Positions 1 to 64,000 of a stretch of DNA of 64,000 bases are shown here, one piece after another. This stretch comes from a virus. The stretch's first letter is position 1. The number at the start of each line of letters is the position of its first letter. The notes under the pieces were generated by a model. It ran no database searches. It saw nothing but the letters and a program-made list of their open reading frames with translations, and was not told the DNA's origin. Both the position numbers and the translations under genes were made by a program. The stretch is from positions 18,732-82,731 of the IMG/VR virus record IMGVR_UViG_3300013109_000059; one strand, written 5' to 3'.

Positions 1-62
1 CAAGCTGGTACCTGAAGTATTAAATCATCTGAAATTGGTATTTGATTTGTTTTATCAGCCAT
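1..62 (-). CDS. Partial N-terminus of an unknown protein (cut by window edge)
   Basis: Only the first 20 codons are inside the window; the product begins MADKTNQIPISDD and runs off the left edge. The start ATG overlaps the stop codon of the upstream 651-residue gene (TAATG), which suggests translational coupling in one minus-strand operon. A strong AGGAGG lies about 13 bases upstream of the ATG. Function cannot be judged from this fragment. Confidence 0.6.
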   Translation of the reverse strand, partial: MADKTNQIPISDDLILQVPA

Positions 63-2017
63 TATTCAACTGTTGCCTCCTCTTTTCCTAATAATTCAAC
101 TTTCTTTGCTTGTAACTTTTCTTGGTATGATAATAATTCATTTAATTCATCTTGTTGATCCATTAATAAGTTCTCTAAGTTTTGTCTTTGTTCATCTGTA
201 ATTTTTTCTCCCTCAATAACTTCACCAGTTTCAGGATCTGTCCAATCAGGTGCCATTCCATCTTTAGCATCTAATATTGCTTGTAACTCATCTGTAGATT
301 CTCTCATTTGTTTAATTTGCATCTCAACTATTTGGACATTAGATACAACATTACCTTCATTTATTTGTGATAACCTTTTGTCATGTATTGAAGCTCTGTG
401 TTCTTCCCAAAAAGTTTCAAATCTATTATCACCTTGTTCGTCACCATGAAAAAGTTTGCTTACGCCTCTACCAAATCTCATCAAACTTCCAGATAACGTT
501 CTAAATCCAGTTGCCATGCTACCAAATCCAGGTGTTAATAGCTCTTGCATTTCTTGGAATGCAATTGCCATATTATTCATTACTTCTATACTAGTATCTG
601 CATTATCAGCAAGATTTGCATAATAACCTGATGTTAATGTATCTGTGTCTGACATTAAAAACTCTTCAGCACCTGCCGCTGTTTTAGCTGATGCAAGTAA
701 TGCGTTAAGTGCTTCAAGGTTAGGATCACCTGCTGTTACTTTAAATGGTACATCTCTTATTAATTTAAAAAACTTCTTATAAGCATCTACTGTTTCTGCT
801 TCAGTTTTAAATTGCCCTGTACCTATTTTTTCAACAAGATCAATAAGTGCTTCTGACGCACCTGGAGCACCTTGTAAAGTTTCTATCATTGTTTTGCTTA
901 TATTATTTGCCGCTGTCTGATCAAAACTAATATCACCCACGAATCCTGTTATGACACTTTCCATGGCTCCAGCAAAATCTGCACCAAATAATTGTTCATT
1001 TAATACTCTAACAAGACCGGTTGCGTCTGAAATGTTTTTACTAGCTTGTTCGCCATATGTTTTTTCAATAAATGCTTTATTTTGCAACAACCCAACCCTT
1101 AAATCAACATTATTCCTTGCCTCATCTCTTAATCTTAATGCTTCTTCTCTTTGCATTCCAAAAACATCACCAGTAAATAATGCAAGGTTATTTGCTGATC
1201 TATATGAATCGATTACTCTTTTTCTACCAACTTCATTCATGGAAGTTAATTCTCCTAGCTGATATAATGTTTGTATTTCTTGAGCAATGAATCTAGTTTG
1301 GTCTTGTATTCCCATTCCAAAGTCTCTAAATGTTTTGTCTTGATCAATTTCTTTTGCAAACTCTGCTAATCTTAAAGCACCTTCGAATAAATTTTCTTCT
1401 GCTTGAACAAGAAACGGTTTAGACTCTGCCATTAAATCAGTAAAGTCTTTTAGTCCCATTCCTAAATCTCTAGTTGCAAATCTTAAGTTAGTCCAATGAT
1501 CTACATCACTTACTACTGCACCAAAGTCTATTAACTGTCTAGCTTGTTTTTCTTGCTCGGTTAATAACTTTGCAAAAATTATACCCATACCTGTTGCTAC
1601 TACAAGTGGAGTACCTGCATGTCTTGCCACCATTTTAAGACCCGAAGCCCATTTTCCCATTCCTGCTCCCATGTTTGACACACCTATACCAGCATTTGCC
1701 ATAATCTTTGCTGCCTCGTGTGCTAATTCAGCGGTAGCATTAACAGGATCACTGCTTTTCATTATTACATTCATTGCACCGCCTGCTACTTTTGTGGCTT
1801 TTACAGTAGCTTCACCGGATGCTGTAACTAGATCTTCTGCTTCTTCTGCGTCAGCACTTAATGCTCTTATAGACGCCGCATCTTTTTTACCTAGCACAGC
1901 CGCAATCATGGCCATAGTAGAATTGTTTATGGTCATGCTAGAGCTTACTTTTTCTAATGTAATCTCAGTTGCCCAAGGATACTGTTGATAAATTAGGTCT
2001 ATTTGTTGTTGGTCCAT
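62..2017 (-). CDS. Putative tail tape-measure-like structural protein
   Basis: This is a 651-residue protein with long helical, Ala-rich stretches, a glycine-rich hydrophobic segment near residues 105-155 (ending in GMGIIFAKLL) and a charged coiled-coil-like C-terminus. Those traits are typical of tail tape-measure proteins, which set tail length and are usually encoded next to their chaperones. Here the neighbour, across a 106-base divergent gap, is the gp26/gp51-like pair that plays the chaperone-like role in T4 relatives. No catalytic motif is visible. It lies on the strand opposite the rest of the tail genes, which is unusual. A late promoter octamer on the minus strand at 2076-2083 would drive it. 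The assignment rests on composition and context; another virion protein is possible. Confidence 0.45.
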   Translation of the reverse strand: MDQQQIDLIYQQYPWATEITLEKVSSSMTINNSTMAMIAAVLGKKDAASIRALSADAEEAEDLVTASGEATVKATKVAGGAMNVIMKSSDPVNATAELAHEAAKIMANAGIGVSNMGAGMGKWASGLKMVARHAGTPLVVATGMGIIFAKLLTEQEKQARQLIDFGAVVSDVDHWTNLRFATRDLGMGLKDFTDLMAESKPFLVQAEENLFEGALRLAEFAKEIDQDKTFRDFGMGIQDQTRFIAQEIQTLYQLGELTSMNEVGRKRVIDSYRSANNLALFTGDVFGMQREEALRLRDEARNNVDLRVGLLQNKAFIEKTYGEQASKNISDATGLVRVLNEQLFGADFAGAMESVITGFVGDISFDQTAANNISKTMIETLQGAPGASEALIDLVEKIGTGQFKTEAETVDAYKKFFKLIRDVPFKVTAGDPNLEALNALLASAKTAAGAEEFLMSDTDTLTSGYYANLADNADTSIEVMNNMAIAFQEMQELLTPGFGSMATGFRTLSGSLMRFGRGVSKLFHGDEQGDNRFETFWEEHRASIHDKRLSQINEGNVVSNVQIVEMQIKQMRESTDELQAILDAKDGMAPDWTDPETGEVIEGEKITDEQRQNLENLLMDQQDELNELLSYQEKLQAKKVELLGKEEATVE

Positions 2018-2046
2018 AATGCTTTATTAAGTGGTATTTTAATTCA

Positions 2047-2054
2047 GATAAATA
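2047..2054 (+). promoter_or_regulatory. T4-type late promoter (GATAAATA)
   Basis: The octamer GATAAATA differs from the T4 consensus TATAAATA only in the first base. It lies about 70 bases before the gp26-like gene at 2124. The sequence following it, CTATTGTA, resembles that after the other late octamers in this window. The phage's own gp55 would recognise it. Confidence 0.6.
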
Positions 2055-2075
2055 CTATTGTATATACGTTACTAC

Positions 2076-2083
2076 TATTTATG
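2076..2083 (-). promoter_or_regulatory. T4-type late promoter (CATAAATA), minus strand
   Basis: Read on the minus strand this is CATAAATAGTAG, matching the late octamers before gp25 and the 28.07 kb gene. It points toward the 651-residue gene starting at 2017. It lies just downstream of the oppositely oriented late octamer at 2047-2054, so the two promoters face each other and their transcripts would overlap by about 10 bases. Confidence 0.55.
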
Positions 2084-2123
2084 GAAATCATAATATACGT
2101 ATATAATTGGAGAAATACAAAAC

Positions 2124-2954
2124 ATGACAAACCCATTAATTCAAGCATATAGAAAGCCTGCTTTATACATTCCATTACCAAGTGGCGGTAAATTCTACAA
2201 AAAGAAGCCGAAACTTAGCATAGATAATGAACTGGCAGTATATGCTATGACAGCAAGGGATGAACTTATTACTAAAACCCCAGATGCTTTGTTTAACGGA
2301 GAAGCTACAATTAGTTTGATTAAAAGTTGTTGCCCTGATATTGTTGAACCAGAAACAATGCCAGTAAGCGACTTACTTGTAATCTTAGTAGGTATTAGAC
2401 AAGCAAGTTATGGAAAAAATATAGACATCGATGTTAAATGTCCTAAGTGTGAGTTTGATAATCAATTGCAATTAGATGCAAATATAATGTTATCAAACGC
2501 AAAAACTGGCACAATTGAGCAAAGTGTAACATTACCAAGTGATTTTAAAATTATTTGTAATCCATACACATTAAAAGATAGAACTATGTTACAAGTTCAA
2601 CAAATTAAACAAAACAAGATGATACAAGGATTGGCTAGTGAGAAACTAGAAGATGCCGAAAGACAAGATCTTTTTGGAAAAACATTTGTTGAAATTGCAG
2701 AACTTACTGTTAGTTTAATTACTAATAGTATTGTAAGTGTACAAGGTAAAGACACTGATGTTATCACAGATAAAGATACTATTAAAGAATGGCTACAAAA
2801 TATTACTAAAAATGATTACGAAGTAATCAGAACTAAAATAGAGGAACTAAGCGAAAGTGGCTTAGAAACTAAATTTGCTGCCAATTGTCAAGACTGTGGA
2901 CATAGTTGGAAGACTGGTGTGGACTTAGACGTCGCAAATTTTTTCGGGGGTTGA
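2124..2954 (+). CDS. 26: gp26-like baseplate hub assembly protein (T4_baseplate family)
   Basis: This 276-residue protein matches the gp26 family of T4-like phages: a conserved N-terminus with an IPLPSGGKFY stretch and two zinc-ribbon half sites, CPKCEF near residue 110 and CQDCGH near residue 255. T4 gp26 acts in baseplate hub assembly together with gp51, probably as a tail assembly factor rather than a major virion part. A GGAG lies 11 bases before the ATG. The end of the gene carries an AAATTTTTTC run exactly where a -1 slip would fuse it to the next reading frame, so a longer gp26-gp51-like product is likely made at some frequency. Confidence 0.8.
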   Translation: MTNPLIQAYRKPALYIPLPSGGKFYKKKPKLSIDNELAVYAMTARDELITKTPDALFNGEATISLIKSCCPDIVEPETMPVSDLLVILVGIRQASYGKNIDIDVKCPKCEFDNQLQLDANIMLSNAKTGTIEQSVTLPSDFKIICNPYTLKDRTMLQVQQIKQNKMIQGLASEKLEDAERQDLFGKTFVEIAELTVSLITNSIVSVQGKDTDVITDKDTIKEWLQNITKNDYEVIRTKIEELSESGLETKFAANCQDCGHSWKTGVDLDVANFFGG

Positions 2955-3178
2955 TAGCTTCTCGTCAACCCGAAGACATTGTAAAATTAGTTGAACAGTA
3001 TAATAAGGATTTAGAAACTACAGAAGGTAGCTACTTAGATGTAGTTATTCGTAGTGAAGGTGCGGTTAGTTATAAAGACATTCTGCAAATGCCTGTGAGC
3101 AGTATTAAACTCTTAATAGAACGTATGAATAGTCGTGTTGAGGAAATTAATAAAGCAAGAAAAGGTAATAGACGTTAG
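2906..3178 (+). CDS. gp51-like hub assembly factor, probably made as a -1 frameshift extension of gp26
   Basis: The open frame overlaps the end of the gp26-like gene in the -1 frame. It has only TTG codons as possible starts (2906, or 2951 overlapping the gp26 stop) and no convincing ribosome binding site. The conserved-looking part starts after the overlap (ASRQPEDIVKLVEQ) and is helical and charged, ending in a basic tail. Position directly after gp26 fits gp51, the T4 hub assembly factor. I favour synthesis as a gp26-gp51 fusion through the slippery site; independent TTG initiation is the alternative. Its 3-prime end overlaps the convergent gene at 3175 by four bases. Confidence 0.6.
   Translation: MEDWCGLRRRKFFRGLIASRQPEDIVKLVEQYNKDLETTEGSYLDVVIRSEGAVSYKDILQMPVSSIKLLIERMNSRVEEINKARKGNRR
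2936..2945 (+). promoter_or_regulatory. Probable -1 programmed ribosomal frameshift site
   Basis: In the gp26-like frame the codons are GCA AAT TTT TTC GGG GGT TGA. The run contains two canonical X-XXY-YYZ heptamers, A-AAT-TTT (2936-2942) and T-TTT-TTC (2939-2945). A -1 slip on either passes the TGA at 2952 and enters the downstream 90-codon frame, which has no ATG start. This is the arrangement of tape-measure chaperone pairs such as lambda G/GT. Confidence 0.6.
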
Positions 3179-3618
3179 TGGCCTGTTATTAAATTATAAT
3201 AATCTTCTGGCCAACTGTCATAATATGTGGTGTTTTTGTGTAAATGTTTACGTTTTTCATGTAAATCGCTTTTTCTTTGAACAAACACACAGTCAGTAAA
3301 GTTCTTTACAAAATGTCCACTTGTTCTTGTACTAGTAAAATATAATAAGTGAGGATGTTTTTCTCTAAGCTCTGCACAAGTCTTTTCTATAAAAGACATA
3401 TCATCTACATCACCCAACCAACAAATAGCCATTTGGTACTTAACATGGTCAAATGATTCTAAAGCCAGAACATTGTCACGTGCATCAACAAACTGTAATG
3501 CATTTTTAATTCTTGCACTTTTTGCATACGGACATATAGGATATCCATCATCCTTTAAAGGCTCAACTGATTCTTCTGCAAACTTTAAAAATTTAATCCG
3601 AAATTCGTCCAACGTCAT
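3175..3618 (-). CDS. Conserved hypothetical late protein, 147 aa
   Basis: I do not recognise this gene. The product is soluble, rich in His and Lys toward the C-terminus, and has a CPYAK motif near residue 29 that recalls the CPFAK motif of some bacterial DUF1415 proteins, although the rest does not match. A minus-strand late octamer at 3714-3721 would start a transcript with a roughly 90-base leader holding two stable hairpins. It therefore probably belongs to the late, virion-related class. Confidence 0.6.
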   Translation of the reverse strand: MTLDEFRIKFLKFAEESVEPLKDDGYPICPYAKSARIKNALQFVDARDNVLALESFDHVKYQMAICWLGDVDDMSFIEKTCAELREKHPHLLYFTSTRTSGHFVKNFTDCVFVQRKSDLHEKRKHLHKNTTYYDSWPEDYYNLITGH

Positions 3619-3640
3619 GTATATGTTTTCCTGATATAAT

Positions 3641-3684
3641 TGATGTCTTCGACATCATCAACTTCGCAAAGCTAATCGCTTTGC
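3641..3684 (-). promoter_or_regulatory. Two hairpins in the 5-prime leader of the 147-aa gene
   Basis: Two perfect 7-bp stems lie between the late octamer and the ATG: TGATGTC/GACATCA with a 3-base loop (3641-3657) and GCAAAGC/GCTTTGC with a 5-base loop (3666-3684). They could stabilise the message or control translation. That role is inference. Confidence 0.45.
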
Positions 3685-3713
3685 TCGTTGTTGTTGCTTA
3701 CGCTTTATACACT

Positions 3714-3721
3714 TATTTATG
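3714..3721 (-). promoter_or_regulatory. T4-type late promoter (CATAAATA), minus strand
   Basis: The minus strand reads CATAAATAAGTGTA, nearly the same as the late promoter at 63568 (TATAAATAAGTGTA). It points toward the gene starting at 3618. Confidence 0.6.
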
Positions 3722-3804
3722 TTAATTTATATTGAATTTAAATGACTACTTGACAAGATGCTTTATTCACACTTAGCCTTATACAGGCCAAGTGTAAATT
3801 GTTC

Positions 3805-3832
3805 TTGACATAGAACTCTACCCACAGATACT
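3805..3832 (+). promoter_or_regulatory. Candidate sigma70 promoter of a non-coding RNA
   Basis: TTGACA (3805-3810) is followed after 16 bases by GATACT (3827-3832). The only sequence downstream on this strand is non-coding, for about 400 bases before the convergent GIY-YIG gene. The -35 box also sits in a small GTTCT/AGAAC inverted repeat. Confidence 0.4.
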
Positions 3833-3837
3833 ATAGT

Positions 3838-4170
3838 AAACCTAGTTTAGCACCTAGGAAGGGCGGTTACGCGGTACCCTTATTACATACTGCTTTATAA
3901 CGCAGAAACACCCATTGCCATAGTATCAACTTTGGGTTGTCCTCAAGTTCCAAATTGTCAGGAGAGCTTGATCATTTTGATTTGTCAAATCAGTGCATTG
4001 ACTTATAGGCACACCAGTTCTGGTCACAATGAAGTAACCTCAAGGTGAGTCGAGCGAATCTCGACCAATCAGGGCCTTGTAGCCTATGTTAGTTTTTATT
4101 AGCCTAAAATTGTATTTGAGTTGGAGCCGGACTTTAAGTCTGTATGAGTTTTGGTTTTACACTATTAGTT
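3838..4170 (+). ncRNA. Candidate structured non-coding RNA in a 630-base gap
   Basis: The gap from 3619 to 4247 has no credible coding frame but is full of short perfect inverted repeats. Inside this span are CCTAG/CTAGG (3841-3858), a GC-rich GGGCGG...TACCC element (3859-3878), CTGC/GCAG (3890-3905), TGATTTG/CAAATCA (3978-3992), ACCAG/CTGGT (4012-4023), GTCGAG/CTCGAC (4049-4065) and GACTT/AAGTC (4130-4140). A further strong hairpin, ACACTT-GCCT/AGGC-AAGTGT, lies just upstream at 3767-3796. I checked for tRNA, tmRNA, RNase P RNA and SRP RNA signatures and saw none. The plus strand is preferred because of the promoter at 3805; the minus strand is possible. The 3-prime end is a guess. Confidence 0.4.
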
Positions 4171-4247
4171 ATCTTATGCTTTAATTATTAGCTGATAATA
4201 AAGTTAAAACGCTACTTTTGTTATAATAACAAAAATTTAATACGTTG

Positions 4248-4694
4248 TCAACCTTTCTTTAAGTGTTCCGTAAGAATTTTTGAACTACCCACCCTTACGT
4301 TAATAATGCCGTTATAGTATTCATCGGTTTCTAATACTCTACGGTCAAATTGTTCTTTTGCTTCCATGTAACTTAATACACCTTTACTAGGACAATAATG
4401 TAAAATTTCTCTAGTAAATTTATTTGAACCAAGTGTTAGGACATCTGCGTTTAAATGATCTGATGACCCCCAATAGTCTTGCCAATCACTTTCTTTATAT
4501 CCACGTCTTTTATTCTTTTTACCTTTAAGTGGTGGCTTAGTTGTTTTAAATCTTGCTAGTTTTTTACCTATGTATTTTTTATTGTTAGTAAGATTTGTAA
4601 TTACATATACAAATCCTTCGCAATCATTAGGTAATTCATTGACTATTTTATTTTTATATGTCCATGGACAATTATTCTTCTTTGACCCATTCAT
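4248..4694 (-). CDS. GIY-YIG endonuclease, SegE-like
   Basis: The 148-residue product has the GIY-YIG nuclease core as GFVYVITNL (residues 27-35) followed by KKYIGKK (residues 39-45), then a basic stretch (KGKKNKRRGYKESDW) typical of the SegE-like phage subgroup. These free-standing enzymes cut DNA to spread into related phages. It overlaps the 52-codon gene upstream by 23 bases and sits at the end of the gp55-gp47-gp46 operon. Downstream lies the folded non-coding gap, a usual neighbourhood for homing endonucleases. The downstream catalytic Arg/Glu cannot be assigned with certainty. Confidence 0.75.
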   Translation of the reverse strand: MNGSKKNNCPWTYKNKIVNELPNDCEGFVYVITNLTNNKKYIGKKLARFKTTKPPLKGKKNKRRGYKESDWQDYWGSSDHLNADVLTLGSNKFTREILHYCPSKGVLSYMEAKEQFDRRVLETDEYYNGIINVRVGSSKILTEHLKKG

Positions 4695-4830
4695 TTATTG
4701 TTTTCCTAATCAAGTCTAAAGTATCTATACCTAGTTCGTCCTTTTTTATTGTTTCCGGTGCATGTAATAATACATAAGTCCATTTTTCGTGTAATTCTAA
4801 TTCTTCTTGTTTGTTATATGTATTACGCAT
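4672..4830 (-). CDS. Small hypothetical protein, 52 aa
   Basis: A 52-codon frame (begins MRNTYNKQEELELHEKW) starts inside the last codons of gp46 (GATGCGTAAT) and ends 23 bases inside the GIY-YIG gene. The tight overlap on both sides and the acidic, clearly protein-like composition support a real coupled gene. I do not recognise it. Confidence 0.6.
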   Translation of the reverse strand: MRNTYNKQEELELHEKWTYVLLHAPETIKKDELGIDTLDLIRKTINEWVKEE

Positions 4831-6601
4831 CAATTACTTCTACTTCAGTGTCAAATGTAGTGAAGCCATTTTCTTTAGTAACTTGTAGCACTCTGCTAAC
4901 TCTACCTACTAATTCATCTCTGTGTGAAATAAGTAAAATATTCTTATTTCTATCACGTTCAAATTTCTTTAACACACCTAATGCACTATCAACACCAACT
5001 GTGTCCATACCACTATCAACAAGTTCGTCTATACAAACAAAGTTAATAGGATGATTCATACTTTCAAATACATCACGGAATGCCCAACTAAGTCCAAGTA
5101 TAAGTCTATTACGTTCTCCCCTTGATAAATTATCAAAATCTAAATCTTGACCAAGTTGTGTAATAGTTACAGTTAAGTCACTTTGAAATTCTACTTCATG
5201 CGGTAAACCTAGTCGTGTAATATAATATTCTAAACGTGTGTTTAAAAATTGTAAGTTTTGTTCAATAATCTTTTTACGAATAAAACTATCTTTGTTAGTT
5301 AATAGTTTTAATAAAAAGTCTTGATGTTCTCTTAATTCTTCAAGTGTATTTACTTCTTCCCAATCTACATCTTGTAATCCTGTATTTTTTAAAACATCAA
5401 TTTGTTCTATATACGGATTAGTTTCGTTTGCGGCATTAGTCATTGATGATTGTAACTTATCTATTTTACTTTGATGCTTATATGCTTCTTGTAAGGTATT
5501 ATATTCAATTGTGGGAGCATTTCCAATTTCACCAATGGCAGTAATTGCATTTGTGTACGATTCAATTAATTCGTTCTCTTCAGTAATTTGAGTTTGACTT
5601 TCATTTACAAGTTCTGTTTTTTGAGAAACTATTTTATCATGTTGTTCATCATGAATATCTTGTCCACATGCATAACATTTATGTTCTAATGTAGCAGTTA
5701 AATCTTCTTGTGCCTTATCTAAACGTTTCTGTTCACGTTCAGAACTACTTGTAAGTCTAGCTATTTCAGCATTTAAAGTATCTATTTGGCCTTTCTTTTC
5801 ATTAAATTCAGCAAACTCTTCGTGTGCTTTTATTTCTTTATCAATGTCAATATGTTCTAATGCTTGTATCTCACTAGTATATTCTTGAATACGTCCTTCT
5901 AGTTGTGAAGCCCATGTCTTTTCTCTACGTTCAAGATCTTTAATACTATTATTAATACGTTCGTTTGCATCTTCTACTCCTTTAAGTCTATATGTTTCTT
6001 CAGTTATTCTGTCTTTAGTATTTTTTAATAGTTCTTTAAGTATATCAGCCTTCTCACTAAGTTTAGTAATTCCTAACAATTGCTCAATCATGTCACGTTG
6101 ATCATTTGCTCTCATACTTAAAAATGGTTCAGTGTATGTATTCAGTGCAATAATATGCTTAAACATATTATGAGTCATACCAAGTGTTTGTTCAATTACG
6201 TGTTGGCTTTCTCTGCCTTGTCCTTGCATTTCATCTGTAATGCCGTCGTCATTGCTATCTACGTCATTAACTAGATATTTAAATACATTGGGTTTGCGTC
6301 CACGCTCAATACGATAATTTACACTGTCTATTTCAAAATCAACAGTGACCATCATATTTTTATTATTAGTTTTATTAACTAAGTTATCTTTTTTAATACT
6401 GTATAATGCACTGCCAAACAATGCATAACTTAATGCATTAATAATTGTCGTCTTACCTGTACCATTACGTGAGCCATCACCACCTAAATCTAAGTTATTA
6501 CCTAATACAAGTGTTAGCCCAGCATCATCAAAGTGAACAGCCTGTGTGACATTGCCCACACTCATAAAGTTCTTTACGGTGATATTTTTAATTATTAGCA
6601 T
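4823..6601 (-). CDS. 46: Recombination endonuclease subunit gp46 (Rad50/SbcC-like ATPase)
   Basis: This 592-residue SMC-type ATPase is the partner of gp47 in the T4 recombination nuclease that resects double-strand ends for recombination-dependent replication. The Walker A motif NGTGKTT is near residue 50, followed by two coiled-coil arms around a CYAC zinc hook near residue 310. The ABC signature LSRGERN is near residue 490 and Walker B (FVCIDEL) near 520. The order and about 590-residue length fit T4 gp46 (560). It starts directly after the gp47 stop and shares its sigma70-driven operon. Confidence 0.95.
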   Translation of the reverse strand: MLIIKNITVKNFMSVGNVTQAVHFDDAGLTLVLGNNLDLGGDGSRNGTGKTTIINALSYALFGSALYSIKKDNLVNKTNNKNMMVTVDFEIDSVNYRIERGRKPNVFKYLVNDVDSNDDGITDEMQGQGRESQHVIEQTLGMTHNMFKHIIALNTYTEPFLSMRANDQRDMIEQLLGITKLSEKADILKELLKNTKDRITEETYRLKGVEDANERINNSIKDLERREKTWASQLEGRIQEYTSEIQALEHIDIDKEIKAHEEFAEFNEKKGQIDTLNAEIARLTSSSEREQKRLDKAQEDLTATLEHKCYACGQDIHDEQHDKIVSQKTELVNESQTQITEENELIESYTNAITAIGEIGNAPTIEYNTLQEAYKHQSKIDKLQSSMTNAANETNPYIEQIDVLKNTGLQDVDWEEVNTLEELREHQDFLLKLLTNKDSFIRKKIIEQNLQFLNTRLEYYITRLGLPHEVEFQSDLTVTITQLGQDLDFDNLSRGERNRLILGLSWAFRDVFESMNHPINFVCIDELVDSGMDTVGVDSALGVLKKFERDRNKNILLISHRDELVGRVSRVLQVTKENGFTTFDTEVEVIDA

Positions 6602-7624
6602 TTATGTTGTTAGTCCTCTGTAAATATCTACTAGTAGTTGCTTTTTAATAGTATCACTTTGTACTGAGTTAAGTTGCGACAGTACAATGCTATCTACGTT
6701 TTCTACTTGGATATCAACTCCTTTATTCCAGTCTTGTGTATGTTCTTCTTTTTTGCTAGGCATAAGAGCAATCTCACGTAAGTTGTATTGTTTAATAAAT
6801 GTTTCTTTAATAAAGTTTGCTTCTTCGTATGTAATACCAACATCTAATGTAACACGGCAATGTGTTTTATCAGATAAGTATTTGTCTGGGTTATCTATTA
6901 ATTTACTTAATGTTAAAGTTCTATACTTAGGAGCATCTGGCCATGCTAGATATTCTATATTGCCATCCCAATCTAAAAACATGCATCCTCTGTCGTCGTC
7001 CCATGTATCAGCATAGTTATGTGGGAAACAATTGCCTGGGTAAATTACATTGCCACGTTTTTGTCTTTTATGAAAGTGTCCACTAAAAACCATCTCAGGT
7101 TTTGATAAGTCTTCTGCTTTAAGACCTCCTGTGTCTGGCATTTGTACAAGGGCATTCATATAAAAGTCTGGCAATTCAAAATGACCAAACATAAATTTAC
7201 ATTCAATTTGTTTTAACTTTTTCCATTCGTCATCACATAGCCAAGGAATAAATGCTACGCCATCTTCAATAAGCATTTCCTTGTTTACCATTCTAATTTT
7301 TTTGAAGTCCTCAATCATTGATAAACTATGAATCTCACGCTTTTCACGATAATATAAATCATGATTACCAGTGATCATTATAATCTCATCAAAGTTCTCA
7401 TTAAGTCTTCGTAAGTTACTAGTGGTATAATTTAGTGTGCTAACATTGATACTAGCACGATTGTGATGCCAATCTCCTAAGAAGAAACATTTTTTAATGC
7501 CTCTTTTATGAGCTTCAGCAATCATCCATATGATAAAATCTTCACAATCCTGGTTATGATATCTACTGTTATTCTTCATGCCAAAGTGAATATCAGTAAA
7601 GATCACTGCTTTGTCAAAAAACAT
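6602..7624 (-). CDS. 47: Recombination endonuclease subunit gp47 (Mre11/SbcD-like)
   Basis: The 340-residue product shows the calcineurin-type metallophosphoesterase motifs in order: FTDIHFG near residue 10, GDWHH near residue 50, GNHDLYY near residue 86 and GHFHKR near residue 181. With gp46 it forms the Mn-dependent exo/endonuclease that processes DNA ends. It sits between gp55 and gp46 with no intergenic space, the same pairing as in T4. Confidence 0.95.
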   Translation of the reverse strand: MFFDKAVIFTDIHFGMKNNSRYHNQDCEDFIIWMIAEAHKRGIKKCFFLGDWHHNRASINVSTLNYTTSNLRRLNENFDEIIMITGNHDLYYREKREIHSLSMIEDFKKIRMVNKEMLIEDGVAFIPWLCDDEWKKLKQIECKFMFGHFELPDFYMNALVQMPDTGGLKAEDLSKPEMVFSGHFHKRQKRGNVIYPGNCFPHNYADTWDDDRGCMFLDWDGNIEYLAWPDAPKYRTLTLSKLIDNPDKYLSDKTHCRVTLDVGITYEEANFIKETFIKQYNLREIALMPSKKEEHTQDWNKGVDIQVENVDSIVLSQLNSVQSDTIKKQLLVDIYRGLTT

Positions 7625-8542
7625 TTACTCTCCTGTTTCTTCAGTTTCTTCGTCGGGAATTTCGTATGTTGTTACTTTTAACGTAGGATTTTCTAGTTTC
7701 TTTTTTTCTTCACTTCTAAGATGAGCTTCCCATTCTGCATTAAATGTTCTAGTGCTACTTGGATTTAGCCCTTCTTCTTCTAGTAAGTCATCTCTAATAT
7801 TTTGACTACGTTTTTCTAAGTTTAAAACTCTTGTAAAACTATTATTAATTGCCGCAGTATAATAAGCAAATGGGTTTTGACTCTTAAGTTCATTAAATTG
7901 TAAGCCAATTTGTGCAAGTTGTAACAACGCCTGCCCACGCATCTCATCTACATATGTGTATCCACGCCAGTTACCTCGCATACTATAACGTTCGCATAGT
8001 TTAATATACATTTTTGCTAAAGAATCTGTTGTTTGTCCATGATGAACATTAAAATGACCGTTATCTTTTCCACCTTCCCAATGGCTTCTAACTACTTCAT
8101 TCCATTTGCCATTCTGCATTGCATAATGTTTAAATGGAGGAAAATTACATTTACTATGTAAATCTGCTTCTGATTTTGGTTTATTTTTTCTATTTTCTTC
8201 TGGTATATGATCAAATGTCATTACACGTACTACAATGTCATCATCTTTAATAGTATCAATATCAACTGCAAAATCTGCAGCTCTTGGTTTAGTTTTCTTT
8301 CCTGTTAAACCTTGCTCCCATCGTCCTACTTCAACTTGGTGTGCTAACTTTTGTAATCTTGTTGCTCTGTTTTGTTTTGCTTCTGCAATTGCTTCTTTTG
8401 TTATTTCTTCAAATCCGGTTACAATAAGATCAAAATGTGTATAATTATCATCTTTAGTCCAACAATACGTCATTTTACTATTATGTATTTCTCTTAACAA
8501 ATCTTTATTTGTTAAGTAAAAAGTTTTCTTTTTGGTTGTCAT
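7625..8542 (-). CDS. 55: Late-transcription sigma factor gp55
   Basis: The 305-residue protein carries the gp55 core in its C-terminal half (YVDEMRGQALLQLAQIGLQF near residue 195, then FAYYTAAINNSFTRVLNLEKR), resembling sigma region 2. T4 gp55 is 185 residues; the N-terminal extension here is longer, as in marine T4-like phages. gp55 directs host RNA polymerase to the octamer TATAAATA, and matching octamers are found before the structural operons in this window. It is the first gene of the minus-strand operon with gp47 and gp46. The AAGGA before the ATG is about 11 bases away. Confidence 0.85.
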   Translation of the reverse strand: MTTKKKTFYLTNKDLLREIHNSKMTYCWTKDDNYTHFDLIVTGFEEITKEAIAEAKQNRATRLQKLAHQVEVGRWEQGLTGKKTKPRAADFAVDIDTIKDDDIVVRVMTFDHIPEENRKNKPKSEADLHSKCNFPPFKHYAMQNGKWNEVVRSHWEGGKDNGHFNVHHGQTTDSLAKMYIKLCERYSMRGNWRGYTYVDEMRGQALLQLAQIGLQFNELKSQNPFAYYTAAINNSFTRVLNLEKRSQNIRDDLLEEEGLNPSSTRTFNAEWEAHLRSEEKKKLENPTLKVTTYEIPDEETEETGE

Positions 8543-8570
8543 AATGTGAAAGTTCCTTTATGTAATTAGT

Positions 8571-8600
8571 ATTATACGGCATATGCCATGTCTGTGTCAA
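8571..8600 (-). promoter_or_regulatory. Sigma70 promoter for gp55-gp47-gp46
   Basis: On the minus strand TTGACA (8600-8595) and TATAAT (8576-8571) are both perfect consensus hexamers with an 18-base spacer. It drives the late sigma factor gene from host polymerase, as expected for an early or middle gene. Confidence 0.8.
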
Positions 8601-8616
8601 CCTGTTTTTTTAAATT

Positions 8617-8624
8617 GATAAATA
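8617..8624 (+). promoter_or_regulatory. T4-type late promoter (GATAAATA)
   Basis: GATAAATACTAC lies 21 bases before the ATG at 8645 and would drive the operon from the nucleotidyltransferase to the lysozyme-like gene. Its position also argues against a longer start for the downstream gene at 8588. Confidence 0.65.
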
Positions 8625-8644
8625 CTACGAACGGAGAAGTAATT

Positions 8645-9256
8645 ATGTTAATTGAACATGTTTTAAAAGAGGGCGTAGACAACATAGCTGTATTTTATGG
8701 CGGTCGTTTTCAACCTATGCACCAAGGACATCACGATGTTTATAAACATCTAATCCAAAAGTTTGGTGCTGATAATGTATTTATCGCCACAACATTTAGC
8801 CAAAAAGCTGTGAAAGCACACTCACAGGGCGACTACGGTAGTGATCCTTTTACATTTGATGAAAAGGCAAGTATCATGAATAAGATGTTCAATATACCCG
8901 GTGATAAGATTATTAAAACTAATCCATATAGACCAGACATGGCAGCGGCAGGTAAAGACCCAGAAACTACTGCACAAATACTTGTGTATGGTGAAAAAGA
9001 TGCTAATAGACTTGCTACAGGTGGTGAAGGGTTCTTACATAAATTACCAACCGATATGAATGAATTAGTTCCTACAGCACAAGAACGAGGCTACGTATAT
9101 GTAGCACCACTTATGCAAGGTGGAATGAGTGCAAGTGATTTCCGTGCAACAATGGCTAAAACAATGGACGAAAAAGAGAAACAACAAGCATTTACAAAGT
9201 TTTTTGGCAAATTTGACGAACAAGTTTATCGTTTTATTGAGGAGAGATTAACATAA
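8645..9256 (+). CDS. Cytidylyltransferase-like nucleotidyltransferase
   Basis: The product (203 residues) has the nucleotidyltransferase alpha/beta-phosphodiesterase signature GGRFQPMHQGHH near residue 20, the (H/T)xGH type motif of NadM/RibF/TagD-like enzymes that transfer a nucleotide from NTP to a phosphorylated acceptor. The second motif region (GGMSASDFRATM near residue 160) resembles the ISSTxIR motif. The start at 8645 is chosen because GGAG lies 8 bases upstream and the late promoter falls just before it. It is the first gene of a tail operon, which is odd for a metabolic enzyme; the substrate is not clear. Confidence 0.75.
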   Translation: MLIEHVLKEGVDNIAVFYGGRFQPMHQGHHDVYKHLIQKFGADNVFIATTFSQKAVKAHSQGDYGSDPFTFDEKASIMNKMFNIPGDKIIKTNPYRPDMAAAGKDPETTAQILVYGEKDANRLATGGEGFLHKLPTDMNELVPTAQERGYVYVAPLMQGGMSASDFRATMAKTMDEKEKQQAFTKFFGKFDEQVYRFIEERLT

Positions 9257-9900
9257 TGGCAGGCGTAACAAACAAAGCAAAATTACTAATGAAAGAAAAA
9301 GGTAAACCATTTTTCTTAGGTTCTGGTAGATTAACTCATGAGCAAAGTATATTAAACCCACTTAGTAATGACGGTGGTGTAGTGTTTCCTTTAACACCTA
9401 CTATTCAAATGTCACATAGTGCTAACTATGGAACATATGATGTGACTGGATCAATATATCAACAAAATTATTATATTAACACACCAAATCCGCCTATATC
9501 AATAACAGCATTGTTTCCTTCTAATACAGCAGAAGAAGCGGCATATACAGCGGCGTCATTACATTTTTTTAAATCATGTATGAAATCTGATTTTGGTTCA
9601 CAAGCAGGAGCTACAGCAGGTACTCCACCACCAATATTAAAGTTTAGTTGTTATGGCTCAGTACATGCCTCAAACGTTCCGTGTGTTATTAGAAACTTTA
9701 CATACACATTACCAGAAGACACAGACTACGTAGAAGTTAAAGCAGGAAACGGTGAAATGATTGCCGTTCCTACATTATCACTAGTATCAGTAGAACTAGT
9801 ACCTCAACTTCCACCAAAAGCAGTTAAAGATCGGTTCAACATAAGAACATATGCAAGTGGAATTGCATTAAATGATGGCAACCCAGACGGATTTATATAA
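9256..9900 (+). CDS. Baseplate/tail-tube junction protein, gp48/gp54-like
   Basis: This 214-residue protein starts with a lysine-rich segment followed by beta-rich sequence, with a PPPILKFSCYG stretch and a later RNFTYTLPEDTDYVEV stretch that resemble the tube-like C-terminal domain of T4-like gp48/gp54 proteins. These form the platform on which the tail tube starts. Its start overlaps the stop of the nucleotidyltransferase (ATAATG), and it lies directly before gp53, both consistent with a baseplate role. The identity as gp48 or gp54 is not certain. Confidence 0.55.
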   Translation: MAGVTNKAKLLMKEKGKPFFLGSGRLTHEQSILNPLSNDGGVVFPLTPTIQMSHSANYGTYDVTGSIYQQNYYINTPNPPISITALFPSNTAEEAAYTAASLHFFKSCMKSDFGSQAGATAGTPPPILKFSCYGSVHASNVPCVIRNFTYTLPEDTDYVEVKAGNGEMIAVPTLSLVSVELVPQLPPKAVKDRFNIRTYASGIALNDGNPDGFI

Positions 9901-9901
9901 T

Positions 9902-10186
9902 ATGGCAAATTACAGAACAGACAGTTTATACAGAGATACAAAAATCATTAATAAACAATATTTAGATGTATTAGATGTTAACAGTATTGATATAGCTAAT
10001 ACAGCAACTAAACTATTAATACTAGAAGAAAAATATAATGAGAAACCAGATCTGTTAGCATACGACTTGTATGGTAACGCAAAATTATGGTGGGTGTTTG
10101 CTTTATTTAATCAAGACGAATTAGCAGATCCTATTGTAGATTTTAAAACAGGCTTAAAAATATCAGTTCCTATAAGGTTCTCATAA
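9902..10186 (+). CDS. 53: Baseplate wedge subunit gp53-like
   Basis: The 94-residue product carries the gp53 signature LLAYDLYGNAKLWWVFALFN followed by DPI and a G-x-x-I-x-V-P ending, matching the short LysM-like gp53 proteins of marine T4-like phages. T4 gp53 (196 residues) locks neighbouring wedges. ATG at 9902 is used because it follows the previous stop by one base; an upstream in-frame ATG at 9872 would only add residues overlapping the previous gene. Confidence 0.8.
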   Translation: MANYRTDSLYRDTKIINKQYLDVLDVNSIDIANTATKLLILEEKYNEKPDLLAYDLYGNAKLWWVFALFNQDELADPIVDFKTGLKISVPIRFS

Positions 10187-10187
10187 C

Positions 10188-12092
10188 ATGGCATTCGAAG
10201 ATACAACAGGAACATCAACAGTTAAAGAAATTAGAGAAATAAGAAATCTAACTACTTTAAAAAACACTGTTTCTCCTAATTGGTTAAGTTTAGTTGATAG
10301 TCCAACATATCTTTGGACATTATATCTTGTAAGCAATGAAATCTGGAATGATCCTAACTTAATAGGAAATGATGATGCGGCCTTAAACAACAAACAAGCA
10401 TTTATTGTTGCTAAACAAGGAGTAGACGCTGAATTTAGTTTAGACAATTTTATGTCGTTAGCAACAATCACACCAGGACAAAAACATGGTAATGCTACTC
10501 CTGGTATAATACAATTTGATTTATTTGAAACTTTAGGATTTACATTTATGGATAGAATTCTAACTGCTGGTAAAAATCTTGGCAAACCATCTAACTTATA
10601 TTCACAAAACTTTATATTAAAATTAGAATTTAAAGGAAGAGATCCAGTAACTAGTGCAAGTGTTCCATTTCCTGGTGTATACTTATATCCAGTTAAGTTT
10701 AATCAAATAAGGAGTACTACAGGACCAGAAGGAACACGATATAATATTATTGCATGGTCTTCTCTTAAACACGCACAGACAGAAGGGGTATTAGATTCTG
10801 ATGTTACTATAGAAAACATTAGAACAGTAGAAGATTTTGTTAAAGGATTTGAAAAAGAATATAATGATGGACAGTTAAGTCTTATGAGTCCAATGGACCA
10901 AAGAAATGGAATGCCAGCACCTAAACAAATAGAAATAAATTTTGATAAAAAAACTTCATATGCAAAACCAGGTACAGAAAGAAAAATTAAAGGAAATCCG
11001 TTATCTTGGTTTCATTTGCCATCAAAACCTTTTTCAGGCACAACAGACCAAGCAACCAGTTCTAGAACTGGACAAGGTTTACACAATGATTATAAAGACA
11101 CAAATACAGTTACAGTTGAAAGAGAAACTAACATCGGTATGTGGCTTCAAAAAACAATATCTAATAATTGTACTGCTTGGAGCGAATGGGTAATTGAAGC
11201 AAACAAGTTTGGATTAACGCCTCATATAGTAGTTGAAAGTGAAGTAAAATATCCACCAGGTACAAAAAAAGAAAACTATGGTAACGTGGAACCAACATTA
11301 ATTGTATATACTATTAAAATAGGATATGGTGATACAACATACGACGCTAGTATAGCTGAAGGAAATAAAAAATTAAATGATACAAAACACCAAGTAGATA
11401 GATTTAAAACATTACCTATTGAAAAAAGTTACACATATTTGTATACAGGTTTAAACACAGAAGTAATAAATTATCAATTAGATGTACAAAATTTATTCTT
11501 TGTATTAGATCAACCAGGGGCGGCTACATTTGTAGCAGGTAAAACTTCAGAAGGTAAACAGCAATTTACGCCAACTCAAATAACAGATTCTATATATCTA
11601 TCAGATATAAAACAATCATCTGTTGAATTGGGATATTTTAATCCAGTAGTAGGTGGTGTTGCAAAAACAGATTCAGCTGAAAAGGCGCAAGTAAATGAAT
11701 ATAATTTAAATGAAAACTCAGCACTAGCACGTAGATTACAAGACATGGCTAAGAGAGAATATGATGCATTAAATGTTTCTATAGAAATTAAAGGTGATCC
11801 ACATTGGATGGGCAACATGCAGGCAGTAATAAAAGGAAAGTTAGAGAAACCAGACTATGCTAAACAAGATGCACTTATAACGTTCTTACAGTTTAACCCT
11901 AATGCTGATAAGTTATTAACTGAACAAGTTAAAGGTGAAATTGATCCAATTAGTACAGGAATATATAAATTAACTACAGTAGAAAGTAGATTTCAAGGTG
12001 GACGATTCACCCAAACATTAAACGGATACAAAGATGTTAATTCAAATACGTCTTTATTGTTACCGAGCATAATAGAACTATCAGGAGTATAA
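10188..12092 (+). CDS. Large baseplate hub protein, gp27-like
   Basis: This 634-residue structural protein lies between gp53 and the gp5 spike, the place expected for the hub that carries the spike. It is beta-rich, with a PFPGVYLYPVKF segment near residue 165 and a GDPHWMGN segment near 540 resembling the beta-barrel domains of gp27/VgrG-type hubs. The C-terminus ends with a GGRFTQTLNGYKD motif common in hub proteins of contractile tails. It is longer than T4 gp27 (391). The function is from family resemblance and context. Confidence 0.55.
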   Translation: MAFEDTTGTSTVKEIREIRNLTTLKNTVSPNWLSLVDSPTYLWTLYLVSNEIWNDPNLIGNDDAALNNKQAFIVAKQGVDAEFSLDNFMSLATITPGQKHGNATPGIIQFDLFETLGFTFMDRILTAGKNLGKPSNLYSQNFILKLEFKGRDPVTSASVPFPGVYLYPVKFNQIRSTTGPEGTRYNIIAWSSLKHAQTEGVLDSDVTIENIRTVEDFVKGFEKEYNDGQLSLMSPMDQRNGMPAPKQIEINFDKKTSYAKPGTERKIKGNPLSWFHLPSKPFSGTTDQATSSRTGQGLHNDYKDTNTVTVERETNIGMWLQKTISNNCTAWSEWVIEANKFGLTPHIVVESEVKYPPGTKKENYGNVEPTLIVYTIKIGYGDTTYDASIAEGNKKLNDTKHQVDRFKTLPIEKSYTYLYTGLNTEVINYQLDVQNLFFVLDQPGAATFVAGKTSEGKQQFTPTQITDSIYLSDIKQSSVELGYFNPVVGGVAKTDSAEKAQVNEYNLNENSALARRLQDMAKREYDALNVSIEIKGDPHWMGNMQAVIKGKLEKPDYAKQDALITFLQFNPNADKLLTEQVKGEIDPISTGIYKLTTVESRFQGGRFTQTLNGYKDVNSNTSLLLPSIIELSGV

Positions 12093-12093
12093 T

Positions 12094-13299
12094 ATGGCAG
12101 GATTAATAAAACACGACGGTGTACATGTTTCAAACAGAGGCAAACAAAGTAGTGAAATAGGTATCAACAACCTTAGTGGAATATATGTTGGTGAAGTTAT
12201 TAATAATACTGATAGTTTATATACAGGCAGAATAACTGTACGCATATCAGAGTTTGGTGCAAAAACTTCTGAGAGGATTTGTTTATTAGTTACACCATAT
12301 GGTGGGCATACAAAAATTCAAGATAGCGGTAAAGATGTAAAAAAAGAAGCACAGGCACCAGTAAGTTATGGTCTATGGCCACAGCCACCAGAAATAGGAA
12401 CAAATGTTGTTATAGCATATACTGGTAGCATGGAGCAAGGTATTGTAATTGGTTCTCTAATAGCCAAAGACAGAAATGCAATGATGGGTGGTAAAGCAAG
12501 TGGACAAGTTTATGCTAATGATCAAACAAGTTTAGGAACTGCCGTAGAGAAAAATCCACACGATATAAATGATGCCGACACCAAACCACTAGATGAATAC
12601 TTTCAAGCGATATTAAATCAACAAGGACTAAGTCTTGACTATGTTAGAGGACACAGCCAAAGTAGTGCAAGAAGAGAATCACCTAGTAAAGTTTTTGGAA
12701 TTACAACACGACAAGGGCATGTTCTTACAATGGACGATGGTGATGCTAATGGTACCAGTAACAATATTAGATTGAGAACCAAAGGTGGTGCTCAAATATT
12801 AATGGACGATAGTAATGGTTTTATTTTTATTACAAACCAACAAGGCAGTGCTTGGGTTGAAATGGATATTGCAGGACACATAGATGTTTACAGTCAGTCA
12901 GGTATAAACATGCACACAGAAGGTGATTACAATGTACATGCTAAAGGCAGTATTAATATGCAGGCTGAAATTGGAGTCAATATAAAAAGCTCAGGCGGTG
13001 AAGGAATAAAATTAGAAACAAGTGTAGCTGGTGTTGATGTATATAGTGCGTTAGATATAAATTTACAAGCAGATGCTAATTATAATTTACTAGTAGCAGG
13101 AAACATAATTTCTAAAGGTACTAGAATAGATATGAACGGCCCTGAACCAGGTACTGCAACAAAACCTACAGTACAAAATCAAATATCAAACACTAGTGTA
13201 AAGACTAGTATAGCAAGTAGAGTACCCGAACATCATCCGTGGCAAGGAGTTAGTGGAGTAGAAGAAACATTTACAGCAGGAAAAGGGAACACATCATAA
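12094..13299 (+). CDS. 5: Central baseplate spike protein gp5-like, without lysozyme domain
   Basis: The 401-residue product has an N-terminal OB-like domain (residues about 25-135) and a C-terminal beta-helix with the usual octad-like repeats (INMHTEGDYNVH, INMQAEIGVNIK, INLQADANYN; residues about 265-360). This is the needle used to pierce the outer membrane. T4 gp5 has a lysozyme domain between the two; here that domain is missing and a lysozyme-like protein is encoded by the next gene. Start and stop nearly touch the neighbours, so it is co-translated. Confidence 0.8.
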   Translation: MAGLIKHDGVHVSNRGKQSSEIGINNLSGIYVGEVINNTDSLYTGRITVRISEFGAKTSERICLLVTPYGGHTKIQDSGKDVKKEAQAPVSYGLWPQPPEIGTNVVIAYTGSMEQGIVIGSLIAKDRNAMMGGKASGQVYANDQTSLGTAVEKNPHDINDADTKPLDEYFQAILNQQGLSLDYVRGHSQSSARRESPSKVFGITTRQGHVLTMDDGDANGTSNNIRLRTKGGAQILMDDSNGFIFITNQQGSAWVEMDIAGHIDVYSQSGINMHTEGDYNVHAKGSINMQAEIGVNIKSSGGEGIKLETSVAGVDVYSALDINLQADANYNLLVAGNIISKGTRIDMNGPEPGTATKPTVQNQISNTSVKTSIASRVPEHHPWQGVSGVEETFTAGKGNTS

Positions 13300-14006
13300 T
13301 GCCAAGTTTTAGTTTACAATCAACTGTTGATAGTAAAAATCTAATAGATTATGGATTGTTTACCGTAATTGACAGTACAGCGGTTAAAACATTAATAAAC
13401 TTGTCTGAACACGAAGCAAGTGATAAATTAATTAATTTTAAAATTAGAAGTACTAGATGGTTAGGCTATGCAAAGAATTCAGTTATTGGATATAAAGGAA
13501 CAGTAGGTTTAACTAGTAAAGGATTAACTGAAGCAGAATCTTATACAAACTGGTTAGAAGAATTTAAAGACAAAGAAAGAAGTTTTAAAAAACAACTTCC
13601 ATTAACTACATTATCACAATCACAATATGATGCAATGTTAAGTTTATATGTAGATACAGGATCATTTACTCATGTTGGTACTAAAAACAGACAATTTGAA
13701 ATATTAGAATTTATTTCTAATAGACAATGGGAACATGTGGCCACTGCATTAACACTTAGTGGTGCCGATAGGCTTACTAGGCAAGTAGAAGCAAAAATAT
13801 TAATATTAGGTGACTATGGAACATATAAAAATAGATCTTATATTAAAGAAGAAGGTATACGAACTCTTATAAAAGATTATAGTACTAATCAATTAAATGA
13901 TGAACAAACGAAACAAGCAGAGTATGTTTATTACGCAGAAACAAAAAGATTCTTACCTAATATGACTGAAAGTAGAAAGAGACTTCTAGCAAACGAACTC
14001 AGTTAA
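13299..14006 (+). CDS. Lysozyme-like (GH24-type) tail protein
   Basis: The 235-residue protein aligns by eye with T4-type lysozymes over residues 28-175: a helix with acidic residues (NLSEHEASDKL, E37/E39 as possible catalytic Glu), a GYKGTVGLTSKGLT segment where the active-site hairpin lies, SQSQYDAMLSLYVDTGSF matching the QFDALVSLxFNxG motif, and a final ADRLTRQVEAKILILG helix matching the NRAKR region. Catalytic residues are not certain, so it may be a degenerate fold. Following gp5 by direct overlap, it probably supplies the peptidoglycan-cutting domain missing from the spike. Confidence 0.6.
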   Translation: MPSFSLQSTVDSKNLIDYGLFTVIDSTAVKTLINLSEHEASDKLINFKIRSTRWLGYAKNSVIGYKGTVGLTSKGLTEAESYTNWLEEFKDKERSFKKQLPLTTLSQSQYDAMLSLYVDTGSFTHVGTKNRQFEILEFISNRQWEHVATALTLSGADRLTRQVEAKILILGDYGTYKNRSYIKEEGIRTLIKDYSTNQLNDEQTKQAEYVYYAETKRFLPNMTESRKRLLANELS

Positions 14007-14047
14007 TTCATAATAATCCAATCATAAACTACATAGTTAATCTTTTG

Positions 14048-14055
14048 CATAAATA
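14048..14055 (+). promoter_or_regulatory. T4-type late promoter giving a leaderless gp25 message
   Basis: CATAAATA is followed by exactly five bases (GTTGT) and then the gp25 ATG. With the T4 late spacing (octamer at -13 to -6) transcription would start on the A of the ATG. No Shine-Dalgarno sequence is present. Confidence 0.65.
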
Positions 14056-14060
14056 GTTGT

Positions 14061-14444
14061 ATGAGCAATATATTTGGATATACAACATTAGACCAACCTT
14101 ACACAAGTAAGAGTCTGAGTGGCTTAGAATTAGCCAAACAGGATCTGTTAAATCATTTTAAAATCCGTAAAGGTGAGAAATGGTCAGACCCTACGTTTGG
14201 GTGCGACTTAGAATTATATGTATTTCAACCGTTAGATCAAGAAACACAAGATAGCATCAACGAAGAGGTTTATAACGTAATAAGTTATGATCCTAGGTTT
14301 GAAATATCTGATTCAACTATAAATGTTGTACATGATGCCCATTCGGTAACAGTTAATGTAAAATTAACTTACTTACCAACAACAACTGCGACCGAGTTGC
14401 AGATTAAATTCGATAAAGAATTCACAGAAAACGAAGAGTTTTAA
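14061..14444 (+). CDS. 25: Baseplate wedge subunit gp25
   Basis: The 127-residue protein has the gp25/GPW family pattern: LAKQDLLNHFKIRKGEKW in the first third, DPTFGCDLELYVFQPLD, and a beta-rich end. gp25 is the sheath initiator of the baseplate wedge. It is first in the operon with gp6 and gp7 and is separated from gp6 by two bases. The late promoter sits so close that the mRNA appears to be leaderless. Confidence 0.85.
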   Translation: MSNIFGYTTLDQPYTSKSLSGLELAKQDLLNHFKIRKGEKWSDPTFGCDLELYVFQPLDQETQDSINEEVYNVISYDPRFEISDSTINVVHDAHSVTVNVKLTYLPTTTATELQIKFDKEFTENEEF

Positions 14445-14446
14445 TT

Positions 14447-17400
14447 ATGGCACAGAAATCAAGACAAAATAAACTTTTTGCGGCAGAGGACTTTACAGTA
14501 ATTTATGAATCATACATTAATGCAAACTTTCAAGCATTTGATTATGATACTATTAGAACTGCAATGGTTGACTATGTACGCAATAATTATCCAGAAAACT
14601 ACAATGACTGGATAGAATCAGCTGAATTTGTTTCACTACTCGATGTAGTCGCACAATTTGGGCACAACTTAGCATATAGAGTAGATATGAATGCTAGGAA
14701 TAATTTTTTAAGTACATCAGAACGACAAGAATCAGTTTACAAATTAGCAGAATTTTTAGGTTATCAGCCAAGACGTAATGTGCCAGCGTATGGCGAGCTA
14801 AAAGTAGTAAGTGTTAAAACAAACGAAAATATTATTGGAAGCGATGGAACAAGTTTAGGTGGAACTGATATTAAATATGAAGTTTCAAACAATGTAAGTA
14901 ACTTAGATGATTTTATTACTATAATGAATTCAGTTTTACAAAATAGTAATCATTATGGTAGTCCAAAAAAATCAGTAGTAATTAATAACATAACAACAGA
15001 ATTTTATGATCTTAATAACAATCCTAATCAATTTAAATTTGATGTTAATGGAGCAGTATTAGGTTCTTCATCTACATTTAATGTTATAAGCAGTGACTAT
15101 GATAATACTACAAAATCATTTGCAGAAAAATCTCCAGACTCTGCAGGAAGTTTTGGAATATATTTTAAAAATGATGGCAAGGGTATAAACAGTGTTAATA
15201 CTGGATTTTTCTTTGGCGTTAAGCAAGGAACATTACAATATGAAGATTTTACTATAGATACCCCAATTGATAGTATGTCATTAGATGTAACTTCTAAAAA
15301 TGTAAATGACACAGACGTATGGGTACAGAATATTGATAGCACAGGTGGCATTGTTAAAGAGTGGACAAAAGTAACAGATGTTAATAGTAATGTAATTTAT
15401 AATAATCTAGCAACAGGTGAACGAGATATATTCAGTGTAAAAACAAGAGAAGATAATAAAATATCAATTTTATTCCCTGATAGTACTTTTGGTAATATTC
15501 CAAAAGATACAATTAGAGTTTGGTATAGAACAAGTGCTAATAGTACATATGTTTTAAGACCAGATGATTTAACAAGCAAAAAAATACAAATAAACTATAC
15601 TGGGTTTGATGGTAACACATATGTAGCGGCATTTACTATGCAACTTAAACAATCAGTATCAACAGCAAGTTCAAATGAAACTATAGATGAAATAAGAGAA
15701 AACGCACCAAAGAACTATGCTAGTCAAGACAGAATGATTACCGCACAAGACTATAATACTATGTTAGGAAATTCTAATGGAGGTATTGTAAAAATTAAAA
15801 GTGTTAATAGAACATTCAGTGGGCATAGCAGATATTCAAAATTTATCGATCCTACAGGAACATACAGTAATTTATATTTAACAGGAAACGATGCAGAAAT
15901 AAGATCAGCTGACAACTTAGAAGAATCTGCAACAGCATCAACTGAAAATGCAAAGTTAATATATGAGAAATATGTAAAAGATATTTTAAATAATGATGAG
16001 TTTGTAAATTTATATTATACAAGATTTAGAAAACATTTTGTAGCATTGGCAGTTACAGCTGGTCACTTTGATGGCACAATTGATTCGGGTACTGGATTTT
16101 CTGCAGACACTACGGAAACTGTAGAAGCATCATCTACATATACATGGAACACAGATAGTACTACTGCAAGTAACATTTTAAATGGCTATTTTACAGATCC
16201 AGCAAATGCTATTAAACGAGTAGGTACTACAGTAACTGATTATACACAATACATTACACCAGGTGCCTTAATTAAATTTAAGCATATTGATACAACAGTA
16301 ACTCCTAATGTAACTACAACTAAGTGGGCAAAAGTAGTTGACATAGTTGGGCATGGACTTGGTATAGAAGGTACAGGAAGTAATGCAGGACAACCAACTG
16401 GTAAAAAATCAGATGGTACGGGTGCTATTGTATTAGATGTTGGAATACCAACTGGTAGCACTATTGAAATTGTATATCCAGGATTATCTAAAAAGTTTTC
16501 TACTAGAGAACAAGAAATAATTACAGATCTGTTAGAAGCAAAAAGATCATTTACTATAAAGTATAGCCCAGCAACTAAAGCATGGGTTGCAGATGTAACA
16601 CCTGCTGTATTTAATGCGACAACTACTTTCCCTACAGACTTTGATACTGCAGATGCAAGTTGGGTTATTTATTTTAATTATGCAGACACATCATATAATA
16701 TTTACTTGAGAACACTAGGAATTAAATTTAAAAGTTCTAAAGTAAACTTAGGAAACATTAGAAATGAATTAGAGATAGGAACATATACTAAAAAAGCAAA
16801 ACGAGATATTATTACTATGTTAGGCTCAGATGGCACAAACATAACTAACAAAGGAACTTTCTACGTATATGGTTATAATGTTTATGTTAATTATAGTGAT
16901 TACAGACTAACGTTAATTGATGGCAATGCTGACGCTAGACCAGATAATCCAGATACATTTAGAGATGTAGTAGGCGTAGGAAAAACAACATTACTTGCTA
17001 CGGCTGATGTTCCAGTAAACTTTCAATGGGAACATATTGCCGCAGACAATCAAGTAGTAGACCCTAGCTTTACAAACATCATTGATGTATTTGCTTTGTC
17101 AAAAACATATGACACAGAATATAAAAATTACTTAAATGATGTAATCATAACAGAACCTACACCACCTACTAGTTATCAACTAGGAACACAATTTGCTGGC
17201 CTTGATGGCAAAAAAGCAATAAGTGATACTATTGTTTATAAACCTGTTAAGTATAAACCAATGTTTGGAACACATGCAGAATCACATCTTAAAGCAAGGT
17301 TTAGAATAATTAAATTATTTGGTTCGAACATTACTGACAGTGATTTAAAATCAAAAACAGTATCAGCTATAAATGCTTTCTTTGAATCAAGCAATTGGGA

Positions 17401-17626
17401 ATTTGGTGAAACATTTTACTTTACAGAACTAGCGGCATATGTACATAAAGAACTCGCTGGTGTATTAAGTAGTTTTGTTATTGTACCACAAGGAGCAGGT
17501 AGTGTATTTGGTGATATGTTTGAATATACACCAAACACAGATGAACTTATTATAGCAGATGTAGATGTAGATGATATTGATATTATTGAAAACATCACAG
17601 ACGCAAACATTAAAGCAGGAAGTTAA
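14447..17626 (+). CDS. 6: Baseplate wedge subunit gp6
   Basis: This 1059-residue protein starts with the typical gp6/GPJ N-terminus (residues 15-110, including WIESAEFVSLLDVVAQFGHN and FLGYQPRR), and later shows the RENAPKNYASQDRMITAQDY motif near residue 415, the conserved gp6 core of T4-like phages. gp6 dimers form the iris-like ring of the baseplate. It is far longer than T4 gp6 (660); extra beta-rich material occupies the middle and end, including an Asp/Ile-rich acidic tail. Confidence 0.85.
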   Translation: MAQKSRQNKLFAAEDFTVIYESYINANFQAFDYDTIRTAMVDYVRNNYPENYNDWIESAEFVSLLDVVAQFGHNLAYRVDMNARNNFLSTSERQESVYKLAEFLGYQPRRNVPAYGELKVVSVKTNENIIGSDGTSLGGTDIKYEVSNNVSNLDDFITIMNSVLQNSNHYGSPKKSVVINNITTEFYDLNNNPNQFKFDVNGAVLGSSSTFNVISSDYDNTTKSFAEKSPDSAGSFGIYFKNDGKGINSVNTGFFFGVKQGTLQYEDFTIDTPIDSMSLDVTSKNVNDTDVWVQNIDSTGGIVKEWTKVTDVNSNVIYNNLATGERDIFSVKTREDNKISILFPDSTFGNIPKDTIRVWYRTSANSTYVLRPDDLTSKKIQINYTGFDGNTYVAAFTMQLKQSVSTASSNETIDEIRENAPKNYASQDRMITAQDYNTMLGNSNGGIVKIKSVNRTFSGHSRYSKFIDPTGTYSNLYLTGNDAEIRSADNLEESATASTENAKLIYEKYVKDILNNDEFVNLYYTRFRKHFVALAVTAGHFDGTIDSGTGFSADTTETVEASSTYTWNTDSTTASNILNGYFTDPANAIKRVGTTVTDYTQYITPGALIKFKHIDTTVTPNVTTTKWAKVVDIVGHGLGIEGTGSNAGQPTGKKSDGTGAIVLDVGIPTGSTIEIVYPGLSKKFSTREQEIITDLLEAKRSFTIKYSPATKAWVADVTPAVFNATTTFPTDFDTADASWVIYFNYADTSYNIYLRTLGIKFKSSKVNLGNIRNELEIGTYTKKAKRDIITMLGSDGTNITNKGTFYVYGYNVYVNYSDYRLTLIDGNADARPDNPDTFRDVVGVGKTTLLATADVPVNFQWEHIAADNQVVDPSFTNIIDVFALSKTYDTEYKNYLNDVIITEPTPPTSYQLGTQFAGLDGKKAISDTIVYKPVKYKPMFGTHAESHLKARFRIIKLFGSNITDSDLKSKTVSAINAFFESSNWEFGETFYFTELAAYVHKELAGVLSSFVIVPQGAGSVFGDMFEYTPNTDELIIADVDVDDIDIIENITDANIKAGS

Positions 17627-17629
17627 TAA

Positions 17630-20600
17630 ATGGCTAAGAAACGATCAGGACAGCAAACGGTCAATAATGTAAAATCTAGTAACTTCTTACCTACTGTTTT
17701 TCAAACAGAACTTAATAAAAGTTGGTTAGATAGTACACTTGATCAAATGGTTTCTAAAGGACCACTTGAGAATATAGATGGTTACATTGGAAGTAGAAAC
17801 GGAAAAGTATCATTAGCAAGTGACGACTACTTAGAAACAAAAGAAACTAAAAGCCAATTAAAACCTGCAGTCGTTTCATATAATAAACAAAAAGAATTAA
17901 CTAATGCAATTACATTTGATGATATTGCAAATTCTATTAATACAAACTTTAGCACATATAACTATAATGCGGCATATGCTTCAGACAGATATAGTTTTAA
18001 TCCGCCAATTAATATTGATAAGTTTGTTAACTATACCAACTATCGTTGGGTAGAAGAATTACCTGTATACGAAAGTATATGGACAGGTTCAGCTAAAAAT
18101 CCAATAACAGATATACAAACTAACGGCAAGTCACAACTAGTAGATGATAACAATACATTTACAGTTGAGAACAATATGCTTATTAAGTTTACTGGTTCTG
18201 GATGGAACGCAAGTGTTTTAAACAAAACATATATAGTAGCAGGCTCGGCAGGTAAACATAAATTATACGAATATATAGATGAGAACGGTGTTAGAGTATA
18301 TAACAACACAGTAAAACATTCAGAAAACAATGATGGTGTGTGGCATAACAATGTATTATTTAATGCAGAATTAAATACAAACTACAATGGATATAATGCT
18401 GGCACTGTTGAGTCACCAGAGCAATTAGTAACACACTACAATAATACTAATCCAAGATTACCATTTTTTGATGGGTTTAACTTCCCACAACTAACATCTA
18501 ATCCTACACAACTTATTAGTGATATGCTTGTAAAATTTACAGGCAGTTGGGTACACAGTGGTATAACAAATAGTACTGATATATTTTCAATAACAATTAA
18601 TGCTACTACTGGTGATATAGCAATAACAGCGGCAACAGCTGCCCAAATAATATCTGCAAATGAAACATTATCACCTGACAATAATTTAATGTATGATGAA
18701 GGCAATGCAGTAACCCCACAAAAAGATTATATTGTTATTACAAAAGATGACCCATTTCAAACTGCATGGAGTAGAGCTAACCATTGGGTTAATATTAGTA
18801 CAATTAATAAACTAGTTGACCTGATACCTACTTACGATTTTACTGAAATTAAAAATATTAAAAGAAAAGCACAAAGGCCTATCATAGAATATAATGCTGG
18901 TATAAACTTATGGAACCAAGCAGAACACACAGGCGTTCAATACTTAGGAGCAGTACACGGATTAGCACAAGCAGACGCTAAGCCAACTACAGTAGGTGAC
19001 AAGTATCTTTACATTGATAATAGTGATTACAAACTTTATACAGTTGCATCAGGAACAGATACTTCAGTAGATTTAACAGACAATGATACGTTCTCTATTA
19101 AATCTACTTTACATACTTCATGGGTAGAAGCAGATGGTTATTGTATTGATGGTACAATTACACTAGCACAACAAAAAACAAAAATCAATCAATATCCTTT
19201 ATATAAATTTTATAACATGGAAGGTGAATCATTAGAAGGTGGATGTGGTAAGTCATTTACAGGTGATAAGATTTTTGGTTACAAAGTAGGAACAGGTACA
19301 AACGATACAGAGCTAGGATTTCCATTAAGTTTTAAAGATACACCAAAGGGTGCTGAATATGAATTTGAAAACTTTATTTTAACTAACAAGTATTATACTA
19401 ATCACTCAAACGCAGAATACTCAAAAGCAACTTATTCAAAAGATCAAATAGGATACAATTTATTTAAGCAGAACAATGTACTAAAAACTATATATACACC
19501 AGCTGGCAATATAGCAGGTGCATTTGAAAATGCACAATATAAAATAGAAGCAATAGATGCACCATTAACAATCCCATATGGATATAATAACTGGAGACCA
19601 ACATCAACATATTTAATTCATAATATAGACAACGATGTTTCTATTACTATTGCTCATGACAATGGAACTACTCACACAACACGTACAGGTAACGCAGAAC
19701 TATATACAGTAGGTGAAAACCAAACAGTTGTATTTGAGAATTTAACAGGATTAGCATTAACAGTTGTTTCATATGGTGTAGATATTGAATCAACATCTAT
19801 ACCAGAAATTTCATTTGCAAGGTCAGGACAAAAAATAACTTTAGTAACAAGTGCATCTAGTAACAATACTCATTTTGATATTGTTGCAGGCGGAACAACA
19901 GTATTACAATCATTTATTGTAACTCAACAATGGGATAATTCATTTTACAAACTTACAGTAAACGGTAACAACATAGAACCAGCAAAAATAACTATAGGTG
20001 CAACAACTGTTACAATAGACGAAAGTGCATTTGCAATTAATGACTTAGTTGACTTTAGTTGGCGAAATAATGACTTAGCAAATAAAACAACTAATATAAG
20101 TTTACCAGATGTACATATCCATAACGCAAACAACACAGCTATTGAAACATTTACAATGAGCGAAACTATTAACCACTGGACAGATAAACTAAATGCAATG
20201 CCAGGGTTCGATGGCAATATGCTTGGTGATAATAATTTTGCTAGTATACCTCATACAACACACCACGGTGGCACAATCTTTATGCATGAGAATATTAGTG
20301 CAATGCATGATATTAATTATTCTAATAACAATTTAACAATTACAGGAGCATTAGTTGAGCAAGGAAAAGAGTTTGATGCATTTAGAACAAGAGTAGGTGC
20401 CCAAGCAAGACGATTATATACATTAGGTACTACAACTATACAAGCATTAACAGATAGTGCAATAACTGAAATTCTTAGAAACAAACAAAAAAGTAAATTA
20501 TACAACACGTCTAATATGCTTTATACAGATTTAATTAATAAACATGAATTTGATTTAGAAGATGCAGACCCGGCAAACTTTACTAAAACATTTAAAACAA

Positions 20601-23600
20601 GATTTACATTTAACGGTGATACTAATATTAGAGATCACGTATACGTTTACTTAACAGAAAACAATGGTAGCAACGTACAAGTAAGAAAACTTCTTTTAAA
20701 AGATAGAGATTATACATTTCTAAGTGATACAGTTACATTAAATGTTACTTATGCCGCATTAGACACTGCTAAGACAGCTCCTAAAGTAGAAGTTTATCAT
20801 ATTAAAATGGACGAGGAATCTTATGTTCCACCTAGTATGGTTAAACTTGGATTAGCATATGGTGTTGAACCGCAAGTACATGGAAACATTTTATACACAC
20901 ATGATGGTAAACAAATAGATGTAACGGGCAAAGATATTGAAAACATTGGAGCAGGTGCAACGTTTGATCCTGTTAATGCAGTAATATTTGAAATGGAAAA
21001 ACGTATATATGCTGGACTAGTTAAAGAAGATGCTATGTACAATGATGAGAGTGAAGGAGTAGATAGATTTAATTCTCCAGTAGAATACATACCAACTGAA
21101 CATGTAGGTACATGGTTTAAATTAAATGATTTAAATAATTACGTAGAAAAACATTATTACAAGTGGGCAAGACTTAATAAAATTACAAGCCTAAACACAG
21201 CTAATTATTATGATGCCGCAGATCCATTTACATGGAATTATAGCACCATAACAATTAGTGGACACTTTACAGGCAATACATTACCAGGACATTGGAAGGG
21301 TGCGTACACACACTTATTTGGAACATGCACACCACACATTACTCCGTGGCATATGTTAGGTTACGCATTTAAGCCAACTTGGTGGGATGCAAATTATAGT
21401 TGGACAGATGCAACTAAACGTACAGCATTATTAAATGCATTGAGTAAAGGTATTATTTCAAATCCAAGTAGCAATACAACACAAGTAATAAGAAATGCAA
21501 GACACTCTTGGGATTTTACAACTAAGTGTCCAGTTAAAGCAGATGGCACACTGGAAGATCCTAGCACAGTATTAGGCATGCCAGCAAATATTGATAAAGA
21601 AAAAGAATTTGTATTTGGTGATTGGGGACCTGTAGAAGCACAATGGAGACTAAGTGCATTTGGTCAATCTATGATGCTAGACGCAGTATTAAAATTAAAT
21701 CCTGCAAAAGCATGGACAGACTTTTTTCAACCTGGTGTTATTGGCAAACATAACGCAATTATAAGAAATACAAATCATTATAATAAATTATTGCCTGCAA
21801 CAGGTGATTATAAAATTCCAGGAAAAATATATGAGAACAGCATTGAGAGTTTAACACTTAATAGTAACTCATCAAACACATTAGAAAAAACAGGATATTT
21901 TAATATATTAGATGATAGCAAAAGTACTATTGCTAGAGCAAGATATAGACTTACTGTACCAAGTGCAAGTACAGGAACAGCAGAAGTTCTTAGTTTAATA
22001 GAACGTGGGCTAGACTTTACTGGGCAACCAATTGTTTCATATGTTGGATCTGATTCAGTACTAAATCCTATAGATGTTGCAATAAAACTTAAACAAGTTC
22101 CATTTACAGCAAATGGAATAGCACAAGCACAATACAACTATATAATTAGAAATAGCATTGACGTTAGTTTAGAAGACTTATATAAAAATTTAACAACTAA
22201 ATTACAAGCAAAACTAAACGGTTTTACTAGTAAACATTTAATAAATGTATCTGCAGAAACTAGTGTAGTGGGTGACTTTGAATTAGGAATTGCTGATTTT
22301 AATGTTAGCATGTATGAAGGTTCTGTAACAGAACTAGTTACAGCAAGTTTATTAGTTATTACAAAAACACTTACTGGTTATAAAGTAGCAGGTATTAATA
22401 ATAACACTAGAGAGTTTAAATTTTATGAACCGAACTTAGTAAGCCCAACAGATTATACAACACAAACTATTGCTGGGCAAACAGTAAGACGATATAATAA
22501 ATTTGTTACAACACCAAGTATTGTTGAGTATGATGCAGAATTTGAAAAACTACAAGACATGTATAATTTTATACGAGGCTATTGGAATTGGATGGAAACA
22601 AGCGGGTATACACCTGCTTACGATGGTGACAGCTCTGCTAGTGATTTTGTTACATGGGCATTACGTGCAGAAGTTAATAACGGATATATTTTACAAATAG
22701 GTAGAGAAATTAAATTTAAACCAACAAGTGGTCATGTATATGAGTATAACCAATTAGAATATAATAGCAATGATATTTTATTAACGGATTCTACTAGAAT
22801 AGAAAATAGCAAGTTAGGTATTAAACGTGCTGATGGAACAACTTCAATTGAAACAAAAAATAAAGAATTTATAGGAAGTGTTACCAGTGCTGTTTTAGAT
22901 TACGAACATATTATTATATTTGAAAACAAAACAGCATTAGGAGTAAATATTTTTGATGACGTTAAAAATAATAGTCAAGAACGACTTCGATTAAAAGGAC
23001 AAAGAACACAAAATTGGACAGGTGAAAAGAAAGCACCTGGTTACTTAGTATTTAATGATAGCATTGTACAAAACTTTGACAGTGCAGTACAAAGCATTGA
23101 TGATATGTACAGAACAGATGTAGATCATTTTAATGAGTCATTTTCAAAAGCAAAAGATTTAACAATAGGAAATGTAGAAGGACTGTTATTAGATAATTTA
23201 GGTATTAATAAAAACGTACTAACAAACTATCATCAAGGTATGATAAAAGAAAAAGGTACAAAGGGTGCAGTAGAACATATAGGTAAGAGTGATATACTAC
23301 ATAATAGTGAAACAAAAGTTTCCGCATACGAACAATATATGTTTAGGCAATCACATTTAGGTAATGACGATTTTGATAATGCACTTGAAATAGAAATAGT
23401 TTCGAGCGATGTTAATTCATCACCTCAAGTAATAACCCTTGATAAAACATCTACAGATTCTAATGTAATTGTAGCAACTAGTGATAAAATTGTTAATGAT
23501 AAATCTATTACATTTGATACATTAAGTTATGAAGATTCAAATTCTGACATACTTACAGGAGGCGAGGCTCTAGCTACTGAAACAAAATATAGAGTATTAA

Positions 23601-26600
23601 ATTCAACTAAATTAAGTTCTGTATTTGACAGTACTGCTGATTATGCAATAATTCCTACATGGAGCCCTATAGTTAGTTATAAAAAAGGTGATCAAGTACG
23701 TTTCAGAGGTGAGTTGTGGAAATGTAATACAAACTTTACTGGCTTAGATGTAGTAGCACCAGCTATAGAAGTAACAACACCATTAGCAACAGATCAACAA
23801 ATACTTACATACGGAACAGTAGCAAACATTGCTGGAACAACAGTTACTATTGAGAAAACAAATCTAGCATATAATGATATTGTTGCTACAGGTTCATCTT
23901 TTACTCCATTCTTAGAAAGCGAAACTCTTAGTATCGCAGGTGAAACAATTACATTTAATAAACAAGAAAGTATACCTACAGTAATAGGACCAGCAGTTAT
24001 ACTTGGTGAAGCAGGACCTGTTTCATTTACTGATGTAACTGGCAAGAGCATTACTATTAATATTAGACATGGTACAAATGGTGATAGTAATACAGTAATT
24101 GATTTTGATACAACACCAGCAAACGTAGTTGAAAACTTTACAGGCGATGGAACTACAACACAATTTACAATAGCACAAACAATGTCGGGTGCTACTTACA
24201 TGGTAGACAGTATAACAGTTAACGGTGTAACACAAAATGTAACAACAGACTATACACAAAATTTGCAAATTATTACTTTTGTAAATGCACCAGCAAATAG
24301 TGCCGCTATTGTTATAACATTAGTACACACGCCACACCAGATGAGTTCAACACAAATTAGAGATCGTATTAATTCTTATGGTATAGCAAACTTAACAGCA
24401 TCACTTGAAACAGCAGGCACTATTGAAGTATTACAATTAAGTTATCAAGATACTGATGTAGAAAATGAATTAGTCTTGGAAGCGGGTTCAACTAATAACG
24501 ATTTAGGATTCATTACAAGTCCAATAAATCAACAGATAGTTAAAGCACAACCACAACAAGGAGTACTTACTCCAACTAATTTAACTGTAGAAGAAGTTAG
24601 AGATCAGATTAATAATACATCTGTTCTTCCAACAAATATAACAGCAACAGTCGCTAGTGGTAATATTGTATTAACAGATACAACAGGATCAACCCCATTA
24701 TTAATATCTGGAACAGCAAGAACAAAATTAGGTTTAGATGCAAGTTATCCAGTAAGTACATATTCAGCTAATCGCTCAGCAACATATTCAGAAGCAGTAG
24801 CAGATATACAAGCGGCTCTTACAGCGGCAAGTATAACAGATGTTAGTATTGTTGTAATTGGAAACGCAATTAAAATAACATCAACTGCGGCAAGTTTAAC
24901 TTTAGGTGATACTACTTTTAATAGCCAAACAGGATTACAAACAGGAACTATATATGCGGCAGAAGGTAATATTGATAATATATGGGACAGCGATCATGCA
25001 TCTTACTTTGATGCAATAACTGCCGACCCAGCATTATATAACATACTAGTAGCAGACGATAGTGATTTTGAAATTACTTCTTCTGGTGCAGTACAAACAA
25101 AGTTCTGGGGATGGAATGTTCTTCAAGTAACACAAAGACGACAAGATGTTTCAGGAGTACTTACTACTACACCATTATATAGTTTACCAAGTGCGGCTAA
25201 AAATGCGGCTTCATCAAATCCTACTACATGTGGTATATGTGCAGGTACTTCAAGTAAAGATGGTAATGATGCTGAAATAACAACTAACCTTCCACACGGA
25301 TTACAAGTAGGTGATTGGGTACAATTATTAAACACAGATACTACACCAAACATAGATGGAATACACAAAGTAACAAAAGTAGATGCAAACGACAATCAAA
25401 TATTTTATATAGACGAGTACATTGAACATTGTGGTAATGCAGTATCAATTATGCCATTAGTAACTACTAGATTTACAAACATAGATCAAAGAGACGGAGA
25501 TGGTACTGTAACATATAATAATATAACAGGTGCAGAGAGTCTTGCACGTTGGAATATTCCAACTGATGCATATACTTTCCTTAGTTATGTAGATGCAGTT
25601 AGAGGAACATATGTATACAAAAAAGGTACAACACTTGCTACTAGAATTAATAAAACAAGGCCTACTAATAAAGATATAGACAGTGTAGTAATTTATAATC
25701 ATAAAGAAAATAAATCAAAAGTGCAATTAGAAGTATGGGATCCAATGAGAAAGATTATTCCTGGTATAGCTCAACAAAATTTAGATTATATTAATTTCTC
25801 TGACAATGCAATTTATACCACATCAACTGATACTAATCATCTTGTAGACTTAGATAATGCATGGGGTGAAGAACAAATAGGAACTAGATGGTGGGATATA
25901 AGTAAAGCAAGATACTATGATTACGACCAAGGCGGGTCGGTTAATAAGACAGCCGCTTGGGGATACTTATACCCAGGAGCAGAAATTGTTGTTTGGGAAT
26001 GGATTAAATCAAGTGTAGCACCAGATGATTATGCTGATGCAGTAACTAATTTAACAGAAATGTTTGGAACAATAGCAACTGGTGAAGCATACTCTGTTTA
26101 CGATAATGTTGCAAAAGAAACATTATATTACTATACAACAGAAAAAGAATATAATAGACAAACAGGATCTTATAATGATGTATATTATTATTGGGTTAAA
26201 GATAAAACAACAATGTCAGATACAAGAACATTATCAGCATATGATGTTGCTAGTATGATTGAAAATCCAACAGCAAGTGGTGTTAGTTGGTTTGCAGTTA
26301 TAAGCGAAAACGAAATTATCATTGATAATATTAATTATTATATAGAAGATAAAAATACTGTATTACAAATTAATAAAGCAGGTAATAAATTTAACTCACA
26401 TAACGAATGGATGCTTATTGCAAAAGATTCAGATTTAATTCCAGAGTATTATATAAATGCTATGAAACGTAATTTTGCTGGTAGAGATGGTAGTAAAACA
26501 CCATTGCCATATTCAACATTACATAAGTTTAATAGATACGGTGATGATATGACTATTGGTCAAACATGGTTTAATAATTTATCGGATGCCAGAAGAAATG

Positions 26601-28024
26601 CTATAGTAACACTTAATACTCAATTGAAAAATATTAATCTAAATGATGAATTTGAACATACATGGGATAGAACATTTATAACTAATAACTTTCCTACATT
26701 GTTATGGAATTGGGTAGACTATGAATTAAAATCATATACAGGAACACTTAATCATACAACAACAATTACAATATATTCAGATTTAGATACTATAGATAAA
26801 GATTATCATTCAGTAGCTAAATTAAATATATTTGATAACACTGATCAACTTGACAGAAGTGAGATATACGCATACAACGAATCAACTAGTAAGTGGGAGT
26901 TAGTATTTAAAAAGAATAATACAATTAAATTTGATGAGGCACTATTATCCGCAGTAGGTGGATGGGATAGAAATGTATGGGATTCTACACCGTGGGATTT
27001 TGCAGACATTGCTGAATATTGGGAAACATTACTAGATGCATTAAACAACGATATATTTGTTCATTATAATAAACATCAAATGAATACTTTCTTCTTTAGT
27101 GTTATTCACTATGTATTAAGTTCAATGGAACAAACAACTTGGGTTAGAAAAACAACATATATTAGATTAGAATTTGCTGACGCAATTAATACAACTACTA
27201 AAAAATATACAAAGAGTAAAATTAATAATGTAATAGGATACGTACAAGAAGTTAAACCTTTCCATACTAAGTCAAGTACAGTACTTACAAAACATACTAA
27301 CTTAGATGAAGTTGGCCTTACAATAACAGAGGATCCAAAAACAAATATAACTATTAAGCCACAAGCATATGATGGTGTATTTGGTGGCAACACATATGCA
27401 GGTGCATCGGATTGGGGCACAACATATGATGATTACATTACAGGTGAAGGTACAAATATATACAGTGGCCCTGACTTTATAGCTCCTGAGTTATTCAACT
27501 ATACAGTTGATGGGCATAACAGAAATAGTTTAGTAGAAATTAGCCCACTTGAATTATTAAGAATTAACGTACAAACAAATGCTTCAGGTAGTACACATGC
27601 AACTACTTCAAGAACATTTGCACACGTACAAGATAATAATGGATATGTAAATGCATATTCATTAACAGAAGCAAAAGAAACAACATTAACAGCCGCACTA
27701 GATTTAGATGACACAACTATAAGTGTAGCAAGTACAACAGCATTTGATAGTGTTGGTATTGCTTATATAGGCGGCGAGCTAATAGAATACGTTGTAGCAG
27801 ATGCTACAACATTAGGAATTACAAAACGTGAGATTGCTGGAACATTTAGTGTTATAGCAAGTATAGGAGACTCAATAATAAATGTAACTAACTCAAAACT
27901 TACATTTGCTAATGATGATCCAAGTCATTATCAGTATAACACGTTAAGTGATACAATTTTAAACAGCCCAGGCTCAACACAGGCACAAGAGTTGCAATCA
28001 TTAGGCAAGGGTGTAGAATTATAA
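17630..28024 (+). CDS. 7: Giant baseplate wedge protein, gp7-like (3464 aa)
   Basis: Following gp25 and gp6, this is in the position of gp7, the wedge initiator, but is more than three times as long as T4 gp7 (1032). The N-terminus (SSNFLPTVFQTELNKSWLD) resembles that of marine-phage gp7-like proteins. The body is a mosaic: a chitin-binding/CBM5-12-like segment near residues 2009-2037 (W-x-Y-x-x-GD-x-V-x-x-x-G-x-LWKC), a fibre-like GDGTTTQFTIAQ segment near 2170, and a concatenated TTISVASTTAFDS type segment near 3360. These suggest added beta-domains, perhaps for receptor or glycan contact. One uninterrupted frame covers 10.4 kb. Assignment rests on order and N-terminal resemblance. Confidence 0.65.
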   Translation: MAKKRSGQQTVNNVKSSNFLPTVFQTELNKSWLDSTLDQMVSKGPLENIDGYIGSRNGKVSLASDDYLETKETKSQLKPAVVSYNKQKELTNAITFDDIANSINTNFSTYNYNAAYASDRYSFNPPINIDKFVNYTNYRWVEELPVYESIWTGSAKNPITDIQTNGKSQLVDDNNTFTVENNMLIKFTGSGWNASVLNKTYIVAGSAGKHKLYEYIDENGVRVYNNTVKHSENNDGVWHNNVLFNAELNTNYNGYNAGTVESPEQLVTHYNNTNPRLPFFDGFNFPQLTSNPTQLISDMLVKFTGSWVHSGITNSTDIFSITINATTGDIAITAATAAQIISANETLSPDNNLMYDEGNAVTPQKDYIVITKDDPFQTAWSRANHWVNISTINKLVDLIPTYDFTEIKNIKRKAQRPIIEYNAGINLWNQAEHTGVQYLGAVHGLAQADAKPTTVGDKYLYIDNSDYKLYTVASGTDTSVDLTDNDTFSIKSTLHTSWVEADGYCIDGTITLAQQKTKINQYPLYKFYNMEGESLEGGCGKSFTGDKIFGYKVGTGTNDTELGFPLSFKDTPKGAEYEFENFILTNKYYTNHSNAEYSKATYSKDQIGYNLFKQNNVLKTIYTPAGNIAGAFENAQYKIEAIDAPLTIPYGYNNWRPTSTYLIHNIDNDVSITIAHDNGTTHTTRTGNAELYTVGENQTVVFENLTGLALTVVSYGVDIESTSIPEISFARSGQKITLVTSASSNNTHFDIVAGGTTVLQSFIVTQQWDNSFYKLTVNGNNIEPAKITIGATTVTIDESAFAINDLVDFSWRNNDLANKTTNISLPDVHIHNANNTAIETFTMSETINHWTDKLNAMPGFDGNMLGDNNFASIPHTTHHGGTIFMHENISAMHDINYSNNNLTITGALVEQGKEFDAFRTRVGAQARRLYTLGTTTIQALTDSAITEILRNKQKSKLYNTSNMLYTDLINKHEFDLEDADPANFTKTFKTRFTFNGDTNIRDHVYVYLTENNGSNVQVRKLLLKDRDYTFLSDTVTLNVTYAALDTAKTAPKVEVYHIKMDEESYVPPSMVKLGLAYGVEPQVHGNILYTHDGKQIDVTGKDIENIGAGATFDPVNAVIFEMEKRIYAGLVKEDAMYNDESEGVDRFNSPVEYIPTEHVGTWFKLNDLNNYVEKHYYKWARLNKITSLNTANYYDAADPFTWNYSTITISGHFTGNTLPGHWKGAYTHLFGTCTPHITPWHMLGYAFKPTWWDANYSWTDATKRTALLNALSKGIISNPSSNTTQVIRNARHSWDFTTKCPVKADGTLEDPSTVLGMPANIDKEKEFVFGDWGPVEAQWRLSAFGQSMMLDAVLKLNPAKAWTDFFQPGVIGKHNAIIRNTNHYNKLLPATGDYKIPGKIYENSIESLTLNSNSSNTLEKTGYFNILDDSKSTIARARYRLTVPSASTGTAEVLSLIERGLDFTGQPIVSYVGSDSVLNPIDVAIKLKQVPFTANGIAQAQYNYIIRNSIDVSLEDLYKNLTTKLQAKLNGFTSKHLINVSAETSVVGDFELGIADFNVSMYEGSVTELVTASLLVITKTLTGYKVAGINNNTREFKFYEPNLVSPTDYTTQTIAGQTVRRYNKFVTTPSIVEYDAEFEKLQDMYNFIRGYWNWMETSGYTPAYDGDSSASDFVTWALRAEVNNGYILQIGREIKFKPTSGHVYEYNQLEYNSNDILLTDSTRIENSKLGIKRADGTTSIETKNKEFIGSVTSAVLDYEHIIIFENKTALGVNIFDDVKNNSQERLRLKGQRTQNWTGEKKAPGYLVFNDSIVQNFDSAVQSIDDMYRTDVDHFNESFSKAKDLTIGNVEGLLLDNLGINKNVLTNYHQGMIKEKGTKGAVEHIGKSDILHNSETKVSAYEQYMFRQSHLGNDDFDNALEIEIVSSDVNSSPQVITLDKTSTDSNVIVATSDKIVNDKSITFDTLSYEDSNSDILTGGEALATETKYRVLNSTKLSSVFDSTADYAIIPTWSPIVSYKKGDQVRFRGELWKCNTNFTGLDVVAPAIEVTTPLATDQQILTYGTVANIAGTTVTIEKTNLAYNDIVATGSSFTPFLESETLSIAGETITFNKQESIPTVIGPAVILGEAGPVSFTDVTGKSITINIRHGTNGDSNTVIDFDTTPANVVENFTGDGTTTQFTIAQTMSGATYMVDSITVNGVTQNVTTDYTQNLQIITFVNAPANSAAIVITLVHTPHQMSSTQIRDRINSYGIANLTASLETAGTIEVLQLSYQDTDVENELVLEAGSTNNDLGFITSPINQQIVKAQPQQGVLTPTNLTVEEVRDQINNTSVLPTNITATVASGNIVLTDTTGSTPLLISGTARTKLGLDASYPVSTYSANRSATYSEAVADIQAALTAASITDVSIVVIGNAIKITSTAASLTLGDTTFNSQTGLQTGTIYAAEGNIDNIWDSDHASYFDAITADPALYNILVADDSDFEITSSGAVQTKFWGWNVLQVTQRRQDVSGVLTTTPLYSLPSAAKNAASSNPTTCGICAGTSSKDGNDAEITTNLPHGLQVGDWVQLLNTDTTPNIDGIHKVTKVDANDNQIFYIDEYIEHCGNAVSIMPLVTTRFTNIDQRDGDGTVTYNNITGAESLARWNIPTDAYTFLSYVDAVRGTYVYKKGTTLATRINKTRPTNKDIDSVVIYNHKENKSKVQLEVWDPMRKIIPGIAQQNLDYINFSDNAIYTTSTDTNHLVDLDNAWGEEQIGTRWWDISKARYYDYDQGGSVNKTAAWGYLYPGAEIVVWEWIKSSVAPDDYADAVTNLTEMFGTIATGEAYSVYDNVAKETLYYYTTEKEYNRQTGSYNDVYYYWVKDKTTMSDTRTLSAYDVASMIENPTASGVSWFAVISENEIIIDNINYYIEDKNTVLQINKAGNKFNSHNEWMLIAKDSDLIPEYYINAMKRNFAGRDGSKTPLPYSTLHKFNRYGDDMTIGQTWFNNLSDARRNAIVTLNTQLKNINLNDEFEHTWDRTFITNNFPTLLWNWVDYELKSYTGTLNHTTTITIYSDLDTIDKDYHSVAKLNIFDNTDQLDRSEIYAYNESTSKWELVFKKNNTIKFDEALLSAVGGWDRNVWDSTPWDFADIAEYWETLLDALNNDIFVHYNKHQMNTFFFSVIHYVLSSMEQTTWVRKTTYIRLEFADAINTTTKKYTKSKINNVIGYVQEVKPFHTKSSTVLTKHTNLDEVGLTITEDPKTNITIKPQAYDGVFGGNTYAGASDWGTTYDDYITGEGTNIYSGPDFIAPELFNYTVDGHNRNSLVEISPLELLRINVQTNASGSTHATTSRTFAHVQDNNGYVNAYSLTEAKETTLTAALDLDDTTISVASTTAFDSVGIAYIGGELIEYVVADATTLGITKREIAGTFSVIASIGDSIINVTNSKLTFANDDPSHYQYNTLSDTILNSPGSTQAQELQSLGKGVEL

Positions 28025-28041
28025 TATTATTTAATGAATAG

Positions 28042-28049
28042 CATAAATA
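28042..28049 (+). promoter_or_regulatory. T4-type late promoter (CATAAATA)
   Basis: CATAAATAGTGTA lies 19 bases before the ATG at 28069, with AAGGA and AGGA elements between. It would drive the three structural genes at 28.07-30.86 kb. Confidence 0.65.
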
Positions 28050-28068
28050 GTGTATAAGGAATAGGAAT

Positions 28069-28683
28069 ATGAAAACATTAAACGAAAACTCAATAGTTAA
28101 AGTAGAAGGACACGTTGTAATCACAGATGTTGATACAGGTGAAGTTTTACTTGACAAATATAACGCGATTAATTTTCAGAACTTTGCATATGCTGTAGCG
28201 AAAGCTATGGCTAATCAAACAAATGTCTCTACTGGCAATGGATATTATATATCTAAACTAGCGTTTGGTTATGGAGGTACTGAGATTGACGTAAACGGAA
28301 ATATGACATACAAAGATGCAAGAGTATCAGGTGAGTCAGTTGATGGATTGTATAACGCAAGTCCAGCAACAATAGGAGCTGACCCGGCAGTAAGTCCATT
28401 ACAAAAAGCAGTAACTACATTTACTGTTAACAATGCCGCTAATCAACCATACTCAGATTTAGAGTGTAAGGTTGTATTAGACTACAACGAGCCAGACGCA
28501 ACAGGACCAGCTACAGACAATGCATCAGACTTTGACGATGCAGACAGTTTTGTATTTGACGAAATTGCATTAATGACTAATACAGATACTTACTTAACAC
28601 ATTTAATATTCCATCCTATTCAAAAAAGTAATAACAGAAAATTAGAGATATTATATACTCTAAGAATTAGAGCAGGAGTTTAA
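28069..28683 (+). CDS. Virion structural protein (baseplate/fibre connector), 204 aa
   Basis: This beta-rich protein of unknown exact role starts with a VKVEGHVVITDVDTGEVLLD segment (split hairpin) that recurs in tail proteins of marine T4-like phages. It ends in a motif with HPIQKSNNRKLEILYTLRI. The location after gp7 and before fibre-like genes, with its own late promoter, supports a virion role such as a gp8-like wedge or fibre connector. Confidence 0.5.
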   Translation: MKTLNENSIVKVEGHVVITDVDTGEVLLDKYNAINFQNFAYAVAKAMANQTNVSTGNGYYISKLAFGYGGTEIDVNGNMTYKDARVSGESVDGLYNASPATIGADPAVSPLQKAVTTFTVNNAANQPYSDLECKVVLDYNEPDATGPATDNASDFDDADSFVFDEIALMTNTDTYLTHLIFHPIQKSNNRKLEILYTLRIRAGV

Positions 28684-28685
28684 TT

Positions 28686-29630
28686 ATGGCATCAGGATAT
28701 ACAATTAGCAAACACGGTGTTACAGGCACTAATAATGGCGGAAGTTTTAATATCGCTGATGATACTGTAAACGTAACAGATACTAGTTTAAGTTTAGTGG
28801 GCAAGTATCATGTTGGATATGGTGCAGACATTGCACAAAACTCGGTTAGCTTATTAGAAAATTTTGCAAGTGACACAGAACCATCTAATCCAATTGAAGG
28901 TCAACTATGGTGGCACCCAGCAGAAGAACAATTAAAGATAAGACATGACGGTGCATGGTTAGGAATAGATTCAGATTCAAAAGTAGCTACAGTAAAAGAT
29001 ACTCTGAACGTAAACCATACTGTAGTATTAACTAAAGTAAATGGTGTTTATGTTTCTTTAACAAGTTCAGATAATGCAGATTGGATTATTAATGTATCTG
29101 AAACAACAATTGAACCTTACTTTAGAAATAACGGTTTAGTAGGTACAGCGGATAACGCAACTATTAAACCAGGTATTAATTTAAGTACAGATAGTACAAG
29201 AGGAATGAAGTTTCATGGAACAGCAACCACTGCACAATATGCTGACGTTGCAGAGCTTTATACATCTGATATAGAATATGCTCCAGGTACTGTCCTAACA
29301 AACAACACAGATGATTCACAAGAAGTTACCCAAACAACACATTCATTAGACAATAATGTTATTGGCGTAGTAACTACAGACCCAGCATTATTAATGAATA
29401 GTGTATTGCCAGGAACTACGGTTGGGGTAGCATTACTTGGCAGAACACCATGTAAGGTTACCGGCGAAGTTACTAAGGGTGATAGAATTATCAGTAGTGA
29501 CGTTCCAGGACACGGTCAATCAGTAAACGCTGTTGAAGAATTTTCATATCAACATATTGTTGGCAGAGCGATTGAATCAAAAACAACTCCAGGCGAAGGT
29601 ATAATAGAAGTAGTAATCGGAGTAAAGTAA
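28686..29630 (+). CDS. Tail fibre-like structural protein, 314 aa
   Basis: Residues 50-95 carry the pattern N-x-x-x-LLENFASDTEP...NPIEGQLWWHP...W, a repeat element found in distal tail and fibre proteins of T4-like phages. The C-terminal half has GTATTAQYADVAELYTSD followed by a Gly/Val-rich beta region, resembling the region where fibre tips are attached or processed. It is coupled to the preceding gene (two-base gap). Host receptor binding or fibre assembly is inferred. Confidence 0.6.
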   Translation: MASGYTISKHGVTGTNNGGSFNIADDTVNVTDTSLSLVGKYHVGYGADIAQNSVSLLENFASDTEPSNPIEGQLWWHPAEEQLKIRHDGAWLGIDSDSKVATVKDTLNVNHTVVLTKVNGVYVSLTSSDNADWIINVSETTIEPYFRNNGLVGTADNATIKPGINLSTDSTRGMKFHGTATTAQYADVAELYTSDIEYAPGTVLTNNTDDSQEVTQTTHSLDNNVIGVVTTDPALLMNSVLPGTTVGVALLGRTPCKVTGEVTKGDRIISSDVPGHGQSVNAVEEFSYQHIVGRAIESKTTPGEGIIEVVIGVK

Positions 29631-30857
29631 ATGCTAACAAAGCCTTTACCAGTTGTCACAGGCGAACTAATTGAAGCCGAGCACTTAAATGATCTTGTTG
29701 CTTACTACAATGAGATTTGGAATACCCCTTCAACGGGCCCATTTGCATTTAATACTCATAACGATGCCACAGGTAACAATCTTGATAGAAGATTTGGCTG
29801 GGGGCAATCATTAGCAACAATTGTTCCAACTCCAATAGCATCTACTTCAGCAAATAGTTATAATGGAACAAAAGTAACTCTTAGTGATATTAATCAAATT
29901 ACTGCTCAAATAAACGCAGGTGGATATCATAAAGAAGACGATCCAAGTCTTGCAGGGTTAATAGTACTTACTAGTTTTTCAGTAGGTGACAAAATTCCAA
30001 CTACATTATATAATAGTGTATGCACTCACGCAGAAAATTTAACAACAAACAAATACAAAGTAGACTGGATTAATTTAAGTTTAGCAGAAGTCACATCAAC
30101 AAACACAGCATCTTGGACAGAGGATCTAGAAGTAGTTCATAAATTTGCATTTACAGATTATAACGAAGCAAGATACTTTTTTAATAGTGGTGGTGAACTT
30201 ACTTTTGAATTAACAATGGCATCGGGTGGAACAGCCGCCAATCAAATATGGCAAGATATATTTAATCAATTTGACAGCATTAGAATTGGTGCTGAAACTT
30301 GTAGAGTTGTTACTGATGATGACGCAGGTGAAACACAATGGGATGTTATAGGTACAAGTAGTATTAATAAAGGATTTTATACTGGAATAATATATTCAGC
30401 CACACCAGCATTCAATACTATACTAGATGCAGGTGTTTTTAGTTATCTTGATAGTCCAACTAACGAAAATGCCTATGTTTACATATACAGTGAGTATAAC
30501 AGCAGAAGAATTAGAATACAATTAAAAGCAGATGAAGTAGGTGGAACTTTTAATGTATATGTTAAGGTTATACTAATTGAAGATGCTGATGATACGTTTG
30601 CTATTACACAAGCCATAACATTAGAATCTGGATATGTGCAACCAAGTACTACTCCATTAACAGCAGATACTAATAAATCATTTATGACTGTAGGCAGTAC
30701 AATGTATCAATTCTTAGAAAGAAATGCTCCTACTGTTACAGAAGAACAACCATGGACACCTGTAGATGCACCAGATGGTGAACAATTAAATTGGGCATCA
30801 ACTGACCCGGGTACTATATGGCAAAATACCGGCGGATCAAAATTCACTAAGATTTAA
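29631..30857 (+). CDS. Virion structural protein, 408 aa
   Basis: The start directly follows the stop of the fibre-like gene. The protein has a helix-rich N-terminal third (AEHLNDLVAYYNEIW) and a beta-rich part with FTDYNEARYFFNSGGELTF near residue 175, a motif seen in structural proteins of marine T4-like phages. It is the last gene of this late operon. The precise role is not known; fibre or neck protein are options. Confidence 0.5.
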   Translation: MLTKPLPVVTGELIEAEHLNDLVAYYNEIWNTPSTGPFAFNTHNDATGNNLDRRFGWGQSLATIVPTPIASTSANSYNGTKVTLSDINQITAQINAGGYHKEDDPSLAGLIVLTSFSVGDKIPTTLYNSVCTHAENLTTNKYKVDWINLSLAEVTSTNTASWTEDLEVVHKFAFTDYNEARYFFNSGGELTFELTMASGGTAANQIWQDIFNQFDSIRIGAETCRVVTDDDAGETQWDVIGTSSINKGFYTGIIYSATPAFNTILDAGVFSYLDSPTNENAYVYIYSEYNSRRIRIQLKADEVGGTFNVYVKVILIEDADDTFAITQAITLESGYVQPSTTPLTADTNKSFMTVGSTMYQFLERNAPTVTEEQPWTPVDAPDGEQLNWASTDPGTIWQNTGGSKFTKI

Positions 30858-30866
30858 CAAACCCCA

Positions 30867-30895
30867 TTGACAAACAAGACTAAATAGTGTATTAT
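30867..30895 (+). promoter_or_regulatory. Sigma70 promoter before the glycan operon
   Basis: TTGACA (30867-30872) and TATTAT (30890-30895) are separated by exactly 17 bases. An ACTAAATA sequence in the spacer resembles the late octamer, so dual early/late use is possible. The next gene starts at 30922 after an AAAGGAG. Confidence 0.7.
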
Positions 30896-30921
30896 ATACA
30901 TATATAATAAAGGAGTATTCT

Positions 30922-31269
30922 ATGGACGAAAGACTCGAGAAGGCACTAGAGTTTAGTAATTATGCTTTAACCATTAATAATCAAAAAAGAAATATTAGAA
31001 ATAGAGTTGCACAATTACAAATTGTACATCACTTAGGTGGTGTGTTTATTGCTAATCACGAAACAATTGCTTTTGTAAAGGCATTAATTGACTTAAAACA
31101 TAAGAATTCTGTTGTTATTGATAGTAAAAACAATCCTATTACAGTAAAAAGTTTAAAGGATTTACTAGAAAAACTTGTAGATGCATACACAAGTGCTACT
31201 ACTGAATTTGATATTGAGAACGAAAAACTTAAGAAAGCACGAAACATTAAGAAAATAATGGATTGGTAA
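30922..31269 (+). CDS. Conserved hypothetical protein, 115 aa
   Basis: This is a helical, charged, soluble protein (starts MDERLEKALEFSNYALTI) ending in a Lys-rich helix. I do not recognise a family. It is the first gene behind a consensus sigma70 promoter and is coupled to the first glycosyltransferase gene by a TAATG overlap. AAAGGAG is well placed before the ATG. Confidence 0.6.
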   Translation: MDERLEKALEFSNYALTINNQKRNIRNRVAQLQIVHHLGGVFIANHETIAFVKALIDLKHKNSVVIDSKNNPITVKSLKDLLEKLVDAYTSATTEFDIENEKLKKARNIKKIMDW

Positions 31270-32168
31270 TGGGAGAAATTCTTGCACCAAAGGGCATATG
31301 CTTCTTTGCCTATAACAATGATCAACTAGACTATGTAAAAATGGCACTTACCGCTGGTAAGTATGCTAAGAAAAATTTACATTTGCCTGTATGTTTAATT
31401 ACAGATGATGGTTCTGAAAGTTGGCTAACCGAAAGTCAACCCAAAAAACTTATTAAAGAAGTGTTTGATTACATTGTGATTACTAATGATAAGTTGAAAG
31501 AAAATCGCAGACGTCACTTTGATAGCCCGTGGTCGGAATTCGCTGCACAATTTAATAACAGTAACAAACATAAAATATATCAATACAGTCCATTTGAACA
31601 AACATTATTATTAGACATTGATTATATTGTAAAGACAGATGCATTATTAAAATACTTTGACAGCACCCATCCAGTATGTATGTTTGATAATGCATTAACT
31701 ATTAGAAACGAACTACCACTGTTACCTGAACGTTTCTTATATGATGCAGGAATTAAAATGTGGTGGAGTACTGTTGTTTATTTTGATCGTAGTGATTGGA
31801 GTAAATTATTTTTTGATACGTGGGCACACGTAGCTGATAACTATGAATTCTATCAGTACTTGTATAACTTTCCAAGTAAGTTATTCCGTACAGACTATTG
31901 TGTAAGCATAGCAGTGCATATACTTGGCGGTATGCAAGAAACTCAAGTATCTCTAGGTAACTTTGATGATACTCCTATAGTGAACATGAGTCAGAAAGAT
32001 GATATTATAGAAGCAAATGATATTAATGAATGGATAATGATTGCACATGATCAAAAAGAAGAATGGAAAAACATTTTAGTTAAAGTAGGTAAACAAGATA
32101 TACATGTTATGAACAAGAGAGCATTTGAAAGAGTAATTCCAAAGTTAATGGAGACATTAAATGGATAA
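31269..32168 (+). CDS. Glycosyltransferase-like protein (GT-A type), 299 aa
   Basis: The protein starts ICFFAYNNDQLDYVKMA and has LLLDIDYIV near residue 117, where the DxD motif of GT-A glycosyltransferases that binds the sugar nucleotide and metal is expected. The start at 31269 is chosen for its TAATG overlap with the preceding gene; a TTG two codons earlier is possible. It begins a series of sugar genes. Donor and acceptor are not known. Confidence 0.55.
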   Translation: MGEILAPKGICFFAYNNDQLDYVKMALTAGKYAKKNLHLPVCLITDDGSESWLTESQPKKLIKEVFDYIVITNDKLKENRRRHFDSPWSEFAAQFNNSNKHKIYQYSPFEQTLLLDIDYIVKTDALLKYFDSTHPVCMFDNALTIRNELPLLPERFLYDAGIKMWWSTVVYFDRSDWSKLFFDTWAHVADNYEFYQYLYNFPSKLFRTDYCVSIAVHILGGMQETQVSLGNFDDTPIVNMSQKDDIIEANDINEWIMIAHDQKEEWKNILVKVGKQDIHVMNKRAFERVIPKLMETLNG

Positions 32169-33012
32169 GGAAGATAGAGGCTATGTAATATTGGCTATGC
32201 AAGACTTTGAATATGAACAAGCCACTGCTCTTGCATATAGTATTAAGATACATAACAAAGATGCTAGTGTTACATTAGTAACTAACTATGTTGATCGTGT
32301 ACCACATCATTACGAAGAAGCATTTGATTATTTGGTCGACTTGCCGTACCCTAGCAACGATATTACTAGAGTAAATGATTGGCAATTATATTGGGCTACT
32401 CCATATGTACATAACATTGTAATTGATTGTGCAAGTCTTGTAAAAGAGAATCATGATAGTATTTGGGAATACTTGGAAGACCATTATGATATTTACTTTT
32501 TTAATCAATCATTTAATTTTAGAGGAACACAATTAGAAAACAAAACATTTAAATTACTTGAAGAAGAATATAAACTTAGTACAGTATACTCACATATGTT
32601 TTACTTTAAACACGATACGGATTTAGCACTTGCATTTTTTAAACTAGCTGACGTGTATATGCAGAACTGGAGAGAAATTTTTGCACATTATATAGGAGAA
32701 GCACACCGCCCAAGTACATATGTTAATGACATAATGTATAGTTTATTAAACACAATAATATTATTTGAACAGCCGGCATTGCATAACAACATTATAAACA
32801 CAATTAACATGCCAGCTACATTAATGGCAGGCGACATTGGGCAATGGGACAAATGGACTGATAGACTAAATGTTTGGAACAGCTATGGAGCAAAAGTAAA
32901 AATTCAAAACTTTGCAGTCGCTACCAATTTATATTATGGAGAACAAGAGTTCATGACGGAAGATATTTTTAATGGCCACCGAGACACTTATAGAGCAACA
33001 GCAAAACGTTAA
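32161..33012 (+). CDS. Glycosyltransferase-like protein, 283 aa
   Basis: The N-terminus (ILAMQDFEYEQATALAYSIK, then ASVTLVTNY) resembles the nucleotide-binding beta-alpha unit of the preceding protein and of the GT-A family. An IVIDCASLVK segment near residue 83 lies where the DxD motif would be, but has only one acidic residue, so activity is uncertain. It overlaps both neighbours (8 and 41 bases). It may be a paralogue of the preceding gene. Confidence 0.45.
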   Translation: MDKEDRGYVILAMQDFEYEQATALAYSIKIHNKDASVTLVTNYVDRVPHHYEEAFDYLVDLPYPSNDITRVNDWQLYWATPYVHNIVIDCASLVKENHDSIWEYLEDHYDIYFFNQSFNFRGTQLENKTFKLLEEEYKLSTVYSHMFYFKHDTDLALAFFKLADVYMQNWREIFAHYIGEAHRPSTYVNDIMYSLLNTIILFEQPALHNNIINTINMPATLMAGDIGQWDKWTDRLNVWNSYGAKVKIQNFAVATNLYYGEQEFMTEDIFNGHRDTYRATAKR

Positions 33013-33952
33013 ACGTTCTTACTTTATAGTATTTGATGAGAGCGGAAAGATACGTAAGATCAATAGCACCCCAATAACAAAGTTAAATGATAAAACATTA
33101 ACTCAAATTGAAAGTACTAATCCAGTCTGTAAAAAACTTATTAAGGGCGAGGTTGGTTTAAAGAAGTATGGAATTATATGGGACATACTTAATGAGAAAT
33201 GGGATATTGATCTTCGTCGTACTAAATTAGTGCTAGAGTTAAAGCATAATAAACTATTACCATTTGTATATGGAACTGATATAACAACTACAGAAATGTT
33301 TGTTAATATATTTTATAATGATAATGTTGCTGTAGTACAAGTCAATAAAGATAAAATTAAACGTATTAAAAATTTAAGTGATATAACAGAAATATCAACA
33401 CACGAAACAGAGTTACTAGATATATACATTACAAGAAAGAATGATCCAGATTATTTAATTACTGTACTTAAATTAGATCCATTAACTCTTTTTAGAACTG
33501 GGTTGCAAAAGATAGAACTTGGTATTACTGAACACGTAGACTGGCAAAATATTAGTATGTATACAAAGCCAGTGTTTAGTAATTATGGTTGGAATTTATT
33601 AGACTCTATGGCAGACGTTCCTATAATAACAAACACAGTTTTACAGAAATCAAATAACAAAGATAAAAATAACATAAATATTAACGTAGTAGATAATACT
33701 TTATATCTTAATAGTAAGTTAACTAAAGCACAAGAATATTATTTTGATGGACAGGCTGTACTACGTGTTGTTGTATGCGACCATACTCCAGATAACTTAG
33801 TAGGTGCGTTTGAGGTACCTGTTAAACTTTTATTAGATAATGAAGTAAGCACGACAACAATAAACTTTAAATGGCCTAAACAGCCATTGCTGTTATATAA
33901 AAATAATTATTTAACAGTTAGCACAGGAGATACACATGAGCAAAATGACTAG
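32972..33952 (+). CDS. Hypothetical protein, 326 aa
   Basis: I do not recognise this protein. It is mixed alpha/beta with a beta-rich C-terminal part and no signal peptide or membrane segment. It overlaps the previous gene by 41 bases and the next by 17 bases. Its position between glycosyltransferase-like genes suggests a role in the same pathway, or it may be a structural target of it. Confidence 0.5.
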   Translation: MATETLIEQQQNVKRSYFIVFDESGKIRKINSTPITKLNDKTLTQIESTNPVCKKLIKGEVGLKKYGIIWDILNEKWDIDLRRTKLVLELKHNKLLPFVYGTDITTTEMFVNIFYNDNVAVVQVNKDKIKRIKNLSDITEISTHETELLDIYITRKNDPDYLITVLKLDPLTLFRTGLQKIELGITEHVDWQNISMYTKPVFSNYGWNLLDSMADVPIITNTVLQKSNNKDKNNININVVDNTLYLNSKLTKAQEYYFDGQAVLRVVVCDHTPDNLVGAFEVPVKLLLDNEVSTTTINFKWPKQPLLLYKNNYLTVSTGDTHEQND

Positions 33953-34922
33953 CATTAATGAGTTTGATATTGTATTCATTAGCTATGACGAACCAAATGC
34001 AGACGAAAACTATAATGATTTAATTAACAAAGCACCGTGGGCTAAACGTAGTCATGGAGTATTTGGAAGTGATGCGGCACACAAGGCCGCGGCAGACTTA
34101 GCAGAAACAGATAGATTTATTGGAATTGATGCTGACAATATTGTACATGATGATTTCTTTGGTGTTGAAGTTGATATGAAAAAAGTTAGAGATACTGACG
34201 TTATTAGTTGGGCTGGAAAAAATATAGTTAATGGATTAGTATATGGCAACGGTGGGATTAAGTGTTGGCCTAAAGAAGTTGTGTATGGAATGCAAACACA
34301 TGAGAACGCACCTAAGGGTGACAAGAGAGCACAAGTAGACTTTTGTTGGAATATTAATTACGTGCAAATGAATAATATTTACTGTGATGTAATGAACAAT
34401 GCTAGTCCACTACAAGCGTGGCGAGCAGGTTTCCGTGAAGGTGTTAAGATGGGATTAGTTAATGGTGATGTTATTGATCCTTTACAACTTAGAGAAAAGG
34501 TACACGACAAGAATTATAAACGATTGCTTACATGGATGAGTGTTGGTGATGATTGCGAAAACGGACTGTGGGCTATTTACGGTGCAAGGTTAGGATGTCA
34601 TATGACAAACATTACTAGAGAAGATTGGGATTGGAAAAACGTTAGAGACTTTGATTGGCTAACTAAATTCTATCACAGTGATGTGTTACCAAACTTTGAA
34701 GAGAGTAGTGATCAACTTTGTCCACGTACTGGAATGAAATGGAATTATAAAACATTACAAGATGAAAGTAATAGACTTGGTTATGAGCTACGTTCTAAAT
34801 TAGATCTTGAAATTGCTGACTTAGGTAAAGAAGGCTCACGCTTCTTTAAGAAAGTATATATAAACCCTAGCAGAATGGGTGCTCAGATTAGAGAAGACCA
34901 AGTAGAAGATACATTGGAGTAA
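33936..34922 (+). CDS. Glycosyltransferase-like conserved phage protein, 328 aa
   Basis: The N-terminus FDIVFISYDEPNADENY is followed by RSHGVFGSDAAHKAAADLA and RFIGIDADNIV, a pattern typical of a GT-A family in marine phages in which DAD serves as the metal/nucleotide motif. The gene has AGGAG before the ATG and is followed after two bases by the first radical SAM gene. The acceptor is not known. Confidence 0.6.
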   Translation: MSKMTSINEFDIVFISYDEPNADENYNDLINKAPWAKRSHGVFGSDAAHKAAADLAETDRFIGIDADNIVHDDFFGVEVDMKKVRDTDVISWAGKNIVNGLVYGNGGIKCWPKEVVYGMQTHENAPKGDKRAQVDFCWNINYVQMNNIYCDVMNNASPLQAWRAGFREGVKMGLVNGDVIDPLQLREKVHDKNYKRLLTWMSVGDDCENGLWAIYGARLGCHMTNITREDWDWKNVRDFDWLTKFYHSDVLPNFEESSDQLCPRTGMKWNYKTLQDESNRLGYELRSKLDLEIADLGKEGSRFFKKVYINPSRMGAQIREDQVEDTLE

Positions 34923-34924
34923 TT

Positions 34925-36148
34925 ATGTCTAATACACGACAAAATCTGAGTCCAGGAGAATCATCAATTAGGTGGACAAAAGATCCTTTGTTTGGTAACG
35001 TATGGATTAAAGATACTACAGGACTAGACTTTGATGAAGATCCTGACTTGAGTGGTAAGTATTGTCAGAAACTTTACACATGGTTTGAGGTTGATACGTA
35101 TGGGAACGCCTGGATGTGTTGTCCTGCTTGGTTGCCTTATAGTATTGGTAATATATTAGAAAATAGCATAGAAGAACTTTGGAATGGCAAACGAGCACAG
35201 GAATTACGTAATCAAGTTTTTACTGGTAAGTGGAAATACTGTCAAGCTAGTTTTTGTCCATGGATACAAGGAGACCATCTTCCTGACATAAAAGATGTGT
35301 TATTAAAAGAAAACTCAACATTATATATTTCAGATGCAGAAATTAATGCATTACAAAATAAGTCATTAATATCTACACGATTGCCTACAAACATTAACTT
35401 TAGTAATGATGAGAGTTGTAACTTAAGGTGCCCAAGCTGTAGAATAGAAAAAATATTATACACCGAAGGACCATTATATAATAAACGAAAGAAAATTAAT
35501 GATAAAATTATTGAGACATTTTTAACAACACCAACAGACAGACATTTTAGTATTTTTGTAACTGGCAGTGGAGATCCATGGGCTAGTAAAATTTATAGAG
35601 AAATGTTGTATAACATAGACGGAAACGACTTTCCTAATCTCGGAATTAGTATGCAAACAAATGGTGTTATGTATACTCCTAAATTATGGAATCGTATTAG
35701 TAAGATACATAAAAATTTAAGAGACTGTCGTATTAGTTTTGATGCTGGAACTAAAGAAACATACGAACACAAAACAAGATTAAATGGAGATTGGGATTTA
35801 TTATTATCTAATTGTGATTTCTTAGATAAAAAAAGTAATGAGCTTTCTGGATTTAACATTCATTATGACTTTGTTGTACAGTATGACAACTACAAAGAAA
35901 TGAAAAGATATATAAGGCTTGTGCAAGAACGTTTTCCTAATCACGCAGATATTTGTTTTAGCTTGGTTGCCGATTGGGGCACATGGTCTGATACGTCTGC
36001 AGAAAATTATAACAGTAAATGTATATGGAAAAAAGATCATCCAGAGCATCAAAATTTTTTAAACATTTTAAAAGATCCTATATTTGATAGCAAAGGAGTT
36101 GTCTTAGGCAATTTAACATCAATGAGAAAGAAAGCGTTATCGCAATGA
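34925..36148 (+). CDS. Radical SAM protein with N-terminal SPASM-like cysteines (1 of 3 in tandem)
   Basis: The 4Fe-4S binding motif is C165-NLR-C169-PS-C172, the CX3CX2C signature of radical SAM enzymes that cleave S-adenosylmethionine to a 5-prime-deoxyadenosyl radical. Before it, residues 45-115 contain a second Cys set (YC, WMCCPAW, YCQASFC) with a GNILENSIEELWNG segment; this is the SPASM/twitch pattern, here N-terminal instead of C-terminal. Later parts (FVTGSGDPW, NIHYDFVVQYDNY) fit the barrel. GGAG precedes the ATG. The substrate is not known; SPASM enzymes often modify peptides or sugars. Confidence 0.75.
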   Translation: MSNTRQNLSPGESSIRWTKDPLFGNVWIKDTTGLDFDEDPDLSGKYCQKLYTWFEVDTYGNAWMCCPAWLPYSIGNILENSIEELWNGKRAQELRNQVFTGKWKYCQASFCPWIQGDHLPDIKDVLLKENSTLYISDAEINALQNKSLISTRLPTNINFSNDESCNLRCPSCRIEKILYTEGPLYNKRKKINDKIIETFLTTPTDRHFSIFVTGSGDPWASKIYREMLYNIDGNDFPNLGISMQTNGVMYTPKLWNRISKIHKNLRDCRISFDAGTKETYEHKTRLNGDWDLLLSNCDFLDKKSNELSGFNIHYDFVVQYDNYKEMKRYIRLVQERFPNHADICFSLVADWGTWSDTSAENYNSKCIWKKDHPEHQNFLNILKDPIFDSKGVVLGNLTSMRKKALSQ

Positions 36149-37626
36149 ATGAAAACGAATTAAAACATGCATTAGTTATGAAAGACCGACTTAATAAAGT
36201 TGGTTCGGGATTCTGTTTGGCTAAGTGGGATCAGGTAACAATGCATTTACATAATGGCATGACTCATAGTTGCCATCACCCAGCACCTCATAAGATACCG
36301 TTGATAGAGATTGAAAATAACTATAAAGCAATTCATAATAGTAAAGAAAAAATCAGTGAACGACAAGCAATGATAAACGGAGAACGTCCTAGCCCTTGTA
36401 ACTTTTGTTATAAAATGGAAGATAATAATTCTGAAGCAGTTAGTGATCGTTATCTCAAAAGTGCTAATCTATTTGAAAAGAGTTTTGATAAAATTGTTAA
36501 GAGCGGCACAGGAAAAGAATATGTTCCAGAGTATGTTGAGGTTAGTTTTAGTAATGTATGTAATTTAAAATGTACGTATTGTGGCCCACACTTTAGTAGC
36601 AAGTGGCAACAAGAACAAGAACAAGAAGAACCAATTATGTTACAAGATGAGCATGGACCTAATTGGGATTATCATAGTCTTGACTATCTTAAAAGCAAAG
36701 ACGAACTTCCTATACCACATAAAGATCATAATCCATATGTTGAAGCATTTTGGAAATGGTGGCCTGAATTAAGAAACAATCTTAAAACTTTACGTGTTAC
36801 TGGCGGCGAGCCTTTAATGGCAAAGGACACATTTAAACTTTTAAAAGAGTTAGAAAACATTCCAGCACCTGAAATGCAATTAGGAATAAACACAAATTTA
36901 AATGCTCCACAGAAAAATTGGGAACAACTAATAGACTTTATAAAGAAAAACGAACAGGAGAACCTTGTTAAGAAAATAACATTGTATACTAGTTTAGACG
37001 GATGGGGAGAACAGGCAGAGTATATACGTAGTGGATTAGATTTTAAATTGCTATGGGATAGATTGCTTTATATAATTGAAGAGCATCCTTCAGTAGACAA
37101 TACTATTATGACAGCGTACAGTGTATTAAGTTTACCAAGTTATAAAAAAATGCTTGAAGAAGTATTAGCTATAAAGAGAAAACATAATATGTATAACGGA
37201 GGTCTAGAAAGTAGATTCTATCAATACAAAAACTGGATGCAAGAAAATGGAAACGGTGATTTCTTTGTTAGAGGTGAAAAGCCATGTAGTGTACATATAG
37301 ATATTAGCCCTATACGTTTTCCTTGGTTTCTTAGTTTAGCAAGTGCCCCTAAAGAATTATCAATGCCTTATCTTTGGGATCAATATAAATTTATGATGGG
37401 AAATTTAACACTAGGCAACGACAACAGAAACTTTTATGACTTTGAAGCAGAAAAGATGGGTCGTGTAAATGACTTGGCTTTCTACAGAGAAATGTCAGAT
37501 AAATGGTCAAGAATTAACATGTCTAATTTTAGAAAGTATATTGATACAATAGACAAACGTAGAGGTACTAACTTTTGTAAAGTATTTCCTGAACTAGAAG
37601 AATACTACAGAGGTTGCAATGAATAA
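36145..37626 (+). CDS. Radical SAM protein (2 of 3 in tandem), 493 aa
   Basis: The cluster motif C139-NLK-C143-TY-C146-G is followed by FSSKWQQEQ, and TGGEPL near residue 225 gives the GGEP motif that binds the SAM amino group. An N-terminal Cys-rich segment (SCHHPAP near residue 44 and CNFCYK near 90) precedes it, as in the adjacent radical SAM proteins. It overlaps its neighbours by four and eight bases. The three proteins have the same layout, so duplication followed by divergence is likely. Confidence 0.8.
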   Translation: MNENELKHALVMKDRLNKVGSGFCLAKWDQVTMHLHNGMTHSCHHPAPHKIPLIEIENNYKAIHNSKEKISERQAMINGERPSPCNFCYKMEDNNSEAVSDRYLKSANLFEKSFDKIVKSGTGKEYVPEYVEVSFSNVCNLKCTYCGPHFSSKWQQEQEQEEPIMLQDEHGPNWDYHSLDYLKSKDELPIPHKDHNPYVEAFWKWWPELRNNLKTLRVTGGEPLMAKDTFKLLKELENIPAPEMQLGINTNLNAPQKNWEQLIDFIKKNEQENLVKKITLYTSLDGWGEQAEYIRSGLDFKLLWDRLLYIIEEHPSVDNTIMTAYSVLSLPSYKKMLEEVLAIKRKHNMYNGGLESRFYQYKNWMQENGNGDFFVRGEKPCSVHIDISPIRFPWFLSLASAPKELSMPYLWDQYKFMMGNLTLGNDNRNFYDFEAEKMGRVNDLAFYREMSDKWSRINMSNFRKYIDTIDKRRGTNFCKVFPELEEYYRGCNE

Positions 37627-38908
37627 AATTTTTGATATTATTAATAACAATGCTTCTGAAAAAGAAATTATAAAACAAACAGAAAGTTATTGCCCATTGC
37701 CGTGGAGCCACTTACATGTCAGTGCAAGTGGTGATGTGCTTCCTTGTTGCATAGGGCAATGGAAAATGCCATTGGGAAATATAAACAAACAAAGTTTTGA
37801 TGACATATGGCAAGGTGATGAAATTAATAAAATACGCAAGGCACTTGTAGATGATAAGAAAGTACCTCAATGCAGTACGTGTTACTTAAAAGAAAAGGAT
37901 AGTGGATTTAGTTTACGGCATGATGCTATTGCGAAGTTTCATAATGTAAGTAAGGACATGGTACTTAGTACTAATGAAGATGGGTCGGCTCCTGATGCAC
38001 GTCCAGTGTATTGGGATATTAGGTTCAGCAATATATGTAATATGCGTTGTAGAATGTGTGGACACTTTAGTAGTAGTAAATGGTATGCTGATGCTAAAAA
38101 GTTAGCAGACGATGGCATATACAATTATGGCACTGATAAAGATCAAGCTATAATACATGGTGTGGAAGATAGTGAAAAATTATTAACCAGGTTAGAAGAG
38201 TATTTGCCTTACGTGCAAGAGTTATACTTTGCAGGAGGTGAGCCACTGTTTATGGAAGAACATTATACTATATTGAATAAACTTATTGAGATGGGGATAA
38301 CAGATGTGTTCATTCGTTATAGCTCTAACCTTAGTATAATGAAATATAAAAATACAAATGTAGTAGACTTATGGAAACATTTTAGTAATGTTTATTGTGC
38401 AGGCAGTATAGATACATACGGTGCTCGTGCAGAAAACATACGCAAGGATACAGTGTGGTCTGAGATAGAAGATAATATGAGACTAATAAAAACAACAGCA
38501 CCAAAAGTTTGGCTAGGCATTAGTCCTACAATACAAATTATGAATGCATATACAGTATGTGAATTAAACGAGCAATGGATTAGTAATGGTTGGTTAAATC
38601 GTTGGACTATGTATTGGAATATTTTATCCAGCCCTAGTTTTTATAATATACAACACTTACCAGATCATATGAAACAAGAGCTTATAGAGATATGGACTAA
38701 GCATTTGAAATGGCTTAAGATTAAAAAAAATAGTCCAGTTCATCACACAGTTAATGCTACTATTAAGTGGATGCTTAGTGGAAAACACAATCCAGAAGAG
38801 TTGATTAAAATGTGCGACCACACCAAACGTATTGACAAGTTGCGTAATGAAGATACACGTTCAGTTTTTCCAGAGCTTAATTATATATGGGAAAACTATT
38901 GGGAATGA
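37619..38908 (+). CDS. Twitch-type radical SAM protein (3 of 3 in tandem), 429 aa
   Basis: C140-NMR-C144-RM-C147-G is the radical SAM motif; FAGGEPLFMEEH near residue 208 is the GGEP motif. The N-terminal segment YCPLPWSHLHVSASGDVLPC followed by CSTCYLKEK is a clear SPASM/twitch domain with auxiliary-cluster cysteines, again before the barrel. The protein resembles a family known in marine T4-like phages whose substrate has not been found. ATGA-type overlap couples it to the next gene. Confidence 0.8.
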   Translation: MNKIFDIINNNASEKEIIKQTESYCPLPWSHLHVSASGDVLPCCIGQWKMPLGNINKQSFDDIWQGDEINKIRKALVDDKKVPQCSTCYLKEKDSGFSLRHDAIAKFHNVSKDMVLSTNEDGSAPDARPVYWDIRFSNICNMRCRMCGHFSSSKWYADAKKLADDGIYNYGTDKDQAIIHGVEDSEKLLTRLEEYLPYVQELYFAGGEPLFMEEHYTILNKLIEMGITDVFIRYSSNLSIMKYKNTNVVDLWKHFSNVYCAGSIDTYGARAENIRKDTVWSEIEDNMRLIKTTAPKVWLGISPTIQIMNAYTVCELNEQWISNGWLNRWTMYWNILSSPSFYNIQHLPDHMKQELIEIWTKHLKWLKIKKNSPVHHTVNATIKWMLSGKHNPEELIKMCDHTKRIDKLRNEDTRSVFPELNYIWENYWE

Positions 38909-40134
38909 TACCTTACATAGAACAGAACGAATATTGGAGAGATAATCTCATACTTGAACTACTTGATTCTAGATATAAGCTGATACAAAGAGATAATGGT
39001 GTTTACATACACTGGTGTGAAATTACTAAAGACCCTGACAGCCATGACGCTATACAAGGTAACATACTGCCGTTTATTCCTACTAAAGTAATAAACGACT
39101 TACGTACAAACGACGCATGTATTGTTTTTAGCACATGGCAAGAAAGTACTAACCCAGTGGATGATTATCCAATAGAACATTGTATTGATTTTGACTTAGT
39201 ATTAGAAAAGTTTTGCGATGATAATAATATACCTTGTCGCAATGTTGTGTGGGTTAGTGGAGACTTAAAAGTACAAGAGAGGCAAAAGAGTAAACGTATT
39301 AAAGCATATGGATTTACATGCTATGGGCATGATATACTACGACACGTAGAAACTGAGATAGACAAGACACAATGGAACTTGCAACCAATTACTAAGCGAA
39401 CGTTTGAAAAAGACTTTATATGCTTACAACGTTTTATGAAGCCAGGTAGAATATACTGGAGTTTATTATTGTATAGGAATAACTTTATACATTCACAGTA
39501 TGTTAGTATTGCAGATAAAATAGCAGGCTGGAGTTTTTTTGAAAAGGCTAAAGCATTTTATTTGTCAGCAAAGAAACATTATAAACATATGTCTGCTTAC
39601 AACTTATCGTGCGACCAATACTTTAAAGATATGTGGCATGACTTAGCAGATTTAGGACTTAGTGTTCCTGTAACAGTAGATGTACAAGACCATGATAAGA
39701 ATTGGTGTGCAGGTTGGGATACTACATTAAGTAGTTTGGAATTTTATAATAAAAGTTTTGCAAGTGTAATAACTGAAACAGACATGCAGAGCAATGGATT
39801 GTATATTAGTGAAGCTACATTTAGGCCATTTATATATCAACAACCCTGTGTCTGGGCAGGACAAGCAGGCATTGTTAAGCAATTAAATGATTGGGGATTT
39901 AAGACCTGGTCTTGGTTAGCAAGTGAAGATTATGATAATTGTCATTATATGATTGACAGATTAAATATGTGCAAGGATAGTTTAATAGAAATGATATCAA
40001 CAAGTAGAGATAAAAAAGTTTTAGAACGTATACACGAACAAAATATCTATAACTGGAATCATCTACAGAATAAATTTGTGGAAGACCAAAGAACTAGATT
40101 TATTAAATTGTTAAATGATATTGTAAATAAATAA
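38905..40134 (+). CDS. Glycosyltransferase-like protein (fucosyltransferase-like fold), 409 aa
   Basis: The C-terminal half has ASVITETDMQ...YISEATFRPFIYQQPCVWAG, then GFKTWSWL, the pattern (VTET...SEKxFKPI...QP...GFKTF) found in a large-virus and marine-phage glycosyltransferase family. The start at 38905 makes an ATGA overlap with the preceding stop; ATG at 38887 would extend it by six residues. No signal peptide. The sugar transferred is not known. Confidence 0.55.
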   Translation: MIPYIEQNEYWRDNLILELLDSRYKLIQRDNGVYIHWCEITKDPDSHDAIQGNILPFIPTKVINDLRTNDACIVFSTWQESTNPVDDYPIEHCIDFDLVLEKFCDDNNIPCRNVVWVSGDLKVQERQKSKRIKAYGFTCYGHDILRHVETEIDKTQWNLQPITKRTFEKDFICLQRFMKPGRIYWSLLLYRNNFIHSQYVSIADKIAGWSFFEKAKAFYLSAKKHYKHMSAYNLSCDQYFKDMWHDLADLGLSVPVTVDVQDHDKNWCAGWDTTLSSLEFYNKSFASVITETDMQSNGLYISEATFRPFIYQQPCVWAGQAGIVKQLNDWGFKTWSWLASEDYDNCHYMIDRLNMCKDSLIEMISTSRDKKVLERIHEQNIYNWNHLQNKFVEDQRTRFIKLLNDIVNK

Positions 40135-40145
40135 CATAGGAGTAA

Positions 40146-41009
40146 ATGGTGATTTTATTAACAGGTGCAAATGGATTTATAGGAAACTATTTGCGTAATA
40201 ATATAGACTGTATCACAGTTGACTATGAAAACTGTGACTTCAATGGAGATTTAAATGACTGGAATTTTATTCAGAGTTTGCCAGATGTTGATACAGTAAT
40301 ACATTTAGCCGCGTTTAATAGTACAAAGAATTTTTATAGTACGCCGTTTAGTGTAATAGATAGTATTATAACTCCTACAATGAATTTATTAAAGCGTTAC
40401 ACTAATGCTCACTTTGTATATGCCGGAAGTAGTGAAGGATATGCTGGTACTGTAAATTTGGGTTGGACTGAACCACCCACACCAGAAAATGTTCCTCTAA
40501 CAATAGAAGACATAACTAATCCACGTTGGAGTTATGCTAGTGGTAAGATTGCAATGGAGAGTGCAGTAATCAGTAATAGCGTACAAAATGGGAACACATA
40601 TACTATTATTCGTTTTCATAATATATACGGGCCTGGACAAAAGAATCATTTTATTCCAGAGTTTGTAGATAGAGTACGCAATAAAGATTTTGTTCTATAT
40701 GGATATGATAACACTCGTAGCTTTTGCTATATTGATGATGCAGTAGACTTAATAACAAAAGTATATAATACTAAAAATGAGATTATTAATATTGGTTCTC
40801 CAGATGAGAATAAAATAATAGATGTAGCTCGTGTTATTATGTCGCAACTAGAATTAGATAATGAGAAATTAGAACTACATCCAGACCCACCTGGTAGTAC
40901 ACGAAGAAGACTACCAGACTTAACTAAACTGAATAGTCTTGTTACTGACTTTCAGTACACACCGTTAGAAGAAGGAATAAGGAGAATATTAAATGGTATT
41001 AAAAACTAG
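40146..41009 (+). CDS. NAD-dependent sugar epimerase/dehydratase (extended SDR)
   Basis: The N-terminal TGANGFIG (residues 6-13) binds NAD(P); YAGSSEGY follows near residue 97, YASGK near residue 135 holds the catalytic Tyr and Lys, and RFHNIYGPGQ is the conserved extended-SDR substrate motif. Such enzymes act on nucleotide sugars (epimerisation, dehydration or reduction). The length of 287 residues is slightly short. AGGAG precedes the ATG. Confidence 0.85.
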   Translation: MVILLTGANGFIGNYLRNNIDCITVDYENCDFNGDLNDWNFIQSLPDVDTVIHLAAFNSTKNFYSTPFSVIDSIITPTMNLLKRYTNAHFVYAGSSEGYAGTVNLGWTEPPTPENVPLTIEDITNPRWSYASGKIAMESAVISNSVQNGNTYTIIRFHNIYGPGQKNHFIPEFVDRVRNKDFVLYGYDNTRSFCYIDDAVDLITKVYNTKNEIINIGSPDENKIIDVARVIMSQLELDNEKLELHPDPPGSTRRRLPDLTKLNSLVTDFQYTPLEEGIRRILNGIKN

Positions 41010-41505
41010 CGACAACATGATTGGCCAGAAAGCATGGGCTATTGGAGATATGGTAAATGGCACACCAAGTCTTGTAATGATTATTTGTAACCACTGTCCT
41101 TATGTATTATTTAGAATGCCAGCAATATCACAGTTAGTTAAAGATTATAATGACAGAGTATATTGCATAGCAGTGAATAGCAATGATAGTAGCAAGTATG
41201 AAGAAGATGCTCCAGAGCTTATGCCAGAGTTTAAAAACAAATATGGTCTTGCATGTGAATATATGTTTGACGAAGATCAAAGTATAGCACGTGCATACGG
41301 AGCAGTATGTACTCCAGAGTTTTATGTAGTTAACAGCGAAGGCATTATAGTGTATCATGGCGAACTAGACGCAAGTCATACAAGCAATGACTTAATGCCC
41401 ACAGGCAGTAGTTTACGTCATGCATTAGATTTAACTCTTGCTGGAAAAGAAATTACATGGGATGTAAATCCAAGTTTTGGTTGTAGTGTAAAATGGAAAG
41501 CATAA
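40993..41505 (+). CDS. Thioredoxin-fold redoxin (AhpC/TSA-like), 170 aa
   Basis: The protein has the thioredoxin-fold redox motif CNHCPYV (CxxC, residues 33-39), a conserved GAVCTPEFYVVN element and a C-terminal FGCSVKWK that matches the GCSIKWK end of a known thioredoxin-family group. It is likely to be a cytoplasmic disulfide reductase or peroxiredoxin relative. It overlaps the epimerase by 17 bases and the methyltransferase by one. Its place among radical SAM and sugar enzymes could mean protection or reduction of an oxygen- or thiol-sensitive partner; that is inference. Confidence 0.8.
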   Translation: MVLKTSDNMIGQKAWAIGDMVNGTPSLVMIICNHCPYVLFRMPAISQLVKDYNDRVYCIAVNSNDSSKYEEDAPELMPEFKNKYGLACEYMFDEDQSIARAYGAVCTPEFYVVNSEGIIVYHGELDASHTSNDLMPTGSSLRHALDLTLAGKEITWDVNPSFGCSVKWKA

Positions 41506-42242
41506 TGGAAAGACAAAGCCGTAAGTATAAAAATGATTATAGAGATTTGAGTTATCGTTGGCAAGACGAACTTAAATCTATAGACAACGAAGAATGGAAA
41601 AAAGAAATTGCATACAACTGTAGTCCATTTACTGTTACGCAATTGCCAGCAGTTTTAGATTTAATAGATACAGTTGAAGATATTATATTAAATGACATAC
41701 CAGGAGACTTTGTAGAATGCGGAGTCTTTATGGGCGGCAGTTGTATGATCATAGCTGAGGTTTTAAAACATTATAATGTTAATCGTACTATATGGCTTTT
41801 CGATACATTTGATGGAGTACCTATGCCGAGTGAACATGATGTTACTCCTGAAGGCGAAAGTTTAAAGGATTGGTATAAGAATAAAAAATTAGATACTAAT
41901 AATAAAAGCACATGGTGTTATTCTGCATTAGATGATATAAAAGAAAACTTTACAGAATGTAATTATAAAGGTGATACAAAATTTATAATAGGCAAAGTAG
42001 AAGATACTATACCTAATAATGCTCCTGATAACATTTCTCTTTTAAGAATAGATGTTGATCTTGCAGAGTCAACAAGACATGTATTAAATCATTTGTATCC
42101 AATACTAGTTACAAACGGACATTTAATTTTAGATGACTATGGACATTTTCCTGCTGTTAAAGAAACAGTAGATGATTATTTTAAAAATGATCCTAAGACA
42201 TTACAAGAAATTACATATACAGTTAGGCATATAATAAAATGA
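41505..42242 (+). CDS. TylF-like O-methyltransferase
   Basis: Residues 65-105 contain GDFVECGVFMGGS and IWLFDTFDGVP, the SAM-binding motifs of the TylF/macrocin O-methyltransferase family, and LLRIDVDLAESTRHVL with LILDDYGHFP follow in the expected order. These enzymes methylate sugar hydroxyls. The start at 41505 gives a TAATG overlap; a start four codons upstream at 41493 is possible. Confidence 0.85.
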   Translation: MERQSRKYKNDYRDLSYRWQDELKSIDNEEWKKEIAYNCSPFTVTQLPAVLDLIDTVEDIILNDIPGDFVECGVFMGGSCMIIAEVLKHYNVNRTIWLFDTFDGVPMPSEHDVTPEGESLKDWYKNKKLDTNNKSTWCYSALDDIKENFTECNYKGDTKFIIGKVEDTIPNNAPDNISLLRIDVDLAESTRHVLNHLYPILVTNGHLILDDYGHFPAVKETVDDYFKNDPKTLQEITYTVRHIIK

Positions 42243-43030
42243 AAATAGGATTAATAGGATTAGGTGTTGTAGGCAAAGCCTGTAAAGAAGGCTTTGAACA
42301 TTGTGGCTACAATGTAGTTGCACACGACATAGCACTTGATACAAAAATAGAAGATGTATTAGAAACTGAGATTACATATCTTTGTGTTCCTACACCTACT
42401 AATGACAAAGGCGAATGTGACACTAGTATTATTGAAAGTGTTATTCATGAGTTAAGGCAGTTAAAATATAAAGGCGTTATAGCAATTAAGTCAACTGTTG
42501 AGCCTGGAACAACAGCAAGGTTAATAAAACAGTACGATGATAAAATTGTATTTGTTCCTGAGTTTCTTAAAGAACGTAGTGCAGAATATGATTTTATATT
42601 TGACCACAGACTGTTATTAGTAGGAACAGAAAACGTAAACTATTATTATCTAGTACAGCGTTCACATGGTAAGTTACCAGATGACATAATGAGAGTGCCA
42701 CCAACAGAAGCAGAACTAATGAAATACTATCACAACACATTCAATGCATTACGTGTAGTATTTGCAAATGTAATGTTTGAGATAAGTGATAAACTTAATG
42801 TGTCATATGATACAGTGAAAGAAGCATTTTTAAAGAACAGCGATTTACCTGATGAGTATCTTGATGTTAAACCTGAACTGCGAGGATACGGTGGTGCTTG
42901 TTTACCTAAAGATGTTTTAGCAATGAACAACGCATGTAAAAAATTAGGAATACCAAACAAGTTGTTTGAGTATATTGATAAAGAAAATAAACTATTTAAG
43001 AAAACAGTATTCAAAGGAATGAGACTATAG
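42239..43030 (+). CDS. UDP-glucose/GDP-mannose 6-dehydrogenase-like, short form
   Basis: The N-terminal GLIGLGVVG binds NAD; CVPTPT, KSTVEPGT, KYYHNTFNALRVVFAN and GYGGACLPKD (catalytic Cys at residue 221) follow the order of nucleotide-sugar dehydrogenases, which oxidise C6 to a uronic acid. At 263 residues it lacks the usual third, UDP-binding domain (family length about 390-450). It may use another substrate or be a compact phage version. Overlaps TylF by four bases. Confidence 0.8.
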   Translation: MKIGLIGLGVVGKACKEGFEHCGYNVVAHDIALDTKIEDVLETEITYLCVPTPTNDKGECDTSIIESVIHELRQLKYKGVIAIKSTVEPGTTARLIKQYDDKIVFVPEFLKERSAEYDFIFDHRLLLVGTENVNYYYLVQRSHGKLPDDIMRVPPTEAELMKYYHNTFNALRVVFANVMFEISDKLNVSYDTVKEAFLKNSDLPDEYLDVKPELRGYGGACLPKDVLAMNNACKKLGIPNKLFEYIDKENKLFKKTVFKGMRL

Positions 43031-43689
43031 TGAGTTATTTAGAAGACAATAAAGAAAATGTATATTTTAATAATGATGCTAATCTGTTTTGGGGGGTCAT
43101 AGAACATTTTAGACACAGTGATAATAACCGTCTTTGTATCGATATTGGCACATTTTATGGAGGCTATGCAGAGAGATATGTATCTTTATTTGAAAACGTA
43201 GTTTGTTTTGAAGCTAATTATTATATTGAAAAAGATTTAAGAAATAGAATGGCTAAAACAAAACATGATAATTATAAAATTTATATGAATGGACTAGGCA
43301 AACCCGAAGACCATAACACTGAAAAGTTGTTCTATGCAGTTACTTGGGCGCCTCCTCACAATACACGTTGGAGTGGCATCAGCAGTTACAAAAGCGATCA
43401 CTTCACAAACTGGCCCGAGAAAGAAGTGAACATAACTGAAATTACTACTACGGTTAGGACATTAGATAGCTATAACCTAGCACCTAGTTTTATTAAAATG
43501 GATGTAGAGAATTCAGAATCAGATGTTATTATGGGTGGAATAGAAACTATATCAAAGCATAAACCCACACTACAAGTAGAAGGCAAAGGAAGTATAGAAT
43601 TAATAAAAAGTTTAGGATATCGTTTAGTAGCTCAACGAAAATGTCATGGCGCACTACACGATAATATATATGTATATGGACAAATGTAA
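43030..43689 (+). CDS. FkbM-family methyltransferase
   Basis: The GTG start overlaps the preceding stop (TAGTG). LCIDIGTFYGGYAERY is the SAM-binding loop, VVCFEAN the second motif, and VRTLDSYNLAPSFIKMDVEN followed by KPTLQVEGK is the FkbM C-terminal pattern. FkbM enzymes methylate sugars and polyketides. Length 219 residues is normal for phage members. Confidence 0.8.
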   Translation: MSYLEDNKENVYFNNDANLFWGVIEHFRHSDNNRLCIDIGTFYGGYAERYVSLFENVVCFEANYYIEKDLRNRMAKTKHDNYKIYMNGLGKPEDHNTEKLFYAVTWAPPHNTRWSGISSYKSDHFTNWPEKEVNITEITTTVRTLDSYNLAPSFIKMDVENSESDVIMGGIETISKHKPTLQVEGKGSIELIKSLGYRLVAQRKCHGALHDNIYVYGQM

Positions 43690-44050
43690 AATACTTACAG
43701 CAGATTTATTTGAAGATGAAAGAGGAACTACTCGTAGTTTCTATCCTGACGAAGATATTGTAGAGTATAATCTAATGATTACTAAAAAGGGCGATGCTCG
43801 TGGTTATCATTATCATCCACACTTTGTTGAGTATATGATTATAGTAGATGGTGAATGTTTGTTTAAAGAGTACAGCGATAGTATACATGAAACAGTGCTA
43901 ACCGAAGGCGACAGTATACGTATACCTAGTGGCACAGCACACACGTTTATAGCATTAACAGACTTTAAGTTTGTTAGTATGCTTACAAAAAGGTGGCACG
44001 ATAGCGACCCGCCAATAGTAAAGGTAGATGAATATGGCAAACCCATTTGA
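43676..44050 (+). CDS. WxcM/FdtA-like sugar cupin (dTDP-sugar isomerase/epimerase-like)
   Basis: The 124-residue product is a single cupin: RGYHYHPHFVEYMIIVDGE holds the metal/substrate histidines and RIPSGTAHTFIAL the second motif. It resembles dTDP-4-dehydro-6-deoxyhexose isomerases (FdtA/QdtA) and RmlC. The next gene is a DegT-type aminotransferase, and the 3,4-ketoisomerase plus aminotransferase pair is the known route to 3-amino-3,6-dideoxy sugars. ATG at 43676 is chosen because it lies at the point where homology begins; it overlaps the methyltransferase by 14 bases. Confidence 0.7.
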   Translation: MDKCKILTADLFEDERGTTRSFYPDEDIVEYNLMITKKGDARGYHYHPHFVEYMIIVDGECLFKEYSDSIHETVLTEGDSIRIPSGTAHTFIALTDFKFVSMLTKRWHDSDPPIVKVDEYGKPI

Positions 44051-44642
44051 TACAGTACATAAGTTTGAGAGAGTAGTTGCAGATTATTCTGGTGCTCCTT
44101 ATGCTATTGCTACTGATTGTTGTAGTCATGCTATATTCTTAAGTGCAATATACTACAAACAAAAACACGGAACATGCACAGTTACAATGCCCAAGAACAC
44201 ATATGTAAGTGCGCCTGTGCAAATGATACACGCTGGATTTGATGTAGAGTTTGTAGACAAACAATGGTCAGGTGTGTATAAGATTAACCCAACAAACATT
44301 ATAGATGGTGCTCCTAGGTTTACATATAATATGTATATCAAGGGAAGTTATCATTGTTTAAGTTTTCAATTTAAGAAAATATTAAGCACAGGCAGAGGCG
44401 GAATGATACTAACAGACGATGAAGAGTTTTATGAGTGGGCTCAACGTGCAATACACGATGGAAGAGATATGAGTATACCATATGAAGAAGATACTGTTAC
44501 TATGCTGGGCTATCATATGTTTATGACTCCTGAAGTTGCACAAATTGGATTAGATAAGATGAGAACTATGCCACGTATCAATAGTGATGTTGCAACCAAC
44601 AACACTTATCCTGATATTAGTTATATAAAAGATTTCAAATGA
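44034..44642 (+). CDS. Short DegT/DnrJ/EryC1-type aminotransferase-like protein
   Basis: The start region YSGAPYAIATDCCSHAIFLS and the later SFQFKKILSTGRGGMILTDD match the substrate-loop and PLP-lysine regions of sugar aminotransferases (the lysine pair in FKK includes the expected Schiff-base Lys). With 202 residues it is about half the family length; the central and C-terminal parts are reduced. It may be a compact functional enzyme or need a partner. It overlaps the cupin gene by 17 bases and follows it directly, consistent with an amino-sugar step. Confidence 0.7.
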   Translation: MANPFDTVHKFERVVADYSGAPYAIATDCCSHAIFLSAIYYKQKHGTCTVTMPKNTYVSAPVQMIHAGFDVEFVDKQWSGVYKINPTNIIDGAPRFTYNMYIKGSYHCLSFQFKKILSTGRGGMILTDDEEFYEWAQRAIHDGRDMSIPYEEDTVTMLGYHMFMTPEVAQIGLDKMRTMPRINSDVATNNTYPDISYIKDFK

Positions 44643-45598
44643 GAATACATTTTAAAAGTGGAATAGTAGAAATAGAATTACTAGACAACGAGTTTGTAAC
44701 ACAATGGCACAACACTGTTAGCAAACTACAGCCTATAGAAACTTGGAATGAAAACTTAATTCCAAAAGTAACTATTAGTGATGAAGAAGTTTTTCGTATA
44801 CGTTCTACGTATGTACCAAAGTTTAATGCTCATGTTAAAGAATTAAAAGACAAATATGGTTTAGAGTTTCCAGGAGAAATGGAATTAAATATGAAACAAG
44901 AGCGTCTTAATTTATTGCACAAGTGGGTAACACACGGTGCATTTACAAAGACTAATTGGGATTTGCCAAATGCTACTGTAGAAGATATTAATAACAGTAA
45001 ATGGAATCATTGGCAAGACTATAACTTCGCAACTGATCATGAACCAGAGTTTGAAGTTCCTGTAGATGCTATTGATGACATTACACATATATTATTTGAA
45101 ATGAACTGTGATATACACTGGTATGAAGAAACAATTACAAGTCCTAGAGTACAACAATTATATGATTGGGGTTACAATTATAATGATGGTAACCATATTA
45201 TACAACGATACACTAGTGGTGCAGACAGAGCATTTGATGTAGTTGATATACCTAACGAGTATAGAAAGTTATGTACATATGACACAGAGCCAGACTTATG
45301 GTTACCATTTGCAGTTCTAGGAAAAGAATATTATACGTGTTGGGTTAATATGGATAACCCTAGCCAGTTTGATATAACAAACATTGATAAAACATATTGT
45401 CCAGGTTGGGAATTACAACCTAATGCGTTTACTAATAAAGTATTAGCACATGATGAGTTTCAATATTGGTTAACACAGCACGGCGTGCCAACGGATGCAT
45501 TTTGTATTGCTAAGATGCCATTAGGAAAATGTATTAATAAAGAACAATTAAATTTTAATCAAATATTATTAGAGCCAGTACAACATGTTGAATGGTAA
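44639..45598 (+). CDS. Hypothetical protein, 319 aa
   Basis: No family is recognised. It is soluble, rich in Trp, His and acidic residues (for instance NNSKWNHWQDYNFATDHEPE), without membrane segments. ATGA and 14-base overlaps with the neighbours place it firmly in the sugar operon. It could be a hydroxylase-like or oxygenase-like cupin given its H and D content, but I cannot assign metal ligands. Confidence 0.5.
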   Translation: MRIHFKSGIVEIELLDNEFVTQWHNTVSKLQPIETWNENLIPKVTISDEEVFRIRSTYVPKFNAHVKELKDKYGLEFPGEMELNMKQERLNLLHKWVTHGAFTKTNWDLPNATVEDINNSKWNHWQDYNFATDHEPEFEVPVDAIDDITHILFEMNCDIHWYEETITSPRVQQLYDWGYNYNDGNHIIQRYTSGADRAFDVVDIPNEYRKLCTYDTEPDLWLPFAVLGKEYYTCWVNMDNPSQFDITNIDKTYCPGWELQPNAFTNKVLAHDEFQYWLTQHGVPTDAFCIAKMPLGKCINKEQLNFNQILLEPVQHVEW

Positions 45599-46178
45599 GA
45601 AAAACATTGTAATAGTAACGCCTGCTAGAAGCGGAAGTAGTTGGCTAGTCAGTTCGTTTGGTAGAGAAAATTATAACGAGCAACCTCTTAGTCTAAGTGA
45701 AACAAACAATGATAAGAAACTAAGTTTACAACAAAGAATAGATATACTAAACTCTAATAAGCCTTTTGTAACAAAAGTGTTTACTGATGAAATGATTGAC
45801 TTGGAATTATTAAAGGATGATGATGTTGAATTTATATGGTTGTATAGACGTAACCTTGTTGAACATTTTTTAAGCAATGTACTTGCTTGGCGAACACAAG
45901 TGTTTAATGTACACCAGCACGAATGGTACTGGCCTCCTACAACACTTAATATAACAGATGATGATTTAAATATATATGAGAACATTGTTAAGTGTCAAAA
46001 GAAAGCATATAAAAAATACAAGGATTGGTTTACATATGAAATTGCATACGAGGATTTGTTTACTAACAATCCGTGGAATTTCAAATCAACAGACGACAAG
46101 ACTGTTAAGTTAAATCATTATTCAGATGAATGGATTGCGTTAGCAACTAATAAACTACAAGAGAGAAATATAATATGA
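45585..46178 (+). CDS. Sulfotransferase-like protein
   Basis: The N-terminal IVIVTPARSGSSWLVSSF is the 5-prime-phosphosulfate loop of PAPS-dependent sulfotransferases, and FIWLYRRNLVEHFLSNV near residue 85 matches the 3-prime-phosphate binding segment (RxxxxxxxS). At 197 residues it is small, like Stf0-type and phage members. It would place a sulfate on a sugar or on protein Tyr. A kinase that could supply PAPS is encoded at 62.8 kb. Confidence 0.75.
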   Translation: MLNGKKNIVIVTPARSGSSWLVSSFGRENYNEQPLSLSETNNDKKLSLQQRIDILNSNKPFVTKVFTDEMIDLELLKDDDVEFIWLYRRNLVEHFLSNVLAWRTQVFNVHQHEWYWPPTTLNITDDDLNIYENIVKCQKKAYKKYKDWFTYEIAYEDLFTNNPWNFKSTDDKTVKLNHYSDEWIALATNKLQERNII

Positions 46179-47365
46179 GACAAGTAAAAAAAGTAAACGT
46201 ATGCCGTAGTTGTGGTTACGATAACATGCCTACAGTATTTGATATGGGTGACTTAAAAATTAATGCATTTATGAAAGAGCCTAACACTGATGTAGGTACT
46301 GCACCACTTACACTTGTGCATTGTCCTGAGTGTGACTTAATACAACTAGACCATACAGTACGTGAGCAAGAGTTATATGAAAACTATTGGTACTTGTCAA
46401 GACTAAACAAAAAGATTGTTGACAATTTAGAAAGCATTACTAAAGCAGTAACTATTAATGACGGAGATATTGTACTAGACATTGGTGCTAATGATGGAAC
46501 CCTATTAAGTTTTTATCCTGACACAGTTACTCGTGTTGGATGTGATCCTGCTAAAAATATTCATAACGAATTAGTTAAGCATACTGACATTATGATACCA
46601 GACTTCTTTAATTGGGATAACTGGATTAGACATGTAGGTTTAACTCGTCGTGCTAATGTAATTACTACAGTAGCTATGTTCTATGACTTAGACGATCCTA
46701 ATGCATTTGTGCAAGACATTGTTCGTGTATTAAGTAAAGACGGTGTGTGGCTATGTCAACTTATGACGGCTCGTCCTATGCTAGACAGTAACGACCTTGG
46801 AAATATTATACACGAACACATAGAGTATTACAGTTACAAGAGCTTAGTAACATTAATGGAAAGACATGGGCTTGAGATATATAAGGTACGTGAGAATGAT
46901 ATCAACGGAGGTAGCTATCAGTTATTCATTAGACATTACAATACTGGCAGTGTAGACTTCCAAGAAGATATTAGTAGTGAACGTATCAGTGCTTGGGCAG
47001 ATAACATTGCAACGAATCGTACAGACACTATGGAGTTTATTCATAGAGAAGTTGCTAATGGTAAAAAGATTTACATAATGGGTGCTAGTACTAAAGGCAA
47101 TACTATTATGCAGTACTATGGATTAGATAGTGATACTATTACTGGAGCGGCTGAAATACATCCAGACAAGGTTGGAAAGTATTTAGTAGGAAGTAGTATT
47201 CCTATTGTACACGAAGATGATGCAAAGAAAGATGCAGACTATTTTCTAGTGTTCCCATTTCATTTTAAAGAATTATTTGTAAACAAGATTATGAAAGACT
47301 GGATAGCTGAAGGTGGACAACTAATATTCTGCACACCAAAGTTTGAGGTAGTTGGTAATGAGTAA
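46175..47365 (+). CDS. Nucleotide-sugar C-methyltransferase (TylCIII/NovU-like)
   Basis: Three domains are visible: an N-terminal zinc-binding domain (CRSCG at residue 10, CPECDLIQL near 50), a central SAM-binding domain (VLDIGANDGTLLSFY) and a C-terminal Rossmann-like domain (KIYIMGASTKGNTIMQYY). The conserved active-site HEHIEYYSYKSL is present near residue 210. This family puts a methyl branch on C3 of dTDP-4-keto-6-deoxy sugars. Full family length (396). Overlaps neighbours by 4-8 bases. Confidence 0.9.
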   Translation: MRQVKKVNVCRSCGYDNMPTVFDMGDLKINAFMKEPNTDVGTAPLTLVHCPECDLIQLDHTVREQELYENYWYLSRLNKKIVDNLESITKAVTINDGDIVLDIGANDGTLLSFYPDTVTRVGCDPAKNIHNELVKHTDIMIPDFFNWDNWIRHVGLTRRANVITTVAMFYDLDDPNAFVQDIVRVLSKDGVWLCQLMTARPMLDSNDLGNIIHEHIEYYSYKSLVTLMERHGLEIYKVRENDINGGSYQLFIRHYNTGSVDFQEDISSERISAWADNIATNRTDTMEFIHREVANGKKIYIMGASTKGNTIMQYYGLDSDTITGAAEIHPDKVGKYLVGSSIPIVHEDDAKKDADYFLVFPFHFKELFVNKIMKDWIAEGGQLIFCTPKFEVVGNE

Positions 47366-48080
47366 AATAGTATTAGCCACAGGTGGGTTTGATCCACTGC
47401 ATGGTGGACACATAGAATACTTTGAAGCGTCTAAGAAGTTAGGTGACAAACTAATTGTAGGTATTAATTCTGATGAGTGGTTAGAACGTAAGAAGGGTAA
47501 AGCATTTATGCCTTGGAACGAACGTGTTAAAATTATAAACAACTTGCAAATGGTAGACGAAGTATTTACATTCATGGATGACGATGACTCTGCGATTAAC
47601 TTTATAAAACAAGTTAAGGCACACTATCCTTACGATCAACTAATCTTTGCTAATGGTGGAGATAGAACTGCAGACAACATTCCAGAAATGATATTTAATG
47701 ATGTTGAATTTGTATTTGGTGTTGGTGGTACTAATAAAATAAATTCTTCTAGTACTATTGGCAGGGTTCAAAGAAATTGGGGTTGGTACAAAATATTATA
47801 TAATGCAATGACTACAAAGGTAAAAGAATTACAAATAGAACCTGGACAGTCAATAAGTGTACAACGTCATTCTAAACGAAATGAATTTTGGTTTGTAGTT
47901 AAGGGAGAATGTACTGCAAATAAAGATGATAAGTCTGTTATACTAACAGCACACAAACAATTTACTGTACCAACTAATACTTGGCACACTTTATATAATC
48001 ATACAAACAAACCTTGTAACATAGTAGAAATACAATATGGAGAGTGTTGTGAGGAATCGGACATCGAACGTTTAGAATAA
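47358..48080 (+). CDS. Cytidylyltransferase-cupin fusion protein
   Basis: Residues 1-130 form a TagD/HldE-type nucleotidyltransferase (TGGFDPLHGGHIEYF near residue 9, SSSTIGR near 135), and residues about 145-235 form a type-2 mannose-6-phosphate isomerase-like cupin (QSISVQRHSKRNEFWFVVKG, PTNTWHTLYN). This joins activation of a sugar or alcohol phosphate to a possible isomerisation. The ATG at 47358 overlaps the stop of the C-methyltransferase. The fusion is not a common bacterial arrangement as far as I know. Confidence 0.8.
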   Translation: MSKIVLATGGFDPLHGGHIEYFEASKKLGDKLIVGINSDEWLERKKGKAFMPWNERVKIINNLQMVDEVFTFMDDDDSAINFIKQVKAHYPYDQLIFANGGDRTADNIPEMIFNDVEFVFGVGGTNKINSSSTIGRVQRNWGWYKILYNAMTTKVKELQIEPGQSISVQRHSKRNEFWFVVKGECTANKDDKSVILTAHKQFTVPTNTWHTLYNHTNKPCNIVEIQYGECCEESDIERLE

Positions 48081-48083
48081 ATA
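48076..48083 (+). promoter_or_regulatory. Possible late promoter (AATAAATA) inside the glycan operon
   Basis: AATAAATA fits NATAAATA and lies eight bases before the HAD gene ATG; the predicted start would leave a leader of about three bases. The region is AT-rich, so chance is a real alternative. Confidence 0.3.
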
Positions 48084-48091
48084 TAATTATA

Positions 48092-48691
48092 ATGATAGAT
48101 ACTATAATATTTGACTTAGACGGAACGTTAGCAGACTGTAAAGAGTTACATCAGATTGCTTTCCGAGATGCTGTTATGGCATTATGCCCAACTGCAAAAT
48201 ATGAAGACGAAGACATAGAAGGTAGACCAACACGTGAGAAGATACGTATACTACACACAATGGGTTATGAGTTTAACGGTGACAAGTTAAACGAGATTAA
48301 ACAAGCACAAACACAAGACCGCTTAGAAGAATATGTGAAGTACAACGAACCGTTATGTAACGAAATGCTACGACTACAAAAGAAATATAAACTATGTTGT
48401 GCAAGTAATGCTACTGCTAATTTTGTACATAGAGCTTTAAAGATTATGCAACTACATCATAGAGGCGATGGGAATCAAGTGTTCACAAAGATTAATACTG
48501 CTACAGACTTTCCAGCAAAGCCAGACACAACAACATTCTTTGATTGTATGCGTTGGACAAAGAGTACACCAGATAATACTATTATATTTGAAGATTCAAT
48601 TGTAGGTATACAATGTGCATTGGCTACAGGTTGTACAACTATACGAGTAGTTGATGTAGCACATACAATTGAAGAAATGAGGAAACTATGA
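48092..48691 (+). CDS. HAD-superfamily phosphatase (beta-phosphoglucomutase-like)
   Basis: Motif I IIFDLDGTLAD (residues 5-15), motif II CASNAT near residue 111, motif III Lys in FPAKPD, and motif IV IIFEDSIVGI near residue 170 are all present. The enzyme should remove or move a phosphate on a sugar, as GmhB does in heptose activation. The 199-residue length fits the family. ATGA overlap with the next gene. Confidence 0.85.
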   Translation: MIDTIIFDLDGTLADCKELHQIAFRDAVMALCPTAKYEDEDIEGRPTREKIRILHTMGYEFNGDKLNEIKQAQTQDRLEEYVKYNEPLCNEMLRLQKKYKLCCASNATANFVHRALKIMQLHHRGDGNQVFTKINTATDFPAKPDTTTFFDCMRWTKSTPDNTIIFEDSIVGIQCALATGCTTIRVVDVAHTIEEMRKL

Positions 48692-49389
48692 AATTAATAA
48701 TGCCAATGGCAGGACTAGGCAGTCGCTTTACAGAACAAGTTAAACCTTTAATACCTGTAGGAGATGTTCCTATGTTTGTACATAGCGAACGTTGCATTGA
48801 ACTAGACTTTGACGAACGTATATTTATTGTACGCAAAGAACATGATATTAAAGCAAGAGTTCTTGAATGGTATCCTGATGCAACTGTAATTGAATTAGAT
48901 TACTTGACAGAAGGCACAGCATGTACTATACTAACAGCACGTGAACATTATGAAGATGGTAGTAGTATCTTTGTTGCTAATTGTGATCAGCATATAGAAT
49001 GGGATAGTGATTGGGCTCAGGCTATAATTGATTCAGGTGTTCCTGGATTAATACCTAACTTTCATTGTCCAGGTGGCAGTAAGAAGTGGAGTTATGCAAT
49101 GGTAGACGATAGACAAAACATTAAACGTGTAGCTGAAAAGGATCCTATTAGCGAATGGGCAACTGTAGGTTATTACTATTGGAAAGACGGAAGACAATTT
49201 ATACAAAGTGTTGATATGATGATGGAAGCTAACGATAGAGTTAATAATGAATTTTATACTTGTCCAGTATACAACTACACATTAAAGATACCAGGCATAG
49301 GTAATGTCAAACACATAGAAGTAGATGTTATGCAAGGTATTGGTACTCCAGAAGACTTAAAAGAATATGAAACAATTTATTGCACATAG
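48688..49389 (+). CDS. Sugar-phosphate nucleotidyltransferase
   Basis: MPMAGLGSRFTEQVKPLIPV at the N-terminus is the NTP-binding signature of sugar nucleotidyltransferases (GxGxR...KP). ANCDQHIEW near residue 93 provides the metal-binding Asp. With 233 residues it lacks the C-terminal beta-helix of longer members. It would activate a sugar phosphate for the pathway. Confidence 0.85.
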   Translation: MKLIMPMAGLGSRFTEQVKPLIPVGDVPMFVHSERCIELDFDERIFIVRKEHDIKARVLEWYPDATVIELDYLTEGTACTILTAREHYEDGSSIFVANCDQHIEWDSDWAQAIIDSGVPGLIPNFHCPGGSKKWSYAMVDDRQNIKRVAEKDPISEWATVGYYYWKDGRQFIQSVDMMMEANDRVNNEFYTCPVYNYTLKIPGIGNVKHIEVDVMQGIGTPEDLKEYETIYCT

Positions 49390-49804
49390 AGGAAACACAG
49401 AAGGACCACAACCTGAGTTTGAGAATACTATTGAATACTTAAACCACGCATATGATTTGTGTGGTGGTATTGAATGTGATATACGAACCTACAATGGCAA
49501 ACTATATTACGGACACGACGAACCAATAGAGTTAGTAGATACAAATCTCATTAGACAATATCATTGGTTCTGTCATGCTAAAGATTTAGAATCCCTATCA
49601 ACATTAATAGCATTTGGAGCAAATACATTTTGGCATCAAAAGGATACAGTTACAATTACTACTAAAGGATACATTTGGTGTTACCCACACGTACATCTAC
49701 AAGACTCACACAGAGCTATCTGGACTGACTTTGATGATGAGTTTACTAGTATGGATCAGATTGGTGGGTGGGGATTATGCAGTGACCGTCTACCAACTAG
49801 TTAA
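49367..49804 (+). CDS. Glycerophosphodiester phosphodiesterase-like protein (GDPD), short
   Basis: FIAHRGN (residues 4-10) with FENTIEYLN, IECDIR (residues 36-41) and YGHDEP give the His, Glu-x-Asp and His active-site set of GDPD-type TIM barrels. At 145 residues it covers only about half of a normal barrel (about 250), as in other phage members. It overlaps the nucleotidyltransferase by 23 bases and ends the long plus-strand operon, meeting a convergent minus-strand gene. Confidence 0.7.
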   Translation: MKQFIAHRGNTEGPQPEFENTIEYLNHAYDLCGGIECDIRTYNGKLYYGHDEPIELVDTNLIRQYHWFCHAKDLESLSTLIAFGANTFWHQKDTVTITTKGYIWCYPHVHLQDSHRAIWTDFDDEFTSMDQIGGWGLCSDRLPTS

Positions 49805-49958
49805 TTATAATTGGTAATACCCACAACTTGGCAATTGCCCAAATCAATATAGGACTTATTACAAACAATGCAAAGTAAACGTCACGTTGACTTGGCTTAA
49901 TCCATTTTACTTCCTGTGGGTCTTTGTTAAGATACCTCAATCGTCTTGAACCTTTCAT
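49797..49958 (-). CDS. Small membrane protein, 53 aa
   Basis: The frame begins MKGSRRLRYLNKD and has one hydrophobic segment (VYFALFVISPILIWAIAKLW) before a short end. Its ATG overlaps the stop of the preceding minus-strand frame (ATGA), so it is the last of a three-gene operon. It overlaps the convergent GDPD gene by eight bases. No family recognised. Confidence 0.6.
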   Translation of the reverse strand: MKGSRRLRYLNKDPQEVKWIKPSQRDVYFALFVISPILIWAIAKLWVLPIIIN

Positions 49959-50119
49959 CTAAATGGTCTCCTGTGATTTAGTCTATGTTCCTCTGCTAAT
50001 GCTTTCTCAGACTTCCATACATATCGTAGCACAGAAACCCCTAACAATACAATTAGTAACATATATAATATGGGATGTGAATTGAACAATTCGTCGCGAA
50101 GTGTAGTTACCCAGTTCAT
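49955..50119 (-). CDS. Small membrane protein, 54 aa
   Basis: The product begins MNWVTTLRDELF, has a single membrane segment (ILYMLLIVLLGVSVLRYVW) and a charged C-terminal tail. It overlaps both neighbours by four bases. A CAGGAG lies before the next gene. Function unknown. Confidence 0.6.
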   Translation of the reverse strand: MNWVTTLRDELFNSHPILYMLLIVLLGVSVLRYVWKSEKALAEEHRLNHRRPFR

Positions 50120-50325
50120 GATTTAGCCTTCAGATGTTTATACACCTTACCCCATGCACGTTCATGCATGAAGTATACCACAAACTTTATAACTGCGTCA
50201 ATGCTGGCTATACTGCCTGCTATTGTTGCGTTGCCTGTTAGGGCTAACGATATACAGAATGTTATAGCAACACTCAATATACGATAGCTAATGCTCTTGT
50301 ACAAATGTACATGTAATGCTCTCAT
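50116..50325 (-). CDS. DUF2061-like small membrane protein
   Basis: The 69-residue protein (KSISYRILSVAITFCISLAL, then IDAVIKFVVYFMHERAWGKV) matches DUF2061, a family of two-segment membrane proteins with the ending YYLHERxW. The biochemical role of the family is not known; it is often near sulfur or phage accessory genes. First of three minus-strand membrane genes. AGGA precedes the ATG by about three bases. Confidence 0.8.
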   Translation of the reverse strand: MRALHVHLYKSISYRILSVAITFCISLALTGNATIAGSIASIDAVIKFVVYFMHERAWGKVYKHLKAKS

Positions 50326-50459
50326 ATCCTATTCTCTTTTATTAAGTGTATAGTCTTTCCTGAGGATTCACATATACGTCTTGCTATTAGTATTTAAGTA
50401 TAACCAGCTCGGTATTAACTTATACTAGTATACCAAGAGTTCTTACCCAATAAAAACAC

Positions 50460-50487
50460 TTGACAAATCTAATATAAGTGCTATAGT
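50460..50487 (+). promoter_or_regulatory. Sigma70 promoter with near-leaderless lipoprotein gene
   Basis: TTGACA (50460-50465), 16-base spacer, TATAGT (50482-50487). The ATG at 50493 lies five bases after the -10 box, so the transcript would start at or next to the ATG. No Shine-Dalgarno is visible. Confidence 0.6.
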
Positions 50488-50492
50488 ATAGA

Positions 50493-50711
50493 ATGAAAAA
50501 TTTACTATTAATATTAATACTTGCAATCGCAACTAGTGGTTGTGCTGTTGTACAATCAGTTACAAACTTACCACCAAATCCTGCTATATCTTTTGGAAAG
50601 AAATGTAGTGTGGACGAAGAAGGTAATGTAGTCTACAGTTCTATTTGGATATACAATAAAGAATCTGGACTACAAGCATCCAAAGAAGCCTGCAAAATCC
50701 TTAAAAAATAA
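50493..50711 (+). CDS. Small lipoprotein, 72 aa
   Basis: A lipoprotein signal is clear: MKNLLLILILAIATSGC, with lipobox TSGC and Cys at residue 17. The mature part is about 55 residues, with a conserved-looking SFGKKCSVDEEGNVVYSS stretch. It would sit in the inner leaflet of the outer membrane or on the inner membrane. It might act in superinfection exclusion or lysis, which is inference. Confidence 0.75.
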   Translation: MKNLLLILILAIATSGCAVVQSVTNLPPNPAISFGKKCSVDEEGNVVYSSIWIYNKESGLQASKEACKILKK

Positions 50712-50714
50712 TAC

Positions 50715-50742
50715 TTGACAAATAGCTAATCTGTTGTATACT
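50715..50742 (+). promoter_or_regulatory. Sigma70 promoter with no downstream gene
   Basis: TTGACA (50715-50720), 16 bases, TATACT (50737-50742). The following 400 bases have no reading frame of use on this strand, so it should drive an untranslated RNA. Confidence 0.7.
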
Positions 50743-50748
50743 GTTCTA

Positions 50749-51050
50749 TTGGGCTGTGAGTACAGGCAGATGCAAACTGTCACCTTTATTATTAAAGCAG
50801 GCAAACACAGCACCATTATTTTTTTATAAGGGAATCGCCTTAAAAAACAAAAAATAAGATTCCCAGACCCTAAGGTGCAAGTTAGGGATATCATATTCTT
50901 GCATGTAACTACGTAGTCGAGGCCTGCAGATGTACGTTCTGGTTGGAAGGTTACTCCATAAGAACTCTTGCCTTAAGGTATGAACGAATACTTTGTTTGG
51001 ATTTGATTTGCGAGTGTACCAACCCTTTGAACAGCGAAGCTCTGCACAAA
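50749..51050 (+). ncRNA. Candidate small structured RNA(s)
   Basis: The predicted transcript starts GGGCTGTG and folds at once into a stem GTG-ACAG/CTGT-CAC with a 3-base bulge (50755-50783). About 30 bases later come a T-run (50817-50825), then GGGAATC/GATTCCC (50830-50864, A-rich 21-base loop) and directly CCCTAA/TTAGGG (50868-50887, 8-base loop). The region between 50712 and 51144 has no coding frame. The T-run could end a short RNA of about 75 bases, with the second structured part as read-through. It does not show 6S, tmRNA or tRNA signatures. The 3-prime end is not defined. Confidence 0.45.
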
Positions 51051-51144
51051 AAATTTTTTACCCCCTTATTTTTAACTTATAGAGAATAGACCTAATAGTG
51101 TACATAGGTCCTTTGACGGTACTGTATATAGTGAGTAGAATAGT

Positions 51145-51600
51145 TTAAATGAGTCTTAAATGACTAGATGTAGTAGTGTATTGCCTTGAGCCTGGACCTA
51201 GTATTGTATCCCAATATTCCACTTTACTAATATGTGATTGGAATACTTTCTTATACCAGAGTTCCGTGTATTGATGTTTAGGATTAAGTATAGTATCCAA
51301 TCCAACATCCGCAACGTGATCACTCCAATTGAAAGTAGCAAACACGTCAAATAGTTCTCTCACACTCAATGAGTTCCAATGATGTACTATTCGTTTTAAC
51401 TTGAATCCAAAGTCCTCACATACAAGTTCATAGTCTTTGCTTAGTGGATGTACTGCAAATACAACCTGACTGTGCCTCTTCTTGTCGTCTAATATTTGAT
51501 TGTATGGATGTCCCATAGTCACATGTCGATAATCTGCTCCTATACACATTAAGTCGTGTAAACAAGCGTGTCCGTGTATGTAGTGGAAGTGTGTTTGCAT
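51145..51600 (-). CDS. Hypothetical protein, 151 aa, from a leaderless late message
   Basis: The protein is His- and Asp-rich (MQTHFHYIHGHACLHD, GADYRHVTMGH) and unrecognised; a metallohydrolase-like HxH start is possible but not supported by further motifs. A late octamer AATAAATA on the minus strand ends exactly five bases before the ATG, as with gp25, so it should be a late gene with a leaderless mRNA. Confidence 0.6.
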   Translation of the reverse strand: MQTHFHYIHGHACLHDLMCIGADYRHVTMGHPYNQILDDKKRHSQVVFAVHPLSKDYELVCEDFGFKLKRIVHHWNSLSVRELFDVFATFNWSDHVADVGLDTILNPKHQYTELWYKKVFQSHISKVEYWDTILGPGSRQYTTTSSHLRLI

Positions 51601-51605
51601 ACAGT

Positions 51606-51613
51606 TATTTATT
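51606..51613 (-). promoter_or_regulatory. Late promoter giving a leaderless 151-aa gene message
   Basis: Minus strand AATAAATA, then ACTGT, then ATG. The layout equals CATAAATA-GTTGT-ATG before gp25. Confidence 0.55.
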
Positions 51614-51745
51614 GTATGGAGCAGACATAAGATGCCGTAGGCGCATGACCTTTTCCTTTACAGTAAAATGCCGAAAAAATTGCTAGTAAATTTTTTTATA
51701 TACAAAAGTAAAAATATCAATCTAAATAGCATAATCCTTATAGTG

Positions 51746-51763
51746 GACATAGTAGAGAATAGT
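51746..51763 (+). repeat. Left arm of an 18-bp inverted repeat
   Basis: GACATAGTAGAGAATAGT is the exact reverse complement of 54701-54718. The pair brackets about 3 kb of small genes and palindromes. Confidence 0.75.
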
Positions 51764-51827
51764 TAGAATAGTTATAACATAGTAAAGAACTGTATATCAA
51801 GGTCTAATTATATCCCTTGTAGGAACA

Positions 51828-51846
51828 GTTATTCAAATTGAATAAC
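51828..51846. repeat. 19-bp palindrome (operator-like)
   Basis: GTTATTCAA-A-TTGAATAAC has two perfect 9-bp arms around one base. The short AT-rich dyad has the look of a repressor operator. Confidence 0.55.
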
Positions 51847-52011
51847 AATACCTTTCGGTTTACTTATAGTATACAGAATGATCTTTTGTACAGAATTGTG
51901 AAAAAATACAGAATTTTGTTGGGCGCCATTCAAAATTTTCACCGACCTCTAGCTGTGCCATTAGACCTCACCGGTTTTGGGAATCTGATTTAATTTTTAT
52001 TGAATTGTTTT

Positions 52012-52031
52012 TTTTGCATACGTATGCAAAA
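52012..52031. repeat. Palindrome TTTTGCATACGTATGCAAAA, copy 1
   Basis: A perfect 20-bp palindrome with the core TTGCATACGTATGCAA, which occurs again at 53000-53015 and 53172-53187. Confidence 0.75.
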
Positions 52032-52082
52032 GTCAGAAGGCTAGACACCAAGATGTCTTATTATTTAAATTATATTAGATTA

Positions 52083-52211
52083 TTATTTCTTCACAAGTCT
52101 TCTCTTTGACTCTACCTTAACTAATCTGCTCAGCATAAGTTCATGCTTAATAACAATAAGCAATGTACACATACCGGCCCCTACTATTGATAACGTAATA
52201 AAGTATTCCAT
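52083..52211 (-). CDS. Small membrane protein, 42 aa
   Basis: The frame MEYFITLSIVGAG continues into one membrane segment (to about residue 22) and a basic tail (SKRRLVKK). It is the last gene of a minus-strand operon behind the perfect promoter at 52772-52800. No family known. Confidence 0.5.
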   Translation of the reverse strand: MEYFITLSIVGAGMCTLLIVIKHELMLSRLVKVESKRRLVKK

Positions 52212-52216
52212 ATCGC

Positions 52217-52288
52217 TTAGTACCAACCCATCTCGATATGCAATACAAGGTTAGCAATCATCACACCTACTACTAATAGTTCTGACAT
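52217..52288 (-). CDS. Micro-ORF, 23 aa, hydrophobic
   Basis: A 23-codon hydrophobic peptide (MSELLVVGVMIANLV...) whose ATG overlaps the stop of the 54-residue gene (TAATG). The GAGGAG before it is well placed. It may be a real membrane peptide, but it is short enough for doubt. Confidence 0.4.
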   Translation of the reverse strand: MSELLVVGVMIANLVLHIEMGWY

Positions 52289-52452
52289 TACTTGCTCCTC
52301 TTAACAGCACTCACAGGCAACTTATAACAACTGCCTGGACATTCAAATACTGTTATCCAAGGCCCCTCGACCTTAGTAACAGTTCCCCTTATAGTTCTGC
52401 TCGCCGTATTGGTGAACTTAACTGTATCATCAACTGCGATTGCTTTACGCAT
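52288..52452 (-). CDS. Small SH3-like protein, 54 aa (paralogue of upstream gene)
   Basis: The product (MRKAIAVDDTVKFTNTASR...) resembles the C-terminal half of the 97-residue protein just upstream: VDDTVKFT/VGDAVEFT, RGTVTKV/TGTVTKK, YKLPVSAV/WRVPASLL. Both look like small KOW/SH3-type beta barrels. The ATG overlaps the stop of that gene and GGAGG lies upstream. The two are probably a tandem duplication. Confidence 0.65.
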   Translation of the reverse strand: MRKAIAVDDTVKFTNTASRTIRGTVTKVEGPWITVFECPGSCYKLPVSAVKRSK

Positions 52453-52738
52453 TCTCAACCTCCGCAACTCTTAATAAGCTGGCTGGCACTCTCCATTTGC
52501 CCTTACCAGTATCAACTGTAACGTTCTTAATTGCTTTCTTGGTTACAGTTCCTGTAACTAATACTCCACCACGTCCAGTAAATTCAACGGCATCGCCTAC
52601 ATTAAATGAACTAACTGCTTTCCTTGCAATACGAGTTCTACGTAATTTAATAGCTTCTACGACTGCATTCACCTGATCGTTAGTCATATTGTGTATTAAA
52701 CCGAATACATCTGTTAGCATTTTATCTGTTACTGTCAT
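52445..52738 (-). CDS. SH3/KOW-like small protein with N-terminal helix, 97 aa
   Basis: The N-terminal 45 residues are helical (LTDVFGLIHNMTNDQVNAV, then a run of Arg/Lys) and the C-terminal half is a barrel-like segment (FNVGDAVEFTGRGG, TGTVTKK). The combination suggests nucleic-acid or ribosome binding. AGGAG is nine bases before the ATG and a fully consensus sigma70 promoter lies just upstream, so this is a strong early gene. No exact family name. Confidence 0.7.
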   Translation of the reverse strand: MTVTDKMLTDVFGLIHNMTNDQVNAVVEAIKLRRTRIARKAVSSFNVGDAVEFTGRGGVLVTGTVTKKAIKNVTVDTGKGKWRVPASLLRVAEVENA

Positions 52739-52771
52739 AATTGTCGCTCCTTTATTGTATAATATAAGTAT

Positions 52772-52800
52772 ATTATAACATAAGATGTCTTGGTTGTCAA
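52772..52800 (-). promoter_or_regulatory. Perfect consensus sigma70 promoter, minus strand
   Basis: TTGACA (52800-52795), exactly 17 bases, TATAAT (52777-52772) on the minus strand. Both boxes and the spacer are ideal. It drives the four small genes down to 52083. Confidence 0.9.
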
Positions 52801-53263
52801 CCAGAACTACCGTTATTGACCTAGATACTTGGCCGAATTGTTAGACATCTTGGTGAGAACCACGGTGGTTTAGCGTTTATCAATCGGCATTAGCGTGAGA
52901 TAATAGGTATTATATGCGTATGACATGTCATTATGCGTGGGTTCCATGTTACTTTTTGTTGTATTTTTACAACAATTGTTGCAATAATGCGACAATCCGT
53001 TGCATACGTATGCAATAGATCTCCGATCTATCAAAGAATTTAACATAACAACTCAATTATGCGTACCGAATTGTAGCGTTTGCGTGGCGGTCCAGCGTAT
53101 GCGTGACGGCCGAAGGCCGGCTAAGTCATTGATTTATAAGGATTTTTCAGACTTCCATGTTACTATTTGCGTTGCATACGTATGCAATATGCGTATGACA
53201 TGTCATTTATGCGTTGATCCAGCGTTAGCCGGCCGGTTTCCAGCGTATGAATTAGTCAAAAGA
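52801..53263. repeat. Palindrome and direct-repeat zone
   Basis: A non-coding zone of higher GC built from repeated words: TTGCATACGTATGCAA at 53000-53015 and 53172-53187; ATGACATGTCAT inside ATGCGTATGACATGTCATT at 52915-52932 and 53190-53207; TCCATGTTACT at 52942 and 53154; TCCAGCGT at 53091, 53218 and 53239; and the hairpin CGGCC-GAA-GGCCG at 53107-53119. GCGTATG recurs throughout. The layout resembles an origin, a partition/packaging site or a multi-operator control region. Confidence 0.65.
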
Positions 53264-53294
53264 AACCCGCTAACACGGTCTACATTAGCGGGTT
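53264..53294 (-). terminator. Rho-independent terminator, minus strand
   Basis: A perfect 10-bp stem AACCCGCTAA/TTAGCGGGTT with an 11-base loop, followed on the minus strand by TCTTTT. It ends the transcript of the gene at 53374-53592. Confidence 0.75.
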
Positions 53295-53373
53295 GTATAG
53301 TTAGTTAAGGAGCCAACCCCATAACACAAGGGATGGTGACCGTTTTTATACTGTAGATATCCAGCTATCTACA

Positions 53374-53592
53374 TTAATCGCCTGGCGGCTCTGCGGTTTC
53401 GTTACCAGTTAAGGGAACTAATTCCACTTCAGTGTCCGGATTTGTGGCTTTGACCCGCCTGCGATTACGGGTCCATTGCCCAACTTGAGCTTCCTCAGTA
53501 TGAGCACCGGGGTCACATACCGTGATTTTTCCACCACGGGCTAGATATTCTTCTACTGTTTCTTCTTTGTATTCGCTTTTTTCACCTATCAA
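53374..53592 (-). CDS. Small conserved phage protein, 72 aa
   Basis: The segment VEEYLARGGKITVCDPGAHT is a pattern seen in many small phage proteins of unknown role (EFLxxGGKITxxPPG), here followed by a basic patch (RNRRRVKA) and an acidic tail. The TTG start at 53592 lies seven bases after GGAGG; a GTG at 53598 is too close to that site. Own consensus promoter upstream and terminator downstream make it a single-gene unit. Confidence 0.65.
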   Translation of the reverse strand: MIGEKSEYKEETVEEYLARGGKITVCDPGAHTEEAQVGQWTRNRRRVKATNPDTEVELVPLTGNETAEPPGD

Positions 53593-53620
53593 TCGCACCT
53601 CCAGGTATTAATTTTTACAT

Positions 53621-53649
53621 AGTATACAACAAAACTACCGCTTTGTCAA
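53621..53649 (-). promoter_or_regulatory. Consensus sigma70 promoter, minus strand
   Basis: TTGACA (53649-53644), exactly 17 bases, TATACT (53626-53621) on the minus strand, reading into the 72-residue gene. Confidence 0.85.
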
Positions 53650-53650
53650 T

Positions 53651-53887
53651 CTAAATATCAAGAATTCTTGGTGTATCAATGCTACAACTAAATGATCTGT
53701 TACGACCTAAGTGTTGCAACTGCGAAATTGGTTCAACATTTCCGCTTATTTGGTCTAATAATTCAATAGTATAGTCTGAAGAACCTCGCAAATAGTCCAA
53801 ATCTTCTGCCATTTTAAGCATCACATAAGCTGTAAACAGCATCCAAGCAATGATAAAACACATAAAACCAATTCTTACTACTTTCAT
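53651..53887 (-). CDS. Small single-span membrane protein, 78 aa
   Basis: From ATG at 53887 the product begins MKVVRIGFMCFIIAWMLF, a membrane segment followed by a mainly helical outer or periplasmic part (MAEDLDYLRGSSDYTIELLDQ). GGAGG stands six bases before this ATG, so the longer frame back to 53953 is not used. It could act as a spanin or exclusion protein; no motif confirms that. Confidence 0.6.
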   Translation of the reverse strand: MKVVRIGFMCFIIAWMLFTAYVMLKMAEDLDYLRGSSDYTIELLDQISGNVEPISQLQHLGRNRSFSCSIDTPRILDI

Positions 53888-53897
53888 TTCGGCCCTC

Positions 53898-53981
53898 CTA
53901 CAGACCCATAGTGGTCGCAAAGCTATGAAAGAACCAATATATACCGATTCCAAGCCCTATTAAAAACAATAATCTCCACAT
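53898..53981 (-). CDS. Micro-ORF, 27 aa, membrane peptide
   Basis: MWRLLFLIGLGIGIYWFF is followed by a short polar end; the stop lies next to the GGAGG of the next gene. AAAGG precedes the ATG. Probably a co-transcribed membrane peptide, but too short for certainty. Confidence 0.35.
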   Translation of the reverse strand: MWRLLFLIGLGIGIYWFFHSFATTMGL

Positions 53982-54068
53982 AACTAACCTTTCTAATTAT
54001 GATAGTTATTCACGCCGACCCTTATTACTATCAATTGGGGGCCGAATCCACGTTTACTATTCACAACA

Positions 54069-54161
54069 TTAGTACAGTCCTCCTATTGGAACTGAATGCG
54101 TTCCACAAGAATTCATAAGTATCAGCAATAATAGTATAATTACGCATGATTTATAAAACAA
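54069..54161 (-). CDS. Very small lipoprotein, 30 aa, TTG start
   Basis: The frame has an N-terminal FYKS, a hydrophobic run (VIILLLLILM) and a lipobox MNSC with Cys at residue 19, leaving a 12-residue mature peptide ending in GGLY. GGAG stands seven bases before the TTG start. Such short lipoproteins resemble Rz1-type spanin subunits or entericidin-like peptides. It is first in line behind the promoter at 54266-54294. Confidence 0.5.
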   Translation of the reverse strand: MFYKSCVIILLLLILMNSCGTHSVPIGGLY

Positions 54162-54265
54162 AATGTGGCTCCGGATAGGCACGCGACTGATTTAGTCCTG
54201 ATTTAAATATGTTAACTAGTATTACCTGCATATACCACATCTACATTTTCCTGTATTATACTTAC

Positions 54266-54294
54266 AGTATACACGATTTGAACACATTTGTCAA
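54266..54294 (-). promoter_or_regulatory. Consensus sigma70 promoter, minus strand
   Basis: TTGACA (54294-54289), exactly 17 bases, TATACT (54271-54266) on the minus strand. It drives the tiny lipoprotein and membrane genes down to 53651. Confidence 0.85.
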
Positions 54295-54299
54295 CCGAA

Positions 54300-55279
54300 A
54301 TGTCTTACTTTTTATACACTTTTACCACAATTTTGGGAATAGGTATTGCCCCTGGCAAAGACACCCTAGCAAACCTATGACCATTGTGAATAAAGTGGTG
54401 TAAGTCATTGATTTATATAGGAATTTCGGTTCATAGCGTATAAAACGACCATACTATACGCTATAAAAAGGCCTTCCTGATTTTTTCGAGCCCTTTACCC
54501 ACCACGGTTTTAGAAAAAGAATACCTATTCTAAACCACTCTAAAACAATACCTATTCCCCATACTTCAGGCATTAAAGCATACTCCGTATGCCTTTCCCA
54601 ACATGCCTTCTTCGTTGACAACGTTCTAAGAACTACGACAACGTTGCATAGCACCGTGGTCCAACGGATGCAACGAGCAGACGTTGTTTACTGTATAACC
54701 ACTATTCTCTACTATGTCTAACTATGCTTTACTATTAAAACTATTAGCATTAAGGAATAGCATTGTGGTATTGCTATTATTAATCCTTATACTAAGTTTA
54801 ATTATGTTTAGTAAGATATCTTACTTGTATTCGGCCTAGAACTATGTATTACTATTAAAAGACTTGGACTCACGGAGCAAAGCGGAGCGACAATCCACAC
54901 ACAAAACTATATCGTAGTTTAGTTTAACTATATCTATTCACTGTGAGTGGCCTGAAAGTGTTATGACTATTTCACTACTATTATATACTATAAAGAACTA
55001 TGAGCCCTTAATGGGTAATGATTTAAGGCAGATTTGAGTTGGAGTGGGAGACGCTTTCCATCCCTCGCACGACAACGAAAGAGGGTTAAGCCCTAATGAT
55101 CTTTATGATTTACTAAATGATTAAGAATAATAGAGGGTGAAAAAAATTTTTGCAGATCTCCGATGGGTATTATTATTCTTCTTAAACTTGCAACCAGAAC
55201 CAACGAAAACCGTTAAAACAGTAGTAAAAGGGTATTTGTTTGGAATAGAATAGATGTGGATAAAACATTATGCAGATCG
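54300..55279. other. Gene-poor stretch with repeats
   Basis: No credible gene in almost 1 kb. It holds an inverted pair GGGAATAGGTATTG (54334-54347) and CAATACCTATTCCC (54546-54559), a 10-bp hairpin ATAGCGTATA/TATACGCTAT (54433-54464), the second copy of TAAGTCATTGATTTATA (54401-54417, first at 53122-53138), and the word TTACTATTAAAA twice (near 54730 and 54850). Confidence 0.5.
54701..54718 (-). repeat. Right arm of an 18-bp inverted repeat
   Basis: ACTATTCTCTACTATGTC, exact reverse complement of 51746-51763. Confidence 0.75.
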
Positions 55280-55308
55280 TTGACAACCTAGACCTTTTAT
55301 GTTATATT
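55280..55308 (+). promoter_or_regulatory. Sigma70 promoter
   Basis: TTGACA (55280-55285), exactly 17 bases, TATATT (55303-55308). Drives the gene at 55358. Confidence 0.8.
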
Positions 55309-55357
55309 AACAGAGTAATAAATTATTATTACATACACAGACACACAGGAGAGCAAT

Positions 55358-55582
55358 ATGGTTGCAAATAAAAATGCGTATGAGATTCGTACTGAGATAC
55401 TTAGTATGGCCCAAGGTTTTGTAATGTCAAAGTTTGACAATGCACATAGCAAATGGGAGAGCTCAGTGGAAAGACACCCCGAATCGGGTGTTGTTTTATC
55501 TACAAAAGACGCACCAAAGTTTCCATCATCTGATGATATACTTAAAGAAGCTAATAAGTTATATTCATTTGTTGATGGTTAG
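55358..55582 (+). CDS. Conserved T4-like small protein, 74 aa
   Basis: The pattern NAYEIRTEILSMAQGFV...KWE...SSDDILKEANKLYSFVD is found in small proteins of marine T4-like phages; the function is unknown. Soluble and helical. AGGAGAG precedes the ATG. It forms a single-gene unit between a consensus promoter and the terminator at 55592. Confidence 0.7.
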   Translation: MVANKNAYEIRTEILSMAQGFVMSKFDNAHSKWESSVERHPESGVVLSTKDAPKFPSSDDILKEANKLYSFVDG

Positions 55583-55591
55583 GAGGAGACT

Positions 55592-55619
55592 AAACCCGGT
55601 GTAAAAAGCCGGGTTTTTA
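55592..55619 (+). terminator. Rho-independent terminator
   Basis: An 8-bp stem AAACCCGG/CCGGGTTT with a 9-base loop, then TT and AT. It separates the gene at 55358 from the promoter that starts two bases later. Confidence 0.85.
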
Positions 55620-55620
55620 T

Positions 55621-55649
55621 TTGACAAGCAAGATATCTTGTGTTATACT
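55621..55649 (+). promoter_or_regulatory. Consensus sigma70 promoter of the right-hand operon
   Basis: TTGACA (55621-55626), exactly 17 bases, TATACT (55644-55649). The long run of overlapping genes from 55681 to about 63523 has no other clear promoter, so this one may serve all. Confidence 0.85.
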
Positions 55650-55680
55650 ATGTATATAATTTAATAAAACGGAGTATATA

Positions 55681-56022
55681 ATGGCATTAAACAGTTGGAC
55701 AGAAGTATTAGTTGAAGCAACAAACAAAAAGGATATGACTTATTCATATTCCTTTAAGAATCAAAGAGGTCAACCGATATGGGGTACTAAAGTAAGACCT
55801 TTGCCTGGTGCAAGGAACTTTTTAGTTGGATTAGACTGTAAAAAGAACATAGATTACGATTACACCGCTGATAAAAAGACAGGACAATACTGTTATAAGT
55901 TTAAAGAACCAGAGAATGCCTTTCTATTTAAGTTGTGGTGGGATAAAGATAGTCCTAAGAATGCCAATTCACATACATTTATGCACACTTGTCCAGAGTG
56001 TGGGAATCAATTTAAGGATTAA
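55681..56022 (+). CDS. Hypothetical protein with C-terminal zinc ribbon half, 113 aa
   Basis: The protein ends HTCPECGNQF, a CxxC zinc-ribbon half, plus a His pair just before. The rest is basic and Trp-rich with no known family. GGAG lies six bases before the ATG. Confidence 0.6.
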   Translation: MALNSWTEVLVEATNKKDMTYSYSFKNQRGQPIWGTKVRPLPGARNFLVGLDCKKNIDYDYTADKKTGQYCYKFKEPENAFLFKLWWDKDSPKNANSHTFMHTCPECGNQFKD

Positions 56023-56037
56023 TATGGTAATTGCATC

Positions 56038-56220
56038 GTGGCCAAGAATAAAGAACCAACATTAGAAGAAGCCTGGAATGCTATTGTCAAAGGATTAGGT
56101 ATTCTTGTTGATTACCCTAATAAGGTAGTACAGGAATACCTATTAGATGACGAAATAGAAGACGGGAATAGAGATAAACCCAAGAAAGAAAAGAAGAAAC
56201 CCAAAAAAAAGAAGTTATAA
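56038..56220 (+). CDS. Small protein with Lys-rich tail, 60 aa
   Basis: GTG start; a helical EEAWNAIVKGLGILV segment is followed by a strongly basic end made of KPKK repeats. It directly abuts the next ATG. Nucleic-acid binding is possible but unproven. Confidence 0.5.
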   Translation: MAKNKEPTLEEAWNAIVKGLGILVDYPNKVVQEYLLDDEIEDGNRDKPKKEKKKPKKKKL

Positions 56221-56325
56221 ATGGATAAGTTGTATACAATTTTTGGATATTTAGGAATTGCAGTTGCTATATGCGTTCTTATATATCTAGTTGCTACTGG
56301 TAATCTACTGCATTACCTATTATAG
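56221..56325 (+). CDS. Small membrane protein, 34 aa
   Basis: MDKLYTIFGYLGIAVAIC begins a single membrane span of about 22 residues. It starts on the base after the previous stop. Too short to name. Confidence 0.5.
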   Translation: MDKLYTIFGYLGIAVAICVLIYLVATGNLLHYLL

Positions 56326-56339
56326 TAGGAGAATAAACT

Positions 56340-56609
56340 ATGAGTAAACTATATGACAAAGCAATAATGGCCAATGTAGCCAGGACTGAAATATCTGGTA
56401 AATACAATACAAAATGGACACCAGATGCTATTAAGATCCATAATAAGAATAAACAAGACGAAGAGCTGGAAAACAGAGCTACTTTGGAATGTATTGTATG
56501 TGGATCAGTATTACATGGAGAAGAACCACGAATCCAAATCGTTTGTGATGATTGCAAAGATGTAAGGTTTTCACCATTGCCACCAATGAGTCCTTTTACT
56601 AACAAATGA
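56340..56609 (+). CDS. Zinc-finger-like protein, 89 aa
   Basis: Two CxxC pairs, CIVCG near residue 51 and CDDCK near 70, form a probable zinc ribbon in the C-terminal half; the N-terminal half is basic. AGGAG precedes the ATG. Function unknown. Confidence 0.6.
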   Translation: MSKLYDKAIMANVARTEISGKYNTKWTPDAIKIHNKNKQDEELENRATLECIVCGSVLHGEEPRIQIVCDDCKDVRFSPLPPMSPFTNK

Positions 56610-56674
56610 AACATTTAATAATAACAATTGCAATTATAACCATAATTGTATTAATAACAGGATTTGCAATATGA
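56606..56674 (+). CDS. Micro-ORF, 22 aa, membrane peptide
   Basis: MKHLIITIAIITIIV continues as a purely hydrophobic helix. It has ATGA overlaps on both sides, which supports translation, although its length is marginal. Confidence 0.4.
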   Translation: MKHLIITIAIITIIVLITGFAI

Positions 56675-57036
56675 TTAATACTTGCCTAAGTTTAGCACTT
56701 GCACTAGGATTCCATTTAGGATTGGAAGGCAATTACAATAATGTACATCCACATCTTAGATGTGATATTAATAATACAATAGCAGGAGTGTATTATAATA
56801 GTGAAGAAAAGATATCTGCATATGTTGGCTACCAATTCGATACCCCATTTGATTCAACATTAGAAGTAGGTTGGGTAACAGGTTATCCCGAATACCACAC
56901 AAGACATGGATTAGATATTGTACCTATGTTGAGATTAACTAAAGGCAATTGGTATCTAGCACCTGCTTACGAAGTAGCACCTGATAAAAATTGGGGTATA
57001 ACTTTAGGATATGAATTTAAAATAATGGGAAATTGA
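56671..57036 (+). CDS. Exported beta-barrel-like conserved phage protein, 121 aa
   Basis: After a hydrophobic start (CLSLALALGFHLGL) the protein alternates in beta pattern: AGVYYNSEEK, SAYVGYQF, LEVGWVTGYP, VPMLRL, WGITLGYEF. This looks like a family of small exported proteins seen in many phages, perhaps a small barrel related in shape to PagP. The signal sequence is weak because it lacks an N-terminal Lys/Arg. Confidence 0.55.
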   Translation: MINTCLSLALALGFHLGLEGNYNNVHPHLRCDINNTIAGVYYNSEEKISAYVGYQFDTPFDSTLEVGWVTGYPEYHTRHGLDIVPMLRLTKGNWYLAPAYEVAPDKNWGITLGYEFKIMGN

Positions 57037-57037
57037 A

Positions 57038-57169
57038 ATGGGAAAGAGACAAATACCGTTTGTAATAGTTGCGAGAGGCAAGAAACCATCCAAGAAACAT
57101 ATGAGTCATGGATCGTTTAGATGTAAACGACACCCTAACAGTAAAAGATGTAACAATGGTAGTATGTAA
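57038..57169 (+). CDS. Small basic protein, 43 aa
   Basis: The product (MGKRQIPFVIVARGKK...) is strongly basic with two Cys in an RCKRHPNSKRC arrangement that could hold zinc. One base separates it from the previous gene. A ribosome- or RNA-binding role is possible from composition only. Confidence 0.5.
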   Translation: MGKRQIPFVIVARGKKPSKKHMSHGSFRCKRHPNSKRCNNGSM

Positions 57170-57195
57170 TTCTGGAAAAGTGATTGGAGAAAATA

Positions 57196-57462
57196 ATGTT
57201 TAGACTAGAAGAAAGAATTATGGATTGCTGGAGAGTAGTAGATGATATTAAAGTTATCTATGAAGAACACTTAGATTCTCCAGAACAAATGAGTGAGGAT
57301 GAGATGGCTAATATTCTACTGGGTCTTAGCACATTATACAACCGTAAGTTCGACAGATTATTCACCGAGTTTGAGAAAGTATGTAGACACGGAGGCATAT
57401 TCTTAGACAAAGACTTGGTTGAAGTTGCGAAGCAACAAATGCAATGTCAGATGAAGAAATAA
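57196..57462 (+). CDS. Conserved hypothetical protein, 88 aa
   Basis: A helical acidic protein (MDCWRVVDDIKVIYEE, then DEMANILLGLSTLYNRKFDRLF) resembling small early proteins of T4-like phages. GGAG stands eight bases before ATG 57196; the longer TTG start at 57184 contains that site and is unlikely. Confidence 0.6.
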   Translation: MFRLEERIMDCWRVVDDIKVIYEEHLDSPEQMSEDEMANILLGLSTLYNRKFDRLFTEFEKVCRHGGIFLDKDLVEVAKQQMQCQMKK

Positions 57463-57596
57463 GGGATTTTATAGAATATTTTGGAGATGAAATACCAAAC
57501 CCCGACCAATATCCATTAAAAGTTAAGTGGTTAATAAAATGGTATATCTCAATTGTTTTAAGGAATAAGTATGAAAACGAAAACAGAAATAGATAA
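57444..57596 (+). CDS. Small hypothetical protein, 50 aa
   Basis: The frame MSDEEIRDFIEYFGDE runs across the gap between two genes, overlapping them by 19 and 26 bases, and fills 108 bases otherwise empty. Its Pro/Tyr/Trp-containing middle looks protein-like. No family. Confidence 0.5.
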   Translation: MSDEEIRDFIEYFGDEIPNPDQYPLKVKWLIKWYISIVLRNKYENENRNR

Positions 57597-57819
57597 AGCG
57601 TTCGAACCAAAGGATAATTGTAGTATCTGTGACAGCCCATATGACGCTGATGCAGGTGGAATACAAGGACACTTTGGTATAATGCCTGTTACCTTTTGTG
57701 AATGGTGTGCAAGTAGCATTTACGATATGGTTTATCAAGACGTAAAAGAAGAAGTTATTGACCAATATAAAGAATGGCAGTTAAATAACCCAGAACCCTG
57801 TGGAATGAGTCATAAATGA
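57571..57819 (+). CDS. Zinc-binding small protein, 82 aa
   Basis: Two CxxC pairs (CSICD near residue 17 and CEWCA near 43) make a zinc finger in the N-terminal half; a helical acidic part follows. AAGGA precedes the ATG. Found among T4-like early genes; function unknown. Confidence 0.6.
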   Translation: MKTKTEIDKAFEPKDNCSICDSPYDADAGGIQGHFGIMPVTFCEWCASSIYDMVYQDVKEEVIDQYKEWQLNNPEPCGMSHK

Positions 57820-58088
57820 AGAACTTTACAGTCATTTGGGAAGTTAACTACTATGATGCTGAAAAGGTATTCTTTGTACCAGAAGGAAATACCGCAGAAG
57901 ATTTAGATGAATTGCTGGACGAATTGGGTGAGAATGCAATAGATCACGAACCAGAAGTTGAAACACCAACCGGTCTAGGAGACTTTGACATTGAATGGAT
58001 TAGGATTTTAGATGAAGACGACAATGAGGTTTGGAGAGATGAATACTACGATTTTAAAAACAAAGATTGGTTAGAATATATAAAATGA
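57816..58088 (+). CDS. Acidic hypothetical protein, 90 aa
   Basis: Very acidic (runs such as EDLDELLDELGE and LDEDDNEVW), the kind of composition seen in DNA-mimic and anti-restriction proteins, although no family match is seen. ATGA overlaps on both sides. Confidence 0.6.
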   Translation: MKNFTVIWEVNYYDAEKVFFVPEGNTAEDLDELLDELGENAIDHEPEVETPTGLGDFDIEWIRILDEDDNEVWRDEYYDFKNKDWLEYIK

Positions 58089-58309
58089 CAGATGATTATG
58101 AAAAAGAACAAGAATTACCAACAATTACAAACGATCAAGGAATGACAACAATGATTCTTAATTCTTTAAACTTTATGTGTGCCGGTGAATCACCACCAAT
58201 GGATCATCCTCATGTTTACTTAACATTTGGAAACCTAAAGGAAATGAATTGTCCCTATTGTGGGACAAGATTTGTGTATAAACCTAGAATAAAAGGTAAT
58301 AATGAATAA
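58085..58309 (+). CDS. zf-CHCC-type zinc-finger protein (NDUFS6-like), 74 aa
   Basis: The ligand set C-x8-H...C-x2-C is visible as CAGESPPMDHPHVYL and NCPYCGTRFVYK, the zf-CHCC pattern known from NDUFS6 and small bacterial relatives. The start at 58085 is chosen for its ATGA overlap. The role in the phage is unknown. Confidence 0.7.
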   Translation: MTDDYEKEQELPTITNDQGMTTMILNSLNFMCAGESPPMDHPHVYLTFGNLKEMNCPYCGTRFVYKPRIKGNNE

Positions 58310-58478
58310 AACAAAGATTATGCCAGTATTAGTATTGTGCTGTATTTTTATTAGTGGTTGTGAGCTATTAGAAAAAATGCAGAAAGATGCCGCAGAAGCA
58401 GGATTAGATGTAGACTGCAATGTGCATCCTCAAACTGAATATTGTGCAAGTAAAGAAGCAGAAGCTACTTTATTATAG
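58302..58478 (+). CDS. Small lipoprotein, 58 aa
   Basis: N-terminal MNKTK, hydrophobic VLVLCCIF and lipobox ISGC (Cys at residue 20) show a lipoprotein signal. The mature part is about 38 residues with two Cys. Overlaps the zinc-finger gene by eight bases. Confidence 0.65.
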   Translation: MNKTKIMPVLVLCCIFISGCELLEKMQKDAAEAGLDVDCNVHPQTEYCASKEAEATLL

Positions 58479-58487
58479 GAAAATAAA

Positions 58488-58598
58488 ATGAGAAAAAGTA
58501 AGAAGATCTGTATAGCTATCTTGGCTATAATACCACCCGGCTTAATATGGTTGTATTTTTATTTAGATAGCATAATTAGACCTATCTTTATAACATGA
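58488..58598 (+). CDS. Small membrane protein, 36 aa
   Basis: MRKSKKICIAILAIIPPG leads into a single hydrophobic span. AGGA precedes the ATG and an ATGA overlap couples it to the carbamoyltransferase. Confidence 0.5.
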   Translation: MRKSKKICIAILAIIPPGLIWLYFYLDSIIRPIFIT

Positions 58599-60109
58599 GC
58601 ACAATTTGGGGTATAAACGTTGGAACTCACGACAGCAGTATTGCGAGTGTAGTAGATAATGAATTAGTATTTGCCGCACACAGCGAACGAAGTAGTAGAA
58701 TTAAGAACTACAAGTTCCTTACTAAACAAGTAGTTAAACAAACTATAGAAGCAAGTGGATTTCCAGATAGAATAGTATATTATGAACGTGATTTATGGAA
58801 ACGTGCTAGACAGTTGTGGGCAAAACAATACAAAACAGCATTTACTAAACCCAGCATAAACAGTTTAATACCAATTATAGACGCTCGATCGTTTCCATTA
58901 GCGTCTAGTGAAATTCCAACAAGCAGTGTTGCACACCACTATTCACACGCGGCCGCAGGCTATTATACAAGTCCATATAGAGAAGCCGCAGTATTAGTTA
59001 TAGACAGCATTGGCGAATGGGAAACACTAACAATTTGGAAAGGTCAAGGAACTAAATTAAAACGTGTATATTCTCAAGGATATCCAGACAGCGTAGGTTT
59101 ATGGTATTCTGCTATGACCCAGCGTATAGGTCTTAAACCTAACGAAGATGAATACATATTAATGGGTTGGGCCGCTTTAGGTGACCCAGACAAGTATAAA
59201 AAGAAGATATTTGACGACTTCTTTCACGGGCTACACTCAGACAGTCCTAGTATAAAATTCAAACATAATCTACATCGTGGTTGTAAGTGGTGGGCTCCAG
59301 AGCTTAATACATTACAAGACTATGCAGATATTGCCGCAGGAACACAAGCAGTTTACGAATATATATTCAAACATCTAGTAAAACAAACAAAAAGATTAGT
59401 AGATAGTGATAACTTAGTTGTTATGGGTGGATGTGCATTAAATTGTGTTGCAAATAGTATAGCATATGAAATGTACAACGGTAATGTTTGGATAATGCCT
59501 AACCCAAGCGATGCAGGTAGTAGTTTAGGAGCAATATTAGGGCATCAACGTGATTTTATAAACTGGCGTGGTCCTTATTTAGGTTACAATATACCTGGAG
59601 CATATCCAGTTAAAAATGCAATACATGAACTAAAGAAAACAGGTTTAGTTGGGATCGCAAACAGTTATGCAGAGTTTGGTCCTAGAGCATTAGGAAATCG
59701 TAGTCTACTTGCTGATCCACGTGGTAAAGATGTTAAGGATAAGGTAAATACTGTTAAGCGTCGACAAGAATTTAGACCTTTCGCACCCGTTATACTTGAA
59801 GAACATGCAACAGAATACTTTAACGGACCAACAGGACCATATATGCAATATACAAGCAAGTGTAAACATCCAGAGCAGTTTCCAGCTATTACACATTATG
59901 ATGGCACAAGCAGAGTACAAACTGTAAACAAAAAACAACATCTTGGATTATATAATTTGCTTACAGAATGGAAAAAAGAAACAGGTTGTCCTATGTTATT
60001 GAATACAAGTCTAAATATTAAAGGCGAGCCTATGGTAGACACAGAAGAAGATGCAATACGTTGGCAAGAAGAATACGGAGTTACCGTATTAACTAAGGAG
60101 CAGTCATGA
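58595..60109 (+). CDS. O-carbamoyltransferase (NodU/CmcH/TobZ family)
   Basis: The full 504-residue enzyme is present. The N-terminal Kae1-like domain has GINVGTHDSSIA, the metal-binding HHYSHAAAGYY, VIDSIGEW and VVMGGCALNCVAN; the C-terminal YrdC-like domain has SYAEFGPRALGNRSLLADPR, EFRPFAPVI and LLNTSLNIKGEP. It transfers a carbamoyl group from carbamoyl phosphate through carbamoyl-AMP to a hydroxyl of a sugar or other small molecule. It is 9 kb from the glycan operon and may decorate that product or a modified nucleotide. Confidence 0.95.
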   Translation: MSTIWGINVGTHDSSIASVVDNELVFAAHSERSSRIKNYKFLTKQVVKQTIEASGFPDRIVYYERDLWKRARQLWAKQYKTAFTKPSINSLIPIIDARSFPLASSEIPTSSVAHHYSHAAAGYYTSPYREAAVLVIDSIGEWETLTIWKGQGTKLKRVYSQGYPDSVGLWYSAMTQRIGLKPNEDEYILMGWAALGDPDKYKKKIFDDFFHGLHSDSPSIKFKHNLHRGCKWWAPELNTLQDYADIAAGTQAVYEYIFKHLVKQTKRLVDSDNLVVMGGCALNCVANSIAYEMYNGNVWIMPNPSDAGSSLGAILGHQRDFINWRGPYLGYNIPGAYPVKNAIHELKKTGLVGIANSYAEFGPRALGNRSLLADPRGKDVKDKVNTVKRRQEFRPFAPVILEEHATEYFNGPTGPYMQYTSKCKHPEQFPAITHYDGTSRVQTVNKKQHLGLYNLLTEWKKETGCPMLLNTSLNIKGEPMVDTEEDAIRWQEEYGVTVLTKEQS

Positions 60110-60288
60110 AAGTATTAAAAGTTTTAAAAGATGCTGAATTAATACTAGCAGATATAGAAGTTAATCTAGGAGTGAATCAGAGGCACGCCGTTACATTGTG
60201 CGTAAGGCACAACGGCAAGATTATTCCTTTAAACACTCCAGATATGCGACCAGTATTAATGACACAAGAAAATGCTATACAGGAATAA
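60106..60288 (+). CDS. Small hypothetical protein, 60 aa
   Basis: A small beta/alpha protein (MKVLKVLKDAELILADIE...) coupled to the carbamoyltransferase by an ATGA overlap. No family recognised. Confidence 0.55.
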   Translation: MKVLKVLKDAELILADIEVNLGVNQRHAVTLCVRHNGKIIPLNTPDMRPVLMTQENAIQE

Positions 60289-60291
60289 CAC

Positions 60292-60396
60292 ATGATTAGA
60301 TGGATCAAGATTAAAATTGCGGAATGGAAATATAAACGCAAACTGAAGAAGAAGATTGAAGAATTGAAAAAGAAAGATCCGTTTATTTACGATTAA
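60292..60396 (+). CDS. Small basic helical protein, 34 aa
   Basis: The product is an amphipathic, Lys-rich helix (WIKIKIAEWKYKRKLKKK) ending in DPFIYD. Very similar short proteins occur in other marine T4-like phages, which supports it in spite of its length. Function unknown. Confidence 0.55.
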   Translation: MIRWIKIKIAEWKYKRKLKKKIEELKKKDPFIYD

Positions 60397-60412
60397 CAAC
60401 AAGGAGTTACCA

Positions 60413-60607
60413 ATGAAATGGGATGAACTTAGAAAACAGTATGCAGGTATTATAAAAAATCTGTTAAACAATATTGATATTTGCAATGAACGATATGTCA
60501 AAGATGGCAACGAGGGGTATATGTTTGCCAGAGCAAAGTATATAAAAGAACTAGAAGAACTTAAAACGTTTATCAAAAAAGAAGAAAAACGTTTAGGTTG
60601 CTACTAG
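60413..60607 (+). CDS. Small hypothetical protein, 64 aa
   Basis: Helical, charged protein (MKWDELRKQYAGIIKNLL). AAGGAG stands eight bases before the ATG. Not recognised. Confidence 0.55.
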   Translation: MKWDELRKQYAGIIKNLLNNIDICNERYVKDGNEGYMFARAKYIKELEELKTFIKKEEKRLGCY

Positions 60608-60620
60608 TTTAGTAGATAAC

Positions 60621-60650
60621 AGCAAATAGAAACAAATAGAAGCAGATAGA
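60621..60650 (+). repeat. Three imperfect 10-bp tandem repeats
   Basis: AGCAAATAGA, AACAAATAGA and AGCAGATAGA follow each other directly in the 85-base gap before the gene at 60693. The helical spacing of 10 bases would suit repeated protein binding. Confidence 0.4.
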
Positions 60651-60692
60651 AACAGTTATCGAACGATAGACAATTTTAAGGAGAACAAAATA

Positions 60693-60938
60693 ATGTCAGA
60701 TGATAATACATTAGATATACAACAAAACATTGGTGATGTTTCGGGTGATTTCACAAAAACTATAGTTGTAGATTCAGGTAACACTACAACAGGCTCAACA
60801 ACTACTGGAGATGTTGCCGCAACAATTGAGTTTATTGAAAAGATTTACAATTACCTACCCGAATTAGCATTTGCAACACTATATGGACTAGCAGTCTATG
60901 CCGCAGTACTTTGGATTACTAAAAAAATAAAAGGATAA
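60693..60938 (+). CDS. Small membrane-anchored protein with Thr/Gly-rich region, 81 aa
   Basis: N-terminal acidic part, then a low-complexity TTTGSTTTGD stretch and a C-terminal membrane span (LAFATLYGLAVYAAVLW) with a basic end. AAGGAG lies before the ATG. Membrane topology suggests the N-terminus is outside the cytoplasmic membrane or in the cytoplasm as a tail-anchored protein. Confidence 0.55.
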   Translation: MSDDNTLDIQQNIGDVSGDFTKTIVVDSGNTTTGSTTTGDVAATIEFIEKIYNYLPELAFATLYGLAVYAAVLWITKKIKG

Positions 60939-61610
60939 ATGGAATACCAAGGGCTTAACACAAACTTTAACCACGTTGATTCATGGGGCGATTGGCGCCG
61001 ACGAGTTAATATAGAAGCCAGCACAAGATGTAATTTGTTATGTCCAGGTTGCAGTAGAACTTGGTCAAGAGGCGACTTTGCTATTACTGATCTAAGTATG
61101 GAAAACTTTAAACTGTTGGTCAGGCCAGAAAACAATCTACAAGGTTTAACCTATAACATGGCATTAAGTGATCCAATTTACAGTGGAACATTATTTGAAC
61201 AATTGGAATACCTATCTACTTTAGAACATAGACCACAATTGCATTTCAGTACAAACGGAAGTGGACGCAATGCACAATGGTGGAAGCAATTTGCAAAATA
61301 TCTAAGAGACATTGACATGGTAGAGTTTGCAGTAGATGGGTTAGAAGATACAAATCACATATACAGAGTAAATGCAAAATGGGATAGTATTATCAATGGA
61401 ATGCGTACACTAAAAGAACATTTTAGTGGAAAGATATTATGGAGATACAATGTATTTGAACACAACTATCATCAAGTTGCTGAAGCAAAGCAGTTAGCAA
61501 CAGATTTAGATTTAGATGGATTTCATGCTATACTTGGCGATAATAGAACTCCAACTGAAATGATATTAACTAGCATAACTTGGAAAGAAGTATTAAATGA
61601 TTTATCCTAA
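60939..61610 (+). CDS. Radical SAM protein, core part of a split radical SAM/SPASM pair
   Basis: The cluster motif is C31-NLL-C35-PG-C38, followed by FSTNGSG and VEFAVDGLEDTNHIYRVN, typical of SPASM-type radical SAM barrels. The 223-residue protein stops where a SPASM domain normally starts, and that domain is encoded by the next, overlapping frame (14-base overlap). Substrate unknown. It starts on the base after the previous stop. Confidence 0.8.
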   Translation: MEYQGLNTNFNHVDSWGDWRRRVNIEASTRCNLLCPGCSRTWSRGDFAITDLSMENFKLLVRPENNLQGLTYNMALSDPIYSGTLFEQLEYLSTLEHRPQLHFSTNGSGRNAQWWKQFAKYLRDIDMVEFAVDGLEDTNHIYRVNAKWDSIINGMRTLKEHFSGKILWRYNVFEHNYHQVAEAKQLATDLDLDGFHAILGDNRTPTEMILTSITWKEVLNDLS

Positions 61611-61950
61611 ATGCAAGAACATAGTAGCAAGACATCCAGGTAATGCAATGGGTGTTAGGTATGATGGGTATGTAATACCTTGTTGTTTCTTTGGAGCAGA
61701 CTTCAGTTTTAATGACTTAAAAAAACTACTAGGTGATGATATTAAAAACATTCACTTAGCATCTGGTAAAACATTAGACGAGATTAATAAAAGTGTAGAG
61801 TATCAAAAGATAGAAGCAACATGGAACACTAACAATCCACTTAAGACTTGTGCATTGACATGTGGTAATGCAGAACATATTGGAAACAAAGATAAAACAT
61901 CTACAGGTACTGATAATGTTATAATAAATAAGAGGAGAACAAATGAATAA
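61597..61950 (+). CDS. Stand-alone SPASM domain protein, partner of the preceding radical SAM
   Basis: CKNIVARHPG...VRYDGYVIPCCFFGADF and CALTCGNAEH are the SPASM-domain cysteines that bind auxiliary iron-sulfur clusters. Reading continues from the preceding gene in a different frame with 14 bases of overlap (AATGATTTATCCTAA). Both parts look intact, so the pair probably works as two subunits; a frameshift in a formerly fused gene is the alternative. Confidence 0.75.
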   Translation: MIYPKCKNIVARHPGNAMGVRYDGYVIPCCFFGADFSFNDLKKLLGDDIKNIHLASGKTLDEINKSVEYQKIEATWNTNNPLKTCALTCGNAEHIGNKDKTSTGTDNVIINKRRTNE

Positions 61951-62101
61951 AATAACTAGACGAAATATTAGAAAGTCCAATCAACTGAAACACACTAAAG
62001 AAAAACTATACGAAATGAGGCACGAGGTAAGTCATAAAAAAGATAATCTTGTTAAAACTTTAAAGAATTTATTAAAACGGCAAAAGAGAAAAGGATTATG
62101 A
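61943..62101 (+). CDS. Small basic helical protein, 52 aa
   Basis: [17 protein letters not shown]... is strongly basic and helical; AGGAG lies six bases before the ATG and an ATGA overlap couples it to the bL33 gene. It could bind RNA or the ribosome; not recognised. Confidence 0.5.
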
Positions 62102-62253
62102 GAACAAAAATTAGAATGCAATCATCAGAATCAGCACATTTTTACACACGACATAAGAATAATAGACTACATCCAGAAAAGATGAAGTTGAATATGTATG
62201 ATCCATTTGTACGTAAGCATGTAGTGTATAATGAAAAAAAGATTAAGAAGTAA
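62098..62253 (+). CDS. rpmG: Ribosomal protein bL33 (phage-encoded)
   Basis: The 51-residue product follows bacterial bL33 closely from end to end: [19 protein letters not shown], then [20 protein letters not shown], then a KIKK end. It is the zinc-free type (no CxxC) and most like the alphaproteobacterial form, where KYDPVARKHVEFKE is usual. bL33 sits at the large subunit near the E site. Phage-encoded ribosomal proteins are established (bS21 and bL12 are the commonest). It may replace the host protein on ribosomes during infection. ATGA overlap with the upstream gene. Confidence 0.85.
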
Positions 62254-62263
62254 GAAAGGATGT

Positions 62264-62422
62264 ATGAAAACAGAACAAGAAGTAAGAAAAGAATATAACA
62301 AGATGAGAAATGATGACCCTACATTTGCTGAATGTTGGTCGGAATCAAATATTGATTTCTATGAGTGGTGTTCGGGTTATCTTGATTATAAACATATAAA
62401 ACCAAAAGGAGATATTATATGA
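62264..62422 (+). CDS. Small hypothetical protein, 52 aa
   Basis: Begins MKTEQEVRKEYNKMRND and contains ECWSESNIDFYEWCSGYLDY. AAGGA is only three bases before ATG 62264; the ATG at 62231 is an alternative that overlaps bL33 by 23 bases. Not recognised. Confidence 0.5.
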   Translation: MKTEQEVRKEYNKMRNDDPTFAECWSESNIDFYEWCSGYLDYKHIKPKGDII

Positions 62423-62592
62423 GTTTTATTATTTGGCATCTATTAGCAATTTGCTCTGTAATGGCAGTAGCATTTGGAATAGGTGTATGGTATGGCAGTA
62501 ATATATACGGGCGATATCCTAAGAAAAAAGTAAGATGGACTTCAAAAAGAGGCACGGGTATTGAAGATACATGGAACTTCCCCTTACACTAG
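62419..62592 (+). CDS. Small membrane protein, 57 aa
   Basis: MSFIIWHLLAICSVMAVAFG is a membrane segment or uncleaved signal, followed by a basic soluble tail (GRYPKKKVRWTSKRG). ATGA overlap upstream, 22-base overlap downstream. Confidence 0.55.
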   Translation: MSFIIWHLLAICSVMAVAFGIGVWYGSNIYGRYPKKKVRWTSKRGTGIEDTWNFPLH

Positions 62593-62822
62593 AAGATAAA
62601 ATAATGTATTTGGAATCAGCAATGCGTAGGCATTTTGTTCCTTATCAGTGGGTTGATGACGGTGTATTAGATTACTTTGAAATGTTACGACGTGGTAATA
62701 ACACAGAATTTTTACAAAACTTACACACCGTAGCAGAGCTACACGAATACTCGCACACACTAAGAGATAAAATAAATCGAGGAGAACAAGATAAAGATAC
62801 TAGTATGCGGCCTACCAGGTAG
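62571..62822 (+). CDS. Hypothetical protein, 83 aa
   Basis: Helical acidic protein (MELPLTLEDKIMYLESAM). It overlaps the previous gene by 22 bases and the start of the P-loop kinase by 32 bases. Unknown function. Confidence 0.5.
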   Translation: MELPLTLEDKIMYLESAMRRHFVPYQWVDDGVLDYFEMLRRGNNTEFLQNLHTVAELHEYSHTLRDKINRGEQDKDTSMRPTR

Positions 62823-63204
62823 TGGCAAGTCAACACTCGCAGAGCCATTAGCAAAGTTACTTGATGCAGTATGGATTAATTCAGATTGTACAAGAACAAA
62901 ATATAATGATTGGGATTTTAGTGCAGACGGTAGAACTAGACAAGCAGACCGTATGCGACATTTAGCAGATGGTGTAACACTAGCAGGCAAGATTGCTATT
63001 GCAGATTTTATTTGTCCTACAGAAGAAACAAGAAAAAACTTTAATGCAGACTTTACCATATGGATGGATACTATTGATGCAGGCAAGTACGATGACACTA
63101 ATAAAATGTTTGAAACTCCAACAAAGTGTGATTTTATTGTAACTAAATGGTACAATGATACGCATGATGTTTTAAACAAGATAATTACTAATAGGAGAAA
63201 ATAA
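62791..63204 (+). CDS. P-loop kinase, adenylylsulfate kinase-like, with apparent AUA start
   Basis: The Walker A motif GLPGSGKST starts at residue 7 and is followed by an INSDCTR segment and, near residue 80, ADFICPTEETRKNF and FTIWMDTI, as in CysC-type APS kinases and related phage kinases. The frame has no ATG, GTG or TTG between the upstream stop at 62773 and the P-loop. With ATA at 62791 the protein would begin MKILVCGLPGSGKST, the normal length for the family, and GGAG lies six bases before. An AUA start is rare and normally weak. An ATG at 62953 would lose the P-loop. APS kinase would make PAPS for the sulfotransferase. Confidence 0.7.
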   Translation: MKILVCGLPGSGKSTLAEPLAKLLDAVWINSDCTRTKYNDWDFSADGRTRQADRMRHLADGVTLAGKIAIADFICPTEETRKNFNADFTIWMDTIDAGKYDDTNKMFETPTKCDFIVTKWYNDTHDVLNKIITNRRK

Positions 63205-63205
63205 A

Positions 63206-63523
63206 ATGAGTGGATTATATGATTTTATAATTTATGGTATAGTGGACAATGGCGTTATGATAGCTGGTGCTATATTAGGTTTAAGATTTGAAAAATTTAT
63301 GCCAAAACAATTACAAAATGGTTTAAGTGGAGTGCTAGGAGCAGGCATAGGAAATGCATTATCAGACTTTATGGGCGGAGCAGTAACAGCATCGTGGCTA
63401 CTTGCATTTGGTACAGCATTTGGTTGCATAATAGGTTTACTTTGGATACCAATATTTTTACAAATGAAAAAAGTTAATTGGAAAAAAGCAAAAACAGTTT
63501 TTGACCCAGACTGGTGGAATTAA
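63206..63523 (+). CDS. Membrane protein with Gly-rich helices, 105 aa
   Basis: Two or three membrane segments (IVDNGVMIAGAILGL; GLSGVLGAGIGNAL; LLAFGTAFGCIIGLLWIPIF) and a basic soluble end. Small proteins of this pattern occur in many marine T4-like phages; the function is not known, a holin-like role being only a guess. Follows the kinase by one base. Confidence 0.6.
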   Translation: MSGLYDFIIYGIVDNGVMIAGAILGLRFEKFMPKQLQNGLSGVLGAGIGNALSDFMGGAVTASWLLAFGTAFGCIIGLLWIPIFLQMKKVNWKKAKTVFDPDWWN

Positions 63524-63567
63524 TTCAGCTAATTTAAGTTATTAAGTACGAACTTATCCTGAAATTA

Positions 63568-63575
63568 TATAAATA
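63568..63575 (+). promoter_or_regulatory. Perfect T4 late promoter TATAAATA
   Basis: Exact consensus octamer, 28 bases before the ATG at 63604, with AAAGGA between. Confidence 0.75.
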
Positions 63576-63603
63576 AGTGTATTATTATATAATTAAAGGA
63601 AAT

Positions 63604-63882
63604 ATGAGAACATTCACATTTGAAACATTAGATGGATCAGAAATAGAATCAAAAGACTATAAAGGACTGAAACAAGCATTGTTTGATGTACAAAAACAAA
63701 TTAAAGGACATTATGTCCGTGTACAGTATACAAATAAAAAAGGCAATGCTATTGACAGGTGGGCAAAGATTCCAATTGGAAGAAAAAAGAGAGGGTTCCA
63801 AATACCCGAACCTTATATGACATCAGCAATGAAAAAGAAAGCAGAAAAGGATAAAGAGAAAAAAGGAATGAGGAGATTTTAA
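63604..63882 (+). CDS. Small basic protein, 92 aa, late
   Basis: MRTFTFETLDGSEIE opens a small beta/alpha protein with a Lys-rich end (KKKAEKDKEKKG). The start at 63604 has AAAGGA six bases upstream; the longer start at 63577 falls at the transcription start of the late promoter. Not recognised; late expression suggests virion or assembly. Confidence 0.6.
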   Translation: MRTFTFETLDGSEIESKDYKGLKQALFDVQKQIKGHYVRVQYTNKKGNAIDRWAKIPIGRKKRGFQIPEPYMTSAMKKKAEKDKEKKGMRRF

Positions 63883-63886
63883 AATT

Positions 63887-64000
63887 ATGGCAAACGGAGT
63901 AGATTTAACACAACATGGTAAAGTAAACATGGACATCAAAAGTCTTGTAGGCATTGCTATAATGATAATGTCAATAGCGGCAGTTTACTTTTCATTGCAG
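63887..64000 (+). CDS. Partial membrane protein (cut by window edge)
   Basis: The first 38 codons are present (MANGVDLTQHGKVNMD...), ending in a membrane segment (VGIAIMIMSIAAVYF). GAGGAG is 10 bases before the ATG. The rest is beyond the window. Confidence 0.55.
   Translation, partial: MANGVDLTQHGKVNMDIKSLVGIAIMIMSIAAVYFSLQ

Follow-up and report, generated by a model that had tools for sequence, protein, structure and literature searches.

A conserved six-gene core with short enzymes, linked to radical SAM genes in a large T4-like phage and predicted to make a branched aminosugar

The window analysed here, 64,000 nt of the viral record IMGVR_UViG_3300013109_000059, comes from a large, uncultured T4-like phage. 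The ORF listing gives 23 consecutive plus-strand ORFs between 30922 and 49804, downstream of a baseplate wedge gene (14447) and of genes for virion structural proteins that share this strand. The tight overlap attributed to this run in a preliminary description was borne out, since 19 of the 22 junctions overlap and the remaining gaps measure 2, 11 and 11 nt. Minus-strand ORFs within the run are all of 104 aa or less. A carbamoyltransferase gene and a fourth radical SAM gene lie beyond it.

30922..31269, +, 115-aa orphan ORF, first in the run; in another contig its syntenic homologue (58%) sits next to that of 31263
31263..32168, +, candidate glycosyltransferase of GT-A type, without family match; homologues retain the DID motif
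32161..33012, +, remotely related to the 31263 protein, acidic motif not retained; function uncertain
32972..33952, +, orphan that diverges fast; might be an acceptor or a virion component
33936..34922, +, candidate GT-A type glycosyltransferase with an invariant DAD motif; anchors the GT-radical SAM block
34925..36148, +, radical SAM 1, remote N_Twi_rSAM relative; N-terminal SPASM/twitch, CxxxCxxC invariant
36145..37626, +, radical SAM 2, N_Twi_rSAM
37619..38908, +, radical SAM 3, N_Twi_rSAM
38887..40134, +, 415-aa orphan, last gene of the GT-radical SAM block; tentatively a glycosyltransferase
40146..41009, +, SDR (core); nearest solved structures are the UDP-glucuronate decarboxylase UXS1; S/T-S-E, YxxxK and R kept
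40993..41505, +, thioredoxin-like AhpC/TSA protein (core); CxxC and two more invariant Cys
41493..42242, +, TylF-type O-methyltransferase (periphery)
42239..43030, +, 263-aa nucleotide-sugar dehydrogenase (core)
43030..43689, +, FkbM-type methyltransferase (periphery), found in only one other contig
43646..44050, +, cupin, sugar ketoisomerase/epimerase-like (core); Cap5F C-domain, RmlC likeness
44028..44642, +, 204-aa mini-DegT aminotransferase (core)
44639..45598, +, 319-aa protein of unknown fold, a common neighbour with several paralogues in relatives
45585..46178, +, sulfotransferase-like (periphery); PxRSGSSWL motif only
46175..47365, +, C-methyltransferase (core); three Pfam domains of sugar 3-C-methyltransferases
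47352..48080, +, fusion of a cytidylyltransferase-like domain and a PMI-type cupin, mobile within islands
48092..48691, +, HAD phosphatase
48688..49389, +, sugar nucleotidyltransferase-like protein
49367..49804, +, short protein resembling GDPD by an HRG...EN...ECD...GHD motif read by eye; PHROG 34507, function unknown
58595..60109, +, carbamoyltransferase beyond the operon, with homologues that recur in relatives close to the core or beside mini-DegT
60939..61610, +, 223-aa protein, the fourth of the radical SAM type; lies outside the operon

Among the enzymes initially listed for the run, Pfam and NCBIfam supported the three radical SAM proteins, the SDR, the TylF O-methyltransferase, the short UDPG/MGDP dehydrogenase, the FkbM protein, the cupin, the short DegT, the C-methyltransferase, the cytidylyltransferase with its PMI cupin, the HAD protein and the NTP transferase. 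The four glycosyltransferases, the sulfotransferase (45585) and the GDPD (49367, with no Pfam match) had been read from motifs only and are unsupported by any library, and the AhpC/TSA gene had been overlooked. For the presumed glycosyltransferases (31263, 32161, 33936 and 38887), no match was found in Pfam, PHROG, NCBIfam, PDB or INPHARED, nor in a profile comparison with annotated cyanophage glycosyltransferases; 33936 and 38887 had no convincing PDB match, the profile matches of 38887 to de novo TIM barrels being dismissed as chance. Only 31263 and 33936 carry a DxD-type motif. The predicted model of the 44639 protein has a mean pLDDT of 71 and no PDB match below E 0.001.

The T4-type late promoter TATAAATA occurs once versus about 17 times expected, so that expression timing is not inferable from such promoters. 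Scans for sigma-70 promoters and terminators stayed at background level, and an Rfam scan of the window gave no match.

Six genes form the core: those for the SDR, the thioredoxin-like TSA protein, the short nucleotide-sugar dehydrogenase, the cupin, the short DegT and the 3-C-methyltransferase. Of 20 groups of viral contigs, 16 have all six side by side, which counters the refuting condition set beforehand, a gene set that no relative keeps together. In two further groups the core is interrupted by contig ends, and in the last two a full-length aminotransferase takes the place of the short DegT. Since orthologues cluster in many other contigs and dN/dS is about 0.03-0.16 in the pairs of highest similarity (strong purifying selection, the short aminotransferase and dehydrogenase included), the gene run is not a chance assembly. 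N_Twi-type radical SAM genes lie near the core in 19 of the 20 groups, and the two modules occur in either relative orientation. Sulfation, first thought central, does not hold that place: the sulfotransferase-like gene is absent from 14 of the 20 groups, and sulfation and O-methylation are the periphery of the system. Mini-DegT also occurs at bacterial loci, in draft genomes assembled from metagenomes or the like; these loci may derive from phages or be accessory islands.

The best PDB matches of the SDR are four UXS1 sequences (4e-32). Its Ser/Thr-x-Glu, YxxxK and Arg are invariant or nearly so; S96 and E97 form an invariant Ser-Glu in 12 of 12 sequences, from all of which the RmlB-type catalytic Asp-Glu pair (T-D-E) is absent. 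By sequence the protein is a UXS-like SDR, with putative UDP-GlcA decarboxylating activity. The C-methyltransferase carries PF08421, PF13489 and PF08484 above cut-off (Zn-binding, SAM and C-terminal domains) and aligns end to end, over 5-393, with the D-mycarose 3-C-methyltransferase 4rv9 (4e-46), its best PDB match. In the short dehydrogenase, PF03721 and PF00984 (NAD-binding and central domains) score above cut-off and E108, K162, N166 and C221 are invariant among 13 diverged sequences; the catalytic E, K, N and C and the KD motif are kept with respect to 3gg2. The protein stops after the central domain and lacks the C-terminal UDP-binding domain PF03720. As a distinct dehydrogenase of 407 aa is present besides it in several relatives, the short one may use another substrate.

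Mini-DegT scores 67.8 bits against a PF01041 gathering threshold of 19.8. The PLP lysine K117 and the PLP aspartate D93 are invariant among 13 diverged sequences and align with those of 7b0m, K117 also with its counterpart in a sister phage's full-length enzyme. The protein covers about positions 22-94 and 163-242 of the 360 of the Pfam model, about 95-162 and 243-360 being missing. Because the complete DegT fold of about 360-390 aa is not there, it is a half-size relative of PF01041 and not a standard member. Its predicted structure, of moderate confidence, matches the DegT fold in part (TM-score 0.60 by query, 0.35 by target), and a fold search among viral models returned longer aminotransferases only. 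The replacement by a full-length DegT in both contig groups that lack mini-DegT makes it, indirectly, a candidate aminotransferase for a keto sugar.

Taken together, these features suggest a phage glycan island, the core of which on balance probably makes an NDP-linked (probably UDP) 3-C-methyl-branched aminosugar for surface decoration. The gene set, the families, the catalytic residues, the co-conservation and the purifying selection are observed; the substrates, the order of reactions, the radical SAM chemistry and the acceptor are inferred. The short dehydrogenase and the UXS1-like SDR would provide a 4-keto sugar, which the cupin would then isomerise or epimerise; the TylC3-like enzyme would methylate C3, adjacent to the ketone, and mini-DegT would aminate the ketone itself. 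Made from UDP-glucuronate by decarboxylation, the 4-keto sugar would be a pentose, which is the preferred reading, and the likely product is an NDP-linked 3-C-methyl amino pentose (via UDP-glucuronate) or deoxyhexose. The putative transferase and N_Twi radical SAM block may transfer or further modify this sugar, and the peripheral O-methyl-, possible sulfo- and carbamoyl transferases would make the decoration differ between phages. Decoration would most likely fall on the infected cell's surface; a tail protein of the virion is the less likely acceptor. Of the sugar operon originally proposed, a C-methylated, aminated nucleotide sugar and a gene set kept together in relatives thus stand, while completeness of the route is unsupported.

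Several observations weigh on the other side of this glycan-island proposal. UXS enzymes normally yield UDP-xylose and do not release the 4-keto intermediate. The glycosyltransferases are known by motif only, the dehydrogenase lacks its UDP-binding domain and mini-DegT nearly half of the usual fold, and the region has no recognisable flippase, polymerase or ligase. In its favour, the siting by baseplate and virion structural genes resembles that of the pelagimyophage host recognition cluster (PMC7029224).

The sugar could instead be a 6-deoxyhexose, a reading that we regard as quite possible though short of probable. The SDR would then be of the 4,6-dehydratase type, and an NDP-4-keto-6-deoxy-hexose would be isomerised, 3-C-methylated and aminated to a mycarose- or vancosamine-like product. 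Characterised homologues of the C-methyltransferase indeed work on 6-deoxy sugars, and the SDR, below every SDR-type equivalog cut-off of NCBIfam, has sub-threshold matches that include LegB and dTDP-glucose 4,6-dehydratase (1e-18 to 4e-17). Nevertheless, Ser stands in place of the RmlB-type Asp, UDP-glucuronate decarboxylases top the PDB ranking and the core includes a dehydrogenase, all of which argues against the deoxyhexose.

Alternatively, the glycan might modify a tail- or baseplate-associated protein, with 32972 and the giant structural protein of 3464 aa as examples, and so alter adsorption or shield the virion. The position of the run behind baseplate and structural genes is compatible with this, as is the lack of recognised membrane export genes, and the 32972 protein, which lies between the two GT-like genes in relatives, is only 22-28% identical to its homologues while GT33936 holds 60-70%. 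This protein, however, has no structural annotation, and relatives occur in the cultured cyanophage S-SCSM2R, whose genome has KdsA/KdsB-type genes, and near PagP in Vibrio phage K566, which points to envelope chemistry. Virion glycosylation appears rather unlikely, the host surface being the preferred target.

The curated cut-off of NF033640 (N_Twi_rSAM), 170 bits, is exceeded by the 36145 (302 bits) and 37619 (374 bits) proteins and not by those at 34925 (46 bits) and 60939 (35 bits). The twitch cysteines C25, C44, C85 and C88 and those of the CxxxCxxC motif (C140, C144 and C147) are invariant in 23 sequences. Most SPASM radical SAM enzymes of known function target peptides, and single contigs carry anywhere from 2 to about 20 copies. 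The radical SAM genes could serve peptide modification or Fe-S metabolism, outside the sugar route, and be merely co-resident in a variable island. Fe-S metabolism was the authors' reading for the T4-like marine virus TARA_ERS488813_N000010, similar here by its multiple (12) radical SAM genes, for which the part of the report concerned with them describes no link to a sugar core (PMC5332604). Against this, radical SAM 2 (36145), the most widely kept of the three in the run, remains with 38887 and 33936 beside the core in both orientations, and the radical SAM gene of S-SCSM2R sits within a glycosyltransferase run, which leaves a role outside the sugar route doubtful. That mini-DegT and the short dehydrogenase are former enzymes turned regulatory or scaffold proteins would fit the loss of large portions of both canonical folds and the partial match of the mini-DegT model, but is improbable given their invariant catalytic residues, the strong purifying selection and the full-length aminotransferase that stands in where mini-DegT is missing. 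We only tentatively advance the strongest version of the enzymatic reading, in which a working half-fold PLP sugar aminotransferase and a dehydrogenase without nucleotide-binding domain build a new branched aminosugar by a phage-specific pathway, altered further by dedicated N-terminal-twitch radical SAM enzymes.

The belief that radical SAM steps in a phage sugar route were undescribed needs narrowing, since radical SAM genes in islands of this kind have been reported (PMC7029224, PMC5332604) and one is annotated beside a short DegT in S-SCSM2R. The pelagimyophage host recognition cluster is likewise a hypervariable island, situated within the structural region in T4-like marine phages and holding LPS/sugar genes, glycosyltransferases and cassettes of radical SAM genes; aminotransferases and methyltransferases are not mentioned in the main text (PMC7029224). 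That cluster lies between VrlC and a neck gene in SAR11 T4-like phages; the present island follows baseplate and structural genes. It contains a fixed six-gene branched-aminosugar core with mini-enzymes, and belongs to a phage whose portal protein points to the jumbo T4-like phages Phosso, Atu_ph07 and PA5oct as closest. The cultured Synechococcus phage S-SCSM2R (PQ898602.1) also has an annotated glycosyltransferase run; it includes a short DegT (41% identical), and a radical SAM gene stands next, between this DegT and a glycosyltransferase. The phage differs in that the radical SAM protein is annotated as SkfB/NifB/PqqE family and a longer UGDH is encoded away from this region; no C-methyltransferase is annotated in the regions examined. 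The TylC3/TcaB9 pathways (mycarose, tetronitrose) share the three-domain C-methyltransferase and the logic of cupin epimerase and aminotransferase; they serve actinomycete antibiotics, with full-length enzymes and dTDP-sugars, in contrast to the phage set, which has a short dehydrogenase and an SDR of UXS-like kind. Similarly, UDP-4-keto-pentose amination by ArnA/ArnB couples a UDP-GlcA decarboxylating SDR to a DegT-family aminotransferase, without C-methylation and with a full-length ArnB.

Phage sugar islands were already known, mostly as mixed gene lists; what is new here is a mini-enzyme core that is conserved and linked to radical SAM blocks. As this fixed core can be traced through about twenty lineages, a specific product can be predicted and tested, and cultured phages with a short DegT, S-SCSM2R (Synechococcus WH7803) and the immuto phages (Flavobacterium LMO8), offer laboratory systems. 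Enzyme miniaturisation would gain a useful case in half-size catalytic folds that strong selection maintains, and the conserved core gives a functional context to many marine-phage N_Twi radical SAM genes.

The operon at 30922-49804 is a real, conserved glycan cassette. In the ORF listing it comprises 23 plus-strand ORFs (named here by start coordinate); neighbours overlap at 19 junctions and are separated by 2, 11 and 11 nt at the other three. The functions listed in the preliminary description held up largely for enzymes with Pfam support, while glycosyltransferases, sulfotransferase and GDPD have a motif basis only; a thioredoxin-like gene, 40993 (TSA), had been overlooked. Between the operon and a carbamoyltransferase gene, positions 49817-58595 carry few long ORFs, raised GC, an altered GC skew and short palindromic repeats CGTTGCATACGTATGCAATA; this interval gave no Rfam match.

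Searches of IMG/VR with the C-methyltransferase (46175), short DegT (mini-DegT, 44028) and short dehydrogenase (42239) as queries supplied the loci, so that the presence of these three is partly by construction, while that of SDR (40146), TSA, cupin (43646) and the radical SAM genes is independent of the queries. After merging of near-identical contigs, 28 contigs formed 20 groups, the window's own phage being one. The full six-gene core (the three queries, SDR, TSA and cupin) was found in 16 of these. In groups 6793 and 28844 the contig stops just past the C-methyltransferase, and groups 37285 and 47667 keep SDR, dehydrogenase, C-methyltransferase and cupin, without TSA or mini-DegT. The TylF, FkbM, sulfotransferase-like, 44639 (319 aa, unknown fold) and TagD-cupin genes are variable among groups. 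At loci L095, L090, L050 and L097, a second, longer nucleotide-sugar dehydrogenase (~407 aa or fused) stands alongside the short one.

N_Twi-like radical SAM genes lie near the core in 19/20 groups, the sole exception being a 7.2-kb locus. A second module consists of 33936 (putative GT-A type glycosyltransferase) - 34925 - 36145 - 37619 (radical SAM 1 to 3) - 38887 (415-aa orphan), in which 34925 and 37619 are not constant. This module is upstream of the core in the same direction at L080, L084 and L092, and downstream in the opposite direction at L050, L087, L096, L097 and L098. That module and core remain neighbours despite rearrangement argues for a functional link. Both 36145 and 37619 score above the NF033640 cut-off, 34925 being a remote relative, and every cysteine of the two cluster sites is conserved throughout 23 sequences. 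In relatives the number of radical SAM matches per contig rises to ~20 (342 kb), with 17 on another of 151 kb; viral contigs G005, G007, G008 and G016 (of L046, L060, L083 and L070) have ~20, ~17, ~20 and ~13, respectively. L092 encodes, downstream of the core (17807-19882), a radical SAM protein of 691 aa that has a B12-binding domain. In the cultured-collection Vibrio phage K566 (255 kb; L010:20004-30466), a cluster of radical SAM genes lies close to a gene for PagP, which acts in lipid A acylation.

The mini-DegT is 200-223 aa long in all relatives and aligns with the 360-position Pfam model at ~22-94 and 163-242, an inner segment and the C-terminal part being absent. Neither its PLP lysine (K117) nor its aspartate (D93) varies. 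Structure prediction from 13 sequences (pLDDT 78, pTM 0.81) gave TM-scores against DegT aminotransferases of 0.60 by query and ~0.35 by target. Both groups that lack it have a full-length DegT directly upstream of the cupin gene (L097: 361 aa, 217 bits), the best evidence that mini-DegT may carry out the same step. Cultured phages encode it at 36-41% identity. Outside phages it is rare, with five loci in an 84,980-genome collection at pattern sensitivity; in two families with mini-DegT (297 and 301 genomes sampled), a half-size match over the whole profile occurred in seed genomes only. On a contig binned as Chloroflexi (L033:7989-11491), mini-DegT, carbamoyltransferase and tryptophan-halogenase-like genes are consecutive, and L063, L065 and L066 carry similar DegT-carbamoyltransferase pairs.

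The best solved relatives of the SDR are UDP-glucuronate decarboxylases (S/T-S-E, Y-x3-K and R kept), the C-methyltransferase is related end to end to D-mycarose 3-C-methyltransferase, and the cupin resembles the Cap5F C-domain/RmlC. TSA is related to 2ywi/3u5r/2cvb, whose roles are not clearly assigned, and its four Cys are all invariant; it has no evident step in a sugar route. Taken together, these relationships suggest a series in which oxidation and then decarboxylation would give a 4-keto sugar that could be isomerised, C3-methylated and aminated; we infer the order of steps and the carrier. The 263-aa dehydrogenase keeps its catalytic residues without the UDP-binding domain. Since a separate 407-aa dehydrogenase is also present in several relatives, the role of the short one is the least certain step. 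In the most similar pairs, dN/dS was 0.05-0.09 for the short dehydrogenase and 0.03-0.16 for mini-DegT, rough values since several dS are saturated.

The virus record (82,731 bases, without end repeats; the window is its positions 18732-82731) codes for a T4-type major head protein, portal, tail fibres, baseplate wedge and SbcCD-like proteins, the portal being nearest to jumbo T4-like phages (Phosso, 53%; Atu_ph07; PA5oct). A second contig (L006/G001, 123,388 bases) matches window 27619-47481 at 99.96% identity and reaches further upstream. A 3464-aa ORF at 17630-28024 matches virion structural protein family phrog_10938 over residues 1-1457. The T4 late promoter core TATAAATA occurs once in window 1-64000 vs ~17 expected from shuffles.

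Glycosyltransferases and radical SAM cassettes have been described in the pelagimyophage host recognition cluster, for which a host-surface change against coinfection was proposed (PMC7029224), and PMC5332604 reports 12 radical SAM genes in one T4-like virus. Within the set of papers searched, nothing relevant turned up on a truncated DegT or on a C-methyl aminosugar core in phages. We infer the product, acceptor and radical SAM chemistry; the cassette is a variation on an already known sort of phage island, and it has a specific, testable core.
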